Part shown: in pieces, positions 1 through 64,000 of the stretch
How positions within the stretch are numbered: the stretch's first letter is position 1
Layout of the letters: every line of letters starts with the position of its first letter
Source of the DNA: Mycolicibacterium chubuense
Lineage (GTDB): Bacteria; Actinomycetota; Actinomycetes; Mycobacteriales; Mycobacteriaceae
Direction: 5' to 3'
Assembly (NCBI RefSeq): GCF_001044255.1
Contig: NZ_JYNX01000035.1
Span: 153,979-217,978 of the forward strand
Length of the DNA: 64,000 nt
Program-made: the position numbers and the translations under genes
Notes under the pieces: model-generated
What the model was told of the DNA's origin: nothing
Databases searched by the model: none
The model's input: the letters and a program-made list of their open reading frames with translations, nothing else

Positions 1-105
1 GCACAGCAGTTTCAGCAGCAACTGACCCGGCTCGAGCATCTCCGCCGACTCTGCGAGGCAGAGGCTCTCGACGGATCTCTGCGATGGGTCAACGCAGATG
101 CGTGA
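1..105 (+). CDS. C-terminal end of an unidentified protein (cut by window edge)
   Basis: An open frame enters from the left edge and stops with TGA at 103-105, giving 34 residues rich in Gln, Leu, Arg and Glu that would form an amphipathic helix. Its end overlaps the end of the convergent epimerase gene by 17 bases, a spacing normal for this locus. There is too little sequence to assign a family. It may be the tail of a further sugar-modifying or glycosyltransferase gene of the polysaccharide cluster, but this is only a guess from position. Confidence 0.35.
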   Translation, partial: AQQFQQQLTRLEHLRRLCEAEALDGSLRWVNADA

Positions 106-643
106 GCAACTGCTGCCATCCGGGCGCGCCGGCGTCGCGCGCCGACACCCGGGTGATCGGGAGAGGCCAGGTGACCGCGAGGTCCGCATCGTCGTGCCTC
201 ACGGCGATGTCCTCCCGCGGATCGTGCGGACGGTCGATGCGGTAGCACACATCGGCTGTGGGAGTGAGCGATTGGAAGCCGTGCAGGAATCCCGGCGGGA
301 TGTAGAGGTGGCGGAACTGCTCATCGTCGAGCCGGAATGCCTGCCAGCGCCCGAAGGTGGGCGACCCGGGCCTCACGTCGACGACGACGTCGTGGACGGC
401 GCCGTGGGCACACCGGACCAGCTTGGCCTCCCCACGCCCGCTGCGGCCGTGCATTCCGCGCACCACGCCTTGCACCGACCGCGATTGGGAATCCTGGATG
501 AACCGGGCGGACGCCCCGGGTTCGCCGAGGTGTTCATCGAAGATCTCGGCGTCGAACGTCCTGGTGAACAATCCGCGGTCGTCCCGGAACGGATCGGGCA
601 CCATGACCAGGACGCCGGACAACTCTGTCTGTTCGACACGCAC
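89..643 (-). CDS. dTDP-4-dehydrorhamnose 3,5-epimerase family protein (RmlC-like)
   Basis: Cupin-fold epimerase of the RmlC family, which epimerises C3 and C5 of a 4-keto-6-deoxy nucleotide sugar in the cytoplasm. With the GTG start at 643 it is 184 residues, the usual family length. The signature stretch FIQDSQSRS then RGMH is at 48-65, and the expected catalytic residues His65, Tyr134 (in DVCYR) and Asp170 (in SARD) are all present; the Tyr-Tyr that often follows is replaced by Pro-His, so substrate preference may differ. An upstream start at 691 would overlap the start of the divergent methyltransferase gene, so 643 is preferred; that leaves 14 bases between the two starts. It probably supplies a deoxysugar precursor for the polysaccharide, but no rmlA, B or D is in the window. 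Confidence 0.85.
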   Translation of the reverse strand: MRVEQTELSGVLVMVPDPFRDDRGLFTRTFDAEIFDEHLGEPGASARFIQDSQSRSVQGVVRGMHGRSGRGEAKLVRCAHGAVHDVVVDVRPGSPTFGRWQAFRLDDEQFRHLYIPPGFLHGFQSLTPTADVCYRIDRPHDPREDIAVRHDDADLAVTWPLPITRVSARDAGAPGWQQLLTHLR

Positions 644-657
644 GAAGCCATGCTGCC

Positions 658-1806
658 ATGACCGCGTGCCGAGCGTGTCGGAGTTCTGCACTCGTGCCGG
701 TGCTCGACCTGGGCACGGTCCCGGCGGCTGACCACTTTCCGCCGGCTTCCGAGCCTGTCGACGAGTCCGAAGCGTGTCACGCGCTGGCGATGGATCTGTG
801 CCGACGGTGTGGCCTGGCTCAACTGTCCTATGACGGCACGATTCCCGCCGAGCCGCGAGGCGTCGAACCGATGGCGCTGCGGGAGCAGGCCGCCGAGGCG
901 CTCCGGCGGGTCGCCGACGCAGGATGGCTGCGCGGGACGACGTTGCGCGAGTTCGGCAGTCCCCACGGAGGATCGTGGTCGTCGCTACTCGCGGACCGGC
1001 ACCACGTGGTCGGTGCGCCGGCGCACATCGTGCTGGACAGCTTCGGCATCATGCACGAGCCCGACCAACGCGCGGCGTTCGCCGCACGTGCCGCGGCCAC
1101 CGCGCCGGACGGTGTCCTCCTGCTGCACTACCACTCACTTGCCACGATCGTGCGGCTCGGGCAGTGGAATGCACTGCGGCACGGTCATTTCGCCTACTAC
1201 TCGCTCACCGCACTCGTCGGACTGCTCGGCGCAGCCGGGATGGGCGTAGCCACCGCCTGGGAGTTCGATCTGTACGGCGGCACCGTGTTGGTCGCCGCGG
1301 TGCACGGCCACACCGCGCCGGACGCCGGCGTGCGCGACATCCTCTCTCGCGAATCGGCACTGGGTGTCACCGAACCGGCTGCGGTGAGCGGACTTCAGCA
1401 TGCGGCGCAGCGGCACATGCGGCGACTGCGCCGATGGCTCGACGCCGAGGCCGACAACGGTCACCGGGTGTATGCGTACGGCGCTGCGTCTCGTGCCGTC
1501 TCCCTGTTCAGCAGCGCGGGGATCGACCGGCGTCGCCTCGCCGCCGTCGCCGACGCGTCGCCGGCCAAGCAGGGACGCCGTATGCCGGGAACCGACGTGC
1601 CGATCATCGGTCCCGACGAACTCGTGCGGGCTGATCCGGATCACATCCTGCTGACCATTCCTGATCTCTACGACGAAGTGCACCAGCAGTTTCCGCAGCT
1701 TCGCGGGCGCTGGTGGATCGACACCCCGGATGGCGATCCGTCCGGCGGCGCGGAAACTCCACACCCGACCACCTCGAGGGGGATGGCATGTCCGGTCAGC
1801 GGTTGA
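658..1806 (+). CDS. C-methyltransferase-like protein (zinc-binding N-terminus, degenerate SAM domain)
   Basis: 382 residues with the layout of the NDP-sugar C-methyltransferase family (TylC3/TcaB9 type). An N-terminal zinc ribbon has Cys4, Cys7, Cys48 and Cys51; a shortened central Rossmann-like part spans about 70-215; the C-terminal domain has YAYGAASRA at 273-281 and KQGRRMPGTDVPI. The SAM-binding loop, normally an acidic residue plus a GSNDG-like turn, reads EFGSPHGGSW at 98-107. The motif usually seen as Tyr-His-Glu-His reads Arg174-His-Gly-His177, so a tyrosine and a glutamate thought important in TcaB9 are missing. It may still methylate a sugar, or may only bind one. Its end overlaps the next gene by 19 bases, suggesting coupled translation. 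Confidence 0.7.
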   Translation: MTACRACRSSALVPVLDLGTVPAADHFPPASEPVDESEACHALAMDLCRRCGLAQLSYDGTIPAEPRGVEPMALREQAAEALRRVADAGWLRGTTLREFGSPHGGSWSSLLADRHHVVGAPAHIVLDSFGIMHEPDQRAAFAARAAATAPDGVLLLHYHSLATIVRLGQWNALRHGHFAYYSLTALVGLLGAAGMGVATAWEFDLYGGTVLVAAVHGHTAPDAGVRDILSRESALGVTEPAAVSGLQHAAQRHMRRLRRWLDAEADNGHRVYAYGAASRAVSLFSSAGIDRRRLAAVADASPAKQGRRMPGTDVPIIGPDELVRADPDHILLTIPDLYDEVHQQFPQLRGRWWIDTPDGDPSGGAETPHPTTSRGMACPVSG

Positions 1807-3125
1807 TGGGCATCAGCGTGCACGGGCTCGGTTACGTCGGCTGCGTCTCAGCGGCGTGTTTCGCCGCAGAGGGTCACCGGGTCATCGGTGTCGACGTGAA
1901 TTCCGACAAAGTGGACGCGCTGCGATCGGGTAGGTCACCGATCGTCGAGGAACACATCGGCGAATACATCGCACAGACCGTGACCGACGGCGCGCTCTCG
2001 GTCACCACCGACGCGGATGCGGCGGTGATGGCCAGCGACATCTCCCTGGTGTGTGTCGGCACACCGTCGGCCCCCGGCGGGGGGCTGTCCACCGGTTTCC
2101 TGGAGCAGGCGACGGCCGCCATCGGCACCGCACTCGCCAGGAAAGACGGTTGGCACGTCGTCGTCTATCGCAGCACCATGGTGCCGGGAACATGCGATGA
2201 ACTGCTGATCCCACTCCTGGAACGGACGTCACACAAACGCGCCGGCATCGACTTCGGCGTGTGCGTGAATCCCGAGTTCCTGCGCGAAGGATCGAGCGTT
2301 CGAGATTTCCATCAACCTCCCAAGACCGTGGTGGGCGAAACCGACCGGCGCAGCGGAGAGATCGTCATGGACCTCTACGACGGTCTGCCCGGACCGCGGT
2401 TCCACGTCCCGATCAGAGTCGCCGAGATGGTGAAGTACGTCGACAACAGCTTTCACGCACTCAAGGTGGGTTTCGCCAACGAGGTCGGCGCGATCTGTAA
2501 CGCCCTGCAGCTGGATTCCCATGCGGTGATGGACATCTTCCTGGCCGACACGAAGCTGAACATCAGCGGCGCCTACCTGCGACCGGGCTTCGCGTTCGGC
2601 GGATCGTGCCTTCCCAAGGACGTCCGCGCACTCACCCACACCGCGCGCCGCAACGACATCGACGTGCCCCTGTTGGCCAATGTGTTGACCTCCAACGAAG
2701 TCCATCTGCGCCGGGCCGTCGACTTCGTGATCAAAGCCGACCACCGCAGGGTCGGAATCTTCGGTCTGTCCTTCAAACAGGGCACCGACGACCTTCGGGA
2801 AAGTCCGATGGTGGAGCTGGCAGAACGCCTGATCGGCAAAGGTTTCGACGTCAAGATCTATGACGCCAACGTCAGCCTGTCGCGGCTGACCGGCGCGAAT
2901 CGCACCTATATCGAACAGCGGCTGCCGCACATCGGACACGCCCTCGTCGACGATGTCGACGCCGTCCTGCGCCACGGCGACGTTCTGATAGCCGGATCGG
3001 CCGCGCCCGAGGTCGTCGAGACCCTGTCCCGCGCGCGAGCGGATCAGCTCGTCATCGATCTGGTCCGGCTTCCCGAAGCAGCGGCGTGGCGTGATCGGCC
3101 GAACTACGCGGGCATCGCGTGGTGA
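1788..3125 (+). CDS. GDP-mannose 6-dehydrogenase (AlgD-type)
   Basis: 445-residue cytoplasmic NAD-dependent nucleotide-sugar dehydrogenase. It oxidises C6 of the sugar nucleotide to a carboxylate in two steps. The Rossmann loop GLGYVG is at 13-18, NPEFLREGSS at 161-170, catalytic Cys274 lies in FAFGGSCLPKDVRAL (268-282), and DDLRESPMVELAERLIGKG follows. These stretches, and the terminal GIAW (GICW in AlgD), resemble Pseudomonas AlgD more than UDP-glucose dehydrogenases, so GDP-mannuronate is the likeliest product; UDP-glucuronate is the alternative. The ATG at 1788 follows a GAGGGGG ribosome-binding site and is preferred over the in-frame 1713. It is expected to supply a uronic acid to the polysaccharide made by the neighbours. 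Confidence 0.85.
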   Translation: MSGQRLMGISVHGLGYVGCVSAACFAAEGHRVIGVDVNSDKVDALRSGRSPIVEEHIGEYIAQTVTDGALSVTTDADAAVMASDISLVCVGTPSAPGGGLSTGFLEQATAAIGTALARKDGWHVVVYRSTMVPGTCDELLIPLLERTSHKRAGIDFGVCVNPEFLREGSSVRDFHQPPKTVVGETDRRSGEIVMDLYDGLPGPRFHVPIRVAEMVKYVDNSFHALKVGFANEVGAICNALQLDSHAVMDIFLADTKLNISGAYLRPGFAFGGSCLPKDVRALTHTARRNDIDVPLLANVLTSNEVHLRRAVDFVIKADHRRVGIFGLSFKQGTDDLRESPMVELAERLIGKGFDVKIYDANVSLSRLTGANRTYIEQRLPHIGHALVDDVDAVLRHGDVLIAGSAAPEVVETLSRARADQLVIDLVRLPEAAAWRDRPNYAGIAW

Positions 3126-3205
3126 CCGCTACCGAGTCACACCGGAGTCCAATCCGGCCGGCGGTGTCGCAGGGACACGCGGCCCCTCGAGGAGGTAATG
3201 AAGAA

Positions 3206-4507
3206 ATGCCCGGTCACATCCTGATTCTGGTGGAGAACCTGTCAGTGCCCTTCGACCGCCGAGTGTGGCAGGAGAGTCGCGCGTTGGTCGACGCCGGCTT
3301 CGACGTCACCGTGATCTGCCCGCAGGGCGCCAAGCAGGACCGCGAGGACGAGGTGGTGGTCGACGGTGTGCGCATCCTGCGCTATCCCCTGCGTGCCGCC
3401 ACCGGAGGCCCGATCGGCTACCTGCGCGAGTACTCGGCGGCACTGTGGCACACCCTGCGGCTGGCGCTGAAGGTGCGTCGGGAAAGGCGTGTCGACGTGG
3501 TGCACGCCTGCAATCCGCCCGATCTGTTGTTCCTCATCGCCGTCGTCCTGCGTGTGGGGGGAACGCGATTCGTCTTCGACCACCACGATCTGGTGCCGGA
3601 GCTGTTCGAGTCGCGCTTTGCCGGCGGTCCGCGGTTCCTGCACACGGTGACCCGGCTGACCGAGCGACTCACCTTCGCCGCCGCCGACGCGGTGATCTCG
3701 CCCAATGAGAGCTATCGCACGGTGGCCCTGACCCGCGGCAGGAAGAACGCAGACGACGTCGTGGTCGTGCGGAGCGCGCCTGATCTCGACCGCTTCGTCC
3801 GCTGCGAATCCGACGCCTCACTTCGCCGGGGTAAGAGGTACCTGCTCGCCTATCTCGGGGTGATGGGGCCGCAGGACGGTGTCGACTACGCGCTTCGGGC
3901 CGTGAAGATTCTGCGTGAACAGATCGGGCGCGACGATTTCCACTGTGTCTTCATGGGTTCCGGCGACGTCTTCGACGACATGGTCGCCCTGAGCAGGGAA
4001 CTGGGAATCGACGACGTGGTCGAGTTCACGGGGCGGGTGCCCGACGAGTTCGTCATGCGGTGTCTGTCCACCGCGGATCTGTGTCTGTCTCCCGACCCGT
4101 GGAATCCGCTCAACGACGTGTCGACGATGAACAAGGTCGTCGAGTACATGGCGATGGGTCGACCGATCGTGTCGTTCGATCTCAAGGAAGCGCGTGTTTC
4201 GGCGGGTGAGGCGGCTCTCTACGTGGCGCCGAACGACGAGTTCGCTTTCGCGAAAGCGATCGACGAGCTTCTCCACGACGAGCGGCGCCGCCGGCGGATG
4301 GGCGCGCTGGGCCGGGAGCGCATCGAACAGAAGCTCTCGTGGGAGGTCTCCCGCCGGAATCTGGTGAATTTCTACCGGCAGCTGCTTCCCAGTGGGCGAC
4401 CGTCTGATTCACTCCAGCCGGCGGATACGAGGCACGTACAGATCCAGGTCGCGCACCCGATCGACGTGCACGAGAAGATCTTCCACGTCGTCGAGGGGGT
4501 GCAGTAG
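3206..4507 (+). CDS. Glycosyltransferase family 4 protein
   Basis: 433-residue GT4 (GT-B fold) enzyme that would transfer a sugar from a nucleotide donor to the growing lipid-linked repeat on the inner face of the membrane. The N-terminal VPFDRRVWQESRALVDAG is typical of a GT4 subgroup common in exopolysaccharide operons. The donor-binding half carries the STMNKVVEYMAMGRPIVSFD region near 310-330. The ATG at 3206 has a perfect AGGAGG ten bases upstream, which decides it over the GTG at 3119 that would overlap the dehydrogenase gene. The 3' end overlaps the convergent SDR gene by 99 bases. Acceptor and donor cannot be told from sequence. Confidence 0.88.
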   Translation: MPGHILILVENLSVPFDRRVWQESRALVDAGFDVTVICPQGAKQDREDEVVVDGVRILRYPLRAATGGPIGYLREYSAALWHTLRLALKVRRERRVDVVHACNPPDLLFLIAVVLRVGGTRFVFDHHDLVPELFESRFAGGPRFLHTVTRLTERLTFAAADAVISPNESYRTVALTRGRKNADDVVVVRSAPDLDRFVRCESDASLRRGKRYLLAYLGVMGPQDGVDYALRAVKILREQIGRDDFHCVFMGSGDVFDDMVALSRELGIDDVVEFTGRVPDEFVMRCLSTADLCLSPDPWNPLNDVSTMNKVVEYMAMGRPIVSFDLKEARVSAGEAALYVAPNDEFAFAKAIDELLHDERRRRRMGALGRERIEQKLSWEVSRRNLVNFYRQLLPSGRPSDSLQPADTRHVQIQVAHPIDVHEKIFHVVEGVQ

Positions 4508-5272
4508 GCGACCGTTGAGTTCGTCACCGGACCCCGTGGCCAGCCAGGTGATCAAGGCAGTGGACTGCTGCGCCGGCACCGATTCTCGACGGGCGAGCTC
4601 CGGCATCCAGCGCTTGGCGGCTGCGGAATGGACCAGTGACCGGGTCATCGCGGTGTCGGTGAAGCCCGGCGCGACAGCGAAAGCGAACAGGCCGTGGGGC
4701 CGCAGTGATGCCGCCAGGTCCTCGGTCAGGCTCACCAGCCCCGCTTTCGCTGCGGCATAGGCGCTTTGGTACGGACTGGGCCGCACGGCCGCGTAACTCA
4801 CCACATTGACGATGCGTCCGCGCCCACGCGCGATCATGCCCGGGATCACCTCGTGGGAACAGAGGAAGGCGCCGACCAGGCTCGTCTGCACATCTGTCCA
4901 CCAATCGACCGGATCGACCTGCCAGACCGGACCGACGGCACGCATCGTGGCGGCGTTGTTCACCAGCACGTCGATGTCGCCCAGAGATCCCTCGAGCGTC
5001 TCGACGGCGCGACGCACCGAAGCGTGGCACGTGACGTCCGCGACGGCGACGGCGGCGGGCGTTCCCCTGACGGCGATCTGATCGGCCGTCGCGACGAGTT
5101 CCTCGCGGGTACGAGCGACCAGTCCTACCGCGAAACCACTGTCCGCCAGAGCTATCGCCGTCGCCTGGCCGATACCCCGACCCGCTCCGGTGACGACTGC
5201 TACCGCCGTGCCAGGGTTCCTGCGATCCTGCCGGGAACACTGTCCGTCGAGGGCCGCCGGTGGATCAGACAC
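4409..5272 (-). CDS. SDR family NAD(P)-dependent oxidoreductase
   Basis: 287-residue classical short-chain dehydrogenase/reductase. It has the cofactor loop TGAGRGIG near the N-terminus, NNAA after the fourth strand, a serine in NVVSYAAV and the active-site YAAAK. The GTG at 5272 overlaps the stop of the upstream asnB-like gene by eight bases, so it is probably translated from the same transcript; a longer frame reaching 5371 would lie inside asnB and is rejected. The extra C-terminal 70 residues end in an Arg-rich tail overlapping the GT4 gene in antisense. Substrate unknown; in this setting a keto-sugar or another precursor is plausible. Confidence 0.8.
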   Translation of the reverse strand: MSDPPAALDGQCSRQDRRNPGTAVAVVTGAGRGIGQATAIALADSGFAVGLVARTREELVATADQIAVRGTPAAVAVADVTCHASVRRAVETLEGSLGDIDVLVNNAATMRAVGPVWQVDPVDWWTDVQTSLVGAFLCSHEVIPGMIARGRGRIVNVVSYAAVRPSPYQSAYAAAKAGLVSLTEDLAASLRPHGLFAFAVAPGFTDTAMTRSLVHSAAAKRWMPELARRESVPAQQSTALITWLATGSGDELNGRLLHPLDDVEDLLVHVDRVRDLDLYVPRIRRLE

Positions 5273-7106
5273 GACAGGGCCGCGTCCCCACCAGCCCTTG
5301 GTGCCAGACCTCCAGGGACAGCAACGCCCAGATCCGTGGCTGCTCGTTGCGCTCTCCGAGCGAGTGATCACGCAACAGTCGCATCACGGCGGTCCGGTCG
5401 AACGTGGAGCCGACGAACGAGGAAGGTCCGGTCAAGGAGTCGAAGGCCATGTCCTGCAGCCCGCCTCGAAACCACTTGTCCAGGGGGACCTTGAATCCCA
5501 GCTTGGGTCGATCCACCACCTCCGCGGGCAGCCGCTTGCGAGCCACCTCTTTGAGTACCCACTTGCTCGTCCCACCGCGAAGCTTGACGTTGCTGGGCAG
5601 CGCGAACGCGAGTTCCACCAATCGATGGTCGAGGAAGGGCGGACGAAGTTCGACCGATGCGGCCATCGACATGCGGTCTCCCCGCTCGAGGAGGTTGTCG
5701 CAGAGCCATGTTCGGATGTCGGCGTAGAGCATGCGGTGCAGGGCGTCGCCACGTCCATCAGTGAAGGGACCGAGGGTGCTGCGCGCGGGTTGTCCGCCGA
5801 GCAGTGCGGCTCGCTCGGGGGAGGTGAACGGTGCGAACCATCCGCGCATGCGCTCCGAGTACGTGTCTTCCGACATCGCGCGCATCGCGATGCCGAGCCG
5901 GGCGTGATGAGCGGGCAGGGTCTTCTCCACCCGCCGCAATGCCGCCGACGGCAGAACACCCAGCCAGCGTGTCGCCTCGGCGTATCGGTGCTTCGGGTAG
6001 CCGGCGAACAGCTCGTCGGCACCCTCACCGGAGAGCAGGACCTTCACATGCTGCCGCGCCAACTCGGCGAGCCGGAAGACGGCGACGTCGGACGGCTCGG
6101 ACAACGGAGCGTCGCGGTGCCAGCTCAGTGTCGACCAGCACCGCTCGAAGTCGTCCGCAGTGACCGTCAGCTCGTGATGACGGGTGCCGACGTGATCGGC
6201 GACCCTACGGGCCCAGTGTGTTTCGTCCAGAGAATCGTCGCCGAATCCCGCGGAGAACGTGTTGAGCTCACCGCCCGAATGCATTTCGGCCATCAGCGAG
6301 GTGACAAGGCTGCTGTCCAGTCCCCCGGACAGATAGGCACCGACAGGCACATCGGCGACGAGCGCCTCTCGGACGGACGCGGTGAGCGCTTCCTCGACCA
6401 GGTCGACAGCGCCGCTGGGGGTGATCGCGATGGTGGTCGGCTCCGCGGGGAGTTGCCAGTATGCAGAGCAACGGATGTCGCCGGATGAGGTGAGAACGAG
6501 GTGATGGCCCGGCGGAATCTTGCGCACTCCTTGCAGAAGCGTGTACGGCGCAGGAACCGATCGGTAGGTCAGATAGTCGTAGAGACTGTCCTCGTCGACC
6601 GTCGGGGCACCGATGACGGGCAACAGGCCCTTGATCTCGGACGCGAACGCGAACAGTTTGTCCGTCTTGTAGTAGTACAGCGGCAGGATTCCGAGGCGAT
6701 CACGGAACAGATGAATGTCGCCGGTACCCGAATCATGAAGAGCGAAGGCGAATTGCCCGCGTAACCGGTCGACGCCTGCGGGCCCGTACTTGTCGTGGAG
6801 CGCGAGCAGAACCTCGGTGTCACCCAGGGTGGTGAAGGGATACGACAGCTCAGAACGCAGTTGGCGGTAGTTCAGGATCTCGCCGTTGAACACCACATGA
6901 GATCGCCGATCGGCCGATGCCATGGGTTGCTCCGAACCCCCGGGATCGATGATCGACAATCGGCAGTGCGCCAGCCCGACGTCGCGGTGGGTCCAGATAC
7001 CGGTCGCGTCGGGCCCGCGATGGGCCATCGATCTGATCATCGCGGCGACCAGGGGTTCGTCCACGGGCGAGCCGTCCAACCGGCGAATCCCGGCTATTCC
7101 GCACAT
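5265..7106 (-). CDS. Asparagine synthase (glutamine-hydrolysing) family amidotransferase
   Basis: 613 residues with a complete class II glutamine amidotransferase half and a synthetase half. Cys2 in MCGIAGIRR is the N-terminal nucleophile; the synthetase half has the PP-loop SGGLDSS near 265 and LLSGEGADELFAGY. AsnB proper makes asparagine from aspartate, but close homologues inside polysaccharide loci (for example the exosortase-associated amidotransferases and WbpS-like proteins) are thought to amidate uronic acids or other sugar carboxylates. Its position beside an SDR, GT4 genes and a sugar-acid dehydrogenase favours the latter role. It leads a minus-strand pair with the overlapping SDR. 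The family is certain; the acceptor is an inference. Confidence 0.88.
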   Translation of the reverse strand: MCGIAGIRRLDGSPVDEPLVAAMIRSMAHRGPDATGIWTHRDVGLAHCRLSIIDPGGSEQPMASADRRSHVVFNGEILNYRQLRSELSYPFTTLGDTEVLLALHDKYGPAGVDRLRGQFAFALHDSGTGDIHLFRDRLGILPLYYYKTDKLFAFASEIKGLLPVIGAPTVDEDSLYDYLTYRSVPAPYTLLQGVRKIPPGHHLVLTSSGDIRCSAYWQLPAEPTTIAITPSGAVDLVEEALTASVREALVADVPVGAYLSGGLDSSLVTSLMAEMHSGGELNTFSAGFGDDSLDETHWARRVADHVGTRHHELTVTADDFERCWSTLSWHRDAPLSEPSDVAVFRLAELARQHVKVLLSGEGADELFAGYPKHRYAEATRWLGVLPSAALRRVEKTLPAHHARLGIAMRAMSEDTYSERMRGWFAPFTSPERAALLGGQPARSTLGPFTDGRGDALHRMLYADIRTWLCDNLLERGDRMSMAASVELRPPFLDHRLVELAFALPSNVKLRGGTSKWVLKEVARKRLPAEVVDRPKLGFKVPLDKWFRGGLQDMAFDSLTGPSSFVGSTFDRTAVMRLLRDHSLGERNEQPRIWALLSLEVWHQGLVGTRPCRV

Positions 7107-7151
7107 GTCACGCCGCCCAAGGCTGTGCCGGACGACGCGTGAGCCGCGCGG

Positions 7152-7823
7152 TCACAGGTCGTCGACGTCGATGAGCCCGTCCTCGATCGCACGAGCGATC
7201 AGGAGGGTCTTGGTCGGGGCGGCCCTACCGACCGCGGCGTACTTGGCTCGTGCGCGCTGTACGTGGGTGGCGACCGTCGACGGCTCGATGTAGAGCAGCT
7301 TCGCCACTTCGTCTTTGTTGTCGGTGCGCAGCCACGCCGACAACACTTCCCGTTCCCGTCGAGTGAGCCGGGGCCGACCGACGAGCTCGACGCGTTCCAG
7401 GGCGTCTGCCATGCGCGGCGGGCGATAGGTGACACCGGACCGGGCTGCGCAGATGGCACCGCGCAGATGCTTTCCATCCTCGGACTTCCCGACGTAATTG
7501 ACGGCCCCGGCATCGAGCGCGGTCAGAATCACCTCATCGGAGATGAGATGGGAGTATCCGATGACCCGGTAACCGGCCCGGCAGAGAAGTCGCAACCCGC
7601 CGAAGTCGGGCCCCCGTCCTTCGTGTTCGAGGGCCAGGATGACGACATCCACCGGGGTTTTCTGCGCCGCCTGCAACGCCATGAACTCCGCCGGATGGGC
7701 GAAGTTCCCGACAATCTTGATCGGTGGCTCGTTCCCGGCGACCCAGGCCTCGATGCCGGCGTGCACGACGTACTGGTTGTCGATGATGACGACCGATATG
7801 CCGAGTTCTCCATCTTTGCTCAT
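7152..7823 (-). CDS. LuxR-family response regulator with pseudo-receiver domain
   Basis: 223-residue NarL/LuxR-type DNA-binding protein. The N-terminal 1-130 has the receiver fold, but the phosphoacceptor site reads VVILAL, with Ala64 where Asp is expected; the acidic pocket keeps only Asp15, while the conserved Lys113 is retained. The C-terminal LuxR helix-turn-helix spans about 152-212 (LTRREREVLSAW, then PSTVATHVQRARAKY). The ATG at 7823 follows GGGAAGGG and is preferred over 7889. It sits beside the long non-coding region that precedes the GT2-Wzx operon and is the obvious candidate local regulator, probably acting without phosphorylation. Confidence 0.85.
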   Translation of the reverse strand: MSKDGELGISVVIIDNQYVVHAGIEAWVAGNEPPIKIVGNFAHPAEFMALQAAQKTPVDVVILALEHEGRGPDFGGLRLLCRAGYRVIGYSHLISDEVILTALDAGAVNYVGKSEDGKHLRGAICAARSGVTYRPPRMADALERVELVGRPRLTRREREVLSAWLRTDNKDEVAKLLYIEPSTVATHVQRARAKYAAVGRAAPTKTLLIARAIEDGLIDVDDL

Positions 7824-8344
7824 GTGATGCCCTTCCCCCGTGTCCGCCACCTGCGCGCGGCCCTCCAGGGGTCGAGCATACGACGCCAACCCGCAGGAAC
7901 AGCAAACATTGAGTTACTTCTGACGACACGCTCTGTCAGTTAAAAGTACGACTTGTCCGGGAAATCGCAAAGTAACCTATCGAATGGAAACACATTGGCC
8001 TGCGCTGGTCGAGCACCGATTCCACGCCGCGGCGCGGCCGGCGGCCGCCGGGCTGGCAAAGATCCCGCTGGCCGTTGCAGGCAGCCCGGGCATTTCCGGA
8101 CCCCCGGTGCCGACCCGCGCGGTCACCCCGGGTACCCGACGGATACCTCGAAGCCTGGCTAATTAACTTGGCTGCTGCCGATCCCCGGCGCCAGCTCGAC
8201 GTCGCGACAGTGCCGCCGAGCGTCCGGGCTCGGCGCGTCCTGCACCCCGTATCCCACGTGCGACCGACATCGTCTGTCGGTCGTCGGACCGCACTTCGGA
8301 CGGTTGCCGAGTCTCCCGGGCAAATCCCACGTATCCAGATCAGC
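7824..8344. promoter_or_regulatory. 521-base divergent regulatory region of the polysaccharide locus
   Basis: No convincing gene lies between the divergent LuxR regulator and GT2 genes. The stretch near 7905-7985 is relatively AT-rich and holds an inverted pair GTTACTT (7913-7919) and AAGTAAC (7969-7975). Inside it CTGAC and GTCAG flank ten bases (about 7920-7939). These are plausible binding sites for the adjacent regulator. Another AT-rich patch with AATTAA is near 8160. The open frame running into GT2 from 8075 is read as untranslated leader because it lacks family similarity. Confidence 0.4.
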
Positions 8345-9400
8345 ATGACGAGTTCCCCGGACGCCGCTCCTACGCGCGTTCGATCGCGGCCGTTCCTCAG
8401 CTTCCTCATGACCGCATACGGCACCGAACGGTTCGTCGCTGCGACCATCGACTCCGTCCTGGCCCAGACACGCACCGATTGGGAACTGATCGCCGTCGAC
8501 AACGGGGGATCCGACGAGATGGCCGCAATCATCGGCCGCTACCTCCCTGATCCCCGAATCATCCTGATACGTCAGGAGAACAGGGGAATCCGCGGCGGAG
8601 TCACCGCGGCCGCCGACGCCGCGACCGGACGCTACCTCTGCGTTCTGAACAGCGACGACCTGCTGCTGCCCGAGTACTGCGAACGCGTCGGCGCGATGAT
8701 CGAGACCGATCCCGGCATCGATGCGGTCGGATGCGACGGCGAGCTGTTCTACGACCCGGACGACGGCACTCCGCCACCGAAGAGTTACTTCGCCTCGATC
8801 GGTCGACGATCCGTACCCGACCCGTCGCGAGCCGCGACACTGGACGAGTTCCTCGATGAGGGAGTACCCCTGTACATCGGCGCATTTCGGCGGGAGGTCT
8901 GGGACGTCCATCGCGGATTCGATCCCGCGACAACAGATGTCGAGCCCGACGTCGCGCTCTGGCTGAGTGCTGCTGCGGCAGGCGACGACGTCCGGGTTCT
9001 TCCCGACCGACTCGCCCGGATGCGCCTGCGGCCCGATTCGGCCTCGCGACATCCGGCCCGTGCCGATGACTTCCAAGAACGACTGCTTCACTCGTTCCAC
9101 ACCGTCGTCGCCCAGCAGCACGCTCGCGGCGGTCTCGCGGAGTCCCGCGCTCTGCGCGAAATGCGCTATGAGCGCGCCCTGCGCACCGCACGATGCTCGT
9201 TGCTGGCCGGCGATGTCGACGCCGCACGGAAAGCCGCTCGCGACGCCTACCGCGAACGGCACACTCTGCGGGCGGCAGCCGTGGTCGCTGCGCTGCACAT
9301 CAGCCCGGACGCACTCAGGTGGGTGCACCCCGTCAAGAACACCGCCCAGCGCACGATCGAACGAGCGCGGTGGCGTATCAGCAGAGTCGGTGGTCCATGA
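8345..9400 (+). CDS. Glycosyltransferase family 2 protein
   Basis: 351-residue GT-A fold enzyme. The N-terminal FLSFLMTAYGTERFVAATID matches the GT2 opening, VDNGGSDE is the nucleotide-binding turn, and LNSDDLLLPEY carries the metal-binding DxD-like Ser-Asp-Asp. It should transfer a sugar to the lipid-linked repeat in the cytoplasm. The ATG at 8345 starts just before recognisable family sequence; no strong ribosome-binding site is visible. Its stop overlaps the Wzx start by four bases (ATGA), so the two are translationally coupled. The 100-residue C-terminal extension is Arg/Ala-rich and uncharacterised. Confidence 0.85.
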   Translation: MTSSPDAAPTRVRSRPFLSFLMTAYGTERFVAATIDSVLAQTRTDWELIAVDNGGSDEMAAIIGRYLPDPRIILIRQENRGIRGGVTAAADAATGRYLCVLNSDDLLLPEYCERVGAMIETDPGIDAVGCDGELFYDPDDGTPPPKSYFASIGRRSVPDPSRAATLDEFLDEGVPLYIGAFRREVWDVHRGFDPATTDVEPDVALWLSAAAAGDDVRVLPDRLARMRLRPDSASRHPARADDFQERLLHSFHTVVAQQHARGGLAESRALREMRYERALRTARCSLLAGDVDAARKAARDAYRERHTLRAAAVVAALHISPDALRWVHPVKNTAQRTIERARWRISRVGGP

Positions 9401-10932
9401 CCCCAGCGCATTCCGGCATCACGAGTGACGGCGGACTCGGCGCAGTGCTCAAGCGTGGCGCCGCCATATCGGCTGTCGCCACGGTGCTCGCCCAGGGCAT
9501 CACCGTGGTGCAGACCGTGGTGCTGGGGCGATTGCTGGGACCCTATGAGATCGGTGTCTTCACGGCTGGGTCGGTGCTGGTATCGAGCCTCGTGGTCGTC
9601 GCGCAGGGCAGTCTCGGGCACGCAGTCATCCAACGCGAGCACGATCTCGAGGACGCTGCGAACACCGCGCTGGTGGTGACCTTCCTGACCGGCCTCGTTC
9701 TCGCGATCGGGCTGGCCGCCGCCTCGCCGCTGATCGGGATGGTCTTTCACGACACGCGAATCGGGCTGATCGCGATGGCCTGCTCGGGTCTGGCACTCCT
9801 GCACGCGTGTACGACGGTGCCGGATGCGTTGATGCAACGCGCCTTCCGGTTTCGACGCCGGATCGTCATCGATCCCGCGGTGTCGCTCATCTTCGCGGTC
9901 GTGGCGATCACCTTCGCCGGCCTGGGCTACGGGGCCTGGTCCATGGTGATCGGCACGTACGCGTCGACGGTCAGTTGGGTCGCGCTGAGCTGGTGGCTTG
10001 CGAAATGGCGTCCGCTGCGGGGGCGCTTCTCCGTGCGCATGTGGCGGGACTTGGCACGATTCTCGTTCCCGGTGTTCCTCGACGTCGTCGCCGAGCGGTC
10101 CCGCGAGGTCGTCGAACAGGTTCTCGTCGGCAGATGGCTGGGCGGTTCAGCGCTCGGCCAGTATCGCTACGGGTATCGCATCGCGTCACTGCCTTCGCTC
10201 GGCATCATCCAAATCTGTTCGTACGTGCTCTTTCCCGCCTTCTCGCGGATCGCCGGCGACGCCGAACGCTTCCGCAGCGCCTTTCTCAGGGCGCTGACCT
10301 GGATATGGTTCGCAGCACTACCCGTGGCGGCGTTGATGGTCGCTCTGGCTCCCCCCGCGGTGCCGTTGTTACTCGGCGACCAGTGGCAACCAGCCGGTCA
10401 TGCCGCCGCGGCGATGGCCGGCATCGGACTCGGCGTGGCGTTGATGTCGGCGGCTGCAGAGGCGGTCAAAGGCGCCGGGCGCTCGCATCTGTTGAACTGG
10501 ATGACGGCACTGAGTCTGGCACTCGGACTCCCACTGCTCATCCTGCTGATTCCGTTCGGTCTCGTCGGAGTCGCTGTGGCGCTTTCCCTCTCCTACCTGA
10601 CTGTCGGTCTCCTCAGCCTGGGGTTGGCCCGTCCCGTGGTTGGAGCCACCTGGCGGGAGCTCACCATCTGTCTGGCCCCCACGACACTGTCGGCTGCGGC
10701 GGCGCTTGCCGTTGCCCTCCCTGTCGAGCGCCTTGTCGGCGGTTCCATCGGATATCACGGACCGGCCGGCCTGGCGCTGATCACCGCCGAATGTGTGTTG
10801 CTTCTCGTTGTTTACGTTGCGCTGCTCATGTTCTCGTCGCGGTGGCGGACAACAGCACACGAGCTCGGCCAATGGATCTCGGTGCTCATCGCCGGCCGCG
10901 TCGCCGCGCGACAGAGGGGTGGTTACGCGTGA
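9397..10932 (+). CDS. Oligosaccharide flippase (Wzx-type, MOP superfamily)
   Basis: 511-residue integral membrane protein with about 12-14 hydrophobic segments and the lipopolysaccharide-flippase opening: VLKRGAAISAVATVLAQGI, then LGRLLGPYEIGVF. It is expected to move lipid-linked repeat units across the plasma membrane for polymerisation by the Wzy protein encoded nearby. The ATG at 9397 overlaps the GT2 stop by four bases and the gene's own stop overlaps the following GT4 start (GTGA), placing it in the middle of a coupled run of genes. The in-frame start at 9193 lies within GT2 and is rejected. Confidence 0.88.
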   Translation: MTPAHSGITSDGGLGAVLKRGAAISAVATVLAQGITVVQTVVLGRLLGPYEIGVFTAGSVLVSSLVVVAQGSLGHAVIQREHDLEDAANTALVVTFLTGLVLAIGLAAASPLIGMVFHDTRIGLIAMACSGLALLHACTTVPDALMQRAFRFRRRIVIDPAVSLIFAVVAITFAGLGYGAWSMVIGTYASTVSWVALSWWLAKWRPLRGRFSVRMWRDLARFSFPVFLDVVAERSREVVEQVLVGRWLGGSALGQYRYGYRIASLPSLGIIQICSYVLFPAFSRIAGDAERFRSAFLRALTWIWFAALPVAALMVALAPPAVPLLLGDQWQPAGHAAAAMAGIGLGVALMSAAAEAVKGAGRSHLLNWMTALSLALGLPLLILLIPFGLVGVAVALSLSYLTVGLLSLGLARPVVGATWRELTICLAPTTLSAAAALAVALPVERLVGGSIGYHGPAGLALITAECVLLLVVYVALLMFSSRWRTTAHELGQWISVLIAGRVAARQRGGYA

Positions 10933-12122
10933 AGGTGATGATGATCGGCGCGTATCCGCTCGAGCCGGACGTGGTCAACGGTGGCATCGAATCGGTCACC
11001 AGCACCCTCGTACCGGCGCTGGCCGAGAACGACGATATCGAGCGCATCACCGTGGTGAGGTATCACTACGGCGACGCGACGACCGATTACCGCCGCATCG
11101 GCCCGAAGGCCGAGGTCTATTACGTGCGCGGCCAGAGCTGTTTCCGCATGCTGACGCGGTCGTTTCTCGATGTGCGCAAAGCGCGGAAACTGGCGGCTCA
11201 CACCAAGCCTGATGTCGTTCACGGTCAGGAGATCGGCTGCTTCGGCGACGTGGCCACCCGCTGCGGCCACCGGTCGGTCGTCACCATCCACGGGTTACCC
11301 CATGTCGAGAGCAGGATGTCGGCTCGCAGTCTGCGGGAGAGGCTGCGCAGCGGGTCGATGGAGCGGATGATCCGGCGGGTCCTGCGGCGGGCCGCTGTCG
11401 TCATCTCGATCTCCGAATACGACGCCGGACAGGTGGGACAGTTGATCCGCGGAGGAAAGACGAGTATCGCGAATCCGACGGCTCCGGAGTTCTTCGCCCT
11501 CGCCCCGTCGCTTCCCACAGAACCGAGGTTGCTGTTCGCCGGTGTGATGACGCCCCGCAAGAACGTCCTCGGGTTGGTGAACGCGTTCGCGATCACTCAC
11601 CGGCGGGTGCCGGATGCCCGGCTGGTCATCGCCGGACCGCAGCCGGACCCTTGCTACGCCGACACCGTTCGTGACCGGCTCTCCGCACTCGGTCTGCGAC
11701 ACTGTGTCGATTTCGTCGGCCTGGTGGACAACTGCCGACTCCGGAGCGAAATCGCGGCCGCGCGAGCAGTCGTCCTGTTCTCACACGAAGAGACGGCCCC
11801 CACGCTCATCGCCCAGGCGATGGCGGCGGGTAAGCCTGTCATCGCCTCCCGGGTGGGCGGCGTACCGGAGATGGTCTGTCACGGCGAGACGGGACTTCTG
11901 GTCGACGCCGGAGACGAAGGGGCCCTCGCAGCGCGCATGTCCGCGCTTCTCTCGAACCAGGCCTGGTGTCTGCAGATGGGTCAGCGCGGCCACGAGATCG
12001 CGCTGAACCGATTCTCCGTCGATGCGGTCGCTCGGCGCACCGTCGCGGCGTACCGGGCCGCCGCAAGCCATCACCCCGAGGTCGTCTCAGAGGAGCAGGA
12101 GGAACGGATGTGGTCACGGTGA
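10929..12122 (+). CDS. Glycosyltransferase family 4 protein
   Basis: 397-residue GT-B glycosyltransferase. The N-terminal MMIGAYPLEPDVVNGGIESV is the usual glycine-rich acceptor loop. The donor half has FAGVMTPRKNVLGLVNAF and SHEETAPTLIAQAMAAGKPV, with the expected E-x7-E-like arrangement (Glu in SHEET replacing the first), then GGVPEMV. The GTG at 10929 shares GTGA with the Wzx stop. The 3' end overlaps the epimerase start by 13 bases. It belongs to the five-gene plus-strand operon 8345-14241. Donor and acceptor are unknown. Confidence 0.87.
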   Translation: MKVMMIGAYPLEPDVVNGGIESVTSTLVPALAENDDIERITVVRYHYGDATTDYRRIGPKAEVYYVRGQSCFRMLTRSFLDVRKARKLAAHTKPDVVHGQEIGCFGDVATRCGHRSVVTIHGLPHVESRMSARSLRERLRSGSMERMIRRVLRRAAVVISISEYDAGQVGQLIRGGKTSIANPTAPEFFALAPSLPTEPRLLFAGVMTPRKNVLGLVNAFAITHRRVPDARLVIAGPQPDPCYADTVRDRLSALGLRHCVDFVGLVDNCRLRSEIAAARAVVLFSHEETAPTLIAQAMAAGKPVIASRVGGVPEMVCHGETGLLVDAGDEGALAARMSALLSNQAWCLQMGQRGHEIALNRFSVDAVARRTVAAYRAAASHHPEVVSEEQEERMWSR

Positions 12123-13087
12123 ACGAAGACTTCACGTGGACCGGAAAGTCGATTCTCGTCACCGGTGGTGCCGGCTTCATCGGCTCGCACCTGGTCGAAC
12201 TGCTCGTCGCGGCAGGCGCGGAGGTGACCGTACTCGACACGCTGGCATCGGGCCGGCGAGACAACCTGGTCTCCGTCGCCGGCAGCATCACCTTCACGCA
12301 ACAGGACATCCGCAGAATCGCCTGGAACCAGTATCTCTCGACGCATCCCGCCGACGTGATCTTCCACCTCGCGGCCAACGCGTACGTGCCACCTTCTGTC
12401 GCGTGCCCGTCGTTCGACTACGAGACCAACTTCGCCGCCACGTTCCGGTTACTGGAAGCGTTGCGCGTCATGCAGTGGCCCGGGCGGCTCGTGTTCGCAT
12501 CGTCGGCGGCCGTCTACGGCAACGCCGTGCGGGTGCCGATCCGAGAGGAGGATCCGACGGTGCCGATCTCGCCCTACGGGGCCGGAAAGCTGGCCGCCGA
12601 GCGCTATCTCGCGATCTACGGATCGCTGTACGGACTCAACGTGGCCTCGGTGAGGTTCTTCTCCGCCTACGGCCCACGGCAGCGCAAGCAGGTGGTGTTC
12701 GATCTGCTCAGCAAGCTGAACGACGACCGCCGGAACCTCGTGATCCACGGCGACGGGACCCAAGTCCGGGACTTCCTGTACGTCAAGGATGCGGCGCTGT
12801 CCGCGATGACCGTCGCTGCCCGAGCGAGCCTGTCCGGTGAGGCCTACAACGTGGGTGCGGGCCGGGAGTACACGATCGACGTCCTCGCCAAATCGCTGTG
12901 CGAACAGGTGGGGGTGCACCCGGAGTTCCGTTACACCGGGGTGAATCGGCCCGGCGATCCGGAGAAGCTCGTCGTCGACATCACCAAGCTGAAATCCCTT
13001 GGTTACGAGCCACAGTTCGAATTCGAGGAAGGCCTCGCCGCCGTCGTCGAGTGGTTCCAGGAAGTGACGGGTGCATCATGGCGATGA
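12110..13087 (+). CDS. NAD-dependent epimerase/dehydratase (GalE-like)
   Basis: 325-residue extended-SDR nucleotide-sugar enzyme. It has the Rossmann motif GGAGFIGSH near residue 20, the serine of ASSAAVYG and the catalytic SPYGAGKLAAERY (Tyr and Lys three apart), then VRFFSAYGPRQR, typical of UDP-glucose/UDP-glucuronate 4-epimerases and related dehydratases. The GTG at 12110 has AGGAGG at 12097-12102, an ideal spacing, so it is chosen over the longer frame from 11966 that lies inside GT4. It likely epimerises an activated hexose, hexosamine or uronic acid for the polymer. The stop overlaps the next GT4 start by ten bases. Confidence 0.87.
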   Translation: MVTVNEDFTWTGKSILVTGGAGFIGSHLVELLVAAGAEVTVLDTLASGRRDNLVSVAGSITFTQQDIRRIAWNQYLSTHPADVIFHLAANAYVPPSVACPSFDYETNFAATFRLLEALRVMQWPGRLVFASSAAVYGNAVRVPIREEDPTVPISPYGAGKLAAERYLAIYGSLYGLNVASVRFFSAYGPRQRKQVVFDLLSKLNDDRRNLVIHGDGTQVRDFLYVKDAALSAMTVAARASLSGEAYNVGAGREYTIDVLAKSLCEQVGVHPEFRYTGVNRPGDPEKLVVDITKLKSLGYEPQFEFEEGLAAVVEWFQEVTGASWR

Positions 13088-14241
13088 CCGAACGCCCGCT
13101 GCGGGTACTGTTCGTCGTCCCCGATCTTCGCATCGGCGGCGCCGAGCGCCACGTGACGACGCTGCTCCCGCGCATGGACCCCCGGCGCTTCACCCCTTCG
13201 CTGATCTGTATCGGTGACCAGGGTGCTCTGTTCGCCGAGCTGGCCGACGCAGGCATCGAGGCAACCGCGTGGCGGCTGCGCAAACGGCAAGCGGCGCAGG
13301 CGTTGTGGAGGCTGGTCACCACCATGCGACGGACACGGCCCGATGTGATCGTGGCCCGTGGCTACAACGCCGAGGCGCTGGGCCGCATCGCAGCCCTGCT
13401 CGCCGGCGTGCGGTGCTCCGTCGTATGGGTGCACAACATCGCCGACCCGGAGCCCCGCGGTAGTGTGCGCGATGTCGTCGACCGGGTACTGAACCGTTGG
13501 ACCACTGCGTATTTCGGTGTCACCGAGGCGCAGCGCGACTACCTGACCGGCACGCTCGGATATCCGCAGGACAAGATCCGCATCGTCTACAACGGGGTGG
13601 AGACATCTCAGTTCGACCCCCGCACCGACCGCCGAGTCCTCGCCGAGTTCGGAATCGACGATACGGTGCCGGTCGTCGGAATTCTGGCAGCGTTGCGCCC
13701 CGAGAAAGACCACATCACGTTTCTCAAAGCGGCCCGCCACGTCGTCGACGCGTTGCCGCAGGTCAACTTTCTCGTCGTCGGTGACGGTCCGACCCGTCCG
13801 GAGCTCGAGGAGCTGCGGGAAGATCTCGGGTTGGGCGAGCAGGTGCACTTCGCCGGCGCCCGTCATGACATCAATCGGATCCTGCGGGCGATCGATGTCT
13901 TCACGTTGACCTCGAGTGACGACTGCTTCCCGATCGCGATTCTGGAGGCGATGGCGTCGGGACGTCCGACGGTGTGTACGGCGGTGGGCGGGATTCCCGA
14001 GATGGTGATCGACGGGGTGACCGGCTTCCTGGTGCCGCCGGGCAACCCTCGGCAATTGGCCGACACACTCGTCGCGCTGATCGGCGATGCCGACACCGCG
14101 CAGCGGATGGGGATCGAGGCCCGCCGGCGCGTCGAGACGACGTTCAGCCTCGCTCGCAGTGTCGAGGAGGCACAGCGTGCTCTGGAGGCTGTGGCCGATC
14201 GGTCAGCCCTGGGCGACACGCTCGTCGGTCACCTGAGGTGA
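13078..14241 (+). CDS. Glycosyltransferase family 4 protein
   Basis: 387-residue GT-B enzyme. FVVPDLRIGGAERHV gives the acceptor-side glycine loop; YNGVETSQFDP, LRPEKDHITFLKAA and FPIAILEAMASGRPTV with GGIPEMV are the donor-side motifs, including the E-x7-E signature (TSSDDCFPIAILEAM). It closes the plus-strand operon. ATG at 13078 is chosen; the ATG at 13084, which would give an ATGA overlap with the epimerase stop, is a close alternative. It overlaps the convergent GT4 gene by 39 bases. Linkage made is unknown. Confidence 0.87.
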   Translation: MAMTERPLRVLFVVPDLRIGGAERHVTTLLPRMDPRRFTPSLICIGDQGALFAELADAGIEATAWRLRKRQAAQALWRLVTTMRRTRPDVIVARGYNAEALGRIAALLAGVRCSVVWVHNIADPEPRGSVRDVVDRVLNRWTTAYFGVTEAQRDYLTGTLGYPQDKIRIVYNGVETSQFDPRTDRRVLAEFGIDDTVPVVGILAALRPEKDHITFLKAARHVVDALPQVNFLVVGDGPTRPELEELREDLGLGEQVHFAGARHDINRILRAIDVFTLTSSDDCFPIAILEAMASGRPTVCTAVGGIPEMVIDGVTGFLVPPGNPRQLADTLVALIGDADTAQRMGIEARRRVETTFSLARSVEEAQRALEAVADRSALGDTLVGHLR

Positions 14242-15339
14242 CCAGCGAGCCCGCCGTGTCGGCCGATTCCGCGATCGCGAGCCGGCGATGACGTCCCGAT
14301 ACAGGCCGTCGAGCCGACGCCAGACGACGTCGATGTCGTAGCGCTGTCTGGCGCGTTCGTAGGCCGCCTCACCGCAGCTGATCCGCAGCGCGACATCGTC
14401 GATGACCCGTTGCAGCGCCGCGGTGATTCCTTCGACGTCGTCAGAGGTGACCAGTAACCCGCATCCGCCACCGATCATCTCGGGAAGACCTCCCCCCTCC
14501 CCGGCGATGACGCACAGACCACGCGCCATGGCCTCCAGAACCGCCATCGGCTGGCCTTCTCTGCGCGAGGGCAGGACCAGGACGTCGGCGTCGTCGAGGA
14601 GCTCACCGACGGCTTCCGCCGACAACCATCCGGGGAGTTCGACGGAGCTGTCGAGCCGCAACTCCCGCACGAGCTGTCGAGCTCGCTCCACCTCCCCGTC
14701 ACCGGCCATGGTCAGCGTCGCGGCCGGTGCGCCGAGGCGTGCCCACGCGTGCAACAGTTCGAAGGCGCCCTTGCGTTCGCCGATGCGGCCGAGGAAGACG
14801 AAGCGCACCGGGCGATCGGTCGATGAGAGCCGCGCAGGGACCGCGGCGAGTTTGACGGCATTGGGGATCTCGGCGATGCGCGCACCGGGCGCGATGTTCT
14901 CCAATCGTCGCGCCCAGGTACCCCCGAGCGCCACCACGGCGCTGGACCGACACAACGTGGCCCGGATGAGAACCTGCGTCAGCGCCGGCGACTCCTCGAA
15001 GTACGCCATGAAATCCGACCCGTGGATGTGGAGCACAGTCGGTAAGCCGGACAGCGAACTGAGCCAGAGCAGAGTCGCCTTGCGGACGAAGCTGGCATGC
15101 GCGCTGGTGTGGAGGTGAACCACGCTCGGCCGGAACCGGATCAATTCGACGAGGAACATGACGCAACCCCCGGCAAAGGCGGCGAGCTTCGTCAGCGCGG
15201 AACCCTCACGATGCGTCGCGACATGGCGGATGTTCCACTCGCTCCACAACGGCGTCTTCTGCATGGCCTGCAGGTAGGTGGTCATCCCGCCCGGCGTCCG
15301 CACACTCGTGGAGACCCACAGCGCACGCTGTTCATTCAT
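14203..15339 (-). CDS. Glycosyltransferase family 4 protein
   Basis: 378-residue GT-B glycosyltransferase. N-terminal WVSTSVRTPGGMTTYLQAM is the acceptor loop; IPNAVKLAAVPARL, FLGRIGERKGAFELLHAW and LPSRREGQPMAVLEAMARG carry the donor-binding and E-x7-E-like positions. A hydrophobic stretch around 53-70 may let it touch the membrane. It overlaps the start-side neighbour (O-antigen ligase-like gene) by eight bases, so it is the last gene of a minus-strand unit that also contains the co-polymerase. Sugar specificity is unknown. Confidence 0.86.
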   Translation of the reverse strand: MNEQRALWVSTSVRTPGGMTTYLQAMQKTPLWSEWNIRHVATHREGSALTKLAAFAGGCVMFLVELIRFRPSVVHLHTSAHASFVRKATLLWLSSLSGLPTVLHIHGSDFMAYFEESPALTQVLIRATLCRSSAVVALGGTWARRLENIAPGARIAEIPNAVKLAAVPARLSSTDRPVRFVFLGRIGERKGAFELLHAWARLGAPAATLTMAGDGEVERARQLVRELRLDSSVELPGWLSAEAVGELLDDADVLVLPSRREGQPMAVLEAMARGLCVIAGEGGGLPEMIGGGCGLLVTSDDVEGITAALQRVIDDVALRISCGEAAYERARQRYDIDVVWRRLDGLYRDVIAGSRSRNRPTRRARWSPQVTDERVAQG

Positions 15340-16732
15340 TGTGCACCAACGCCTTCTGCTCGATCCTTGCGATCGACCCGCCGTGCCTGTCGTTCCACCC
15401 GACCGCCAATCCGCAGAGGAGGAACACGACAGACGTGCCGAACGACAGGAACCTGAGGTCGACGGTGAATCCGCTGACGACGAAGACCGCCAGTGCCATC
15501 AGCGCGGTGAGTGCCAGGGGGCTGCCTGTCAGGGCGAAGCCCGGAAGCCTGCGGTAGGCCACCCAGAGTCGATGCGCGATCAGGACCACGGTGAGCACCC
15601 ACAGTCCGAGACCGATCAGTCCCAGCTCGGCGAGGATGCCCAACTCGTTCTCGTGGGAGACGATGCCGTGACCACGAATCCATGGCACATCGGAGGACCA
15701 CTGTTGATGATGGTAGGTGTTGACGGCCTGGAACCGGCTGATTCCCCAGCCGGTCAGCGGCTTCTGCTCGGCGGCCCACAACGCTGTTCGGATCATGTTG
15801 AGACGGTCGTCGACCTCGGATTCGGAACCGATGCCGCCGGCTGTGCGGTCGGAGCTGGTGAAGGTCGACCAGTGCGCGGTGATGATCGCGGCGACGATGC
15901 CCAGGGCCGCCGCGAACCACCGGCGGTAGCCGACGGCCAACACGGCCCCGATGACGAGAACGATCGCACCGCTGAGCCACGCCGCCCGGGTGTGCGTGAG
16001 ATAGATGCCGTAACCGCAGCCGACGGCGATGACGGCTGCCGACCACCGACGCCACGCGGGTTCGTCACTGCGGCTGATCAATTGCAGCGCGACGGCGATT
16101 CCCACCGCGAGGACGATGCCGTTCTCGACCGGCTGACCCGTCACACCGTTGGCTCTGCCGATCCACGTCGCCGCCGGATCGGTGCTCAGCCGCGGCCACA
16201 TCCACTGCTGGAGGCCGTGGAACTGCATGACCGCCAACGTCGCCGAGTAACCCGCCATCAGCAACAGCACCCACAACACCGCCCGAACCGCTCTCGTGCT
16301 CGTCAACATGAAGCGCCCGAACAGGAACAGGATGAACGGGATCAGGGTGCTCGCGACGACGAATCCGGGCACCGCCATGCTGGTGTACGACGGATTGCCG
16401 GTTGCGGCGGAGAGTTCGTGCGGACTCACCATCGAATACACGATCCACAACAGGTAGAGCCCCATGGCGTACCCGATGGCGCCGACGCCGCGCGGACGAC
16501 CGTGACGGTGATCCAACCACCACCAGAAGGCGGCGCCCAACACCAGCGCGAGCGCGAACCAGAAAGGGGGAGTGGGGAAGTGCGGCGCCAAGGCCACATG
16601 GAGGAACAGCGCGAGCAGCATCGCGATCACCGCGACCACGGGACTGCGCACGATCAGCAACCCCAGTGCGACCGCAGCTACGCCGAGGAAAACGAAATCG
16701 CCCAGATCGGTGCCCGACAACAATCCGGTCAC
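15332..16732 (-). CDS. O-antigen ligase/polymerase family membrane protein (Wzy or WaaL type)
   Basis: 466 residues from the GTG at 16732, with roughly 10-12 hydrophobic segments. The large loop before the last helices has the family signature: GWGISRFQAV, then an invariant-type His-Glu-Asn in HGIVSHENELGILAELGLIG. Such proteins join undecaprenyl-linked repeats outside the membrane (Wzy) or attach chains to an acceptor (WaaL). Beside a Wzx and a Wzz-like co-polymerase the Wzy role is more likely. The start is uncertain: the frame is open back to 16858, but that part overlaps the upstream gene and is not hydrophobic; TTG codons just downstream are alternatives. Confidence 0.8.
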   Translation of the reverse strand: MTGLLSGTDLGDFVFLGVAAVALGLLIVRSPVVAVIAMLLALFLHVALAPHFPTPPFWFALALVLGAAFWWWLDHRHGRPRGVGAIGYAMGLYLLWIVYSMVSPHELSAATGNPSYTSMAVPGFVVASTLIPFILFLFGRFMLTSTRAVRAVLWVLLLMAGYSATLAVMQFHGLQQWMWPRLSTDPAATWIGRANGVTGQPVENGIVLAVGIAVALQLISRSDEPAWRRWSAAVIAVGCGYGIYLTHTRAAWLSGAIVLVIGAVLAVGYRRWFAAALGIVAAIITAHWSTFTSSDRTAGGIGSESEVDDRLNMIRTALWAAEQKPLTGWGISRFQAVNTYHHQQWSSDVPWIRGHGIVSHENELGILAELGLIGLGLWVLTVVLIAHRLWVAYRRLPGFALTGSPLALTALMALAVFVVSGFTVDLRFLSFGTSVVFLLCGLAVGWNDRHGGSIARIEQKALVHNE

Positions 16733-16784
16733 CTCGACCGCCGCGGCGGTCGGACACGACGTCGGGGTGAGGAGATCATGCTCG

Positions 16785-18209
16785 TCAGGACGCCGACAGG
16801 ATCGGTCGCGGCATGGGCACAGCGTCGGACCCGTCGACCAGGACCGCCCCGAACACATCCGCGTGCGCTTTACTCAGGGAGTCGGCGGCCGAACTCACAT
16901 CTCCTGCTCGCGTCACATTCTTCACCACGGTCAGGACGGTCAAATCAGCTGCCGCACAAATGAGTTGCGTGTCACCGGACGCAGCGACCGGGGGCGCCAT
17001 CATCACGATCACGTCAGCTACCGTACGGATCTCGTCGAGGACGGCAGCAACGCGCTCGCGGGTGATCCGGCGCCAGTCCGATCCGTCGGTACGGCCGCCG
17101 GGCAGGATCTTCAAGGTCTCGATGTCGCTGTCCCGCAGGAGCGCGTGCACCAGGGTGCTGTCATCGAGTGCCTCGAGGAATCCGTGGGAATCGGTGTCGC
17201 ACCAACCCCCACGATCCGCACCGATCAGAACGGTGCGATAGCCCTGCCGGGCCCAGAACCCGGCGAGTTCTCCGGCCAGCGGCGACGGCGCCTGCGTACC
17301 GGAGCAGTTGGCCACGACGACCGCGGCGTTCTTCGGGAGATCCTCCAGGCTGATCAGGTTGGCGAGCGTACGCACGCGTTCCTGACGCATCTGAATGGCA
17401 TGGACGTTCGCGCCCGCGGGTATCTCGATGAGCGGTTCGACGGTGGTCTTCTCGCGGATGTCGTCGAGGTTCTTGAGACGTGTCGAGACGGTCGCCAGGG
17501 CCAGTGCGGACAGGATCCCCAACGCGAGTCCGCCGATCCCGCCCAGTGCGATCTGCAGTCCCGTCTGCGTTGAGATCTCGGTGACGCCCGCCCTGGGCTG
17601 CAGCACCTGCAATTCGTTGGTCCTGTCCGCACTCATCTCCATGATCCTGTTCTGCAGCGCAGCGGCTTCCGCAGGATCATCCGGCGCGCCGGTGGCCAAC
17701 ACCTTCTCCAGCCTGCGCTCCGCGTCCTTGATGGCGGCGCCGAGGCGGGCCTGCTGCATGGCGTTGATGTCGTTGCGGAAGGCGCCGGCCATCCTCTCGG
17801 CGGCGTCCTGCGCGACCCTCGGATCACCCGCAGTCGCGTCGACCGTCACGATCGGACTGCTTGCGGCCGTCGCTGCTTGGACCTCGACTCCCGGCGGGAT
17901 CTCGCTCTTGGCCGCCAACCGGGCATTCACCGCCTCATCGTTGAACAGTTGAACGTAGCCCTGGACGATCACCGCGTCCTGATCGGTAGGCCGGTTCGGG
18001 GACGCCACCACCAGCGTCGATTTGCCGACATACGTGGTGTGGGCCTGCGCGACCGACACGGTCGCCGCGCCTGCGCCCAGAACGGCGAACGCGATAACCA
18101 GCCACCGGTAGTTCCAGACCTGGCGCACCCGCCGTCCGGGTGATGCGGCTCGGTGATCGCCGGGCACATCGATGTAGCGCTCGGATTCTGCCTTCTTGGA
18201 TGCGGTCAT
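16785..18209 (-). CDS. Polysaccharide co-polymerase (Wzz-like) with degenerate BY-kinase domain
   Basis: 474 residues. A first membrane helix (about 35-53), an extracytoplasmic Wzz region, a second helix (about 219-241) and a cytoplasmic domain (294-460) shaped like a bacterial tyrosine kinase. All three ATP motifs are lost: the Walker A position reads NCSGTQAPSPLAGELA with no GKT, the A' position LIGADRGG instead of an Asp-x-Asp, and the B position IVMMAPP instead of a terminal Asp-x-Pro-Pro. There is no tyrosine-rich tail. It should therefore set chain length without kinase activity. AAGGA lies eight bases before the ATG, and the ATG shares ATGA with a small upstream frame. Confidence 0.85.
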   Translation of the reverse strand: MTASKKAESERYIDVPGDHRAASPGRRVRQVWNYRWLVIAFAVLGAGAATVSVAQAHTTYVGKSTLVVASPNRPTDQDAVIVQGYVQLFNDEAVNARLAAKSEIPPGVEVQAATAASSPIVTVDATAGDPRVAQDAAERMAGAFRNDINAMQQARLGAAIKDAERRLEKVLATGAPDDPAEAAALQNRIMEMSADRTNELQVLQPRAGVTEISTQTGLQIALGGIGGLALGILSALALATVSTRLKNLDDIREKTTVEPLIEIPAGANVHAIQMRQERVRTLANLISLEDLPKNAAVVVANCSGTQAPSPLAGELAGFWARQGYRTVLIGADRGGWCDTDSHGFLEALDDSTLVHALLRDSDIETLKILPGGRTDGSDWRRITRERVAAVLDEIRTVADVIVMMAPPVAASGDTQLICAAADLTVLTVVKNVTRAGDVSSAADSLSKAHADVFGAVLVDGSDAVPMPRPILSAS

Positions 18210-18445
18210 CGGGATCCTTCCATCAGCCAGTCGCTGTCGTGGTGGTTCGCACCCGCGACCAGATGCTTCGGAGAGCTCAGCTCCACGTCGACGCCGGGAG
18301 GCTCGGCGCTCTGGCTACCTGAGGTGACACGGTTCGCACGTGAAACGACACTGTCCACAACTGCCCCCGTCCCATCCGTCAATTTCAGGACTGAGTGTGG
18401 CCCAGCTACCGTGCGTCCGGTAGACAACTGCTCAGTGTGAAACAC
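18206..18445 (-). CDS. Possible small protein of unknown function, coupled to the co-polymerase gene
   Basis: An open frame whose TGA overlaps the co-polymerase ATG (ATGA). From the GTG at 18445 it encodes 79 residues; the frame stays open to 18562, but the added part is Arg/Pro-rich and looks non-coding. The product has no membrane segment and many Ser, Val, Gly and His residues, and no family is recognised. The four-base overlap is the main reason to list it. It could instead be a leader of the minus-strand operon. Confidence 0.3.
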   Translation of the reverse strand: MFHTEQLSTGRTVAGPHSVLKLTDGTGAVVDSVVSRANRVTSGSQSAEPPGVDVELSSPKHLVAGANHHDSDWLMEGSR

Positions 18446-18724
18446 AACGTGCGACGGGCCTTGTCGACGATTCGGAGGACAATCCCGCATACGTCGAATC
18501 CCCCGCCTGCCGCACGGTGGCGGGGATCGCTCCTCGTCGCCGGGCATGCGCCGGTGTCGCATGCCCTCACACGCTTGGGCGGATTCGCCCCACTGGCCAT
18601 TCCTACGAAGTCGGACCTGCCAGCAATCGGGCTTGGCCCGATCGGTTCGGCCTGATGCCGGCGGTCATCCCGTCGACCGCTGAAAGTGTCAGCTACATAG
18701 TCGATTCCCTGTAGCATCGGCCGG

Positions 18725-20014
18725 ATGGGCGCGATTGCACGCGATCGACTCGGCCTGAATCCGACCGCGGCGCCGCCGGCGCTGGCGGCGTTCGTGGTCT
18801 GCGCCGTGGCCGTCGCGGTCTCGGCGTCCGGAGTCGTGGCGACATCGGCAGGCGTGGACCAGCGGCAGTACCACTGGGTGACCATCCAGTACTTCCGGGA
18901 GATCTTTCCGCGCATCGATATCGTCAATGTGGACACGGCGACCGGACCTCTCTATCACCTGATCGTCGCTGCTGTCTCGGGCCCACTTCACCTGGGCGAG
19001 TTCGGAACTCAGTTTCTCTCCAGCTTCTTCGCGGCCGGTCTCGCGGCGCTCGCAGTGTGGTACGTGGGCATCGTGACAGAGCCGGTGCTGCGGGTGCTGG
19101 CGGTGGCGCCGCTGCTGCTCTCGCCCTACTTCTGGGAGTCGGCTCTGTGGATGCTGACAGACGCCGCGGCACTCCTGTTCGCCTTCGCCGCGTTCGTGTT
19201 GCTCCTGCGCCGCGAGTCGATGGACGGCGTGGGTTGTGTGAGCGCCGGACTGCTGCTGGCAGCCGCGGTCGCGACGCGGCAGACATACGTGTGGTCGCTG
19301 GTCCCGACGATCGCGGTGATCTGGTATCAGCACCGTGAATCAGATTCCGGGACAAGGCTGTTGCGTGTGCTGGCGGTGGCAGCACCCGCGTTGGTGGTAC
19401 TCGCCGGGTTGGTGGCACTGTGGCACGGCTTTCTCCCGCCGCGATTCCACGAGATGAACGCTGCCAATCGCAGCTGGCTTTCCCCGACGTACTGCGCCGC
19501 GGTGGCCGCAGTGTTCTTCGTGCCGATCTCACTTGCCACGTATGGTCGTGGCCGTCCGCGGCTGTCGACCACGCTGGGAGCGGGCGCGGCTGTCGCGCTG
19601 CCCGCACTGGTATGGACGAGTTCTGCAACGACGGGAACCGACAATGCGCGGCGCGGTGGACTGATCTGGGAGTCCGTGGAGCACACTCCGCTGCTGGATG
19701 GGCGTTCACTACTGCTGACGCTGCTCGCCTTCGCCGGTGGCTGTTCCATCTGCCACGTTCTGCTCCTGCTCGACAACACCACGGCGATTCTGATCGGGAC
19801 CGGCCTCATCGGTCTGGCGGCGACGATGACAGCGGGAGGGCAGCTCTACCAGAAGTACTTCGAATTGCCCGTCGCTGCAATGGCATTGATCGCGATCTGC
19901 GCACTAGCAGCCAACGGCGCGATCGAACGTCGCTGGCCACTGGTCGGATTGGCGGCACTGCAGGCCCTGTTGACGGCAGCGCTGGTGGCGGGGCCGGTCA
20001 TCACCGCGCCGTGA
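18725..20014 (+). CDS. Multi-span membrane protein resembling ALG10/DIE2 glucosyltransferases (GT-C fold)
   Basis: 429 residues with about 10-11 hydrophobic helices. The first outer loop has Asp45 in GVDQRQYHWV and, further on, DTATGPLYHL (70-79). This matches the pattern of the eukaryotic ALG10 (GT59) family, where an acidic residue followed by a T-x-P-G-x-Y-like stretch forms the lipid-phosphate-sugar active site. A polyprenyl-phosphate-sugar-dependent glycosyltransferase acting outside the membrane is therefore suggested, perhaps decorating the polymer. It starts at an ATG after the 279-base gap from the small minus-strand frame. Family match is by eye and only moderately sure. Confidence 0.65.
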   Translation: MGAIARDRLGLNPTAAPPALAAFVVCAVAVAVSASGVVATSAGVDQRQYHWVTIQYFREIFPRIDIVNVDTATGPLYHLIVAAVSGPLHLGEFGTQFLSSFFAAGLAALAVWYVGIVTEPVLRVLAVAPLLLSPYFWESALWMLTDAAALLFAFAAFVLLLRRESMDGVGCVSAGLLLAAAVATRQTYVWSLVPTIAVIWYQHRESDSGTRLLRVLAVAAPALVVLAGLVALWHGFLPPRFHEMNAANRSWLSPTYCAAVAAVFFVPISLATYGRGRPRLSTTLGAGAAVALPALVWTSSATTGTDNARRGGLIWESVEHTPLLDGRSLLLTLLAFAGGCSICHVLLLLDNTTAILIGTGLIGLAATMTAGGQLYQKYFELPVAAMALIAICALAANGAIERRWPLVGLAALQALLTAALVAGPVITAP

Positions 20015-20038
20015 CCCGCGGGCGATCCTACGGCGTCG

Positions 20039-20692
20039 TCAGCCTCGCACGGCCACGATCGACTTGACCAGCCCTGCGAAGCGCTCGTGCCATATCGACG
20101 ATGTCGGAAAGTACCGCCGCATCTGAGAAATGGAGAGCAGGTCGACCTGGTCGACAGCGTTCTCGGCGTCCTCACGGGTGTAGGTGTGCACGTTTCCGCG
20201 GTTCCAGCGCAGAGATATCTGCACGCGGGCCTCGTACGGAAGCCACTGCATGCCGGGAAACACCCAGTGCGGCTCGACCGGGAAGTACCGGTACGGCGTC
20301 TGTACCCAATATCGCTCGGCGAGAACGCCAATCGTGTCTGCGAGGCGCTGACGTTGGGGGTGGCCACCGACATGCTCGATGAGCGAGTTCGAGAACACCA
20401 GATCGAAACGCTCGTGGCGGACAGCGGCGGGCAGGTCGCACGCGTCGGCTTGGACGACGTCGACGGTCGGTTCGTCCGAGGTCAGTGGCAGGAGATTGAC
20501 GATCGTGACGGCCCGGGGCCGCACGGGAGCGAGAGCCCATGACTCCGGGGTGCCGCCGAGGTCGATCACGCGCATCTCCGAGATCGCCGGAAAGCGTTGT
20601 GCGAAACACTGCCAGCGACGTGTCCTGGCGCGGCCCGCCAGCGAGTGTGCCGAATCGAAATCGGCGATGGTGTCATGCAACCAGTTCGTCAC
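20039..20692 (-). CDS. Class I SAM-dependent methyltransferase
   Basis: 217 residues with a Rossmann methyltransferase core: RVIDLGGTPESW is motif I, VVQADACDLP motif II, and FDLVFSNSLIEHV motif IV with the post-motif SNSLIEH typical of small-molecule methyltransferases. A Trp/Tyr-rich segment (TPYRYFPVEPHWVFPGMQW) probably builds the acceptor pocket. The GTG at 20692 follows GGGGGAG and starts just before the conserved helix; the longer frame to 20758 adds a hydrophilic piece without similarity. It converges on the ALG10-like gene with 24 bases between them. A sugar or lipid O-methylation is plausible. Confidence 0.82.
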   Translation of the reverse strand: MTNWLHDTIADFDSAHSLAGRARTRRWQCFAQRFPAISEMRVIDLGGTPESWALAPVRPRAVTIVNLLPLTSDEPTVDVVQADACDLPAAVRHERFDLVFSNSLIEHVGGHPQRQRLADTIGVLAERYWVQTPYRYFPVEPHWVFPGMQWLPYEARVQISLRWNRGNVHTYTREDAENAVDQVDLLSISQMRRYFPTSSIWHERFAGLVKSIVAVRG

Positions 20693-20857
20693 CGCTCCCC
20701 CATCCACCTCAGCGTTGCTGCGCGACGCCACCTGTCTACGGTCCCCACCTTCGTGCATGCCACGTCAGGTGCTGAGACTTCCGCCGGTCTTGACTACCTT
20801 GAGGCGACAGAGGTGTCGGTCATCCGGGGGACATCGCGAAGACGATTTCGCAGCCGA

Positions 20858-21697
20858 TCATCGCGACAGCCCGGCCTCGGTCGCGGCGACGCGAAATCCG
20901 GCGTGATACACGATCCCGGTCGGTGCGATACCACGCTGGCGGTAGTAGCCCTCTTTGTAATAGATGCCTGACGTGCCCGGAACCATGGTCCTCACGGTGT
21001 AGGTGTTCGAGCCGTTGGTGAACATCTGCGGCACACCGTTCATCCACAGCCTGAGGTAGCCTTCGCTGTCCGACGCGGAGTACTTGATCTCCATCATGAC
21101 GTCGTGCCAGATCCCTACCGCCAACGGCGTGTCGTAGATGTCCAACCTGTCGATGACGACGTTCGGCGCTGACTGCTTGTGGACGATCAGCGACCACTGT
21201 CCGTTCTTCTCGTTCACATCCCAGCCGACCGGTGGACTGCCGCCGCAGTTGCAGTGCCACTGATTGGTCACACCCCAGCCCAGCGACGCATGGTCCTGAG
21301 GGAAGCTGGGATCGAACTTGACAGAGAATGCGTACCAGCGCGTCTGACCCTCGGTACCGCCGCTCAGCGGGGTCGTACTCTGCACCTCGGAGCGATCCCC
21401 GGACGGAAAGCCGGGATAGTCACCGTCGCGAACCTCGAACCTGGCGGCTTTGCCTTTCGCCGGGTCGTCGACGACGGCAGCGGCATATGTCGGCGTGTAA
21501 GCGGCGCCCGACGAGTTGTAGAACTTGTTCTGCACGATGTCCCATTGACTGAAATCACCTGTGCTGTAGTCGCCGACGAACAGCGCAGTGTCACCGGACG
21601 CGGGCGGAGCCGCAGTGGTTGTCGGCGCGCACCCCATGCCGCAGGAGAGCACCGCAACAGCCGCCACCCGAGCGAACGTGCTCCTTGATCGACCCAC
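20858..21697 (-). CDS. Secreted polysaccharide lyase (glucuronan/heparin-lyase-like fold)
   Basis: 279 residues. An Arg-rich start, a hydrophobic helix (about 10-20) and cysteines in LSCGMGCAP suggest export, perhaps as a lipoprotein although the lipobox is poor. From about 39 on it is one jelly-roll lyase domain with VGDYSTGDFSQW, GDYPGFPSGDRSEVQ (the Arg-Ser-Glu motif of PL7/PL20-type lyases), FPQDHASLGWGVTNQWH and a C-terminal YYKEGYYRQR. Such enzymes cleave uronic-acid polymers by beta-elimination. It is a close paralogue of the C-terminal domain of the next gene. The GTG at 21697 follows GGGGG. The exact substrate is unknown. Confidence 0.8.
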   Translation of the reverse strand: MGRSRSTFARVAAVAVLSCGMGCAPTTTAAPPASGDTALFVGDYSTGDFSQWDIVQNKFYNSSGAAYTPTYAAAVVDDPAKGKAARFEVRDGDYPGFPSGDRSEVQSTTPLSGGTEGQTRWYAFSVKFDPSFPQDHASLGWGVTNQWHCNCGGSPPVGWDVNEKNGQWSLIVHKQSAPNVVIDRLDIYDTPLAVGIWHDVMMEIKYSASDSEGYLRLWMNGVPQMFTNGSNTYTVRTMVPGTSGIYYKEGYYRQRGIAPTGIVYHAGFRVAATEAGLSR

Positions 21698-21848
21698 TGC
21701 GCACCCCCGATTGAAAGGACGACGGCGTCCGGCGATCAGTGAGTCGAGCACTGACGGGAGCCATCAGCCCCAACGTACGCCGGTTGTGACGGGTCCGACG
21801 ACGAGTCCGGTGGGACGAGGCAACCGGCAGCGGGCGGTCGACCCCGGA

Positions 21849-24491
21849 CTAGAGTCCCAGTCCTGCCTGGGTTGAGGCCACCCGGAATCCGGCGTGATAG
21901 ACGATTCCGGTGGGTGCGAGGTCCCGTTGCCGGTAGTAGCCCTCCTTGTAGTAGACACCGCCGCCACCGGGGACCAGCGTCCGCACGTGATATGTGGTCG
22001 AGCCGTTGGTGAGGGTTTGGGCGACGCCGTTCTCCCACAGCCGCACTGAACCGATGGTGTCCGAGGCCGACCAGGTGACCTCCATCGTGATGTCGTGCCA
22101 CGTGCCGACGTTCAGCGGGGTCTGCCAGAGGATGACCTTCCCCAGGTACTGCGCTGGTGCGGACTGCCTCTCGGCCATCAGAGACAGATAACCGTTCTGT
22201 CCGTTGACGATGAAGGCCAGCGGCGGGCTGCCACCGGCATCACTGGCGTGCCACTGGTTCACCAGCCCCCAGCCAAGGTTGGCGTGGTTCTGCGGGAATC
22301 CGGCATCGAACTTCGTGGAAAGCGAGTACCACGATGTCTGTCCCTCGGTGGCACCGCCGCTCAGCGCGGTCGTGCTCTGCACCTCGGAGCGATCCCCCGA
22401 CACGAATCCCGGATAGTCGCCCGAGCGCACTTCGAACCGCGCCACTTTGCCCTTCACCGGATCGTTGACGATCGTCGCGGGATACTGCGGTACGTAGTCC
22501 TTGCCGTAGGAGTTGAAGTACTTGTTCTGCACCACCGACCACTGGCTGAAGTTGCCGGTGCTGTAGTCGCCGACGAAGATCGGCGGTGCGACGGCCGTGT
22601 TGGCGACGGTGACGGTGACCGGCGCGGACACCGCGGTGTTGCCGCTCGTGTCGATTGCCCGTGCGGTCAACGTGTGCGTTCCGTTGCTGACCCCGGCGCT
22701 GTTCCAGGACACGCTGTACGGCGACGAATTATCCTGACTACCAATGACTTTGTTGTCGACCAGGAACTGCACCCCGGCCACCGCGACGTTGTCCGACGCG
22801 GTCGCGGTCAGGGTCACCGTCCCCGACACTGTCCCGCCGGGCACCGTCACGGACACCGTCGGCGCGAGGGAGTCGACAGCGGTGTTGCCGACGGTGAAGA
22901 CGATCGGCGCCGACAGTGCGGTGTTGCCGCTGGTGTCGGTCGCCCGCGCGGTCACCGTGTGGGCGCCGTTGGCGGCCCCGGCGCTGTTCCACGACACGCT
23001 GTAGGGCGACGACGGATCTGCGGCGCCCACCGCCGCGTTGTCGACCAGGAACTGCACGCCGGCGACCCCGACGTTGTCCGTCGCCGTCGCGGTGAACGTC
23101 ACCGTGCCCGAGACGGTCCCGGCCGGAACGCTCACCGATACCGTCGGCGCCGTGGTGTCGGGAACGGCAGCCGGTGCTGAGGCCGCTCTGAAGGTGGCCA
23201 CCTGCATGAGCCACCTGCTGTAGCCGCGCAACGACGCCGTCGCGCTGTACCTCCCGGCGGTGCTCACCGCCTTGTCCTGGGCGATGTCGCCGTCGGGCGT
23301 GGTGATGATCCGGGAACTGAAACCGCTGCCGGCGGCGGTGAATCCCCCGGTGGTGATGCCGGCGCCGAACACGAGTTCGTTGCCCGCCGTGGTCCTCACC
23401 GTTCCGCTGCTGGCCGACCGTCCCCAGCCCTTCCCTGACGCACCCACGTCGAACGGATCGACCGGGTCGAGTCCGCGGTACTCAAGTGCACGCAGGTCCA
23501 CGTACGGCGTGGCGGTGTTGAACACGACGGTCACCGTGTTCGAACCCGCGGCGGCGCTGCTGATCCCCGAGGCGTAGTAGATGGCCTGACTGATCCCCGA
23601 CCCTCGCGCCGTCGGCACCGCGGCGCGGTAGGTGTTGCCGGCCGAATCGGTGACGGACCTGATCGTCGATGTCGCGTTGTTCCAGCCGATGGCAACGACA
23701 TTCGTGTCACCGGCGGTCTGCGCACCCGAGTACTTCACGGCAACCGAGGTCTGCGGTGTCTGCGGCGTCGCCGCAGCGACCTGTACGAAGGTCGGTGTCA
23801 CGGCGACCGTCGCCAGCGCTGTCGGCGCGGTGGAGGTCGTCGACCGGAGCGCGGCGGTCGGCTCCGCCTGGCCGGACACCCGGCTCGTCCAGGCCACCAG
23901 AAGGGACAGCAGGGCGGTCTGCGCGGGCGTCGCCGGCTGCGGACGTGCCGACAGGTCACGGGTGAGCGTCTCGAGCACCCTCACCACCCGCGGCCGGGCG
24001 GGGACGGATTGGCTCGCCGGCGTCACCACAGACGTATCGGGCGCCGGCGCTGCACTGGCGGCCAGCCGTCGCGGCACTCGCGTCGCGCGCACGGTGTCAC
24101 TGACCGCCTCCCCGGTGGCGGAATCTGCCGCGCCCGCGGTGTCGTCATCCCGGCGCAATCGGTGTCCGGCGCGGGCAGTCCTGTCCGCGACGCCGGGCCC
24201 GGCCGCGCTGCGGAACCGCTTCTTCCCCGTGGTCGGCGATTCGGCGTCGTCGCCCTTGGCAGCGGCTCGCCGTTCGGCGCGGGTCACCGAGGGTCCTGCG
24301 CCGGCTGCCGCGCCACCGTCGGCCGACGATTGCGCGGCGGGTGAACCGGTGCTGTCCGCAAACGCGACACCCGCACCGCCGAGAAGTGCGCTACCGATGC
24401 CCAGCGCCACGGCGAGCGCGCCCACTCGGCCGACATGACGGGCTGATCCATGAGAAATGCAGATCGCATACGAGGGGTTTGCTGTGTTCAT
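21849..24491 (-). CDS. Large secreted polysaccharide lyase with Ig-like repeats
   Basis: 880 residues. A Sec signal (about 20-46, ending GVAFADS) of the kind frequent in mycobacterial exported proteins precedes a long Ala/Ser/Arg-rich low-complexity linker (47-240). A beta-rich module of unknown type spans about 247-436, two nearly identical bacterial Ig-like domains 447-536 and 541-630, and a polysaccharide lyase domain 638-880 with GDYPGFVSGDRSEVQ and NQWH. The lyase domain closely parallels the neighbouring shorter gene, so one arose from the other. It should act on a uronic-acid polymer outside the cell, with the middle modules binding carbohydrate or spacing the enzyme from the wall. GGAG lies upstream of the ATG. 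Confidence 0.82.
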   Translation of the reverse strand: MNTANPSYAICISHGSARHVGRVGALAVALGIGSALLGGAGVAFADSTGSPAAQSSADGGAAAGAGPSVTRAERRAAAKGDDAESPTTGKKRFRSAAGPGVADRTARAGHRLRRDDDTAGAADSATGEAVSDTVRATRVPRRLAASAAPAPDTSVVTPASQSVPARPRVVRVLETLTRDLSARPQPATPAQTALLSLLVAWTSRVSGQAEPTAALRSTTSTAPTALATVAVTPTFVQVAAATPQTPQTSVAVKYSGAQTAGDTNVVAIGWNNATSTIRSVTDSAGNTYRAAVPTARGSGISQAIYYASGISSAAAGSNTVTVVFNTATPYVDLRALEYRGLDPVDPFDVGASGKGWGRSASSGTVRTTAGNELVFGAGITTGGFTAAGSGFSSRIITTPDGDIAQDKAVSTAGRYSATASLRGYSRWLMQVATFRAASAPAAVPDTTAPTVSVSVPAGTVSGTVTFTATATDNVGVAGVQFLVDNAAVGAADPSSPYSVSWNSAGAANGAHTVTARATDTSGNTALSAPIVFTVGNTAVDSLAPTVSVTVPGGTVSGTVTLTATASDNVAVAGVQFLVDNKVIGSQDNSSPYSVSWNSAGVSNGTHTLTARAIDTSGNTAVSAPVTVTVANTAVAPPIFVGDYSTGNFSQWSVVQNKYFNSYGKDYVPQYPATIVNDPVKGKVARFEVRSGDYPGFVSGDRSEVQSTTALSGGATEGQTSWYSLSTKFDAGFPQNHANLGWGLVNQWHASDAGGSPPLAFIVNGQNGYLSLMAERQSAPAQYLGKVILWQTPLNVGTWHDITMEVTWSASDTIGSVRLWENGVAQTLTNGSTTYHVRTLVPGGGGVYYKEGYYRQRDLAPTGIVYHAGFRVASTQAGLGL
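22602..23153 (-). repeat. Two tandem in-gene repeats encoding Ig-like domains
   Basis: Two adjacent units of about 270 bases (22884-23153 and 22602-22871) encode Ig-like domains that share TDNVGVAGVQFLVDN / SDNVAVAGVQFLVDN and SPYSVSWNSAG. The near identity in both protein and DNA points to a recent tandem duplication, so copy number may vary between strains. Confidence 0.8.
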
Positions 24492-24913
24492 AGTCGAACT
24501 CCAACGGGATTAAGGCAACCGGGGCGCGCCGACGCACAGCGCGTTAGCTCACTTCGAATCGCCAGGGGGCAATCATCACATGTACCAGTTGTTTAACCTC
24601 GGCAGCACTCTCTCACAGAGCATGCAATCCGATAGCCAATCACTGTCTGTTCATTGCGATTGCAATCGATATCGTTTGCTGAATGTCCGATACCTGGTTT
24701 GCGGGCAATCGGCCAACGGATAACTGTATTTCGCCGCATGGATAGGTCAGGACGCATTTGCACTGGCCGGCGCCCTCTTCGCCGCTCTCCCACCCGGGCG
24801 GCGCGCTCGCCCACATAACGTCAGTTACGTCGCGGATTACCCGCCGAAGTCAAGTGATCAGCAAAAATTACCGTTGGCGGCAATTGTCGCTCCCAACCGG
24901 GCCGAGCCGGCTT
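24492..24913. promoter_or_regulatory. 422-base non-coding region with a 12-base palindrome
   Basis: No gene is supported between the large lyase and the GlxA-type regulator. The middle (about 24590-24740) is markedly AT-richer than its surroundings and contains the perfect palindrome CGATTGCAATCG at 24657-24668, a possible operator upstream of the lyase gene. AT-rich foreign-type DNA of this kind is a usual target of Lsr2 in mycobacteria, which is inference here. Confidence 0.35.
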
Positions 24914-25894
24914 CTACGCTGTCGCGGCGCACTCGGATTCGGCTGCGGCAGAAGCGAATCGGCGCCGGTAATCCGAGGGGGTGACGCCGATGATCCGGCG
25001 GAAGTGGTGCCGCAGCAGCGTGGCGTTACCGAAGCCCGACTGGTCGGCGATGCCGTCGATGTCCATCGTGGTCTCCTCGAGCAACCGGCGGGCGAAGAGC
25101 ACGCGCTGATCGGTGACCCACTGCATCGGCGTGCGGCCGGTCTCCTCGACGAAGCGGCGCGCGAACGTGCGGCCCGACATGTGCGCCCGGCGCGCCAGCG
25201 ACGTGACGGTGTGCGGCTTGTCCAGGTTGGCCAGGATCCAGTCCAGGTGCGGGGCGAAACGCTCCGAACATCGCACCGGGATCGGCTGGTCGATGTACTG
25301 GCGCTGCCCGCCGTCACGCTGCGGTGGCACCACCATGCGACGAGCGATCTTGTTGGTGATCTCGCTGCCCATCTCGCGGCGCACCAAGTGCAGGCACGCG
25401 TCGATGCCCGCTGCGGTCCCCGCGCTGGTGATCAGGTTGCCGTCGTCGACGAACAGCACGTTGCGGTCCACCTTGGCGGTCGGATACATGCGCGCGAGTT
25501 CGTCGGCGTGCATCCAGTGGGTGGTGCACGGCCGTCCGTCGAGCAGGCCGGCCGCGCCCGCGACGAACGCACCCGAGCACACCGTCAGGATGATCGACCC
25601 GGAGTCGGCGGCCCGGCGAATCGCTTCGAGCGCCTCGGGCAGATACTCCGAACCGCCGATCGCCGGAATGGCGACCAGGTCGGCGCCCACGAGATCGTCG
25701 AGGCCGTGATCGGGGATGATCGTCGCGCCGACCGAGGTGCGCAGCGGCTTACCCGGCTCAGGTCCGCAGACCTTGAAGTCGAAGTTGGGAACGCCGTCGG
25801 CGGAGCGGTCGATGCCGAACACCTCGCAGATCACGCCGAACTCGAACACTGCCAATCCATCGAGGACCAACGCCGACACCGTGCGGATCGTCAT
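24914..25894 (-). CDS. GlxA family transcriptional regulator (DJ-1/PfpI plus AraC HTH)
   Basis: 326 residues. The N-terminal DJ-1/PfpI-like domain (about 5-190) has the nucleophile-elbow cysteine in ILTVCSGAFVAGAAGLL, and the C-terminal AraC/XylS domain (about 215-315) has two helix-turn-helices: TSLARRAHMSGRTFARRFVEETG, cited here only by its first part, and IADQSGFGNATLLRHHF. Proteins of this type sense small metabolites and activate nearby genes. It is adjacent to, but not clearly part of, the polysaccharide locus, and diverges from the small membrane protein gene with 72 bases between. Confidence 0.88.
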   Translation of the reverse strand: MTIRTVSALVLDGLAVFEFGVICEVFGIDRSADGVPNFDFKVCGPEPGKPLRTSVGATIIPDHGLDDLVGADLVAIPAIGGSEYLPEALEAIRRAADSGSIILTVCSGAFVAGAAGLLDGRPCTTHWMHADELARMYPTAKVDRNVLFVDDGNLITSAGTAAGIDACLHLVRREMGSEITNKIARRMVVPPQRDGGQRQYIDQPIPVRCSERFAPHLDWILANLDKPHTVTSLARRAHMSGRTFARRFVEETGRTPMQWVTDQRVLFARRLLEETTMDIDGIADQSGFGNATLLRHHFRRIIGVTPSDYRRRFASAAAESECAATA

Positions 25895-25966
25895 GGCAGC
25901 ATCTTATCCACGGATGTCGCTTCTGCCACTGTTGGCACGATATTTCGTTGGCGCACGATTACTGCC

Positions 25967-26221
25967 ATGAGCATTGCACTGACCTTCCTGATCCTGTCCC
26001 TCCCGTTCGCCCTCGCAGCCGCGCTGACATGGGCGGCTCACCGCTCCGGCGTGCTGCGGCTGCACCGCGAGCAGTTCCGCTTCGCCGCGCCGCTGGCGGG
26101 CCGCCTCTTCGAGGACGACCGTGACCTCTCCCGCGTCGCGCACGATGTGGACGCCATCCGGACCCGCTTCGAACGTCAGCCGTCCTGGCCGCGCTCAAGC
26201 GCCACGGGTGAACGTCGTTAG
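25967..26221 (+). CDS. Small single-span membrane protein of unknown function
   Basis: 84 residues: an N-terminal membrane helix (about 3-24, MSIALTFLILSLPFALAAAL), then a charged cytoplasmic tail with LFEDDRDLSRVAHDVDAIRTRF. The ATG at 25967 begins the hydrophobic segment exactly; the longer open frame upstream is antisense to the regulator gene. It overlaps the convergent hydrolase gene by 27 bases. No function is recognised. Confidence 0.65.
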   Translation: MSIALTFLILSLPFALAAALTWAAHRSGVLRLHREQFRFAAPLAGRLFEDDRDLSRVAHDVDAIRTRFERQPSWPRSSATGERR

Positions 26222-26959
26222 AAACGTCTCGACGGCGTCCCGATATTTCCCCGGGGCGTCGTCGTGCACGAGATGACCGGCCCCGGGCACCTGCACGTAG
26301 GTGGTGCGCCTGCCCACCCGCGCCATCTCGGCCATCTGGCCCGGCGGCGTCACCGAGTTGCCTGCCTCGATCAGCAGCGTCGGCACGTCGACGGCCCGCC
26401 ACTGCTCCCAGTAGTCGCGGGTGCCCCATTCCGCCGCGATCTCGATCCACCGGCGGGGGTGCCCGTGCAGCCGCCACCCCGTCGCCGTGCGGTCGAACGC
26501 CTCCAGGAAGTACCGCCCCGCGACCGGGCCGAACTCCGCATAGACCTGCTCCTCGGCGCCGAACTCGACCGGCAGCGCGTGCACCCACGGCTCCCACGGC
26601 CCCGTCGTCCGGCCGCGGAAATCCGGCGCCATGTCCTCGACGACCACCGCCTCGACCAGTTCCGGCCGGGCCGCGGCCAGACACCACGAGTGCAGGCCGC
26701 CCATCGAGTGGCCGATCATGATCGCCGGCTCCCCCAGCGACCCGACGGCGTCGGCGAGATCGGCGACGAAACGTTCGGTCGAGACCGGGTGGTCGTCGGG
26801 GACCTCGCGACCGCGGTGCCACGGAGCGTCGTAGGTGTGGACCCGGCCCCAGCGGGTCAGCCACGGCAGTTGCCGCGACCACGTGGAGCCCCGGCCCATC
26901 AGCCCGTGCACCAGCACCAGCGGGCGGCCACTGCCGCCCACGGCGGTGAGCAGGTCCAT
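26195..26959 (-). CDS. Alpha/beta hydrolase (Rv3591c-like)
   Basis: 254 residues with the alpha/beta-hydrolase fold: oxyanion-hole HGLMGRGSTW, nucleophile elbow GHSMGGLHSW (catalytic Ser in the middle), and the C-terminal catalytic His in PGAGHLVHDD. The Asp is probably the one in DVPTLLIEAGN or nearby. Position, directly divergent from mhuD and lpqF, matches the M. tuberculosis Rv3591c locus. ATG at 26959 is chosen because the frame beyond runs antisense through mhuD. Natural substrate is unknown; an ester or lipid hydrolase is likely. Confidence 0.85.
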   Translation of the reverse strand: MDLLTAVGGSGRPLVLVHGLMGRGSTWSRQLPWLTRWGRVHTYDAPWHRGREVPDDHPVSTERFVADLADAVGSLGEPAIMIGHSMGGLHSWCLAAARPELVEAVVVEDMAPDFRGRTTGPWEPWVHALPVEFGAEEQVYAEFGPVAGRYFLEAFDRTATGWRLHGHPRRWIEIAAEWGTRDYWEQWRAVDVPTLLIEAGNSVTPPGQMAEMARVGRRTTYVQVPGAGHLVHDDAPGKYRDAVETFLTTFTRGA

Positions 26960-26998
26960 GGGGTCATCATGCCGGGGCCACGCGGTAGCCTGAACGCC

Positions 26999-27340
26999 AT
27001 GTCCGAGCAGAACGCCAAGCCGACACCGGTGGTGAAGATCAACGCGATCGAGGTCCCGCCCGGCGCCGGCCCGGAACTGGAGAAGCGGTTCGCCCACCGC
27101 GCCCACGCCGTCGACAACCAAGCCGGTTTCCTCGGCTTCCAGCTGCTGCGCCCGATAAAGGGCGAGGACCGGTACTTCGTCGTCACGCAGTGGGAGTCCG
27201 AAGAGGCGTTCCAGGCATGGGCCAGCGGACCGGCCATCGAGGCGCACGCCGGTGAGCGTGCCAACCCGGTCGCCAAGGGCGCGTCGCTGCTCGAGTTCGA
27301 GGTTGTGCTCGACGTTGCAGGAACCCGCACCGACGCGTAG
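26999..27340 (+). CDS. mhuD: Haem-degrading monooxygenase MhuD
   Basis: 113-residue ABM-fold dimeric enzyme that opens haem to free iron, giving mycobilin in mycobacteria. The core VVKINAIEVPPGAGPELEK, FLGFQLLRPIKGEDRYFV and WESEEAFQAWASGPA matches MhuD (Rv3592). The haem-ligand histidine in AHAGERANPVA, the distal Asn in VKINAI and the Trp in FQAWA are present. The ATG at 26999 adds about nine residues before the usual start. It sits 39 bases from the divergent hydrolase and overlaps or abuts lpqF, the same order as in M. tuberculosis. Confidence 0.95.
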   Translation: MSEQNAKPTPVVKINAIEVPPGAGPELEKRFAHRAHAVDNQAGFLGFQLLRPIKGEDRYFVVTQWESEEAFQAWASGPAIEAHAGERANPVAKGASLLEFEVVLDVAGTRTDA

Positions 27341-28679
27341 GGCCGCCGGGGCTCGACGCCGAGTGACCGCCTGCGCGGTCGCGCTGCTGTCCGTCGCAGC
27401 CCTGGCGTGCGGCTGCACCGGTACCCGACCCGCCCCGGCCGACGCCGCCTACGGCGTCCCCATCCAGATCAACACCCCGCAGGGTCTGCGCGCCAAGCAG
27501 ACGATGGACATGCTCAACAGCGACTGGCCCATCGGGGAGAACGGCGTGCGCACCCTGGCGGCGCCGCAGGTCCTCGAGGCCGTCGGCGTGACGATGGACC
27601 GGATGTGGTGGGACCGGCCGTTCACCGTGACCAAGGTCGACGTCGGCGCCGGCAGCGCCACCCTGCACGTGCTCACGTCCTACGGGGTGGCTCAGACGAT
27701 CGAACTGCGCACCGACGACGCCGGCATGGTCGACCGGTTCTCGGCCGAGCTCGTGCCGCCGCGGATCACGTCGTGGCCCGACGTCGACAGGGAGCTGACG
27801 AAGTCGGGCGCGAAGTACTCCTACCAGGTGGCCAAGGTGACCGACGGACGGTGCACGAAGGTGGCGGGCACCAACACCGAGATGTCGCTGCCGCTGGCGT
27901 CGATCTTCAAGCTGTACGTGCTCTACGCCCTGTCCGACGCGGTCAAGGCCCACACGGTCGCATGGACCGACCCCCTGACCATCACGACCGAGGCCAAGGC
28001 CGTCGGTTCCTCGGGCTTCGACAAGCTGCCGCCGGGCGCGACGGTGACGGTGCGCGACGCCGCGCAACAGATGATCTCCGCGAGCGACAACATGGCCACC
28101 GACCTGCTCATCGAGCGGATGGGCCCCCGCGCCATCGAACGCGCCCTGGTGGCCGCGGGCCATCACGACCCGGCGAGCATGACGCCGTTCCCGACCATGC
28201 ACGAGCTGTTCTCGGTGGGCTGGGGCGAACCCAACCTCCGCGAACAGTGGAAGCAGGCCACCCCCGCCGGCCGTGCGCAACTGCTGCAGCAGACCAACGC
28301 GCGACCCTACGAGCCGGATCCGCAGCGCACCCACATGCCGGCCTCCGACATCGGCGCCGAGTGGTACGCCAGCGCCGCCGACATCTGCCGACTGCACGCC
28401 GCGCTGCAGCGCAACGCGACCGGCGAGGCCGCACCGGTGCACGACATCCTGTCCGTCGTGCCCGGGATCGACCTGGACCGCACGCTGTGGCCCTACATCG
28501 GGGCCAAGGCCGGCAACCTGCCCGGCGATCTGACGTTCAGCTGGTACGCCGAGGACCGCACCGGTCAGGGCTGGGTGGTCAGCATGCAGACCAACTGGTC
28601 GCAGTACCGCAGCCCGACCGCGGCGTCCTGGCTGCTGTCGATCGCCCGGCAGATGTTCGGCATGGTGGCGCCGCGGTAG
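27315..28679 (+). CDS. lpqF: Serine beta-lactamase-like lipoprotein LpqF
   Basis: About 454 residues. An Arg-rich N-terminus and hydrophobic stretch end in a lipobox-like ALACGCTG, so it is probably lipid-anchored. The C-terminal penicillin-binding/beta-lactamase domain has SIFK (S-x-x-K), SDN in SASDNMATDLL, and KAG in place of KTG. Together with position after mhuD this identifies LpqF (Rv3593). The start is uncertain: TTG 27315 gives a positively charged signal peptide but overlaps mhuD by 26 bases; GTG 27363 avoids the overlap but lacks charge. Physiological substrate unknown. Confidence 0.85.
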   Translation: MQEPAPTRRAAGARRRVTACAVALLSVAALACGCTGTRPAPADAAYGVPIQINTPQGLRAKQTMDMLNSDWPIGENGVRTLAAPQVLEAVGVTMDRMWWDRPFTVTKVDVGAGSATLHVLTSYGVAQTIELRTDDAGMVDRFSAELVPPRITSWPDVDRELTKSGAKYSYQVAKVTDGRCTKVAGTNTEMSLPLASIFKLYVLYALSDAVKAHTVAWTDPLTITTEAKAVGSSGFDKLPPGATVTVRDAAQQMISASDNMATDLLIERMGPRAIERALVAAGHHDPASMTPFPTMHELFSVGWGEPNLREQWKQATPAGRAQLLQQTNARPYEPDPQRTHMPASDIGAEWYASAADICRLHAALQRNATGEAAPVHDILSVVPGIDLDRTLWPYIGAKAGNLPGDLTFSWYAEDRTGQGWVVSMQTNWSQYRSPTAASWLLSIARQMFGMVAPR

Positions 28680-28680
28680 C

Positions 28681-29232
28681 TCAGGGCTGCGCGTGCAGGG
28701 TCCAGGCGTGCCCGCGAAAGTGCATCACGGTCGCGCTCACCGGTGCGATGTCGATGCGCCAGAACGACTTCGGCGGCGCATCGAGCACGACCAGCATCGC
28801 GGCGCGGATCACCGCCGGATGGGTGACGGCGAGAACCCGGATCCGCTCGGCGGTCAGCGCTTCCATCCACCCGCGGACCCGCTCGATGAGGTCGATGACG
28901 GTCTCGCCGCCGTGCGGCGCCTGCGCCGGGTCGGTCAGCCAGATCGCCAGTTCGGCGGGCGGCACCCGGCCCAGCACCTCGCCGCGCCACCGTCCGCAGT
29001 CCAGGTCGGCGAGCCGGGGTTCGATCTGCGGGTGCGCGCCGAGCAGGTCGGCGGTCTGGATGGTCCGCGCCTCCGGACCGCAGTAGACGCGGTCGGCGCC
29101 GCGCAGGTCGATCCCCGCACCGGCCTGCCTGCGCCCCAGTGCGTTGAGCGGTTCGTCGGTGGGAAATCGTCCGGCCGCCATCGCGTCGGTCATGCCGTGC
29201 GACACGAAGGTCAGCCGGACGACCTCGCTCAC
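28681..29232 (-). CDS. Histidine phosphatase superfamily protein with altered RHG motif
   Basis: 183 residues of the phosphoglycerate-mutase-like fold. The first motif, usually Arg-His-Gly, reads FVSHGMTDA, so the phosphohistidine is present but the partner arginine is Ser. Other core positions are kept: YCGPEARTIQTADLL, HGGETVIDLIERVRGWM and the second histidine in VLAVTHPAVIR. GTG at 29232 overlaps the cbtA stop by four bases (GTGA), so it belongs to the cobalamin-riboswitch transcript. A CobC-like (alpha-ribazole phosphate) role would fit that context but is only inference; the changed motif could also mean lowered activity. Confidence 0.8.
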   Translation of the reverse strand: MSEVVRLTFVSHGMTDAMAAGRFPTDEPLNALGRRQAGAGIDLRGADRVYCGPEARTIQTADLLGAHPQIEPRLADLDCGRWRGEVLGRVPPAELAIWLTDPAQAPHGGETVIDLIERVRGWMEALTAERIRVLAVTHPAVIRAAMLVVLDAPPKSFWRIDIAPVSATVMHFRGHAWTLHAQP

Positions 29233-30020
29233 GATGACCAGACGTCCTGCTTTCGCTCCCCGAGCAGACGCGACACCAGCGCGGCGAAGACCAGTCCGAT
29301 CGTCGCGTAGACGACCACCTGCGTGCCGAGCGAGGCGAGCCGGAACTCGTAGAGCACGTCGGCGGGGAAACCGCCGTACAGGATCGTGCCCGCGTCGTCG
29401 ACCAGCGGACCCGGCGTCTCGTCCACCGTCGGCAACGCCAGCATCACGGCGGCGACCGCGACGACGTACGCGCCGGCGGCCGCCAGCGTGGCGTTCCACC
29501 CGCCGAGCCGCCCCGCCAGCCGCCGCCCGAGGATCACCGCGCCCACCAGCAGCGCGGCCGAGACCACCACCATCAGCAGGTAGAGAAGTGTGCGCTGGCG
29601 GATCGTCTCGTCGAGGCTGAGCGCAGGCGGGCTGGCCGGGTACTTCAGGAACGGCACGACGTACAGGCTGAGCAGCATGCCGCCCGCGACGTAGACCGCC
29701 AACAGGCGCGCGGAGACGTCGCCCACCCGGCCGTAGGCCACCGCGAAGACGACGGCGAACAGTGCGCCGATCGCGACGCTGAACAGCAACACACCCAGAC
29801 CCATCCCGATGTTGGCCTGGATGGCGCGGCTGAAGCCGCCACCCGCCTCGCCGTGGCTGTGTCCGCCGTGTTCCATCGCCTCGTGGGCGGCGCCCACGCC
29901 GTCCTCATAGGCGATGGCCTTGTCGATCTGCGGCTCGACGAACAGCCGCGCGAAAAGAAACGCCAGCACACCGGCGACGGCGCCGGCCAGCAGGCCGCGC
30001 CCGATGATCTGCTTCTCCAT
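29229..30020 (-). CDS. cbtA: CbtA family cobalt transporter subunit
   Basis: 263-residue membrane protein with about six helices, beginning MEKQIIGRGLLAGAVAGVLAFLFARLFVEP, the CbtA opening (shown in part). A His-rich loop EHGGHSHGEAGGG (about 49-62) is a probable metal site. CbtA with the small CbtB is a predicted cobalt importer found under cobalamin riboswitches. Gap to cbtB is 26 bases; the 3' end overlaps the phosphatase-like gene. Transport activity is predicted from family and context, not from catalytic residues. Confidence 0.9.
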   Translation of the reverse strand: MEKQIIGRGLLAGAVAGVLAFLFARLFVEPQIDKAIAYEDGVGAAHEAMEHGGHSHGEAGGGFSRAIQANIGMGLGVLLFSVAIGALFAVVFAVAYGRVGDVSARLLAVYVAGGMLLSLYVVPFLKYPASPPALSLDETIRQRTLLYLLMVVVSAALLVGAVILGRRLAGRLGGWNATLAAAGAYVVAVAAVMLALPTVDETPGPLVDDAGTILYGGFPADVLYEFRLASLGTQVVVYATIGLVFAALVSRLLGERKQDVWSS

Positions 30021-30046
30021 GTTCGGTTGTCCCCTGGGTCGCCGGG

Positions 30047-30262
30047 TCAGTGGCAGGGGAAGCCGAGCAGGTGCCGCCCGTCGTGCAGGAACTCGTGAAT
30101 GGCGGTGTTGGCGCCGAACACCGAGGTGGCGCCCTGGTCGAGGCCGACGAAGTACAGCGTCAGCAGCGCGAAGAACGCCGTCAGCGACAGCCAGAGCACC
30201 GCCTTGGTGGCGGAGAAGTCGATGGCCTTCGCGCGTGTGGTGGGGGCGTGAGGAGCGGTCAT
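30047..30262 (-). CDS. cbtB: CbtB domain small membrane protein
   Basis: 71 residues: one membrane helix (about 18-40, KAVLWLSLTAFFALLTLYFV) and a C-terminal conserved segment HEFLHDGRHLLGFPCH with several histidines and a terminal Cys-His that could bind cobalt. It is the first gene after the cobalamin riboswitch. GGAAAGGA lies just upstream of the ATG at 30262; the longer frame to 30685 crosses the riboswitch and the clpC1 end and is not coding. Confidence 0.92.
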   Translation of the reverse strand: MTAPHAPTTRAKAIDFSATKAVLWLSLTAFFALLTLYFVGLDQGATSVFGANTAIHEFLHDGRHLLGFPCH

Positions 30263-30304
30263 GGTGAGTCCTTTCCGGGATTTCGCGTCCCAGTCGGCGG
30301 GTGC

Positions 30305-30397
30305 CGACGGCATCGGGTCTGACTGTTCACAGTGGCGCGACCGTTCTGGAGTCTCACCAGATTCCGATTTCCGTCGATGACAAGCAGGATCGTATGA
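30305..30397 (-). promoter_or_regulatory. Cobalamin riboswitch
   Basis: On the minus strand the leader of cbtB has, in order, GGAATCTGGTGAGACTCCAG, then CGGTCGCGCCACTGTGA and a B12-box-like AGTCAGACCCGATGCC. These are the conserved core elements of the cobalamin riboswitch class (Rfam RF00174), in the right spacing. It should lower cbtBA and phosphatase expression when cobalamin is plentiful. Ends are approximate. The final pairing GCCGAC/GTCGGC near 30295-30312 could take part in the expression switch. Confidence 0.9.
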
Positions 30398-30398
30398 C

Positions 30399-30433
30399 AA
30401 ACGGGCGGCCACTGGTGAAGTGACCGCCCGTTT
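30399..30433 (-). terminator. Intrinsic terminator-like hairpin after clpC1
   Basis: AAACGGGCGG and CCGCCCGTTT form a long stem (arms 30399-30413 and 30419-30433, one mismatch, five-base loop), 14 bases after the clpC1 stop and just before the riboswitch. The T-run after the stem is short. It separates clpC1 transcription from the riboswitch unit. Confidence 0.75.
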
Positions 30434-30446
30434 GCGTGATCGTGCG

Positions 30447-32990
<2,544 letters not shown>

Positions 32991-33266
32991 CCGTGGTTAC
33001 CTGCTCTCCATCGCATAGGTAGGCACACGCACGAGAAAGTGCTCTGCACCTGCCGTCCACTGTAATGGGCGGCGGCCCCGGGTGCCCCGCCTGTCGCCCC
33101 GGTTCACCGCCGGCTGAAACCGGCGATGGCAACGGGAGCGGATGCGGTGACCACCCGGCACTGCCCAGACCAACGCGTCGGGCCCGGATTTCGTTTCGTC
33201 CCGAGCGCCCGGGTGGGTTCGCCGCGAGCGAACGATCACCCCGGAAAGTGTGCTGGCAACGAGGCC

Positions 33267-33608
33267 CTACGTTGCCTCGTGGAACGCGTCGATGACATCA
33301 GCGGGGATTCTGCCGCGAGTGGAGACGTTGTGACCGTTGCGGCGCGCCCACTCCCTGATTGCCGCGCTCTGCTCGCGGTCGATGGCGGCGCGACCCCGGC
33401 CGGTACCGACGGCGCGGCCGCGGCGACGGCCACCGACCCGGCGGCCCGCCTCGACCCACTGCTTGAGATCGTTGCGGAGTTTGGCGGCGTTCTTGGCGGA
33501 CAGGTCGATCTCGTAACTCACTCCGTCGAGACCGAATTCGACGGTCTCGTCGGCGGCGCCTTCACCGTCGAAATCGTCGACGAGGGTGACGGTGACTTTC
33601 TTGGCCAT
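33267..33608 (-). CDS. lsr2: Nucleoid-associated protein Lsr2
   Basis: 113-residue H-NS-like DNA-bridging protein. The N-terminal oligomerisation half starts [17 protein letters not shown], and the C-terminal DNA-binding half has [19 protein letters not shown] with the minor-groove RGR, ending [11 protein letters not shown]. It silences AT-rich, often horizontally acquired, DNA; the polysaccharide locus would be a natural target. ATG 33608 is chosen over the upstream codon at 33641. The 115 bases to lysS hold the promoter region; no gene there. Confidence 0.97.
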
Positions 33609-33723
33609 GGCCAGTGCCCTTCTGTACGCGCTGCGCGACACAAATGCTCGCTAGGCTCCCAATCCCCGGCACCAATCTGCCATAAATGGGGTTGCCATTC
33701 AACAACGCGACAATCGCGGCGGT

Positions 33724-35265
33724 TCAGTAGCCGTGCCGACGAACAATCGGGAACAAAACCGTCTCCCTAATGGACAGCCCTGTCAACGCCATGAGCAGGC
33801 GGTCGATGCCCATTCCGGTACCCGTTGTCGGGGGCATGCCGTACTCGAGCGCGGACAGAAAATCCTCGTCGAGCGCCATTGCTTCGTCATCGCCCGCGGC
33901 CGCGGCGCGCGCTTGGGCTTCGAACCTTTCCCGCTGGATCACCGGATCGATCAGTTCGGAATAGCCGGTCGCGAGTTCGATGTGACGAATGTAGAGATCC
34001 CATTTTTCGGTGACGCCGTCGATACTGCGATGCTCGCGGGTCAGCGGTGTGGTCTCCACCGGGAAGTCGCGGACGAATGTCGGCGCCCACAAAGTGTCGC
34101 CGACCGCGTGCTCCCACAGTTCCTCCACCAATTTCCCGTGCCCATATCCGCGATCACGGGGAATCTCGACACCGAGTCGGTCGGCGATCTGCCAGAGCCG
34201 TTCGGCGGAAGTCTGCGGCGTGATCTCCTCCCCGAGCGCTTCGGACAAAGACGGATACATTCCGACGCTGTCCCATTCGCCGTCGAGGTCGTAGACACTT
34301 CCGTCGGGCAAAGTCACCTGGCGCGTGCCGATCGCCTCGTCGGCGACCTCCTGGATGAGTTCTCGCGTCACCTTCGCGGAATCGTCGTATGTACCGTAGG
34401 CCTGATAAGTCTCCAGCATCGCGAATTCGGGGGAATGGGTGGAATCGGCGCCTTCGTTTCGGAACACCCGATTCAACTCGAAAACCCGGTCGAAACCGCC
34501 GACGACGCAACGCTTGAGAAAAAGTTCCGGGGCAATGCGCAGATAAAGATCCGCGTCGAGCGCATTGGAGTGGGTGACGAAGGGACGCGCCGCCGCGCCG
34601 CCGGCCAGCGTCTGCAGCATGGGGGTCTCGACCTCGAGGAAGCCCCGCCGCTCCAGCGCCGAGCGCACGGCCCGCACCACCGCGATGCGCTGGCGGGCGA
34701 TGGTGCGCGCCTCGGGGCGCACGATGAGATCCACGTAGCGCTGCCGCACCCGTGCCTCTTCGCTCATCTCCTTGTGCGCCACCGGCAGCGGCCGCAACGA
34801 CTTGGACGCGATTTGCCAGGAGTCGGCCAGCACAGACAATTCGCCGCGCCGCGAACTGATGACCTCCCCGTGCACGAACACGATGTCGCCGAGATCGACG
34901 TCGGCCTTCCACGCGTCGAGTGATTCCTGGCCGACGCGGTCCAGGCTGATCATCGCCTGCAGCTGGGTGCCGTCGCCCTCCTGCAGCGTCGCGAAGCAGA
35001 GCTTGCCGGAGTTACGGGCGAAGATGACCCGGCCCGACACCCCAACCAGCGTGCCGGTCGTCTCGTCGGCGGCGAGCGCGGGGAACGCCTGGCGCACCTC
35101 GGCGAGGGTGTGGGTGCGCGCCACCTCGACGGGATAGGGCTCGCGACCCTCGTCGAGCAACTTCTGGCGCTTCGCCTGACGGATCCGGAACTGCTCGGGG
35201 AGGTCGTCGGGGATGTCCCCGGGGATGTCACTGGCCAGATCTGCGTTGCCGGATTCGTCGGTCAC
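33724..35265 (-). CDS. lysS: Lysyl-tRNA synthetase (class II)
   Basis: 513 residues: N-terminal OB-fold anticodon-binding domain (about 65-165), then the class II catalytic core with motif 2 [22 protein letters not shown] (partly shown) and motif 3 [15 protein letters not shown] near the end. It charges tRNA-Lys with lysine. Third-position GC is near total in the 5' part (above about 34,575) but clearly lower in the 3' part, an internal change discussed in the findings. The start lies 23 bases from the divergent D-serine-dehydratase-like gene. Confidence 0.97.
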
Positions 35266-35288
35266 GACGTGCCAGCTTAAATGAACGG

Positions 35289-36512
35289 GTGACCGTGCCC
35301 GCAGCTGCCGACGAGCCGCTGGACTGGCGCTTCAAGGGCGTCCCGGTGCAGTGGTGGGGTCGCACGGCCGCCGAGATCGTCGCCGAGGGACCCCGGTGGT
35401 CCGACGACGACGCCCCCGGTCCGGTCTGCGTGCTGCGCGCCGAGGCGCTGACGCACAACCTGGAGACGATGGCGGCGTGGTGCCGGCAGCGCGGTGTGGA
35501 GTTGGCTCCCCACGGCAAGACGCACATGGCGCCGCAGCTGGCCGCGCGCCAGCTCGCGGCCGGAGCGTGTGCGATCACCGTGGCCACCGTGGCGCAGGCC
35601 GCGGTCTACCGCGCCTTCGGGGTGACGTCACTGGTCTTGGCGGGCGAACTCGTGGACCGCGCCGGGCTGGCCTGGGTGGGCGCCGAGCTCGACGCCGACC
35701 CGCAGCTGACGTTCACGTGCTGGGTGGACTCGGTGCGCGGCGTGGAGCTGATGACGGCGGGGCTGGCCGGCTCGAGCCGCCCGGTCGACGTGTGCGTCGA
35801 GGTGGGGATTCCCGGCGGCCGAAGCGGCTGCCGGGATCGCGCCGAGATCGACGCCGTCGCCCGTGCTGTCGCGGCCTCCCCGCGGCTGCGGCTGGCGGGC
35901 GTCGCCGGATACGAGGCGGCCGTCGGACAGAAGCTGACGCCGCAGGAGCAGGACGTGGTGGCCGAGCACCTGCGACTGCTGCGCGCGACGGCGATCGGGC
36001 TGGCGCCGCTGGTGCAGACCGAGTCGATGATGGTCAGCGCGGGCGGGAGCACATACTTCGACGCCGTCGCCGACGCGCTGACCGGGTGGCCCGGCGAGGT
36101 CCCGGTGCGCACGGTGCTGCGCAGTGGGTGCTACCTGACCCACGATCACGGGATCTATCAGCGGACGTCGCCGCTGACCCGGGACGGCGGCGACGCGCTG
36201 CGGCCGGCGTTCGAGGTACGCGCGGCGGTGGTGTCCCGGCCGGAACCGGAGCTGGCCGTGGTCGCGATGGGCCGGCGTGACGTCGGATTCGACCAGGGCC
36301 TGCCGATGCCGCTCGATCTGCCCGGCAGCGCGTTGACCACGCTGTACGACCAGCACGCCAATCTGCGGCTCGGCGGCGCCGACAGCGCCGACGTCGGGCA
36401 GTGGCTGCGGTTCGGGATCTCGCACCCCTGCACCGTGTTCGACAAGTGGCGGCTGATCCCCGTGCTCGACGCCGGGGACCGGGTGGTCGACCTGATCCGG
36501 ACGTACTTTTAG
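35289..36512 (+). CDS. D-serine dehydratase-like / D-threonine aldolase family PLP enzyme
   Basis: 407 residues of the fold-type III (alanine racemase) family. The PLP lysine is in [19 protein letters not shown] (shown in part), [10 protein letters not shown] is a phosphate-binding stretch, and the C-terminal domain has [13 protein letters not shown], whose His and Cys match the zinc ligands of eukaryotic-type D-serine dehydratase. A PLP- and metal-dependent dehydratase or aldolase acting on a D-hydroxy-amino acid is expected. GTG start at 35289. It lies between lysS and coaX, pointing away from lysS and converging on coaX. Confidence 0.88.
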
Positions 36513-36543
36513 CGCGGCCCTGACAAGCAGGCCGCTCGGCCTT

Positions 36544-37359
36544 CTAGCGGGCCTGCTTGAGCTTGCCCCGCTGCCCGTCGCGGTTGCGTTCGAACACCAG
36601 CCGCAGCCCGTCCAGCGTCAGGTGCCGGTCGTAGTGCTCGACGGTCCGCAGATCGGGCAGCACCAGCGGCGCGGTGTGGCCGGTGGCCACCACCGCGACG
36701 TCGTCGCCGCCGAAACCCTCGACGTCCTCGCGCACCCGGCTGACCAGACCGTCCACCAGGCCGGCGAACCCGAACACCGCACCGGCCTGCATGCATTCGA
36801 CGGTGTTCTTGCCGACCACCGAGCGCGGCCGGGTCAGCTCGACGCGCCGCAGGGCCGCCGACCGCGCCGCCGCGGCGTCCGAGGACACCTGCACGCCGGG
36901 CGCGATCGCACCGCCGAGGAACTCCCCCCGGGCCGACACCACATCGACGCAGATCGACGACCCGAAGTCGACGACGATCGCGGCCGTACCGTACTTCTGG
37001 TACGCGGCAAGGCAATTGACGATGCGGTCCGCCCCGACCTCCTTGGGGTTGTCGACCAGCAGCGGGATCCCGGTTCGCACACCGGGTTCGATCAGCACGT
37101 GCGGCACCGAAGGCCAGTACTGCTCGAGCATCACCCGCACCTCGTGGAGCACCGATGGCACCGTCGACAGGCCCGCCGCGCCGGTGAGTCGCTCGGCGTC
37201 GTCGCCGATCAACCCGTCGATGGTCAGCGCGAGCTCATCGGCGGTGACCTCGGATTCGGTGCGGATCCGCCAGTGCGACACCACCTTGGCGTGGTCGCCG
37301 GCGCCGGAGATCAGGCCGACGACGGTGTGGGTGTTACGGACGTCGATCGCAAGGAGCAC
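36544..37359 (-). CDS. coaX: Type III pantothenate kinase CoaX
   Basis: 271 residues, ASKHA fold. The opening [15 protein letters not shown] carries the phosphate-1 motif (Asp6), [20 protein letters not shown] the pantothenate site with GADR, and [13 protein letters not shown] the phosphate-2 motif. It phosphorylates pantothenate in CoA synthesis. It follows panD by six bases and ends the long ftsH-to-coaX run; the mycobacterial gene order is the same. Confidence 0.96.
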
Positions 37360-37365
37360 CGCAGA

Positions 37366-37797
37366 TCACCGAGCCGACAACAGATCCGGCGCGCCTGCCG
37401 GCGCGTGCGCGGGAACCCCGGCCGGAACTTCTGCGGGATCACTGCCGAGCTCAACCAATCGGTTCTCGGCGTCGACGAACACCACCCGCGGCTGCAGCGC
37501 CTTGGCTTCGGCGTCGTCGACCACCGCGTAGGCGATCAAGATCACCAGATCTCCTGGATGCACCAGATGAGCTGCAGCGCCGTTGATTCCGATGACACCG
37601 CTGCCACGCTCGCCGGTGATCACATAGGTGACCAGCCGGGCGCCGTTGTCGACGTCGACGATGGTGACCTGCTCCCCCTCGATCAGATCGGCGGCCTCCA
37701 TCAGGTCCGCGTCGATCGTCACCGATCCCACATAGTGCAGATCGGCCTGGGTCACGGTGGCGCGATGGATCTTGCTCTTGAGCATCGTGCGGAACAT
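37366..37797 (-). CDS. panD: Aspartate 1-decarboxylase PanD
   Basis: 143-residue proenzyme that self-cleaves between Gly24 and Ser25 (HYVGSVTID) to form the pyruvoyl cofactor, then makes beta-alanine for pantothenate. [14 protein letters not shown] and [16 protein letters not shown] are conserved. The flexible Ala/Pro C-terminal tail, typical of mycobacteria, is the part in which pyrazinoic-acid-resistance changes occur. GGAGG lies six bases before the ATG at 37797, which overlaps the panC stop (TGATG). Confidence 0.97.
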
Positions 37798-38741
37798 CAA
37801 TTCCTCCAGGGCAATTCGTGGCTGTCACCGCTGGGGGTGCGGGGATGGCCGTCGATGCCGGCGCTGGCGCCGACGTCGATCGCGATGTTGTCGAGCAGGC
37901 GGGTGGCGCCGAGCTTGGCGGCGATCAGCATCCGTGCGGGGCCCTCGGCGGGAGCCGGCCCGAGCATCGGGTCGCGCACCTCCAGGTAGTCCAGCGTGAG
38001 TGCGGGCACCTCGTCGAGCACCGCGCGGGCGGCGTCCAGCGCGGCGGGCACCCCGGTGGCCGCGGCGTACATGCCGGCCAGCAGCGCCGCGGACAGCGCC
38101 CCGGCCTGCTCGCGCTGCACCGGGTCGAGGTAGCGGTTGCGCGACGACATCGCCAGCCCGTCGGCCTCGCGCACGATCGGGACGCCGATGACCTCGATAC
38201 CCAGATCGAGGTCGGTGACCATCTGCCGGATCAGCGTCAGCTGCTGATAGTCCTTCTCGCCGAAGTAGGCGCGGTCGGGATGCACGGTGTTGAACAGCTT
38301 CAGCACCACGGTCAGCACACCCGCGAAATGCGTTGGCCGCGAAGCGCCTTCGAGTTCAGCCCCCAGCGGCCCGGGCACCACGGTGGTGCGTCGGCCCTGC
38401 GGATACATGTCGTCCTCGGTCGGGGTGAACGCAATCTGCACGCCCTCGGCCCGCAGCGCGTCGAGGTCGTCGTCGAGGGTGCGCGGATAGGCGTCGAGAT
38501 CCTCACCGGCGCCGAACTGCAGCGGGTTGACGAAGATCGACACCACCACCACCGCCCCCTGGACGCGCTTGGCGGCGCGGATCAGCGTGAGGTGTCCCTC
38601 GTGCAGGGCGCCCATGGTCGGCACGAGCACGATCCGGCGGCCGGTCGCGCGCAGCGCCTTCGTCACATCGGAGACATCGCGCGGCCGCGCATACACATTC
38701 AGGTGACCGGCCGAGAACTTCGGCGCCCTACCGGTGATCAT
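37797..38741 (-). CDS. panC: Pantothenate synthetase PanC
   Basis: 314 residues. It joins pantoate and beta-alanine with [21 protein letters not shown] holds the HxGH motif, [19 protein letters not shown] the pantoate site, FGEKDYQQ and MSSRNRYLD the KMSKS-like loop. The ATG at 38741 overlaps the preceding gene's stop (ATGA), and the end overlaps panD. The longer frame upstream is out of context inside the DUF2520 gene. Confidence 0.97.
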
Positions 38742-39685
38742 CGTCGTTCCGCCTCCGCCAGCACGTCGAGGACAGCGCGCGGGGCCCGGGCCCGCTGCGC
38801 CGTCCGCCACGAATTCGTTCGATACGCCTCTGCCAGTTCGTGGTCCACCTCGTCGAGCGCCTCGAGATGGGCGGCCACGGCGCGCGCGTCGCCGCGGGCC
38901 ACCGGGCCCGTCAGCGCGCGCTGCCCGCGCCGCAGCGCGTTGTCCAGCGACGCCCGCGCCAGCGGGCCGATGATGCGCTCGGCCAGCCCGCCCGGCGCGT
39001 CGGCGACGAGATCCTGCCCCAGGAGCTCCTGACCGCTCAGCGCTGCCCGCAACGCCTCGAGCGCGTCGAGCACCACGGTCACCACGTGATTGCTGCCGTG
39101 CGCGAGCGCCGCGTGATAGAGCGTGCGGGCGTCCTCGCGCACCCGGAACGGCTCCCCGCCGATCTCGAGCACCAGCGACTGCGCGATCGCGTACCCGATC
39201 TCGTCGGCCGCGGTGATCCCGAAGCAGGTGCCCCGCAGCCGGTCGACGTCCTCGTCGGTGCCGGCGAATGTCATCGCCGGATGGATGGCCAGCGTGATGC
39301 AGCCGCGCTCGGCCAGCGGCGCCAGCACCGCGATGCCGTTGGCACCCGAGGTGTGCGCCACGATCGTGTTGGGCCGCACGGCGCCGGTGGCCGCCAGCCC
39401 CGCGACCAGGTCGGCCAGCTCGGCGTCGGGGACGGCCAGCAGCAGCAGCTCGGCGCGCGCGGCGACCTCGTCGACCGGGAGCACGGGCGTGTCGGGCAGC
39501 CACCGCGCGGCGCGGGCGCGCGACGCGTTCGACACGGCGGCGCACCCGGCGACGACGTGTTCAGCACGCTCGAGGGCCGCGCCGAGGGCAGAGCCCACCC
39601 TCCCGGCCGAGAGAACACCGACGGTGAGCCGGGCGGGGCGGAGCCCGTCGTGGGGGGCATTCCCACCGACCGGGGGCTGCACCAT
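38738..39685 (-). CDS. Rossmann-like and DUF2520 domain protein (Rv3603c-like)
   Basis: 315 residues. The N-terminal NAD(P)-binding fold has [17 protein letters not shown] and [14 protein letters not shown]; the C-terminal helical DUF2520 domain has the substrate-type HPAMTFAG and [17 protein letters not shown]. It resembles ketopantoate-reductase-like and pyrroline-carboxylate-reductase-like proteins and sits directly ahead of panC with an ATGA overlap in all mycobacteria, so a link to pantoate supply is suspected. No activity can be assigned from sequence. Confidence 0.88.
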
Positions 39686-39776
39686 TGCAGACGACCTCGC
39701 TGGTTGTCGAAGGGTTTCGTTCCGGTCTCGCAGGCGGGTACCGGACGGTCGGCCACAGCCTAACGCAGGCCCGGTT

Positions 39777-40949
39777 TCAGTCCTCGCGGCGTCGGCGCCG
39801 GCCTCCGCCCGACGGCGTGGCCTGCAGCCGGGCCAGCAGTTCGGCGACCGACTGGCCACCGGTGTGGGCGCCTCCGTCCCGGTCGTCGTCGGTCTCCTCG
39901 GGGACCGGCTCGGGTTCGGGCGTCTCGCCGGCCGACGAGTGCCGGCCCCGCGGCGCCTCGGGCTCGGGTTCCGATTCGGGTGCGCGCCTGCGGCCGACGT
40001 ACTCCGGCCCGGTGCCGTTCGCCGGCGGTGCGACCCAGTTGCTTCCCGGCTCGCCTGCCGGGATGAAGCGCCCCTCGGCGGGCACCGGCTGCCACTGGGA
40101 GGCAGGTTCTGGTTCGGGCGCCGGTTCCGGCGGGGGCGGGGGCGGGGGGGACGCCTGCGGCGGCAGCCACGGGAACTGGGGTGGCGGCGGTGTCTCGGGG
40201 GGCGGCGGGGGCGGCGGAGGCGGCGGAGGCGCCCAGGGTCCCGGAGCGGGTTCACGCTCGCCGGCGCGCCGGTGCGCACCCCCGGCGGGCTCCGCGGCGG
40301 GCGGCCAGCTCTCCTCCGGCGGGTGCGGCTCGGCGGGGACGTCGATGATCGGGCTCTCCTCGGTGTCCGGGGAGTGGTCGTCGATCTCGTCGAGGATCGC
40401 GGTCTCCTCGGCGTCGATGCGGCTGCTGCGCACGCGGCCGGCACCCTCGGGGCGAGGGCCCCATTCGGTCAGCGACGGCGGCGCCGCGCGATCGGTCTCG
40501 ATCGCCGGCCGGTGCGACAGGTCGGCGTCGAACAGATACTCGAGATTGGCGCGCAGCGCGGCCAACTCGGCGCGCAGCGCGGCCACCTCGTCGGCGGACT
40601 GGGCACGCAACTCGGCGGCGAGCTCGCGGCGAAGGTGCGACTCGACGGACAACTCGTATTCGCGACGCGCCGAGATCTCCCGCTCCAGCTGCAGGTCGTA
40701 GACCAGCTTGAGGTCACGCACCTTCGCCTGGTCGGTGTCGCTCTGCCGCCGGTAGATCACCGACACGAACGCAGCGACCACCGCCGCCCACAGCGCCAAG
40801 ATCACAGCAAGCTTGAGCAGCTCGACCCGATTGGTGAAAACCAAGGCAGAACTGGCGGCGATCGCGAGCACCAGCAAAGCCGTCGTGAGGATCCAACCGG
40901 GCCGACGAGGACCGCGCCGGATCCTGGCGCCGCGGGTCGGATCGGTCAT
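39777..40949 (-). CDS. Membrane protein with coiled coil and proline-rich tail (Rv3604c-like)
   Basis: 390 residues. After a basic N-terminus, two membrane helices (about 19-37 and 45-65) are followed by a charged coiled coil (about 70-140; LQLEREISARREYELSVESH) and a long cytoplasmic, disordered tail with a run of eleven prolines near 250-260 and more Pro/Glu repeats. The far C-terminal QSVAELLARLQA is a short helix that recurs in actinobacterial wall-related proteins. Conserved in this position of mycobacterial genomes; function unknown, perhaps a scaffold. Confidence 0.8.
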   Translation of the reverse strand: MTDPTRGARIRRGPRRPGWILTTALLVLAIAASSALVFTNRVELLKLAVILALWAAVVAAFVSVIYRRQSDTDQAKVRDLKLVYDLQLEREISARREYELSVESHLRRELAAELRAQSADEVAALRAELAALRANLEYLFDADLSHRPAIETDRAAPPSLTEWGPRPEGAGRVRSSRIDAEETAILDEIDDHSPDTEESPIIDVPAEPHPPEESWPPAAEPAGGAHRRAGEREPAPGPWAPPPPPPPPPPPETPPPPQFPWLPPQASPPPPPPPEPAPEPEPASQWQPVPAEGRFIPAGEPGSNWVAPPANGTGPEYVGRRRAPESEPEPEAPRGRHSSAGETPEPEPVPEETDDDRDGGAHTGGQSVAELLARLQATPSGGGRRRRRED

Positions 40950-41026
40950 GGGGCGACTGTACCCGCCACAGGTCGCTGCGCGTGTCGACCTCTGCGGCGA
41001 TTCGGCAGGTTGACGACGTGGGCGGG

Positions 41027-41503
41027 TCAGCCCGGCGCCGGGTCGGCGTCCGGCGGCGCGTCGTCGGGAGACCGGCAGCAATGCTGCAACCACAGCGCCG
41101 CCACCACCAGCGCCAGCGCGCACAACCCCGCGATCATCGCGCCCGGGGAGTCGGCCGCGGCCACCCGCAGCGTGCCCCGCCGGGGCAGCACATAGGCCGA
41201 CACGGCCAGCCACCATCCGAGCACCACGGCGCCCATCCACGCCGAGGCTTTCGCGATGAGCACCGACCGGGCGACCGCGAGAGGATGCAGCCGTCCCCGG
41301 CCCACCCCGATCTCGGCGTCCCGGATGCGCGCCCGGACATAGAAGCCCCACCCGGCGAGGCCGATCGCGACGCCCAGCAACGACATGCCGGTCCAGACCG
41401 TGATCGGCGGGAAGTACCGGTACGTCGCCCGCACCAGCAGGTAACCCAGCACCGCGGCGGCGACCACCGCGGCGGCCAGGTCCCGTTTGCGCGTCGGCCC
41501 CAT
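41027..41503 (-). CDS. DUF3180 family membrane protein (Rv3605c-like)
   Basis: 158 residues with about four helices: 11-28, 36-54, 86-106 and 122-142, and a Pro/Asp-rich tail. [23 protein letters not shown] is the typical start (shown up to the helix). The ATG overlaps the folK stop (TGATG). Always next to folK in mycobacteria, but no role in folate synthesis has been visible from sequence. Confidence 0.88.
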   Translation of the reverse strand: MGPTRKRDLAAAVVAAAVLGYLLVRATYRYFPPITVWTGMSLLGVAIGLAGWGFYVRARIRDAEIGVGRGRLHPLAVARSVLIAKASAWMGAVVLGWWLAVSAYVLPRRGTLRVAAADSPGAMIAGLCALALVVAALWLQHCCRSPDDAPPDADPAPG

Positions 41504-42030
41504 CAGGTCGCGGCCCCGAACCGCAGCGCGTGCTCCGTGCGCCGCACCCCGGTGCGTTCGCCGGAATCGACGGCGGCCAGCAGCGACTCCACGCCCACCG
41601 GCCGACCGGCGACGGTCAGCGTCGCCTCCGGATCGACCACCAGCCACGGCTCGAGCACGAAGGCACGCACGTGCGCGTACGGATGCGGCAGCGTGAGCAC
41701 GTCGTCGTGAACGCTCACCAGCTGGTCGCCGTCGCGCACCACCACCAGATCCACATCGAGCGTCCTGGGTCCCCACCGCTGCTCGCGGACGCGCTGCGCG
41801 GCGTCCTCGAGTTCGTGCGCTCGACGCAGCCACCCGTGCGGATCACGGCTCGAATCATCGGCCAGCACAACAGCATTGAGGAACGCACCCTGTTCCACCC
41901 CGCCCCAGGCGTCGGTCTCGTACACCGGCGAGACCGCGGTGACGGCGTCGCCGAGGCCGTCGACGACCGACTGCAGATGCGCCATCCGGTCCCCGAGGTT
42001 GGAGCCGATCGACAGCACCACCGACGTCAC
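41503..42030 (-). CDS. folK: 6-hydroxymethyl-7,8-dihydropterin pyrophosphokinase FolK
   Basis: 175 residues. It pyrophosphorylates the pterin before Fol[21 protein letters not shown] (first part) is the ATP/pterin motif, [20 protein letters not shown] follows, and [13 protein letters not shown] contains the metal-binding Asp-x-Asp; [16 protein letters not shown] is conserved. Overlaps folB by four bases. Confidence 0.96.
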
Positions 42031-42413
42031 TGCGGCGCCGCCCCGCGCCCGCCGCGCCGGGACCGGCGCGCGACGACGGCGACATCGGCGAAGTCCAGCG
42101 GGATCGGTGCAGCGGGTTTGTGCACCACGACCTCGACGGCGTGCACGCGCTCGTCGCCCATCACGTCCTCCGCGATCTCCGCGGCGACGGTCTCGATCAG
42201 TTGCCGCGCCGGGCCGCCGACGATGCCGGCCGCCCGCTGCGCGAGCGCGCCGTAGTCGAGCGTGTCGGCGAGGTCATCACTGGCGGCCGCGGCCTGCAGG
42301 TCGATCCACACCGTGACGTCGACGACGAAGTCCTGCCCGTCGCGGCGTTCATGGTCGAACACCCCGTGGTTTCCGCGAACCCGTAAGCCGCGCAACTCGA
42401 TTCGATCAGCCAT
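42027..42413 (-). CDS. folB: Dihydroneopterin aldolase FolB
   Basis: 128 residues. It cleaves dihydroneopterin to the hydroxymethyl pterin. [20 protein letters not shown], the conserved Tyr in [21 protein letters not shown] and the catalytic Lys in [11 protein letters not shown] are seen. Starts eight bases inside the folP end and overlaps folK by four, keeping the folate genes in one coupled message. Confidence 0.96.
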
Positions 42414-43275
42414 GCCGTCCCGCCTGTTGCCCCGCCCGTTTCCAGGCCGCCACCACCGCCAGCGCGTCGACCGACGCGCGGACATCGTGCACCCGCACTC
42501 CCCACGCCCCGTGCCAGGCCGCGAGCGCCGAGATCACCGCCGTCGCGGTCTCCCGGCCGCCCGGTGGCCGAGGCTGCCCGTCGGTGTCGGCCAGCAGCGC
42601 GCCGAGGAAACGCTTGCGCGACGCACCAACCAGGATCGGGATACCGGTCGCGACGAACTCGGGCAGCGCGGCCAACAGCGCCCAGTTGTGCTGCGCGGTC
42701 TTGGCGAACCCGAGGCCGGGGTCGAGGATCAGTTTGTCGGCGGCCACGCCGGCGCGCACCGCGGCGTCGGCTCCGGCCATCAGTTCGTCGCGCACCTCGG
42801 CCACCACGTCGCGGTAGGACGGCGCGTCGTGCGGTCGGGCGGCGCCGACCGACCGCCAGTGCATCAGCACCCACGGCACCCCGGCGTCGGCGACCACCCG
42901 GACCATGTCCGGATCGGCCCGCCCGCCGGACACGTCGTTGACGATGCGCGCGCCGCTCTCCAGCGCGGCGCGGGCAACCCCGGCATGCATGGTGTCGACG
43001 CTGACGGTGACGCCGTGGCCGGCGAGTTCGGCGATCACCGGCAGGATCCGGCCCGTCTCGACCGCCGGATCGACCCGGCTGGCGCCTGGACGGGTCGACT
43101 CGCCGCCGACGTCGACGATCGCCGCACCCTGGTCGACCAACTCGACGCCGTGCGCGACCGCACGGTCCCGGTCGAGATACAACCCGCCGTCGGAGAACGA
43201 ATCATCGGTGACGTTGACGACCCCCATCACAGCCACGCTCGTCGGTGTGGAGGGCGGGAGGCTGGCGGTGGTCAC
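42406..43275 (-). CDS. folP: Dihydropteroate synthase FolP
   Basis: 289 residues, TIM barrel. It condenses the pterin pyrophosphate with p-aminobenzoate and is the sulfonamide target. [15 protein letters not shown] is the mycobacterial form of the first loop, [11 protein letters not shown] the second, and NDVSGG and DPGLGFAKT the pterin site. ATGA overlap with folE. Ends with [11 protein letters not shown]. Confidence 0.96.
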
Positions 43276-43880
43276 TTCCGCAGGATCAGTTCCAGGGCTT
43301 CAGCGCGAGATGCCTTGTCGGTCTTGAACTGTCCGCGCACCGCCGACGTCGTGGTCCGCGCGCCCGGCTTGCGGATCCCGCGCATCGCCATGCACAGGTG
43401 CTCGGCCTCGACCACCACGATCGCGCCGCGCGGATCCAACTTGCGCATCAACGCATCGGCGATCTGGGTGGTCAGCCGCTCCTGCACCTGGGGCCGCTTG
43501 GCGTACAGGTCGACGACGCGGGCCAGCTTGGACAGACCGGTGACCCGGCCGTCGCGGCCGGGGATGTATCCGACATGCGCGACACCGTGGAAGGACACCA
43601 GGTGATGCTCACAGGTGGAGTACATCGGGATGTCCTTGACCAGCACGAGTTCGTCGTGCTGCTCGTCGAAGGTGGTGTTCAGCACCTCGTCCGGATCGGT
43701 GTGGAGTCCGGCGAAGATCTCCTTGTAGGCGCGCGCCACCCGTGCCGGGGTGTCGACCAGGCCGTGCCGGTCGGGATCCTCCCCGACCGCGATGAGCAGC
43801 TCACGCACCGCGGCTTCCGCGCGGGCCTGGTCGAATTCCGGAGTGGTGATCGTGGCCGAACCGTCTCGCGACCGCGTCAT
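43272..43880 (-). CDS. folE: GTP cyclohydrolase I FolE
   Basis: 202 residues. First step of folate synthesis, GTP to dihydroneopterin triphosphate. Zinc ligands are in [14 protein letters not shown] and [20 protein letters not shown] and LSKLARVVD are conserved substrate-site stretches. It begins 17 bases after ftsH ends and overlaps folP by four bases. Confidence 0.97.
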
Positions 43881-43897
43881 CGGGGTCTCCTCCGCTG

Positions 43898-46252
<2,355 letters not shown>

Positions 46253-46454
46253 GCAGGAGTCCGGTTCATATGTGTGCGGCCGACGGCGAGCCCTCCGGCC
46301 AAATCCTTCCAATACGCGCAGCTGGAAACCTCAAGGCTACCGCTAGACCAACGTTCGGCAGTTCCCGACGGCGTTCTGGCACCGAACGTGCATTCCCGGT
46401 CGCGATTCGGTGCTTCGGGCGACAGTACGAGCACGTTCGGCGAGAGTTGAGGGT
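46253..46454. promoter_or_regulatory. Divergent ftsH/ephA promoter region with repeated ACGTTCGG
   Basis: This 202-base gap holds the starts of ftsH and ephA. The eight-base word ACGTTCGG occurs at 46351-46358 and 46433-46440 and as its complement CCGAACGT at 46382-46389, giving an inverted pair and a direct copy. They are spaced irregularly but may be protein-binding sites. No SOS box of the known mycobacterial form is complete. Confidence 0.4.
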
Positions 46455-47399
46455 GTGCGAACGCGGACGATGCACACGAACGGGGTCGCGCTGCAGGTGA
46501 CCGAGGCCGGCGAACCGGGTGCACCCGCGGTGGTGCTGCTGCACGGCTTCCCCGAACTGGCATACACGTGGCGCCATCAGGTGCGGGCCCTGGCCGATGC
46601 CGGTTTCCATGTGCTGGCCCCGGACCAGCGCGGCTATGGCGGCTCCGATCGACCTCCGGCGGTCGAGGCGTACGCGGTGACCGAGTTGGTGAACGACGTC
46701 GTCGGCCTGCTCGACGACATCGGCGCCGACGACGCCGCGGTGGTCGGTCACGACTTCGGCGCCGTCGTCGCGTGGGCGGCGCCGCTGCTGCACCCGGACC
46801 GCTTCTCGGCCGTGGCCGGCCTCAGCCTGCCCCCGGTGCCCCGTCCCCGCGTCCCGACCACCGAGGCGTTCCGCAGGGTCTTCGGCGACCGCTTCTTCTA
46901 CATCCTGTACTTCCAGCAGCCCGGCCCCGCCGACGCCGAACTGGCGCGCGACCCCGCGACCACGCTGCGAAAGCTCTTCGCCACCCCGCCGGCCGACGAC
47001 GAGGCCGCCGCGCTGCGGATGCTCGCGCCCGGCCCCGCCGGGTTCCTGGACCGCATCACCGATCCCGGGGCCCTCCCCGGATGGCTCGACCAGGCCGACT
47101 TCGACGTCTACACCGACGCGTTCACCCGCGGCGGCTTCACCGCTCCGCTGAACTGGTACCGCTGCTTCGACCGCAACTGGGAGCTGACCGCCGACACCCC
47201 GGCCGCCACGATCGAGGTGCCCGCGCTGTTCGTCGGCGGCACCGCCGACGCGACGCTGGCCTACACCCCGCGCCACCGCGCCAGCGAAGTCGTCACCGGC
47301 CCCTACCGGGAGGTGCTGCTCGAGGGCGCCGGGCATTGGCTGACCGAGGAGTGCCCGGAGGCTGTCAATCGGCTGTTGATCGAGTTCCTTCGCGTCTGA
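46455..47399 (+). CDS. ephA: Epoxide hydrolase EphA
   Basis: 314 residues, alpha/beta hydrolase of the epoxide hydrolase type. HGFPELAYTWRHQ is the oxyanion hole (HGxP), VVGHDFGAVVAW has the nucleophilic Asp, the lid has FYILYFQQPG and LNWYRCFDRNWE with the epoxide-activating tyrosines, and GAGHWLTEECP the catalytic His. Very like M. tuberculosis EphA (Rv3617) and near the same neighbours. GTG 46455 follows GAGGG; ATG 46470 is an alternative. It detoxifies or modifies epoxides of lipids. Confidence 0.9.
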   Translation: MRTRTMHTNGVALQVTEAGEPGAPAVVLLHGFPELAYTWRHQVRALADAGFHVLAPDQRGYGGSDRPPAVEAYAVTELVNDVVGLLDDIGADDAAVVGHDFGAVVAWAAPLLHPDRFSAVAGLSLPPVPRPRVPTTEAFRRVFGDRFFYILYFQQPGPADAELARDPATTLRKLFATPPADDEAAALRMLAPGPAGFLDRITDPGALPGWLDQADFDVYTDAFTRGGFTAPLNWYRCFDRNWELTADTPAATIEVPALFVGGTADATLAYTPRHRASEVVTGPYREVLLEGAGHWLTEECPEAVNRLLIEFLRV

Positions 47400-47469
47400 G
47401 GTGTGATCTTCACCACCGGTGGGTATGTTTGCTGCGGGTTGGGGCGCATTCGGCCGGGGGGAAATCGAC

Positions 47470-48861
47470 ATGAACTTCATAGCAAAGCGGCGGGAACGTC
47501 AAAATCGGGGGTCTGACCGGGGCGAATTGGTCGCGGCGGCCCGCCGGGCGTTCACCGATCTGGGGCCGGCGGCGAGCATGGCCGAGGTCGCCGACGCGGC
47601 CGGGGTCAGCGAGGCCGAACTGGCCGTCCACTTCGGGGACCGCGACGCGCTGCTCGTCGCGGTGATCGACGATCTCGAGGGGTCGTTGCGCGAGGAGCGC
47701 CCCGTCACCCGGGCACCGGTCTCCTGGCCACGCCTGCCGGCGCGGCAGATGGTGCCGCCGCTGCTCGCCGCGGCAGCGGTGCTCTCGCTCGGCACGGCGC
47801 CGCCGTCGGCCGCCGTGGCCGCCGAGGACCCGGCGCCGGCCACGGTGCTGACGATCAGCCCGCTGTGGCCGGTCTGGTCGATCGACACCGCACTCGAGGG
47901 CTCGATGTGCGCGACCAACCGCTGCTCGATGGTGCCGTACGTACCGTTCGTCACCCCTGACGGCGTGCGGGCGCTCGACGCCCGACTCTCGCAGACGACC
48001 GGCGTACAGCCCGGTGGAAGCCCGACGATCGTGCTCGGGTTCAGCAACGGGGCCGGGGTGGCCGAGCAGTGGATGGCCGACAACGCCGGCAAGCCGGGCG
48101 CGCCGTCGCCGGAGGACGTGTCGTTCGTGTTGATCGGCAACCCGCGACGCGCCTACGGCGGTACCCGGCCGCCGATCACGCCCACGGACTACCACGTGAT
48201 CGACATCGTGCGGCAGTACGACCCGATGGCCGACTTCCCCGACAACCCGCTGAACCTGCTCGCGCTGGCCAACGTCGCCGCCGGAATGCTGTCGCCGATG
48301 CACCTGGACTACCGCAGCGTGGACCTCGACGACCCGGCCAACGTGGTGTGGACGGAGGGAAACACCACCTACGTGTTCGTGCCGACGCAAGACCTGCCGC
48401 TGCTGCGGCCGCTGCGCGCGATGGGGATGACCGCGCTGGCCGACGCGCTCAACGAGCCGCTGAAGGAGATCGTCGAAAAGGCCTACGACCGGCCGTATCT
48501 GACGACGCCCGCCGAGCCGTCGGCACCGCCCGAGGAACCGGCGTCTGCCGACGACACCGTGGTCACGGCGGCTGCCACGAAGGCTGCCGTCACCAACGAC
48601 GTCACCGCCGACGAGCCCGTCAGCAAGCCGCCACGCCGCAAATTGTTCTCGAAAAAGGTTGCCGCCGAGGAGGAATCGACCGCAGCGGCGACGTCGTCCG
48701 AGCCCGCCGGGAAGGACGAGCCGGCCACGGAGCCCGCGGAGAAACCGACCACCGCGAGAGACACGCCCGAAGCCGCCGAGACACCGACGCGCGACACCAC
48801 CGCATCGAGCACGTCGAAGGCGTCGACGCCGCACCGCTGGGGACGGCACCGCCAGGAGTGA
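47470..48861 (+). CDS. TetR-type HTH fused to a PE-PPE (esterase) domain
   Basis: 463 residues with an unusual order. Residues about 15-65 form a TetR N-terminal helix-turn-helix (LVAAARRAFTDLG, then MAEVADAAGVSEAELAVHFG). A hydrophobic segment (93-118, MVPPLLAAAAVLSLGTAPP) resembles a signal anchor. Residues 125-345 are a PE-PPE serine-hydrolase domain: LTISPLWPVW, GFSNGAG (Ser192), Asp251 in RQYDPMADFPDNP and His278 in SPMHLDY. A Thr/Ala/Glu/Pro-rich tail follows. The ATG at 47470 follows GGGGGGAA. The frame is open throughout, so it is not an obvious assembly join. It could be a membrane-tethered regulator or an esterase with a relic HTH. Confidence 0.8.
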   Translation: MNFIAKRRERQNRGSDRGELVAAARRAFTDLGPAASMAEVADAAGVSEAELAVHFGDRDALLVAVIDDLEGSLREERPVTRAPVSWPRLPARQMVPPLLAAAAVLSLGTAPPSAAVAAEDPAPATVLTISPLWPVWSIDTALEGSMCATNRCSMVPYVPFVTPDGVRALDARLSQTTGVQPGGSPTIVLGFSNGAGVAEQWMADNAGKPGAPSPEDVSFVLIGNPRRAYGGTRPPITPTDYHVIDIVRQYDPMADFPDNPLNLLALANVAAGMLSPMHLDYRSVDLDDPANVVWTEGNTTYVFVPTQDLPLLRPLRAMGMTALADALNEPLKEIVEKAYDRPYLTTPAEPSAPPEEPASADDTVVTAAATKAAVTNDVTADEPVSKPPRRKLFSKKVAAEEESTAAATSSEPAGKDEPATEPAEKPTTARDTPEAAETPTRDTTASSTSKASTPHRWGRHRQE

Positions 48862-48898
48862 CGCCGCCGGCGGCGATCGGCGGGTTAGTGTGCCAGCC

Positions 48899-49636
48899 AT
48901 GCCGATCCCAGCCCGCGCCACGTCCCTCCGGTTCCCCCTCGCCGTCGCCGCGGTGGGCGTCGTCGCCGCGACGCTGGCGGGCTGCGACTCCCAGAGCGGC
49001 CCCAGCCTGTCCCCCGGCTCGGACAGCCGGCAGGTGACCGTCGTCGGTGCCGGCGAGGTGCAGGGCACCCCGGACACGTTGACGGTCAACGCGTCGATGG
49101 AGTTCCTCGCCGCCGACGCCACCGGCGCGATGAACCAGACCAACGATCGCCAGAAAGCCGTCATCGACGCGCTGGTGGGCGCCGGCATCGACCGCAAGGA
49201 CATCGCCACCACCGCCGCCGATCTGCAGCCGCAGTACGGCAGCGACAGCACCACGATCTCCGCCTACCGCGCCACCAACGCGATCACCGTCACCATCCGC
49301 GACCTCGCCAAGGCCTCCGACGCGATCGGCCTGATCGTCAGCACCGGCGGCAACGCCACCCGGATCAACTCCATCAGCTACTCGATCGAGGACGATTCCC
49401 AGCTGGTCCGCGACGCCCGCGCACGGGCCTTCGAGGACGCCAAGGACCGCGCCGCCCAGTACGCCCAGCTGTCCGGGCTGGGGCTGGGCAAGGTCATCTC
49501 GATCTCCGAATCCGCCGCGCCGACACCACCGGTGCCGCTGCCCGCGGCGCCGCGGGCGATGGAGGCCGCGGTGCCGCTCGAGCCGGGTCAGCAGACCGTC
49601 GGGTTCTCGGTGACGGTGGTGTGGGAACTCGGCTAG
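48899..49636 (+). CDS. SIMPL (DUF541) domain lipoprotein
   Basis: 245 residues. The signal peptide ends in a good lipobox (TLAGCDSQ), so it is lipid-anchored outside the membrane. The mature part is one SIMPL domain: VTVVGAGEVQGTPDTLTVN, then YRATNAITVTIRDLAKASDAIG and FEDAKDRAAQYAQLSGLGLG. Family members form oligomers and bind or respond to stress, function poorly known. ATG at 48899, 37 bases after the fusion gene. Confidence 0.9.
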   Translation: MPIPARATSLRFPLAVAAVGVVAATLAGCDSQSGPSLSPGSDSRQVTVVGAGEVQGTPDTLTVNASMEFLAADATGAMNQTNDRQKAVIDALVGAGIDRKDIATTAADLQPQYGSDSTTISAYRATNAITVTIRDLAKASDAIGLIVSTGGNATRINSISYSIEDDSQLVRDARARAFEDAKDRAAQYAQLSGLGLGKVISISESAAPTPPVPLPAAPRAMEAAVPLEPGQQTVGFSVTVVWELG

Positions 49637-49644
49637 GTGAAGTC

Positions 49645-51864
49645 TCAGCGAGTCGGGCCGACGGTGACCGGAACGCCGTTGAGCACCGCGGTGCCCGACA
49701 GCGGATCGAGGACCGATCCGTCGTTGAGCTGGTTGGCGTTGACGCCGGGCGCGCCGGCCGCCAGCTGTTGACCGGTGCCGGCGCGGTCGTGACCCCAGCC
49801 GTGCGGCAGGGACAGCACGCCGCGCCGGATGTCCTCGGTGATCTCGACCGGCACCACCAGTTCGCCGCCCGCGCCCTTGACGACGGCGGTGTCGGCGACG
49901 CCGAGGTCGGCCGCGTCGTCGGGGTGCATCCGCAGCGTGCACCGGTTGGTGCCGCCCGCCAGCGCGGGCAGGTTGTGCATCCAGCTGTTGTTGGAGCGCA
50001 GATGCCGACGCCCGATCAGCACGAACCCCTCGGTGGGTGAGCCCAGGGCGTCGCGCAGCCGGGCCGTGTCGTCGACGAGCGCCGGCGGAGCGAGCTCGAC
50101 GCGGCCCGACGGTGTGCGCAGCACGTCGAGAAGGCGCGGCTGCAGCGGGCCGAGATCGATGCCGTGCGGCGCGTCCTTGAGCCGCTGCAGGGTCAGCCCG
50201 TCGGGCCGCGCGCCGAACGCGTCGCCGTAGGCGCCCAGCCGCAGCATCATGTCCAGCCGGCGCTCGTACCCCGGCCCGTCGGGCAGCATCGCGGTCAGCT
50301 CGTCGACCGACCGTCCGGCCACCGGCGACCCGGCGTCGGCGGTCTCCTTGGCCAGCGTCGTCGCGATCACCTGCTCGTCGACCAGCGCGGGGTCCGCGTC
50401 GTGCCCCAGCCCGTAGATGACCAGCGCGATCCGCGACAGGATCTCCGCCTCGTCGGGTCGGCCCTGCAGCGGCAGCACGGGCGGCGAGTACCGCGCGTTG
50501 TTACGGACCGCCAGACCGTTCAGCGCGAAGTCGAAGTGCGGGGCGCGGGACGGCGGCGGGGGCGGCAGGATGACGTCGGCGTGCCGGGTCGTCTCGTTGA
50601 GGTACGGGTCGACGCTCACCATGAACCCGACGGACTCCAGCGCCCGGTCGAGCCGCTCGCCGTCCGGCGCCGACAGCACCGGGTTGCCGGCGACCGTGAT
50701 CATCGCCCTGATCTGGCCCTCCCCCGGCGTCTCGATCTCCTCGGCGAGGACCGCGACGGGCAGCTCGGACAGCGCCTCAGGGCGGCCGGAGACGCGGCTG
50801 TGCCAGCGGCCGGTGACGAATCCGCGGCCGGGCCGGTGGCCGCGCGGCGCCGGTGCGACCGGCGAGCAGGGGAACATCGCGCCGCCGGGCCGGTCCAGGT
50901 TGCCGGTGAGGACGTTCACGACGTCGACGAGCCAGCTGCCGAGCGTGCCGAACTCGACGGTCGACGTGCCCATCCGGCCGTAGACCGCCGCGGTGGGGGC
51001 GGCCGCGAGTTCGCGCGCCAGCGTCCGGATCTCCTCGGCGTCGACGCCGCAGTACCCGGCGACGGTGTCCGGGGCGAAGTCGCGGGCCAGCGCTTGCACC
51101 TCGTCGAGGCCGGTGACGTGCTCGGCGAGCGCGCCGAGCGCGACCAGGTCCTCGTCGAACAGCACGTGGGCGACGGCGAACAGCAGCGCGGCGTCGGTCC
51201 CGGGGCGCGGCGCGAGGTGACGGTCGGCGAGCTCGGCGGTGCGGGTGCGGGCCGGGTCGATGACGACGAGCCGCCCGCCGCGTTTGCGCAGCGCGCGCAG
51301 CTTGCCGGGGAAGTCGGCGGCGGTCGCGAGGCTGCCGTTGGACACCAGCGGGTTGGCGCCGATGATCACCAGGTAGTCGGTGCGGTCCAAATCGGGCACC
51401 GTGAACGCGACCGGGCTGCCGAACATCAGCCCCAGCGAGACGTGCTTGGGCATCTGGTCGAGCGTGCTGGCCGAGAACACCTGGCGGGTGCCGAGCCCGC
51501 GGATGATCAGAGGCGGGTACAGCGCCCCCGCCACGGTGTGGGCGTTCGGGTTGCCGAGGTAGGCGCCGACCGACGCGCCGCCGTGCTCGCGCAGCACCGC
51601 GCCGAGACCGTCGGCCATCGCCGCGAACGCCTCCTCCCACGTCGCCTCGGTCAGCACGCCGTCGCGCCGGACCAGCGGCGCGCGCAGGCGGTCGGGGTCG
51701 TTGTCGAGTTCAGGGAAGCTCGCCCCTTTGGGGCAGATGAAGCCGGCGCTGAACACGTCGTCGCGGTCACCCCGGGCCCCGACGACGCGGCCGTCGTCGA
51801 TGGTCAGGGTGAGGCCGCAGGTGGCTTCGCAGAGGGGGCAGATCCGGAGCGCGGTCTCGGGCAT
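49645..51864 (-). CDS. Molybdopterin-dependent oxidoreductase (formate dehydrogenase/nitrate reductase-like)
   Basis: 739 residues. An N-terminal 4Fe-4S site CPLCEATCG with a later CPKG, the bis-molybdopterin domains (YLGNPNAHT; IGANPLVSNG; DPARTRTAE; YGRMGTSTVEFG), and a C-terminal MopB_CT domain from about 620 (RRHLRSNNSWMHNLP; MHPDDAADLG). At the molybdenum-ligand position the sequence is SASTLDQMPKH, with neither Cys nor selenocysteine evident. No partner electron-transfer subunit or cofactor gene is adjacent. Substrate unknown; soluble, no Tat signal is seen, so cytoplasmic. Confidence 0.87.
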   Translation of the reverse strand: MPETALRICPLCEATCGLTLTIDDGRVVGARGDRDDVFSAGFICPKGASFPELDNDPDRLRAPLVRRDGVLTEATWEEAFAAMADGLGAVLREHGGASVGAYLGNPNAHTVAGALYPPLIIRGLGTRQVFSASTLDQMPKHVSLGLMFGSPVAFTVPDLDRTDYLVIIGANPLVSNGSLATAADFPGKLRALRKRGGRLVVIDPARTRTAELADRHLAPRPGTDAALLFAVAHVLFDEDLVALGALAEHVTGLDEVQALARDFAPDTVAGYCGVDAEEIRTLARELAAAPTAAVYGRMGTSTVEFGTLGSWLVDVVNVLTGNLDRPGGAMFPCSPVAPAPRGHRPGRGFVTGRWHSRVSGRPEALSELPVAVLAEEIETPGEGQIRAMITVAGNPVLSAPDGERLDRALESVGFMVSVDPYLNETTRHADVILPPPPPSRAPHFDFALNGLAVRNNARYSPPVLPLQGRPDEAEILSRIALVIYGLGHDADPALVDEQVIATTLAKETADAGSPVAGRSVDELTAMLPDGPGYERRLDMMLRLGAYGDAFGARPDGLTLQRLKDAPHGIDLGPLQPRLLDVLRTPSGRVELAPPALVDDTARLRDALGSPTEGFVLIGRRHLRSNNSWMHNLPALAGGTNRCTLRMHPDDAADLGVADTAVVKGAGGELVVPVEITEDIRRGVLSLPHGWGHDRAGTGQQLAAGAPGVNANQLNDGSVLDPLSGTAVLNGVPVTVGPTR

Positions 51865-51946
51865 GGCTTCGATCCTGCGTCCAGATCGACGAAATGGCGA
51901 GAACTTCTCGCACTTTCGCGCCCAAACGTGGGTTGGGCGATGGGAG

Positions 51947-52525
51947 TCAGTCTTCGTAGACCTTCGGGTCCAGCGTGCCGATGTAGGGCAGGTCCCGGTA
52001 GCGCTCCGCGTAGTCCAGGCCGTAGCCGACGACGAACTCGTTGGGGATGTCGAAGCCGACGTACTCGATCTCGACGTCCGCGCGCACCGCGTCGGGCTTG
52101 CGCAGCAGGGTGCACACCCGCAGCGAGCGGGGGTGGCGCGTCGCGAGGTTGCGCAGCAGCCACGACAGCGTCAGCCCGGAGTCGACGATGTCCTCGACGA
52201 TCAGCACGTCGCGGTCGTTGATGTCGCGGTCGAGGTCCTTGAGGATGCGCACCACCCCCGACGACGACGTCGACGAGCCGTAGGAGCTGACTGCCATGAA
52301 CTCGAGCTGGGTGGGCAGCGGGATGGCCCGGGCCAGGTCCGTGACGAACATGACCGCGCCCTTGAGCACGGTGATCAGCAGCAGGTCCTGCCCACCCGCG
52401 CCGGGCGTCGGGTAGTCGGCGGCGATCAGCTCTGCGAGTTCGGCGGTCTTGGAGCGGATCTGCTCCTCGGACAGCAACACCGACTTGATGTCGCCGGGAT
52501 ACATTTCCGCAGCATGCGCAGGCAC
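51947..52525 (-). CDS. hpt: Hypoxanthine phosphoribosyltransferase
   Basis: 192 residues. It salvages hypoxanthine and guanine with [20 protein letters not shown], the flexible loop [16 protein letters not shown] and the PRPP motif [14 protein letters not shown] are seen, then [31 protein letters not shown] at 52525 keeps the [18 protein letters not shown] start, like the M. tuberculosis protein; ATG 52504 is possible. 20 bases after tilS. Confidence 0.96.
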
Positions 52526-52545
52526 GCCCTAGAGCGTAGCGGTGC

Positions 52546-53514
52546 TCAGTCGGCCACCGGCTCGCGGTAGAGCGTCAGCGCACCGCCGCGCCGGCCCGCG
52601 AACAACCGCTGCCGCGGCACCGGGCTCGGCACGGCCACTCCGCCCTGCCCGCGCCACGCGGTGACCAGTGCGTCGACCGCCCGGATCTGCCCGTCGGTCA
52701 GGCCGGCGGCGCCGCCGGCCAGCAGCCAGCTCCGGATCACCCGACGCCGCAGCGCGCCCGGCAGCGCGGTGAGCGACGCGACCGGCAGCTCGGCACCGGG
52801 TTCCAGGCCGGAGGTGAGGTCGCCCGCGAGGCCGTCGAGCGCGTCGTTGTCCTCACGCAGCGCGGTCGCGGTGCGGGCCAGCGCCTCGGCGACCCCACCG
52901 CCGAGGACGTCGTCGAGCAGGGGCAGCACCTCGCTGCGCAGCCGCACCCGGGTGTAGCGCGGGTCGGTGTTGTGCGGGTCGCGCCACGGTGTCAGCGCCA
53001 ACTCGTCGCACGCCGCGTGGGTGACGCTGCGCCGCACCCCCAGCAGCGGCCGGCACCACGGCGGATCGTGCGGCCGCATCCCCGCGATCGAGCGGGCCCC
53101 CGATCCGCGGCCCAGGCCGAGCAGCACCGTCTCGGCCTGGTCGTCGAGCGTGTGCCCCAGCAGCACCGGGGTGCCCGCCCGGGCCTGGTCGAGCGCGGCG
53201 TACCGTGCCGTCCGGGCCGCCGCCTCCGGCCCGCCCTCGGTGCCGACGTCCACGCAGAGAACTTGCACCGCAACGCATCCCAACGCCAGCGCCTGCTCGC
53301 GTGCGTTCTCGGCGACCGTGCGCGAGTCGGCCTGCAGGCGGTGGTCGACGATCAGCGCCGTCGTCGGCCTCAGCGCGGCGGCGACCGCGGTCAGCGCCAA
53401 CGAGTCCGGGCCGCCGGACAGCGCGACGCACCAGCGCTCGCCGTCGACCGCGCGCTCCCCGGCGAACCGGGTGAGCGCCGCGCGCAGCTGCGCTACAGCA
53501 CCCGGTCGATCCAT
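52546..53514 (-). CDS. tilS: tRNA(Ile)-lysidine synthetase TilS
   Basis: 322 residues. It modifies C34 of the AUA-decoding tRNA-Ile to lysidine. The PP-loop SGGPDSLALTAVAAAL, LIVDHRLQADS, GHTLDDQAETVLLGLGRGSG, RPLLGVRRSVT and the C-terminal small domain are seen. ATG at 53514 overlaps the metalloprotease gene end by 22 bases; a longer frame upstream is out of frame with that gene and rejected. Same gene order as Rv3625c-Rv3627c. Confidence 0.94.
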   Translation of the reverse strand: MDRPGAVAQLRAALTRFAGERAVDGERWCVALSGGPDSLALTAVAAALRPTTALIVDHRLQADSRTVAENAREQALALGCVAVQVLCVDVGTEGGPEAAARTARYAALDQARAGTPVLLGHTLDDQAETVLLGLGRGSGARSIAGMRPHDPPWCRPLLGVRRSVTHAACDELALTPWRDPHNTDPRYTRVRLRSEVLPLLDDVLGGGVAEALARTATALREDNDALDGLAGDLTSGLEPGAELPVASLTALPGALRRRVIRSWLLAGGAAGLTDGQIRAVDALVTAWRGQGGVAVPSPVPRQRLFAGRRGGALTLYREPVAD

Positions 53515-54566
53515 CGCTGCGGCTCGTCGATTTCCGGTGGCAGCGGCAGGGTCTCGGCGTTGGTCCAGACGGCGTTGAACCGCTCCATGCCGACCGCGGA
53601 CACGACGTGGTCGACGAACTTCTTGCCGCGGGTGTACTGGTCCATCTTCGCGTCGATGCCGAGCAGCGCGCGCAGCAGCCGCTGCAGTGGCGGCTGCTTG
53701 CGGTGCCTGCGCTGGTCGAACCGCCGCCGGATCGTCGCGACCGACGGCACCACCGCAGGACCGACCGCGTCCATCACGTGGTCGGCGTGACCTTCGAGCA
53801 GCGTGCCGAGCACCAGCAGCCGGTCGAGCGCCTCGCGTTGCGCATCCGACTGCACAGCCCGCACCAACCCCAGGATGCCAGCCGAATTCGGTTCCGCCTC
53901 TTCGGTATTGGATCGCCGATCGCGCACGTACTCGGCGAGCCGACCGACGACCTTGGTCATGTCCTCGGCGCTCTCCTCGGTGAGCACCGCGAGCGCGCCG
54001 GACATGTGCCCGGCCAGCCACGGGTTGGCGCGGAACTGCACGCGGTGGGTGACCTCGTGCAGACACACCCACATCCGGAAGTCGGCGGGGTTCACCCGCA
54101 GCTGCCGCTCCACGGCGATCACGTTGGGATACACCAGGAGCAGCTCACCGCCGCCGTCACCGTCACCGTCACCGAAGGGGTCGTACTGCCCCAGGATCCC
54201 CGACGACACGAACGCCAGCACCGCACCGGTCTGCACGCCGGCGATGCGTCCGCTGATGGCACGCGGCTTGACCGCCGCGTCGTGCCCGCCCGTCATCACC
54301 CGCATCGAGTGCGCGGCGGCGCGGATCCAGTCCGGCCGGTTGACGACGCGCGCCTCCGGGATGCCCTCGCCCTCGGCGAGGCCGGTCACCTCGCGCACCG
54401 GGATCTCCGCCGCGCGCGCCGACTCGGCCAGCTGGGTCACCGCCTGGGTGCGGGTGTAGTCCGTGGCCGGCGGCTCGGGGCGGGCCAGCTTGCCCCCGAA
54501 TGAGGCGGCCAGGTTCCAGTCCACCGCGTTGCCCACCGAGAAGCCATGCCCGCCACGCTGATTCAT
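53493..54566 (-). CDS. Zinc-dependent metalloprotease (DUF2342, Rv3626c-like)
   Basis: 357 residues. A zincin motif HEVTHRVQF in FRMWVCLHEVTHRVQF gives the two His ligands and the catalytic Glu. GGELLLVYPNVIAVERQL precedes it, and ADHVMDAVGP further on. The gene is conserved between tilS and the D-Ala carboxypeptidase in mycobacteria. ATG at 54566 shares ATGA with dacB. No signal peptide is seen, so cytoplasmic; substrate unknown. A run of Asp-Gly repeats (about 133-142) is a low-complexity insert. Confidence 0.9.
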   Translation of the reverse strand: MNQRGGHGFSVGNAVDWNLAASFGGKLARPEPPATDYTRTQAVTQLAESARAAEIPVREVTGLAEGEGIPEARVVNRPDWIRAAAHSMRVMTGGHDAAVKPRAISGRIAGVQTGAVLAFVSSGILGQYDPFGDGDGDGGGELLLVYPNVIAVERQLRVNPADFRMWVCLHEVTHRVQFRANPWLAGHMSGALAVLTEESAEDMTKVVGRLAEYVRDRRSNTEEAEPNSAGILGLVRAVQSDAQREALDRLLVLGTLLEGHADHVMDAVGPAVVPSVATIRRRFDQRRHRKQPPLQRLLRALLGIDAKMDQYTRGKKFVDHVVSAVGMERFNAVWTNAETLPLPPEIDEPQRWIDRVL

Positions 54567-55933
54567 GTTCGGCACCCACACGTCCGCAATGTCGCGGCGA
54601 AGGCGTCGAGTGCGGTGCGCCCGCTCGGCCCGGCCTGGTTGGACAGCAGCGCGAACGTCAGCACGCGGCCGCTGGAGTCGGTGACGATACCCGCCAGCGA
54701 ATTGGTGGCGGTCAGCGATCCGGTCTTGGCGCGCAGATACCCCGCGGCGTCGCGCCCGGCGGCGTCCAAGTAGCGGTTGGACAGCGTGCCGCTGCCCCCG
54801 GCGATCGGCAGCAGGTCGACCAGCGGACGCAACCGGGGATGGTCGTCGCCGACTGCGGCGCCCACCACCTCGTCGAGGGTCTCGGCGGTCAGCCGGTCGT
54901 CGGCCGACAGCCCGCTGGAATCGAGCAGATGCGCCGCGCCGGTGTCAATGCCCGCGTCGTCCAGCGCGCCGAGCACGGCGCCGGCCGCACCGGCGAAGCT
55001 CTGCGGGCGGCCCGCCTCCGCGGCGACCTCGCGGCCGGTCGACTCGGCCATCACGTTGTCCGAAGCGTTCATCATGTCGCGCAGCCGCTGGATCAGCGGC
55101 GGTGACTGCACCGAGGCGATCTCCTTGCCCCGGGCCGCGGACGGCAGCACCGTCACCGTCGCCGGGTTCGCCCCGAGCGCGACGGCCAGCGCGCGGCCGG
55201 CGTCGAGCGCCGGGGTGCGGGACCGCCGCGATTCCACGGTGACGGGCTGGGTGCGGCCGCCGTCGAGCATCACCGCCTCCATCGGCGCGATGTCGCCGCC
55301 GTCGATGTCGAGCGGATCCCAGCCGGGCGCCATGGTGGGGCCACTGTAGGCGCTGACGTCGACCTGCACGGTCCTGACCGAGACTCCGCTGCGGCGCACC
55401 TGATCCGCGAGGTCGACGATGCGGGCGGCGTCGCGGTACCAGGTGTCGACGCCGCGCGGGGCGGCCGACAGGGTCGGGTCACCACCGCCGACGAGCACCA
55501 CGACGCCGGGCGAGGTGCTCACCACGCGCGTGGTCAGCCGGGCGTCCCGGTCCAGTGTCAGCAGTGCCGCGGCGGTGGTCAGCAGCTTGTTGGTCGAGGC
55601 GGGCTGCATCGGCACGTGCGCGCCCTGGGCCCACAGCTCGTCGCCGGTCATCGCGTCGGTGATGCGTCCGGTGAACAGGCCGAGGTTCGGGTCGGCCAGC
55701 ACCGGCCGGAGCACCGCCGCGAGCCCCGCGGGCGTCGGCGCGTCCGCGGTGTCGGGCACCGGGACCACGCCCGGATCGGCGGTGGCCGGCGCGGGCGCGG
55801 GCTTGACGGCCACGGCCTCGGAGGTCTGCCGGCCGACCAGCAGCGCGGCCGCGGCCACGACGACCACCACCAGCACAGCGACCACTGCCCCCACCACCAC
55901 ATAGGTGGATCGCCGCCATCGAGTGGGCCGCAT
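54563..55933 (-). CDS. dacB: D-alanyl-D-alanine carboxypeptidase/endopeptidase (PBP4 family, Rv3627c-like)
   Basis: 456 residues. An N-terminal signal anchor (about 10-32, [19 protein letters not shown]) is followed by the S13 peptidase domain: nucleophile Ser in [22 protein letters not shown] (S-x-N) and [10 protein letters not shown] (KTG). It trims or cleaves peptidoglycan stem peptides outside the membrane. The ATG at 55933 begins [10 protein letters not shown] like the mycobacterial orthologue; GTG 55966 would add 11 residues. It is divergent from ppa. Confidence 0.9.
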
Positions 55934-56043
55934 ACTTCCCCTGTCCCTCGATCGGTCGAAAGCCACCCCGCTACAGCAGGGTATCGCTCCCGATTAAGGT
56001 GATTCCGGCCTGTAGATCGCCCGTCACGCGAAGGAGCCTCCCG

Positions 56044-56529
56044 GTGCAGTTCGACGTTCTCATCGAGATCCCGAAGGGTTCACGCAACAAGTACGAGGTG
56101 GACCACGACAGCGGCAAGGTCAAACTGGACCGCTACCTGTTCACCGCGTTCGGCTACCCGACGGACTACGGCTACATCGAGGACACCCTCGGCGAGGACG
56201 GCGATCCGCTGGACGCGCTGGTGCTGCTGCCCGAGCCGGTGTTCCCCGGCTGCATCGTCGAGGCGCGCCCGGTCGGCATGTTCCGTATGACCGACGAGAA
56301 GGGCGGCGACGACAAGGTGCTGTGCGTGCTCGCCGATCCGCGATGGGACCACATCCAGGACATCGGCGACGTGTCGGACTTCGAGCTCGACGCGATCAAG
56401 CACTTCTTCGTGCACTACAAGGACCTCGAGCCGGGCAAGTTCGTCAAGGCCGCCGACTGGGTGGGCCGCGAGGAGGCCGAGGCCGAGGTGAACCGGTCGG
56501 TCGAGAGGTTCAAGACCGAGGGGCACTAG
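56044..56529 (+). CDS. ppa: Inorganic pyrophosphatase
   Basis: 161 residues. It hydrolyses pyrophosphate, using magnesium. [20 protein letters not shown], the signature [18 protein letters not shown] with its three aspartates, and [15 protein letters not shown] are seen. AAGGAG lies upstream of the GTG at 56044. A longer frame from 55999 is not needed. Confidence 0.97.
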
Positions 56530-56541
56530 TTCCCCCCCGGT

Positions 56542-56596
56542 GAGATCCACCTTTCGCAGGAGAAATGCGAGTGGATCGCCGGAAAACGTGGATCTC
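56542..56596. repeat. Inverted repeat GAGATCCAC...GTGGATCTC after ppa
   Basis: Nine-base perfect arms at 56542-56550 and 56588-56596 enclose 37 bases that contain a smaller pair TCGCA/TGCGA. It could act as a ppa terminator or be one copy of an intergenic palindromic family. No T-run follows. Confidence 0.6.
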
Positions 56597-56621
56597 GTCA
56601 GACTGGGCCGCACCGAAGTCA

Positions 56622-56698
56622 CAGCAGCCTCACCGATGCACGTTCTGCACGCATCGTGCGAGTGGACCGGTGCAGAACGTCGCGAGGTGTGACTGCTG
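56622..56698. repeat. Long imperfect inverted repeat with 29-base arms
   Basis: Arms 56622-56650 and 56670-56698 pair at about 22 of 29 positions, with a perfect 11-base core GTGCAGAACGT at the loop side. The loop is 19 bases. It lies 26 bases after the first inverted repeat. There is no gene between 56530 and 56796. Confidence 0.6.
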
Positions 56699-56796
56699 GG
56701 GTCAGGGGCGGCCCGCAGTGGAGAGCAGGCGGAGGAATTAGCGTGGCCGTAACACGGCGTAACGCCCGCGTTCCCTGAAGGTTCGATCATGGCGGT

Positions 56797-57318
56797 GTGC
56801 TGCTGCATCAGGGGATCGGGCTTGAGGCATTCAATACGATGCCGATGCGCCGCGCCGTGCATGCGGTCTACGAATGCTGCTACAGCGTCCCGCTGGCCGC
56901 CGACCTGGCCCGGCAACGCCCGTTCGACAATCACGACCAGCTGTTTCGCTGCGCCGACTCGCTGCTGTTCGCCCTCGCCGAGGATTCGATCGACTCGATC
57001 CTGCAGGCGTACCCGGACGTGGGGCGGCGCCCGGGCAGCGAGAAGTGCAAGGCCGAGCAGTGCGCGATCAGCGACGAGCGCCCGGAGATGATGGCCGAAC
57101 TGGCCGCCGCGTCCAAGGCCTACCTCGACCATTTCGGGTTCGGCTTCGTGATGTTCGTCAACGGCTACCGTGCCGACGACGTGCTCGCCACGATGCGCGA
57201 CCGGATGTTCAATGACTACGAGACCGAACGCAAGATCGTGCGCAACGAACTCGCCCGGATCAATCGCACGAGGCTCGAACGCATGCTCGGCCCGGAGGGC
57301 GGCTACGACAACTGGTGA
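56797..57318 (+). CDS. uraD: OHCU decarboxylase (UraD family)
   Basis: 173 residues, all-helical. UraD decarboxylates the urate-breakdown intermediate OHCU to S-allantoin. FNTMPMRRAVHAVYECCYS, RPFDNHDQLFRCADSL, DHFGFGFVMFVNG and ETERKIVRNELARINRTRLERM (partly shown) fit the family. The usual catalytic His may be the one in DNHDQ, but HPxxG near the middle reads YPDVGRRPG, so activity is not sure. No uricase or transthyretin-like hydrolase is next to it. GTG 56797 is chosen; ATG 56839 is possible. Confidence 0.8.
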   Translation: MLLHQGIGLEAFNTMPMRRAVHAVYECCYSVPLAADLARQRPFDNHDQLFRCADSLLFALAEDSIDSILQAYPDVGRRPGSEKCKAEQCAISDERPEMMAELAAASKAYLDHFGFGFVMFVNGYRADDVLATMRDRMFNDYETERKIVRNELARINRTRLERMLGPEGGYDNW

Positions 57319-57344
57319 CAACAAGGACCGCCTAGGCTCGGCCC

Positions 57345-58508
57345 ATGACTGGAGCCGTGCAGGGTCGCTGGGACCGGCGGTTCGATCGTCTCGCCGAGGC
57401 GCTGGCCGGCGAGCTCGCCACCGGTGAGGAGCTCGGCGCCTCGATCGCGGTCGACATCGACGGCGAGCTCGTCGCCGACCTGTGGGGCGGTCACGCAGAT
57501 CGCGCGAAAACCCGCCCCTGGCAACAGGATACGATCGTCAACTTCTGGTCGTGCACGAAGACGCTGACCGCGCTGGCGGCGCTGATCCTCGTCGACCGCG
57601 GCGCGCTCGACCCGTTCGCCCCCGTCGCGTCGTACTGGCCGGAGTTCGCCGCCCACGGCAAGGACGCGATCGAGGTGCGCCACCTGCTCTCCCACACCTC
57701 CGGGGTGTCGGGGTGGCAGGTGCCCTTCGACGTCGAGCAGATCTACGACTGGGACGGAGCGACGGCCCATCTGGCCAACCAGGCGCCGTGGTGGCCGCCG
57801 GGCACCGCGTCGGGCTACCACGCGATGAACTACGGCCACCTGGTCGGCGAGCTCGTCCGCCGGATCACCGGTGTCACGCTGAAGGACTTCGTGCGCGACG
57901 AGATCGCGGGCCCGCTGGGCGCCGACGTCCAGATCGGGGCGCGCGAGGCCGACGAGCCGCGGATCGCGCAGATGGTCGCGCCGCCGCCGCGCGACCGCGG
58001 GCTCGACCGGCTCCCCGCGGATCACCCCGCGGTCCAGACGTTCGCGGCCTTCCCGCCCGGCGCCTACGGCGTCGCGATCGCCGAGACCACGCGGTGGCGG
58101 CAGGCCGACATCGGCGGCGCCAACGGGCACGGCAACGCGCGCGGCCTCGTCAACGCGCTGCGGCCGATCTCCCTGGGCGGCGGCGTCGACGGCAAGCGCC
58201 TGCTGTCCCCCGGCACCGTCGACCTGATCTTCGCCGAGCAGTCTCACGGCACCGACCTGGTGCTCGGTGTGCCGCTGCGCTTCGGCATCGGCTTCGGGCT
58301 GTCCACCCCGGAGAGTGTCCGTGCGGTGCCCGCCGGCCGGGTCTGCTGGTGGGGCGGCTGGGGCGGCTCGCTGGTGGTGATGGACCTCGACCGGCGGGCG
58401 ACGTTCGCCTACGTCATGAACAAGATGGGGCAGGGCACGACGGGCACCGCCCGCTCACAGCGGTACGCACGGCTGATCGGCGAGGCGCTTCAGGACGCGC
58501 GGGCCTGA
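57345..58508 (+). CDS. Serine hydrolase, beta-lactamase class C-like (EstB/family VIII type)
   Basis: 387 residues. S-x-x-K nucleophile in WSCTKTLTALAAL (Ser near 66), the Tyr motif YHAMNYGHLVGE, the LLSHTSGVSGW stretch usual in this family, and a WGGWGGS near the C-terminus in place of KTG. Such proteins are esterases or D-amino peptidases. No signal peptide is obvious. It overlaps the convergent hypothetical gene by 19 bases. Substrate unknown. Confidence 0.88.
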   Translation: MTGAVQGRWDRRFDRLAEALAGELATGEELGASIAVDIDGELVADLWGGHADRAKTRPWQQDTIVNFWSCTKTLTALAALILVDRGALDPFAPVASYWPEFAAHGKDAIEVRHLLSHTSGVSGWQVPFDVEQIYDWDGATAHLANQAPWWPPGTASGYHAMNYGHLVGELVRRITGVTLKDFVRDEIAGPLGADVQIGAREADEPRIAQMVAPPPRDRGLDRLPADHPAVQTFAAFPPGAYGVAIAETTRWRQADIGGANGHGNARGLVNALRPISLGGGVDGKRLLSPGTVDLIFAEQSHGTDLVLGVPLRFGIGFGLSTPESVRAVPAGRVCWWGGWGGSLVVMDLDRRATFAYVMNKMGQGTTGTARSQRYARLIGEALQDARA

Positions 58509-58891
58509 TCGCGGGACGCAAGCCCGCGCAGCACGTCACGCCCGATTCGGCCGAGATCCTGACGGTCCGACGCCGCGATCAGCGTCACGCCGTCCGCCAC
58601 GCCGGCCGACTCGATGTCCCCGAGGAGGCCCACCAGTCCGTCGACGGTCCCGGCGTAGCGGATCGTGTCATCGGCGCTGTCGCCGGCGTCGAACGCGCTG
58701 CGCGCAGATCGGAAGTCGCCCGCGACGGCGACGGTCACGTCCAGGATCACCGCGAGGTCCTCCGGACCCGACCGGATGCGGGCCCGGACCCGTCGCGCGC
58801 GCTGCAGGTCGGGCGCCGCCACCCGGATGATCGGCTGGTGGCCGTCGGTGAGCTCGCGCACACCCGCGTCGTCGGAGAGGAAAAGCCGCAC
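58490..58891 (-). CDS. Conserved-looking hypothetical protein
   Basis: 133 residues from the GTG at 58891. It alternates short helices and strands (VILDVTVAVAGDF; GLVGLLGDIESAGVADGVTLIAA) and looks like a small alpha/beta, perhaps TIM-barrel-derived, domain. High third-position GC and the sensible overlap support coding. No family recognised. It lies 68 bases downstream of terC, and may be co-transcribed. Confidence 0.55.
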   Translation of the reverse strand: MRLFLSDDAGVRELTDGHQPIIRVAAPDLQRARRVRARIRSGPEDLAVILDVTVAVAGDFRSARSAFDAGDSADDTIRYAGTVDGLVGLLGDIESAGVADGVTLIAASDRQDLGRIGRDVLRGLASRDQARAS

Positions 58892-58959
58892 CCGGCCACG
58901 CTAGCCAGTCCCGATACCCGCGGCACCCGTTGCGATCAGCGCGAGCACAACGGAATGTC

Positions 58960-59997
58960 TCAGCGCGTCGTGTCGGCCGCCGGGTCGGGGTTCTCCTGCT
59001 GCGCCTCGTCCTCGGCCTTGCGCACGTCGTGCACCCGCGTCTTGTACAGGCTCGCCGCCGTCGTGATCAACAGCGTCACCACGATGACGCCCAGCGAGGC
59101 CAGCGTCGGGATCTCCGGCACCGGCACGGGCTCGCCGCCGTTGATGAACGGCAGTTCGTTCTCGTGCAGCGCGTGCAGCAGCAGCTTCACACCGATGAAG
59201 CCGAGGATGAACGCCAACCCCTGCGACAGGTAGACCAGCCGCTTGAGCAGGTCGCCGAGCAGGAAGTACAGCTGCCGCAGGCCCATCAGCGCGAACACGT
59301 TGGCGGCGAACACCAGGTAGGGCTCGCGGGTCAGGCCGTAGATCGCGGGGATCGAGTCGAGCGCGAACAGCAGGTCGGTGGTGCCCAGCGCGACGATGAC
59401 CAGGAACATCGGCGTCATCAATCTTCCGGCGCCGTTCGCCGAGTGATCCTTAACCCACAGCTTCAGGCCGTCCCAGGTGTCGGTGAACTTGAGGTGCTTC
59501 TGCGCGAATCGCACCACGCCGTTCTCGGCGTCGTCGTCGTGGTCGGTGTCGCGGACCAGCTTCAGCGCGGTGTACACCAGGAACGCGCCGAACAGGTAGA
59601 ACACCCAGCTGAACTGCTCGATGGCCACCGCGCCGAGCGCGATGAAGATGCCGCGGAAGATCAGCGCCAGGATGATGCCGACGAGCAGCGCCTGCTGCTG
59701 GTAGACCCGCGGCACCTTGAAGCTGGCCATGATGATCAAGAAGATGAACAGGTTGTCGACCGACAGGCTGTATTCGGTGAGCCAGCCGGCGAAGAACTCG
59801 ACGCCGAACTGGCTGCCGTGGAAGAACCAGGTCCACACCCCGAATGCGATGGCCAGGCCGACGTAGATGGTCAGCGCGGTTCCCGTCTCGCGGCGGGACG
59901 GCTCGTGGGGGCGGCGCCCGATCACGATCACATCGAAGAGCAGGATCGCGATGGTCGCGCTGAGCGTGATGCCCCACTCGAGTGCACTGACGTTCAT
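58960..59997 (-). CDS. TerC family membrane protein (probable manganese exporter)
   Basis: 345 residues with seven to nine helices. SVDNLFIFLIIMASFKVP carries the conserved Asn-Asp pair of TerC proteins, and LFALDSIPAIYGLTREPYLVF the second acidic motif. TerC/Alx relatives export Mn2+, and the riboswitch in its leader supports that role. The C-terminal tail is charged. CGGAGG lies just ahead of the ATG at 59997; a TTG at 60000 is not needed. Confidence 0.92.
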   Translation of the reverse strand: MNVSALEWGITLSATIAILLFDVIVIGRRPHEPSRRETGTALTIYVGLAIAFGVWTWFFHGSQFGVEFFAGWLTEYSLSVDNLFIFLIIMASFKVPRVYQQQALLVGIILALIFRGIFIALGAVAIEQFSWVFYLFGAFLVYTALKLVRDTDHDDDAENGVVRFAQKHLKFTDTWDGLKLWVKDHSANGAGRLMTPMFLVIVALGTTDLLFALDSIPAIYGLTREPYLVFAANVFALMGLRQLYFLLGDLLKRLVYLSQGLAFILGFIGVKLLLHALHENELPFINGGEPVPVPEIPTLASLGVIVVTLLITTAASLYKTRVHDVRKAEDEAQQENPDPAADTTR

Positions 59998-60020
59998 CAA
60001 ACCTCCGGTCGTCGTTCAAC

Positions 60021-60133
60021 GCCGGAGGTCTCTTCCACCGCCTCCGTCACCGGTGGTCGGCCCACAGCACCGGTCGTCCGGTCACGGACGACGTGATGAC
60101 GACGCTGTGGCGAAGGAATACTCCCCTCCAAGC
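60021..60133 (-). promoter_or_regulatory. yybP-ykoY (Mn2+) riboswitch upstream of terC
   Basis: On the minus strand GGAGGGGAGTATTCC begins and GGAAGAGACCTCCGGC ends the element, with GC-rich hairpins between (CGTCCGTGACCGGACGACCGG and others, partly shown). The GGGGAGTA and GAAGAGACC parts are the conserved metal-binding loops of the yybP-ykoY class (Rfam RF00080), and GGAGG pairs with CCTCC to close P1. It should turn terC on when manganese is high. Ends are approximate. Confidence 0.85.
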
Positions 60134-60223
60134 CGGTCATTCTGCCAGTCGGGCCGCCGACACGCGAAATCGAAGGCCACCCGACGGCGAGAAGCGGCTT
60201 CGCGCAGTGAGTAGTTTGTACCC

Positions 60224-63200
60224 GTGACAGCAGCGGATCCAACCTCCGAGATCCCCGGTCAATACCTGCTGTCGTCCCTGGCTCCGCAGCCACGCACGCT
60301 GATCGACATCCTCTACGAGACCGCGCGGCGCTACCCCGATGCGACGGCGCTGGACGACGGCACCGTGCAGCTCACGTACGCCGAGCTGATCGCCGATGTC
60401 GAGGACAGCGTGGCCTGGCTCGCGGCGCGCGGGATCGGCCGCGGGGACCGCATCGGGATCCGGATGCCGTCGGGCAGCTACGCGCTCTACGTCGCGATCC
60501 TGGCGACGCTGGCCACCGGTGCGGCGTACGTGCCGGTCGACGCCGACGACCCGCCCGAGCGCGCCGAGCTGGTGTTCACCGAGGCCGACGTCGTCGCCGT
60601 GATCACCGAGCGCGGGCTGGTCCGCGGGCCCGGCTCCTCGCGCGGCTGGCGCGCGACGGCCCCCCTGAGCCGCGACGACGCGTGGGTCATCTTCACGTCG
60701 GGCTCGACCGGCACCCCGAAGGGGGTCGCGGTCACCCACCGCAACGCGGCGGCGTTCGTCGACGCCGAGGCCGAGATGTTCCTGCAGGGCAATCCGCTCG
60801 GGCCGGGAGACCGGGTGCTGGCCGGACTGTCGGTGGCGTTCGACGCGTCGTGCGAGGAGATGTGGCTGGCCTGGCGGCACGGCGCCTGCCTGGTGCCGGC
60901 GCCGCGGTCGCTGGTGCGCAGCGGCATGGACCTGGGGCCGTGGCTGGTGTCGCGCGACATCACCGTGGTGTCGACGGTGCCGACGCTGGCGTCGCTGTGG
61001 CCGGCCGAGGCGCTGGAGGCGGTGCGTCTGCTGATCTTCGGCGGCGAGGCGTGCCCGCCGGAGCTGGCCGAGCGGCTCGCGGTCGACGGCCGCGAGGTCT
61101 GGAACACCTACGGCCCGACCGAGGCGACGGTGGTGGCGTGCGCGGCCCGGCTGACCGGGAACGGCCCGGTGAGCATCGGGCTGCCGCTGGCCGGATGGGA
61201 CCTCGCGGTCGTCGACGCCGCGGGCAACCCGGTGCAGATCGGCGAGGTCGGCGAGCTCGTCATCGGCGGGGTCGGGCTGGCGCGCTACCTCGACCCCGAG
61301 AAGGACGCCGAGAAGTACGCGGCGATGCCGACACTCGCGTGGAGCCGCGCCTACCGCAGCGGCGACCTGGTGCGGCTGGAATCCGACGGGCTGTACTTCG
61401 TCGGGCGGGCCGACGACCAGGTGAAGGTCGGCGGCCGGCGGATCGAGCTGGGCGAGGTGGACACCGCGCTGGTCCACCTGCCCGGGGTGAGCGGGGGCGC
61501 CGCCGCGGTGCGCCGCACGGCCGGCGGAACGCCGCTGCTGGTCGGCTACGTCGTGGTCGCACCCGGGGCCGCCTTCGATCTGCACGCGGCCCGGTCCCGG
61601 CTGGCCGAGTCGCTGCCCGCGGCGCTGGTGCCGCGGCTGGTCGTCGTCGACGAGCTGCCGACCCGCACGTCGGGCAAGGTGGACCGCGACGCGCTGCCGT
61701 GGCCTGTGGGCCCGGCAGAGGATGACGCCGCCGACCTCGGCGGCACGCTGGGCTGGCTGGCCGGGCTGTGGCGTGAGGTGCTGGCCGCGCAGATCGACGG
61801 TCCGGAAGCCGACTTCTTCGCCCTCGGCGGCGGCTCGCTGTCGGCGGCCCAGCTGATCGCCGCGCTGCGGCAGCGCTACCCGCAGGTGACGGTCGCCGAC
61901 CTGTACGACCATCCGCGGCTCGGCTCGCTGGCCGGCTACCTCGAGGAACTCGAACCGCCGCCGGCCGTCGAGACCCGGGAGGTCAAGCCGGTCTCGCGCC
62001 TGACCCAGGCGGTGCAGGTGGCGCTGACCGTGCCGTTGGCGACGCTGACCGGCATGCAGTGGGTGGTGTGGCTGGCGATCGCGAACAACGTCGCCGCCCA
62101 ACTGGCCCTGGTGCCGTGGGCGTGGCCGCTCAGCTGGTGGTGGATCCTCGCCGGGTTCCTGCTGTTCGTCACGCCTCCCGGCCGGATGGGCATCGCGGTG
62201 CTGGGCGCCCGCGTTCTCGCCGGCACACTCCAGCCGGGCACCTACCGGCGCGGCGGCTCGGTGCACCTGCGGGTGTGGCTGGCCGAACGCCTCGCCGAGG
62301 CCAGCGGCGCCGAGAACATGGCCGGTGCGCCGTGGCTGGTGTATTACGCACGGGCCCTGGGCAATTCGGTGGGCACGGGGGTCGATCTGCATTCCGCGCC
62401 GCCGGTGACGGGGATGCTGACGCTCGGGCACCGGTGCTCCATCGAACCCGAGGTCGACCTGACCGGGCACTGGATCGACGGGGACCAGTTCCACCTCGGG
62501 CCGATCACCGTCGGCAACGACGCCACCATCGGCGCGCGCACGACGCTGCTGCCCGGCGCGGTGGTCGGCAAGAACGCCGACGTGGCGCCCGGCTCCGGCG
62601 TCGTCGGGAAGGTCAAGAACCGGCAGTACTGGAAGGGCTCACCGGCGGTGAAGTCCGGCAAGGCCAAGCACCCGTGGCCCGACCACCGCCCGCCCCGGTC
62701 CCCGTTCTGGGTCGCGGTGTACGGCGCGACGTCGGTGCTCCTGGGCGCGCTGCCACTGGCGGCGCTGGCGGCGGGGCTGGCCGTGGTCGGCTGGGGTGTG
62801 CGCGGGACGGCGACGCTGGGCGAGGCGGTGCTGCCCGCGCTGCTGTGGAGCGTCCCGGCCACCGCGGCGGCGCTCGTGGTGTACGCGGCGCTGACGGTGC
62901 TCGGAGTGCGCGTGCTGTCGTTGGGTCTGCGCGAGGGCTATCACCCCGTCCGCAGCCGGTCGGGCTGGCAGCTGTGGGCCACCGAACGGCTGATGGACGG
63001 CGCCCGCAACTACCTGTTCCCGATCTACGCGGGTCTGCTGACGCCGTGGTGGCTGCGCCTGCTGGGCGCCCGGATCGGCAAGGGCACCGAGATCTCGACC
63101 GCGCTGCTGATCCCGAAGTTCACCGTCGTCGAGGACAGCGCCTTCCTGGCCGACGACACCATGGTGGCCTCCTACGAACTGGGCGGCGGCTGGATCCACG

Positions 63201-64000
63201 TGGCGCGCGCGACGGTCGGCAAGCGGGCGTTCCTCGGCAACTCGGGGATCACCCAGCCGGGCCGCCGGGTGCCCGACGACGGCCTGGTGGCGGTGCTGTC
63301 GGCGACGCCGCACAAAGCCAAGGCGGGATCGTCGTGGCTGGGCAGCCCGCCGATGCGGCTGCGGCGGCAACCGACCGCGGCCGACGCGCTGCGCACATTC
63401 CATCCGTCGGCGCGGTTGCGTGCGTTGCGCGCCACCGTCGAGACGTTCCGGTTCGTGCCCGTCGTCGTCACGTTCGCGATCGGCGTCGGTGTGCTGCTGG
63501 CCGTGCAGGCCCTGGCGCTGACGCTCGGCTGGCTGGGCGCCGCATGCCTGACCGGACTGGTGCTGCTGGCCGCCGGGGCGGTGGCCGGCGGGATCGCGGT
63601 GCTGGCGAAATGGCTTCTGGTGGGCCGGATCACCGCGATCGAACACCCGCTGTGGTCGTCGTTCGTGTGGCGCAACGAGGTGTCGGATACGTTCGTCGAG
63701 ACCGTCGCGGCGCCGTGGTTCGCCCGGGCCGCTACGGGTACCCCGGTGATGAACGTGTGGCTGCGCGCCCTGGGCGCCAAGATCGGACGCGGGGTGTGGT
63801 GTGAGACGTACTGGCTGCCCGAGGCCGACCTGGTGACCCTCGGCGACGGCGCGACGGTCAACCGCGGATGTGTGGTGCAGACCCACCTGTTCCACGACCG
63901 GATCATGCGGATCACGTCCACAGGCGCCGCCGCCTCGGACCGGACGTGCGAATACATCCACGAGCCCTGCTCGGTCGGCAGGCGGGCCTCCCGCGGCGCG
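60224..64000 (+). CDS. Pls/PosA-type single-module nonribosomal peptide synthetase (cut by window edge)
   Basis: 1259 codons are inside the window and the frame is still open. The adenylation domain (about 15-500) has FTSGSTGTPKGV (A3), NTYGPTEATV (A5), YRSGDLVRL (A7), GRADDQVKVGGRRIE (A8) and TRTSGKVDRDAL (A10). A carrier domain follows with Ser538 in DFFALGGGSLSAAQL. The C-terminal part (from about 590) has several membrane helices and hexapeptide-repeat-like stretches such as GNDATIGARTTLLPGAVVG, the TIGR02353 layout of poly-lysine-synthetase-like enzymes. Such proteins make isopeptide homopolymers or single amino-acid conjugates at the membrane. GTG 60224 starts the gene. Amino-acid specificity was not decoded. 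Confidence 0.9.
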   Translation, partial: MTAADPTSEIPGQYLLSSLAPQPRTLIDILYETARRYPDATALDDGTVQLTYAELIADVEDSVAWLAARGIGRGDRIGIRMPSGSYALYVAILATLATGAAYVPVDADDPPERAELVFTEADVVAVITERGLVRGPGSSRGWRATAPLSRDDAWVIFTSGSTGTPKGVAVTHRNAAAFVDAEAEMFLQGNPLGPGDRVLAGLSVAFDASCEEMWLAWRHGACLVPAPRSLVRSGMDLGPWLVSRDITVVSTVPTLASLWPAEALEAVRLLIFGGEACPPELAERLAVDGREVWNTYGPTEATVVACAARLTGNGPVSIGLPLAGWDLAVVDAAGNPVQIGEVGELVIGGVGLARYLDPEKDAEKYAAMPTLAWSRAYRSGDLVRLESDGLYFVGRADDQVKVGGRRIELGEVDTALVHLPGVSGGAAAVRRTAGGTPLLVGYVVVAPGAAFDLHAARSRLAESLPAALVPRLVVVDELPTRTSGKVDRDALPWPVGPAEDDAADLGGTLGWLAGLWREVLAAQIDGPEADFFALGGGSLSAAQLIAALRQRYPQVTVADLYDHPRLGSLAGYLEELEPPPAVETREVKPVSRLTQAVQVALTVPLATLTGMQWVVWLAIANNVAAQLALVPWAWPLSWWWILAGFLLFVTPPGRMGIAVLGARVLAGTLQPGTYRRGGSVHLRVWLAERLAEASGAENMAGAPWLVYYARALGNSVGTGVDLHSAPPVTGMLTLGHRCSIEPEVDLTGHWIDGDQFHLGPITVGNDATIGARTTLLPGAVVGKNADVAPGSGVVGKVKNRQYWKGSPAVKSGKAKHPWPDHRPPRSPFWVAVYGATSVLLGALPLAALAAGLAVVGWGVRGTATLGEAVLPALLWSVPATAAALVVYAALTVLGVRVLSLGLREGYHPVRSRSGWQLWATERLMDGARNYLFPIYAGLLTPWWLRLLGARIGKGTEISTALLIPKFTVVEDSAFLADDTMVASYELGGGWIHVARATVGKRAFLGNSGITQPGRRVPDDGLVAVLSATPHKAKAGSSWLGSPPMRLRRQPTAADALRTFHPSARLRALRATVETFRFVPVVVTFAIGVGVLLAVQALALTLGWLGAACLTGLVLLAAGAVAGGIAVLAKWLLVGRITAIEHPLWSSFVWRNEVSDTFVETVAAPWFARAATGTPVMNVWLRALGAKIGRGVWCETYWLPEADLVTLGDGATVNRGCVVQTHLFHDRIMRITSTGAAASDRTCEYIHEPCSVGRRASRGA

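Follow-up and report, generated by a model that had tools for sequence, protein, structure and literature searches.

A putative uronic-acid surface polysaccharide locus with its own lyases in Mycolicibacterium chubuense

Which surface polysaccharide would be built by a gene set of approximately 30 kb in the environmental Mycobacterium Mycolicibacterium chubuense, when accounts of the mycobacterial outer layer usually name glucan, arabinomannan and lipids? The locus very probably builds a uronic-acid surface polysaccharide, for which mannuronic acid is our best guess, and the two secreted enzymes that it also encodes probably cut that polysaccharide. Read at the level of sequence, the gene families, the AlgD-type class of the dehydrogenase, the lyase fold and motifs, and the recurrence and linkage of the genes are established.

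The stretch of DNA analysed here, hereafter the window, spans 64 kb (coordinates are window positions, with strands as + or -). The original prediction placed the left edge of the locus at position 89; the locus in fact begins approximately 5.3 kb to the left of the window (L003 4731-10105). Every gene class named in that prediction is present, but its gene list was incomplete, lacking a short-chain dehydrogenase, a C-methyltransferase, a polytopic membrane protein, a small methyltransferase and two response-regulator-like proteins, one of them encoded left of the window. The assignment to a Wzx/Wzy system held up, with matches over cut-off for the initiating polyprenyl-phosphate sugar-phosphate transferase, left of the window (L003 4731-6311; TIGR03025, 410.2 bits, cut-off 295.55), the Wzx flippase (9397..10932, +; PF13440, 185.3 bits, cut-off 23) and Wzy, of the polymerase/O-antigen ligase family (15332..16858, -, longest ORF; PF04932, 49.0 bits, cut-off 31.7). 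The Wzz-like co-polymerase (16785..18209, -) has a BY-kinase-like C-terminal domain without a Walker A motif, and its matches to PF02706 (15.4 bits, cut-off 25.5) and TIGR01007 (51.2 bits, cut-off 108.05) both fall under cut-off.

With this Wzy as the query, 22 loci of the family were retrieved, across which Wzy shows 39-55% identity. The gene set was found together repeatedly in these loci, other genera included, so the grouping exceeds chance, and the contrary expectation of homologues that never occur together can be set aside. Mycobacterium aurum and Mycolicibacterium hodleri are among the carriers of the locus. A Wzz-like relative adjoins Wzy in 21 of the 22 loci and Wzx is present in 13. 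The five glycosyltransferases (one GT2, four GT4) recur to differing extents. The best conserved in the family is the GT4 enzyme at 3206..4507 (+), present in 20/22 loci at 67-77% identity in 19 and 44% in one. Another GT4 (13081..14241, +, start approximate) has matches in 22/22 loci at 33-65%, of which the 33% match in L048 may be a different GT4. The remaining two GT4 enzymes, at 14203..15339 (-) and 10932..12122 (+, start approximate), occur in 18/22 and 8/22 loci, and the GT2 enzyme (8345..9400, +; PF00535) in 9/22.

The identity of the uronic acid turns first on the dehydrogenase at 1788..3125 (+), a predicted GDP-mannose 6-dehydrogenase. It scores 454.7 bits to AlgD (PDB 1mfz; 205/422 residues identical in an ungapped alignment) against 260.4 bits to UDP-glucose dehydrogenases, keeps the catalytic residues in comparison with AlgD, and stands apart in a tree from two other paralogues in the same genome. 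These scores, the ungapped identity and the tree bear out its description as AlgD-type rather than UDP-glucose-type, an assignment of class that leaves substrate specificity outside the claim; GDP-mannose is the presumed substrate. The position of AlgD Tyr256, which we take to be an active-site residue but perhaps not a defining one, is Ala in 11/11 locus-type dehydrogenases. Other sugar-precursor genes encode an RmlC-like dTDP-4-dehydrorhamnose 3,5-epimerase (89..691, -; PF00908, 183.9 bits; TIGR01221, 157.7 bits, cut-off 155.75), a GalE-like SDR epimerase (12116..13087, +, start approximate; PF01370, 183.8 bits) and the C-methyltransferase (658..1806, +; PF08421 and PF08484, with the middle SAM domain under cut-off). 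The last has a 63% relative in Mycobacterium sp. AT1 and is the final gene of a sugar cassette that starts left of the window.

The AsnB-type glutamine amidotransferase (5265..7106, -; PF00733, 351.6 bits, plus GATase) is a candidate for uronic-acid amidation and has relatives in 4/22 loci (56-67%). The polytopic membrane protein (18725..20014, +) had no Pfam match at E 0.1; a 44% relative in M. manitobense adjoins AsnB. For the short-chain dehydrogenase (4409..5371, -, start uncertain; PF00106), an accessory gene, none of the 22 loci gave a match reaching 100 bits. A LuxR-type response regulator (7152..7889, -; PF00196, 26.4 bits, cut-off 23.5) has a receiver domain under cut-off, and the small SAM methyltransferase (20039..20758, -) matches PF08241 at 22.4 bits (cut-off 21.2).

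The two exported proteins are of the uronan-lyase type, as had been proposed: both match PF14099 over its cut-off of 29.9 bits, and a fold match and motifs agree. The first (20858..21751, -; 120.6 bits), judged by eye, is probably a lipoprotein, and its structural model (Foldseek, VIA) finds its best match in glucuronan lyase, not alginate lyase. The second (21849..24491, -; 106.7 bits), 62% identical to the first, joins two Big_7 Ig-like domains to a PF14099 domain in its C-terminal third. The fold is that of the PL20/PL13/PL7 uronan lyases, and the Arg-x-Glu, Gln-Trp-His and Tyr-x-Lys-x-Gly-x-Tyr motifs are present, which we equate with the motifs of those families.

Our preferred explanation, which we regard as probable, is a Wzx/Wzy exopolysaccharide containing mannuronic acid derived from GDP-mannuronate and cut by its own lyases. 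A polyprenyl-phosphate hexose-1-phosphate transferase (PHPT) would begin the lipid-linked repeat and the five glycosyltransferases would lengthen it, one of them presumably adding mannuronic acid from the GDP-mannuronate supplied by the AlgD-type dehydrogenase. AsnB may amidate some of the carboxylates, and the separate cassette may provide a C-methyl-branched sugar. Wzx would flip the repeat, Wzy would polymerise it, and the co-polymerase, its kinase-like domain devoid of an ATP-binding loop, would set chain length. The lyases, one putatively membrane-anchored and the other secreted with its Ig domains, would then act by beta-elimination at uronic-acid links, editing or releasing the polymer.

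The same exopolysaccharide could instead carry glucuronic or another hexuronic acid and be cut by PL20-like, glucuronan-type lyases, which we consider unlikely. The best fold match and the loss of Tyr256 favour this reading, as does the glucuronic acid in Rhodococcus polymers (PMC12786566); the dehydrogenase, however, is far nearer GDP-mannose 6-dehydrogenase than any solved UDP-glucose dehydrogenase and groups apart from its paralogues. Moreover, mannuronic acid at 24.09% and guluronic acid at 25.34% are reported for one Rhodococcus exopolysaccharide on acetate (PMC11767811).

Linkage speaks to a further reading, in which the polymer is made but the lyases are a catabolic add-on degrading foreign uronans. 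The lyase is linked to the dehydrogenase gene in 11 of 14 lyase hits and to Wzy in all 8 family genomes having both, and uronate-catabolic genes are absent among the scanned neighbours; this makes the catabolic role improbable, even though 5 of 13 lyase-bearing family genomes have no match to the locus Wzy and the lyases of G028:C15 and G136 have no dehydrogenase in the surrounding 17.6 and 20 kb, respectively. We are just as doubtful that the locus exports no polymer but makes a lipid-linked oligosaccharide, or a glycan of the wall or of proteins, with the Wzy-family protein acting as a ligase. PF04932, which includes both polymerases and ligases, carries the name O-Antigen ligase, and Wzy_C-family proteins occur in 106/148 genomes of the genus, a frequency that also weakens the contrast originally drawn with mycobacterial glucan and arabinomannan made without Wzx/Wzy. 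Against a ligase stand the pairing with the Wzz-like protein and the presence of an initiating PHPT. That the locus is cargo of a prophage or plasmid, its lyases being depolymerases of phage type, is highly improbable: GC content is below that of the right flank (66.2% over 1-24500 vs 70.6% over 24501-64000) and the distribution is patchy (Wzy in 5/148 genus genomes), but Wzy is unmatched in the plasmid collection, the first lyase is unmatched in the phage collection, the lyases, Wzy and membrane protein lack PHROG matches, and the window holds zero tRNA genes.

Returning to the mannuronic-acid polymer, we tentatively propose an actinobacterial locus family for a previously unknown coat: a partly amidated Wzx/Wzy heteropolysaccharide with an AlgD-type enzyme and no alginate synthase, a dead-kinase co-polymerase and editing by a dedicated branch of PF14099, gained patchily by environmental mycobacteria. 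If true, some environmental mycobacterial species would bear an anionic coat of uronic-acid polymer together with an enzyme set for removing it, and a mannuronate route independent of alginate synthase would exist. Linkage to the dehydrogenase also gives the PF14099 lyases a testable substrate.

Alginate of Pseudomonas and Azotobacter is synthase-dependent (Alg8/Alg44), and its lyase AlgL belongs to PL5. Our locus resembles that system in placing an AlgD-type dehydrogenase and a lyase gene beside biosynthetic genes, but differs in its five glycosyltransferases with Wzx and Wzy and in lyases of PF14099, not PL5; no Alg8/Alg44 synthase or alginate export protein was named among the scanned genes of the locus. 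The lyases share only 10-20% identity, among the matches listed, with Trichoderma reesei PL20 glucuronan lyase (2zzj), PL13 heparin lyase I and PL7 alginate lyases, and unlike those examples they are lipoprotein-like or fused to Ig domains and encoded in an exopolysaccharide locus. A Wzx/Wzy-dependent pathway has likewise been proposed in an actinomycete for the Actinoplanes missouriensis loci wps-1 to wps-3, with wps-1 proposed to yield a sulfated polysaccharide; the main text of that report contains no word starting 'lyase' or 'glucuron' (PMC13390465). The acidic exopolysaccharides of Rhodococcus are described as hexuronic-acid heteropolymers, their uronic acid mainly glucuronic, in a review whose main text has 0 occurrences of 'wzy', 'wzx' and 'gene cluster' (PMC12786566). 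They come from a related genus, in which Rhodococcus sp. RD6.2 (L044) carries the locus family with a lyase.

The gene classes that the original prediction named within 89-24491 were all confirmed by open frames and family scans, and the locus continues left past the window edge (contig C35, 153979-217978, of a 5.95 Mb genome in 96 contigs). In the stretch read across that edge (L003, where position 10000 is window position 0), the extension encodes the initiating polyprenyl glycosylphosphotransferase (PHPT; L003 4731-6311; TIGR03025, 410.2 bits, cut-off 295.55), a C-methyltransferase within the ORF at L003 6164-7609 (PF08484, 198.7 bits), a glucose-1-phosphate-cytidylyltransferase-like enzyme (L003 7606-8418; TIGR02623, 185.2 bits, below the cut-off of 300.25), a PIG-L protein and an SDR epimerase. 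The GC content is 66.2% both for 1-24500 and for L003 4700-10000, and 70.6% for 24501-64000. To the right lie an AraC/DJ-1 regulator (24914-25894) and a Clp ATPase (30447-32990); further to the left, a 2603-aa protein (L002 5612-13423, in a neighbouring stretch) carries four Big_7 domains with PKD, Calx-beta and glucose/sorbosone-dehydrogenase domains, and its Big_7 type is also found in the second lyase (21849-24491). Two response-regulator-like proteins are encoded inside the locus (7152-7889) and just left of it (L003 3395-4072, minus strand), and neither had a match of at least 100 bits in 22 relative loci.

The dehydrogenase (1788-3125) is of the AlgD type by class, as judged from matches to solved structures, phylogeny and shared residues. 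Its top match among all solved structures was GDP-mannose 6-dehydrogenase 1mfz (454.7 bits; 205/422 residues identical in a gap-free alignment), followed by a UDP-glucose dehydrogenase (UGDH; 260.4 bits). A FastTree phylogeny with few references (15 sequences: the window enzyme, ten relatives, one of them from a genome that gave no match for this Wzy, two solved references and two same-genome paralogues) separated 1mfz plus the locus type from three UGDH-type sequences (support 1.000), and the locus type from 1mfz plus the UGDH-type sequences (support 0.998). In AlgD numbering, His217 and Asn252 are common to AlgD and all 11 locus-type sequences and Arg259 is kept in ten of them, whereas the three UGDH-type sequences differ at all three positions; the Tyr256 position is Ala in 11/11 locus-type sequences. 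GDP-mannose is the probable substrate.

One scan of the genome contig collection, using five aligned Wzy proteins as the query, found the 22 loci: nine in Mycobacterium/Mycobacteriaceae, three each in Nocardia, Pseudonocardia and Geodermatophilaceae, two in Nocardioides, one in Rhodococcus and one on a small contig labelled Acidobacteria. Gene content was counted by tblastn (at least 100 bits) within 10 kb either side of Wzy, less at contig ends, and the lower counts are partly due to this limited flank. With GT4 and SDR proteins cross-matching, the counts were GT4c 22/22, Wzz 21/22, GT4a 20/22, GT4d 18/22, dehydrogenase family 14/22 (11 at 60% identity or more), Wzx 13/22, GalE family 10/22, GT2 9/22, PHPT 9/22, GT4b 8/22, AsnB 4/22 and lyase 3/22, a fourth lyase (L039) being truncated by the locus end (99 bits). 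Across the 22 whole genomes, an AlgD-type enzyme of at least 60% identity was present in 18 (absent from G152, G154, G158 and G161) and a lyase in 12, ten of these with Wzy on the same contig by coordinates. As to the other two, the main lyase match of G149 is on a contig other than that of Wzy, beside which lies a weak partial match, and in G160 the lyase and the AlgD-type gene are neighbours on a contig that lacks the Wzy.

Mycobacterium manitobense (L039; L021/L022 of genome G028) came closest to the window in content, with the membrane protein, AsnB, Wzz, Wzy, GT4a-d, dehydrogenase, GT2, Wzx, GalE, lyase and PHPT, and without the branched-sugar cassette. Cassette and lyase are both present in Mycobacterium sp. 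AT1 (L037), and the cassette is common, nucleotidyltransferase relatives of at least 66% occurring in 45/148 genus genomes. Three Nocardia loci (L053, L054 and L056) have two Wzz-like genes apiece, the first two also two Wzx, which suggests two polymer systems side by side.

Co-occurrence within the gene set, which the original prediction named as a check, was found for Wzy and lyase: among 301 family genomes, Wzy was found in 19, a lyase in 13 and both in eight, in all eight on the same contig and 4.2-12.4 kb apart. The 148-genome genus sample had Wzy in five, a lyase in eight and, among the matches listed, an AlgD-type enzyme of at least 50% identity in 11. The association p values, which ignore kinship, were 5.4e-8 for the family sample and, by hypergeometric test in the genus sample, 1.3e-6 for the four genomes common to the Wzy set and the five strong-lyase genomes, and 9.6e-9 for the seven with AlgD-type enzyme and lyase, which include one with a split AlgD-type gene (G084) and one with a lyase remnant (G063). 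The Pfam lyase model matched 9/148 genus genomes (14 matches, two partial, both in G145) and none of 14 control genomes; 11 of the 14 matches lie within 20 kb (0.4 to 18.8 kb) of a UGDH/AlgD-family gene 34-100% identical to the window dehydrogenase. The three exceptions were G028:C15 and G136, where the surrounding 17.6 and 20 kb that were read contained no gene of this family, and G145:C157, a contig of 12.5 kb. Against the association, however, no lyase was found in 11 of the 19 Wzy genomes and no Wzy of this type in five of the 13 lyase genomes of the family sample, and G033 has Wzy without a lyase or a close AlgD-type enzyme.

Variant loci were also seen. In G084 (L028 12066-16726) the AlgD-type gene is interrupted by an approximately 3.3 kb insert whose frames look transposase-like and ATPase-like by eye, and the adjacent lyase frame is open. 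In G063 (L036 10130-10288) only a short lyase remnant adjoins an AlgD-type locus with sugar cassette. Two tandem PF14099 lyases in G028:C148 (L032 9066-10602), near a different dehydrogenase (32-34% identical), a PHPT and a Wzy_C gene, mark a second lyase-bearing polysaccharide locus of that genome.

The Wzz-like protein (16785-18209) has a C-terminal domain like that of bacterial tyrosine kinases, with a TIGR01007 score of 51.2 bits that falls short of the cut-off. A search for the Walker A motif [AG]xxxxGK[ST] found none in this domain of the window protein or of 22 homologues with the domain; the sole match was at residue 50, in the N-terminal half, of homologue L044. The two extracted Nocardioides frames are short (239-240 aa) and without the kinase-like domain, and homologue L042, whose frame could not be extracted, was left out. 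By sequence, the co-polymerase is probably kinase-dead.

Gene content, families, linkage and recurrence are observed. In the mechanism we propose, the polymer repeat would contain mannuronate, perhaps amidated by AsnB (5265-7106), and a C-methyl sugar; the transferases would act in a set order, the polymer would be exported, free or attached, and the lyases (20858-21751 and 21849-24491) would edit it.

No published description of this locus was found in the literature searched. Wzy-family proteins themselves are ordinary in mycobacteria, since PF04932 proteins occur in 106/148 genus genomes. An actinobacterial origin of the brown-algal GDP-mannose dehydrogenase is not strongly supported, according to a 2024 paper (PMC11468063). 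The uronic acid reported in Rhodococcus exopolysaccharides is mostly glucuronic acid (PMC12786566). For Rhodococcus strain p52 on acetate, one report puts mannuronic acid at 24.09% and guluronic acid at 25.34% (PMC11767811).
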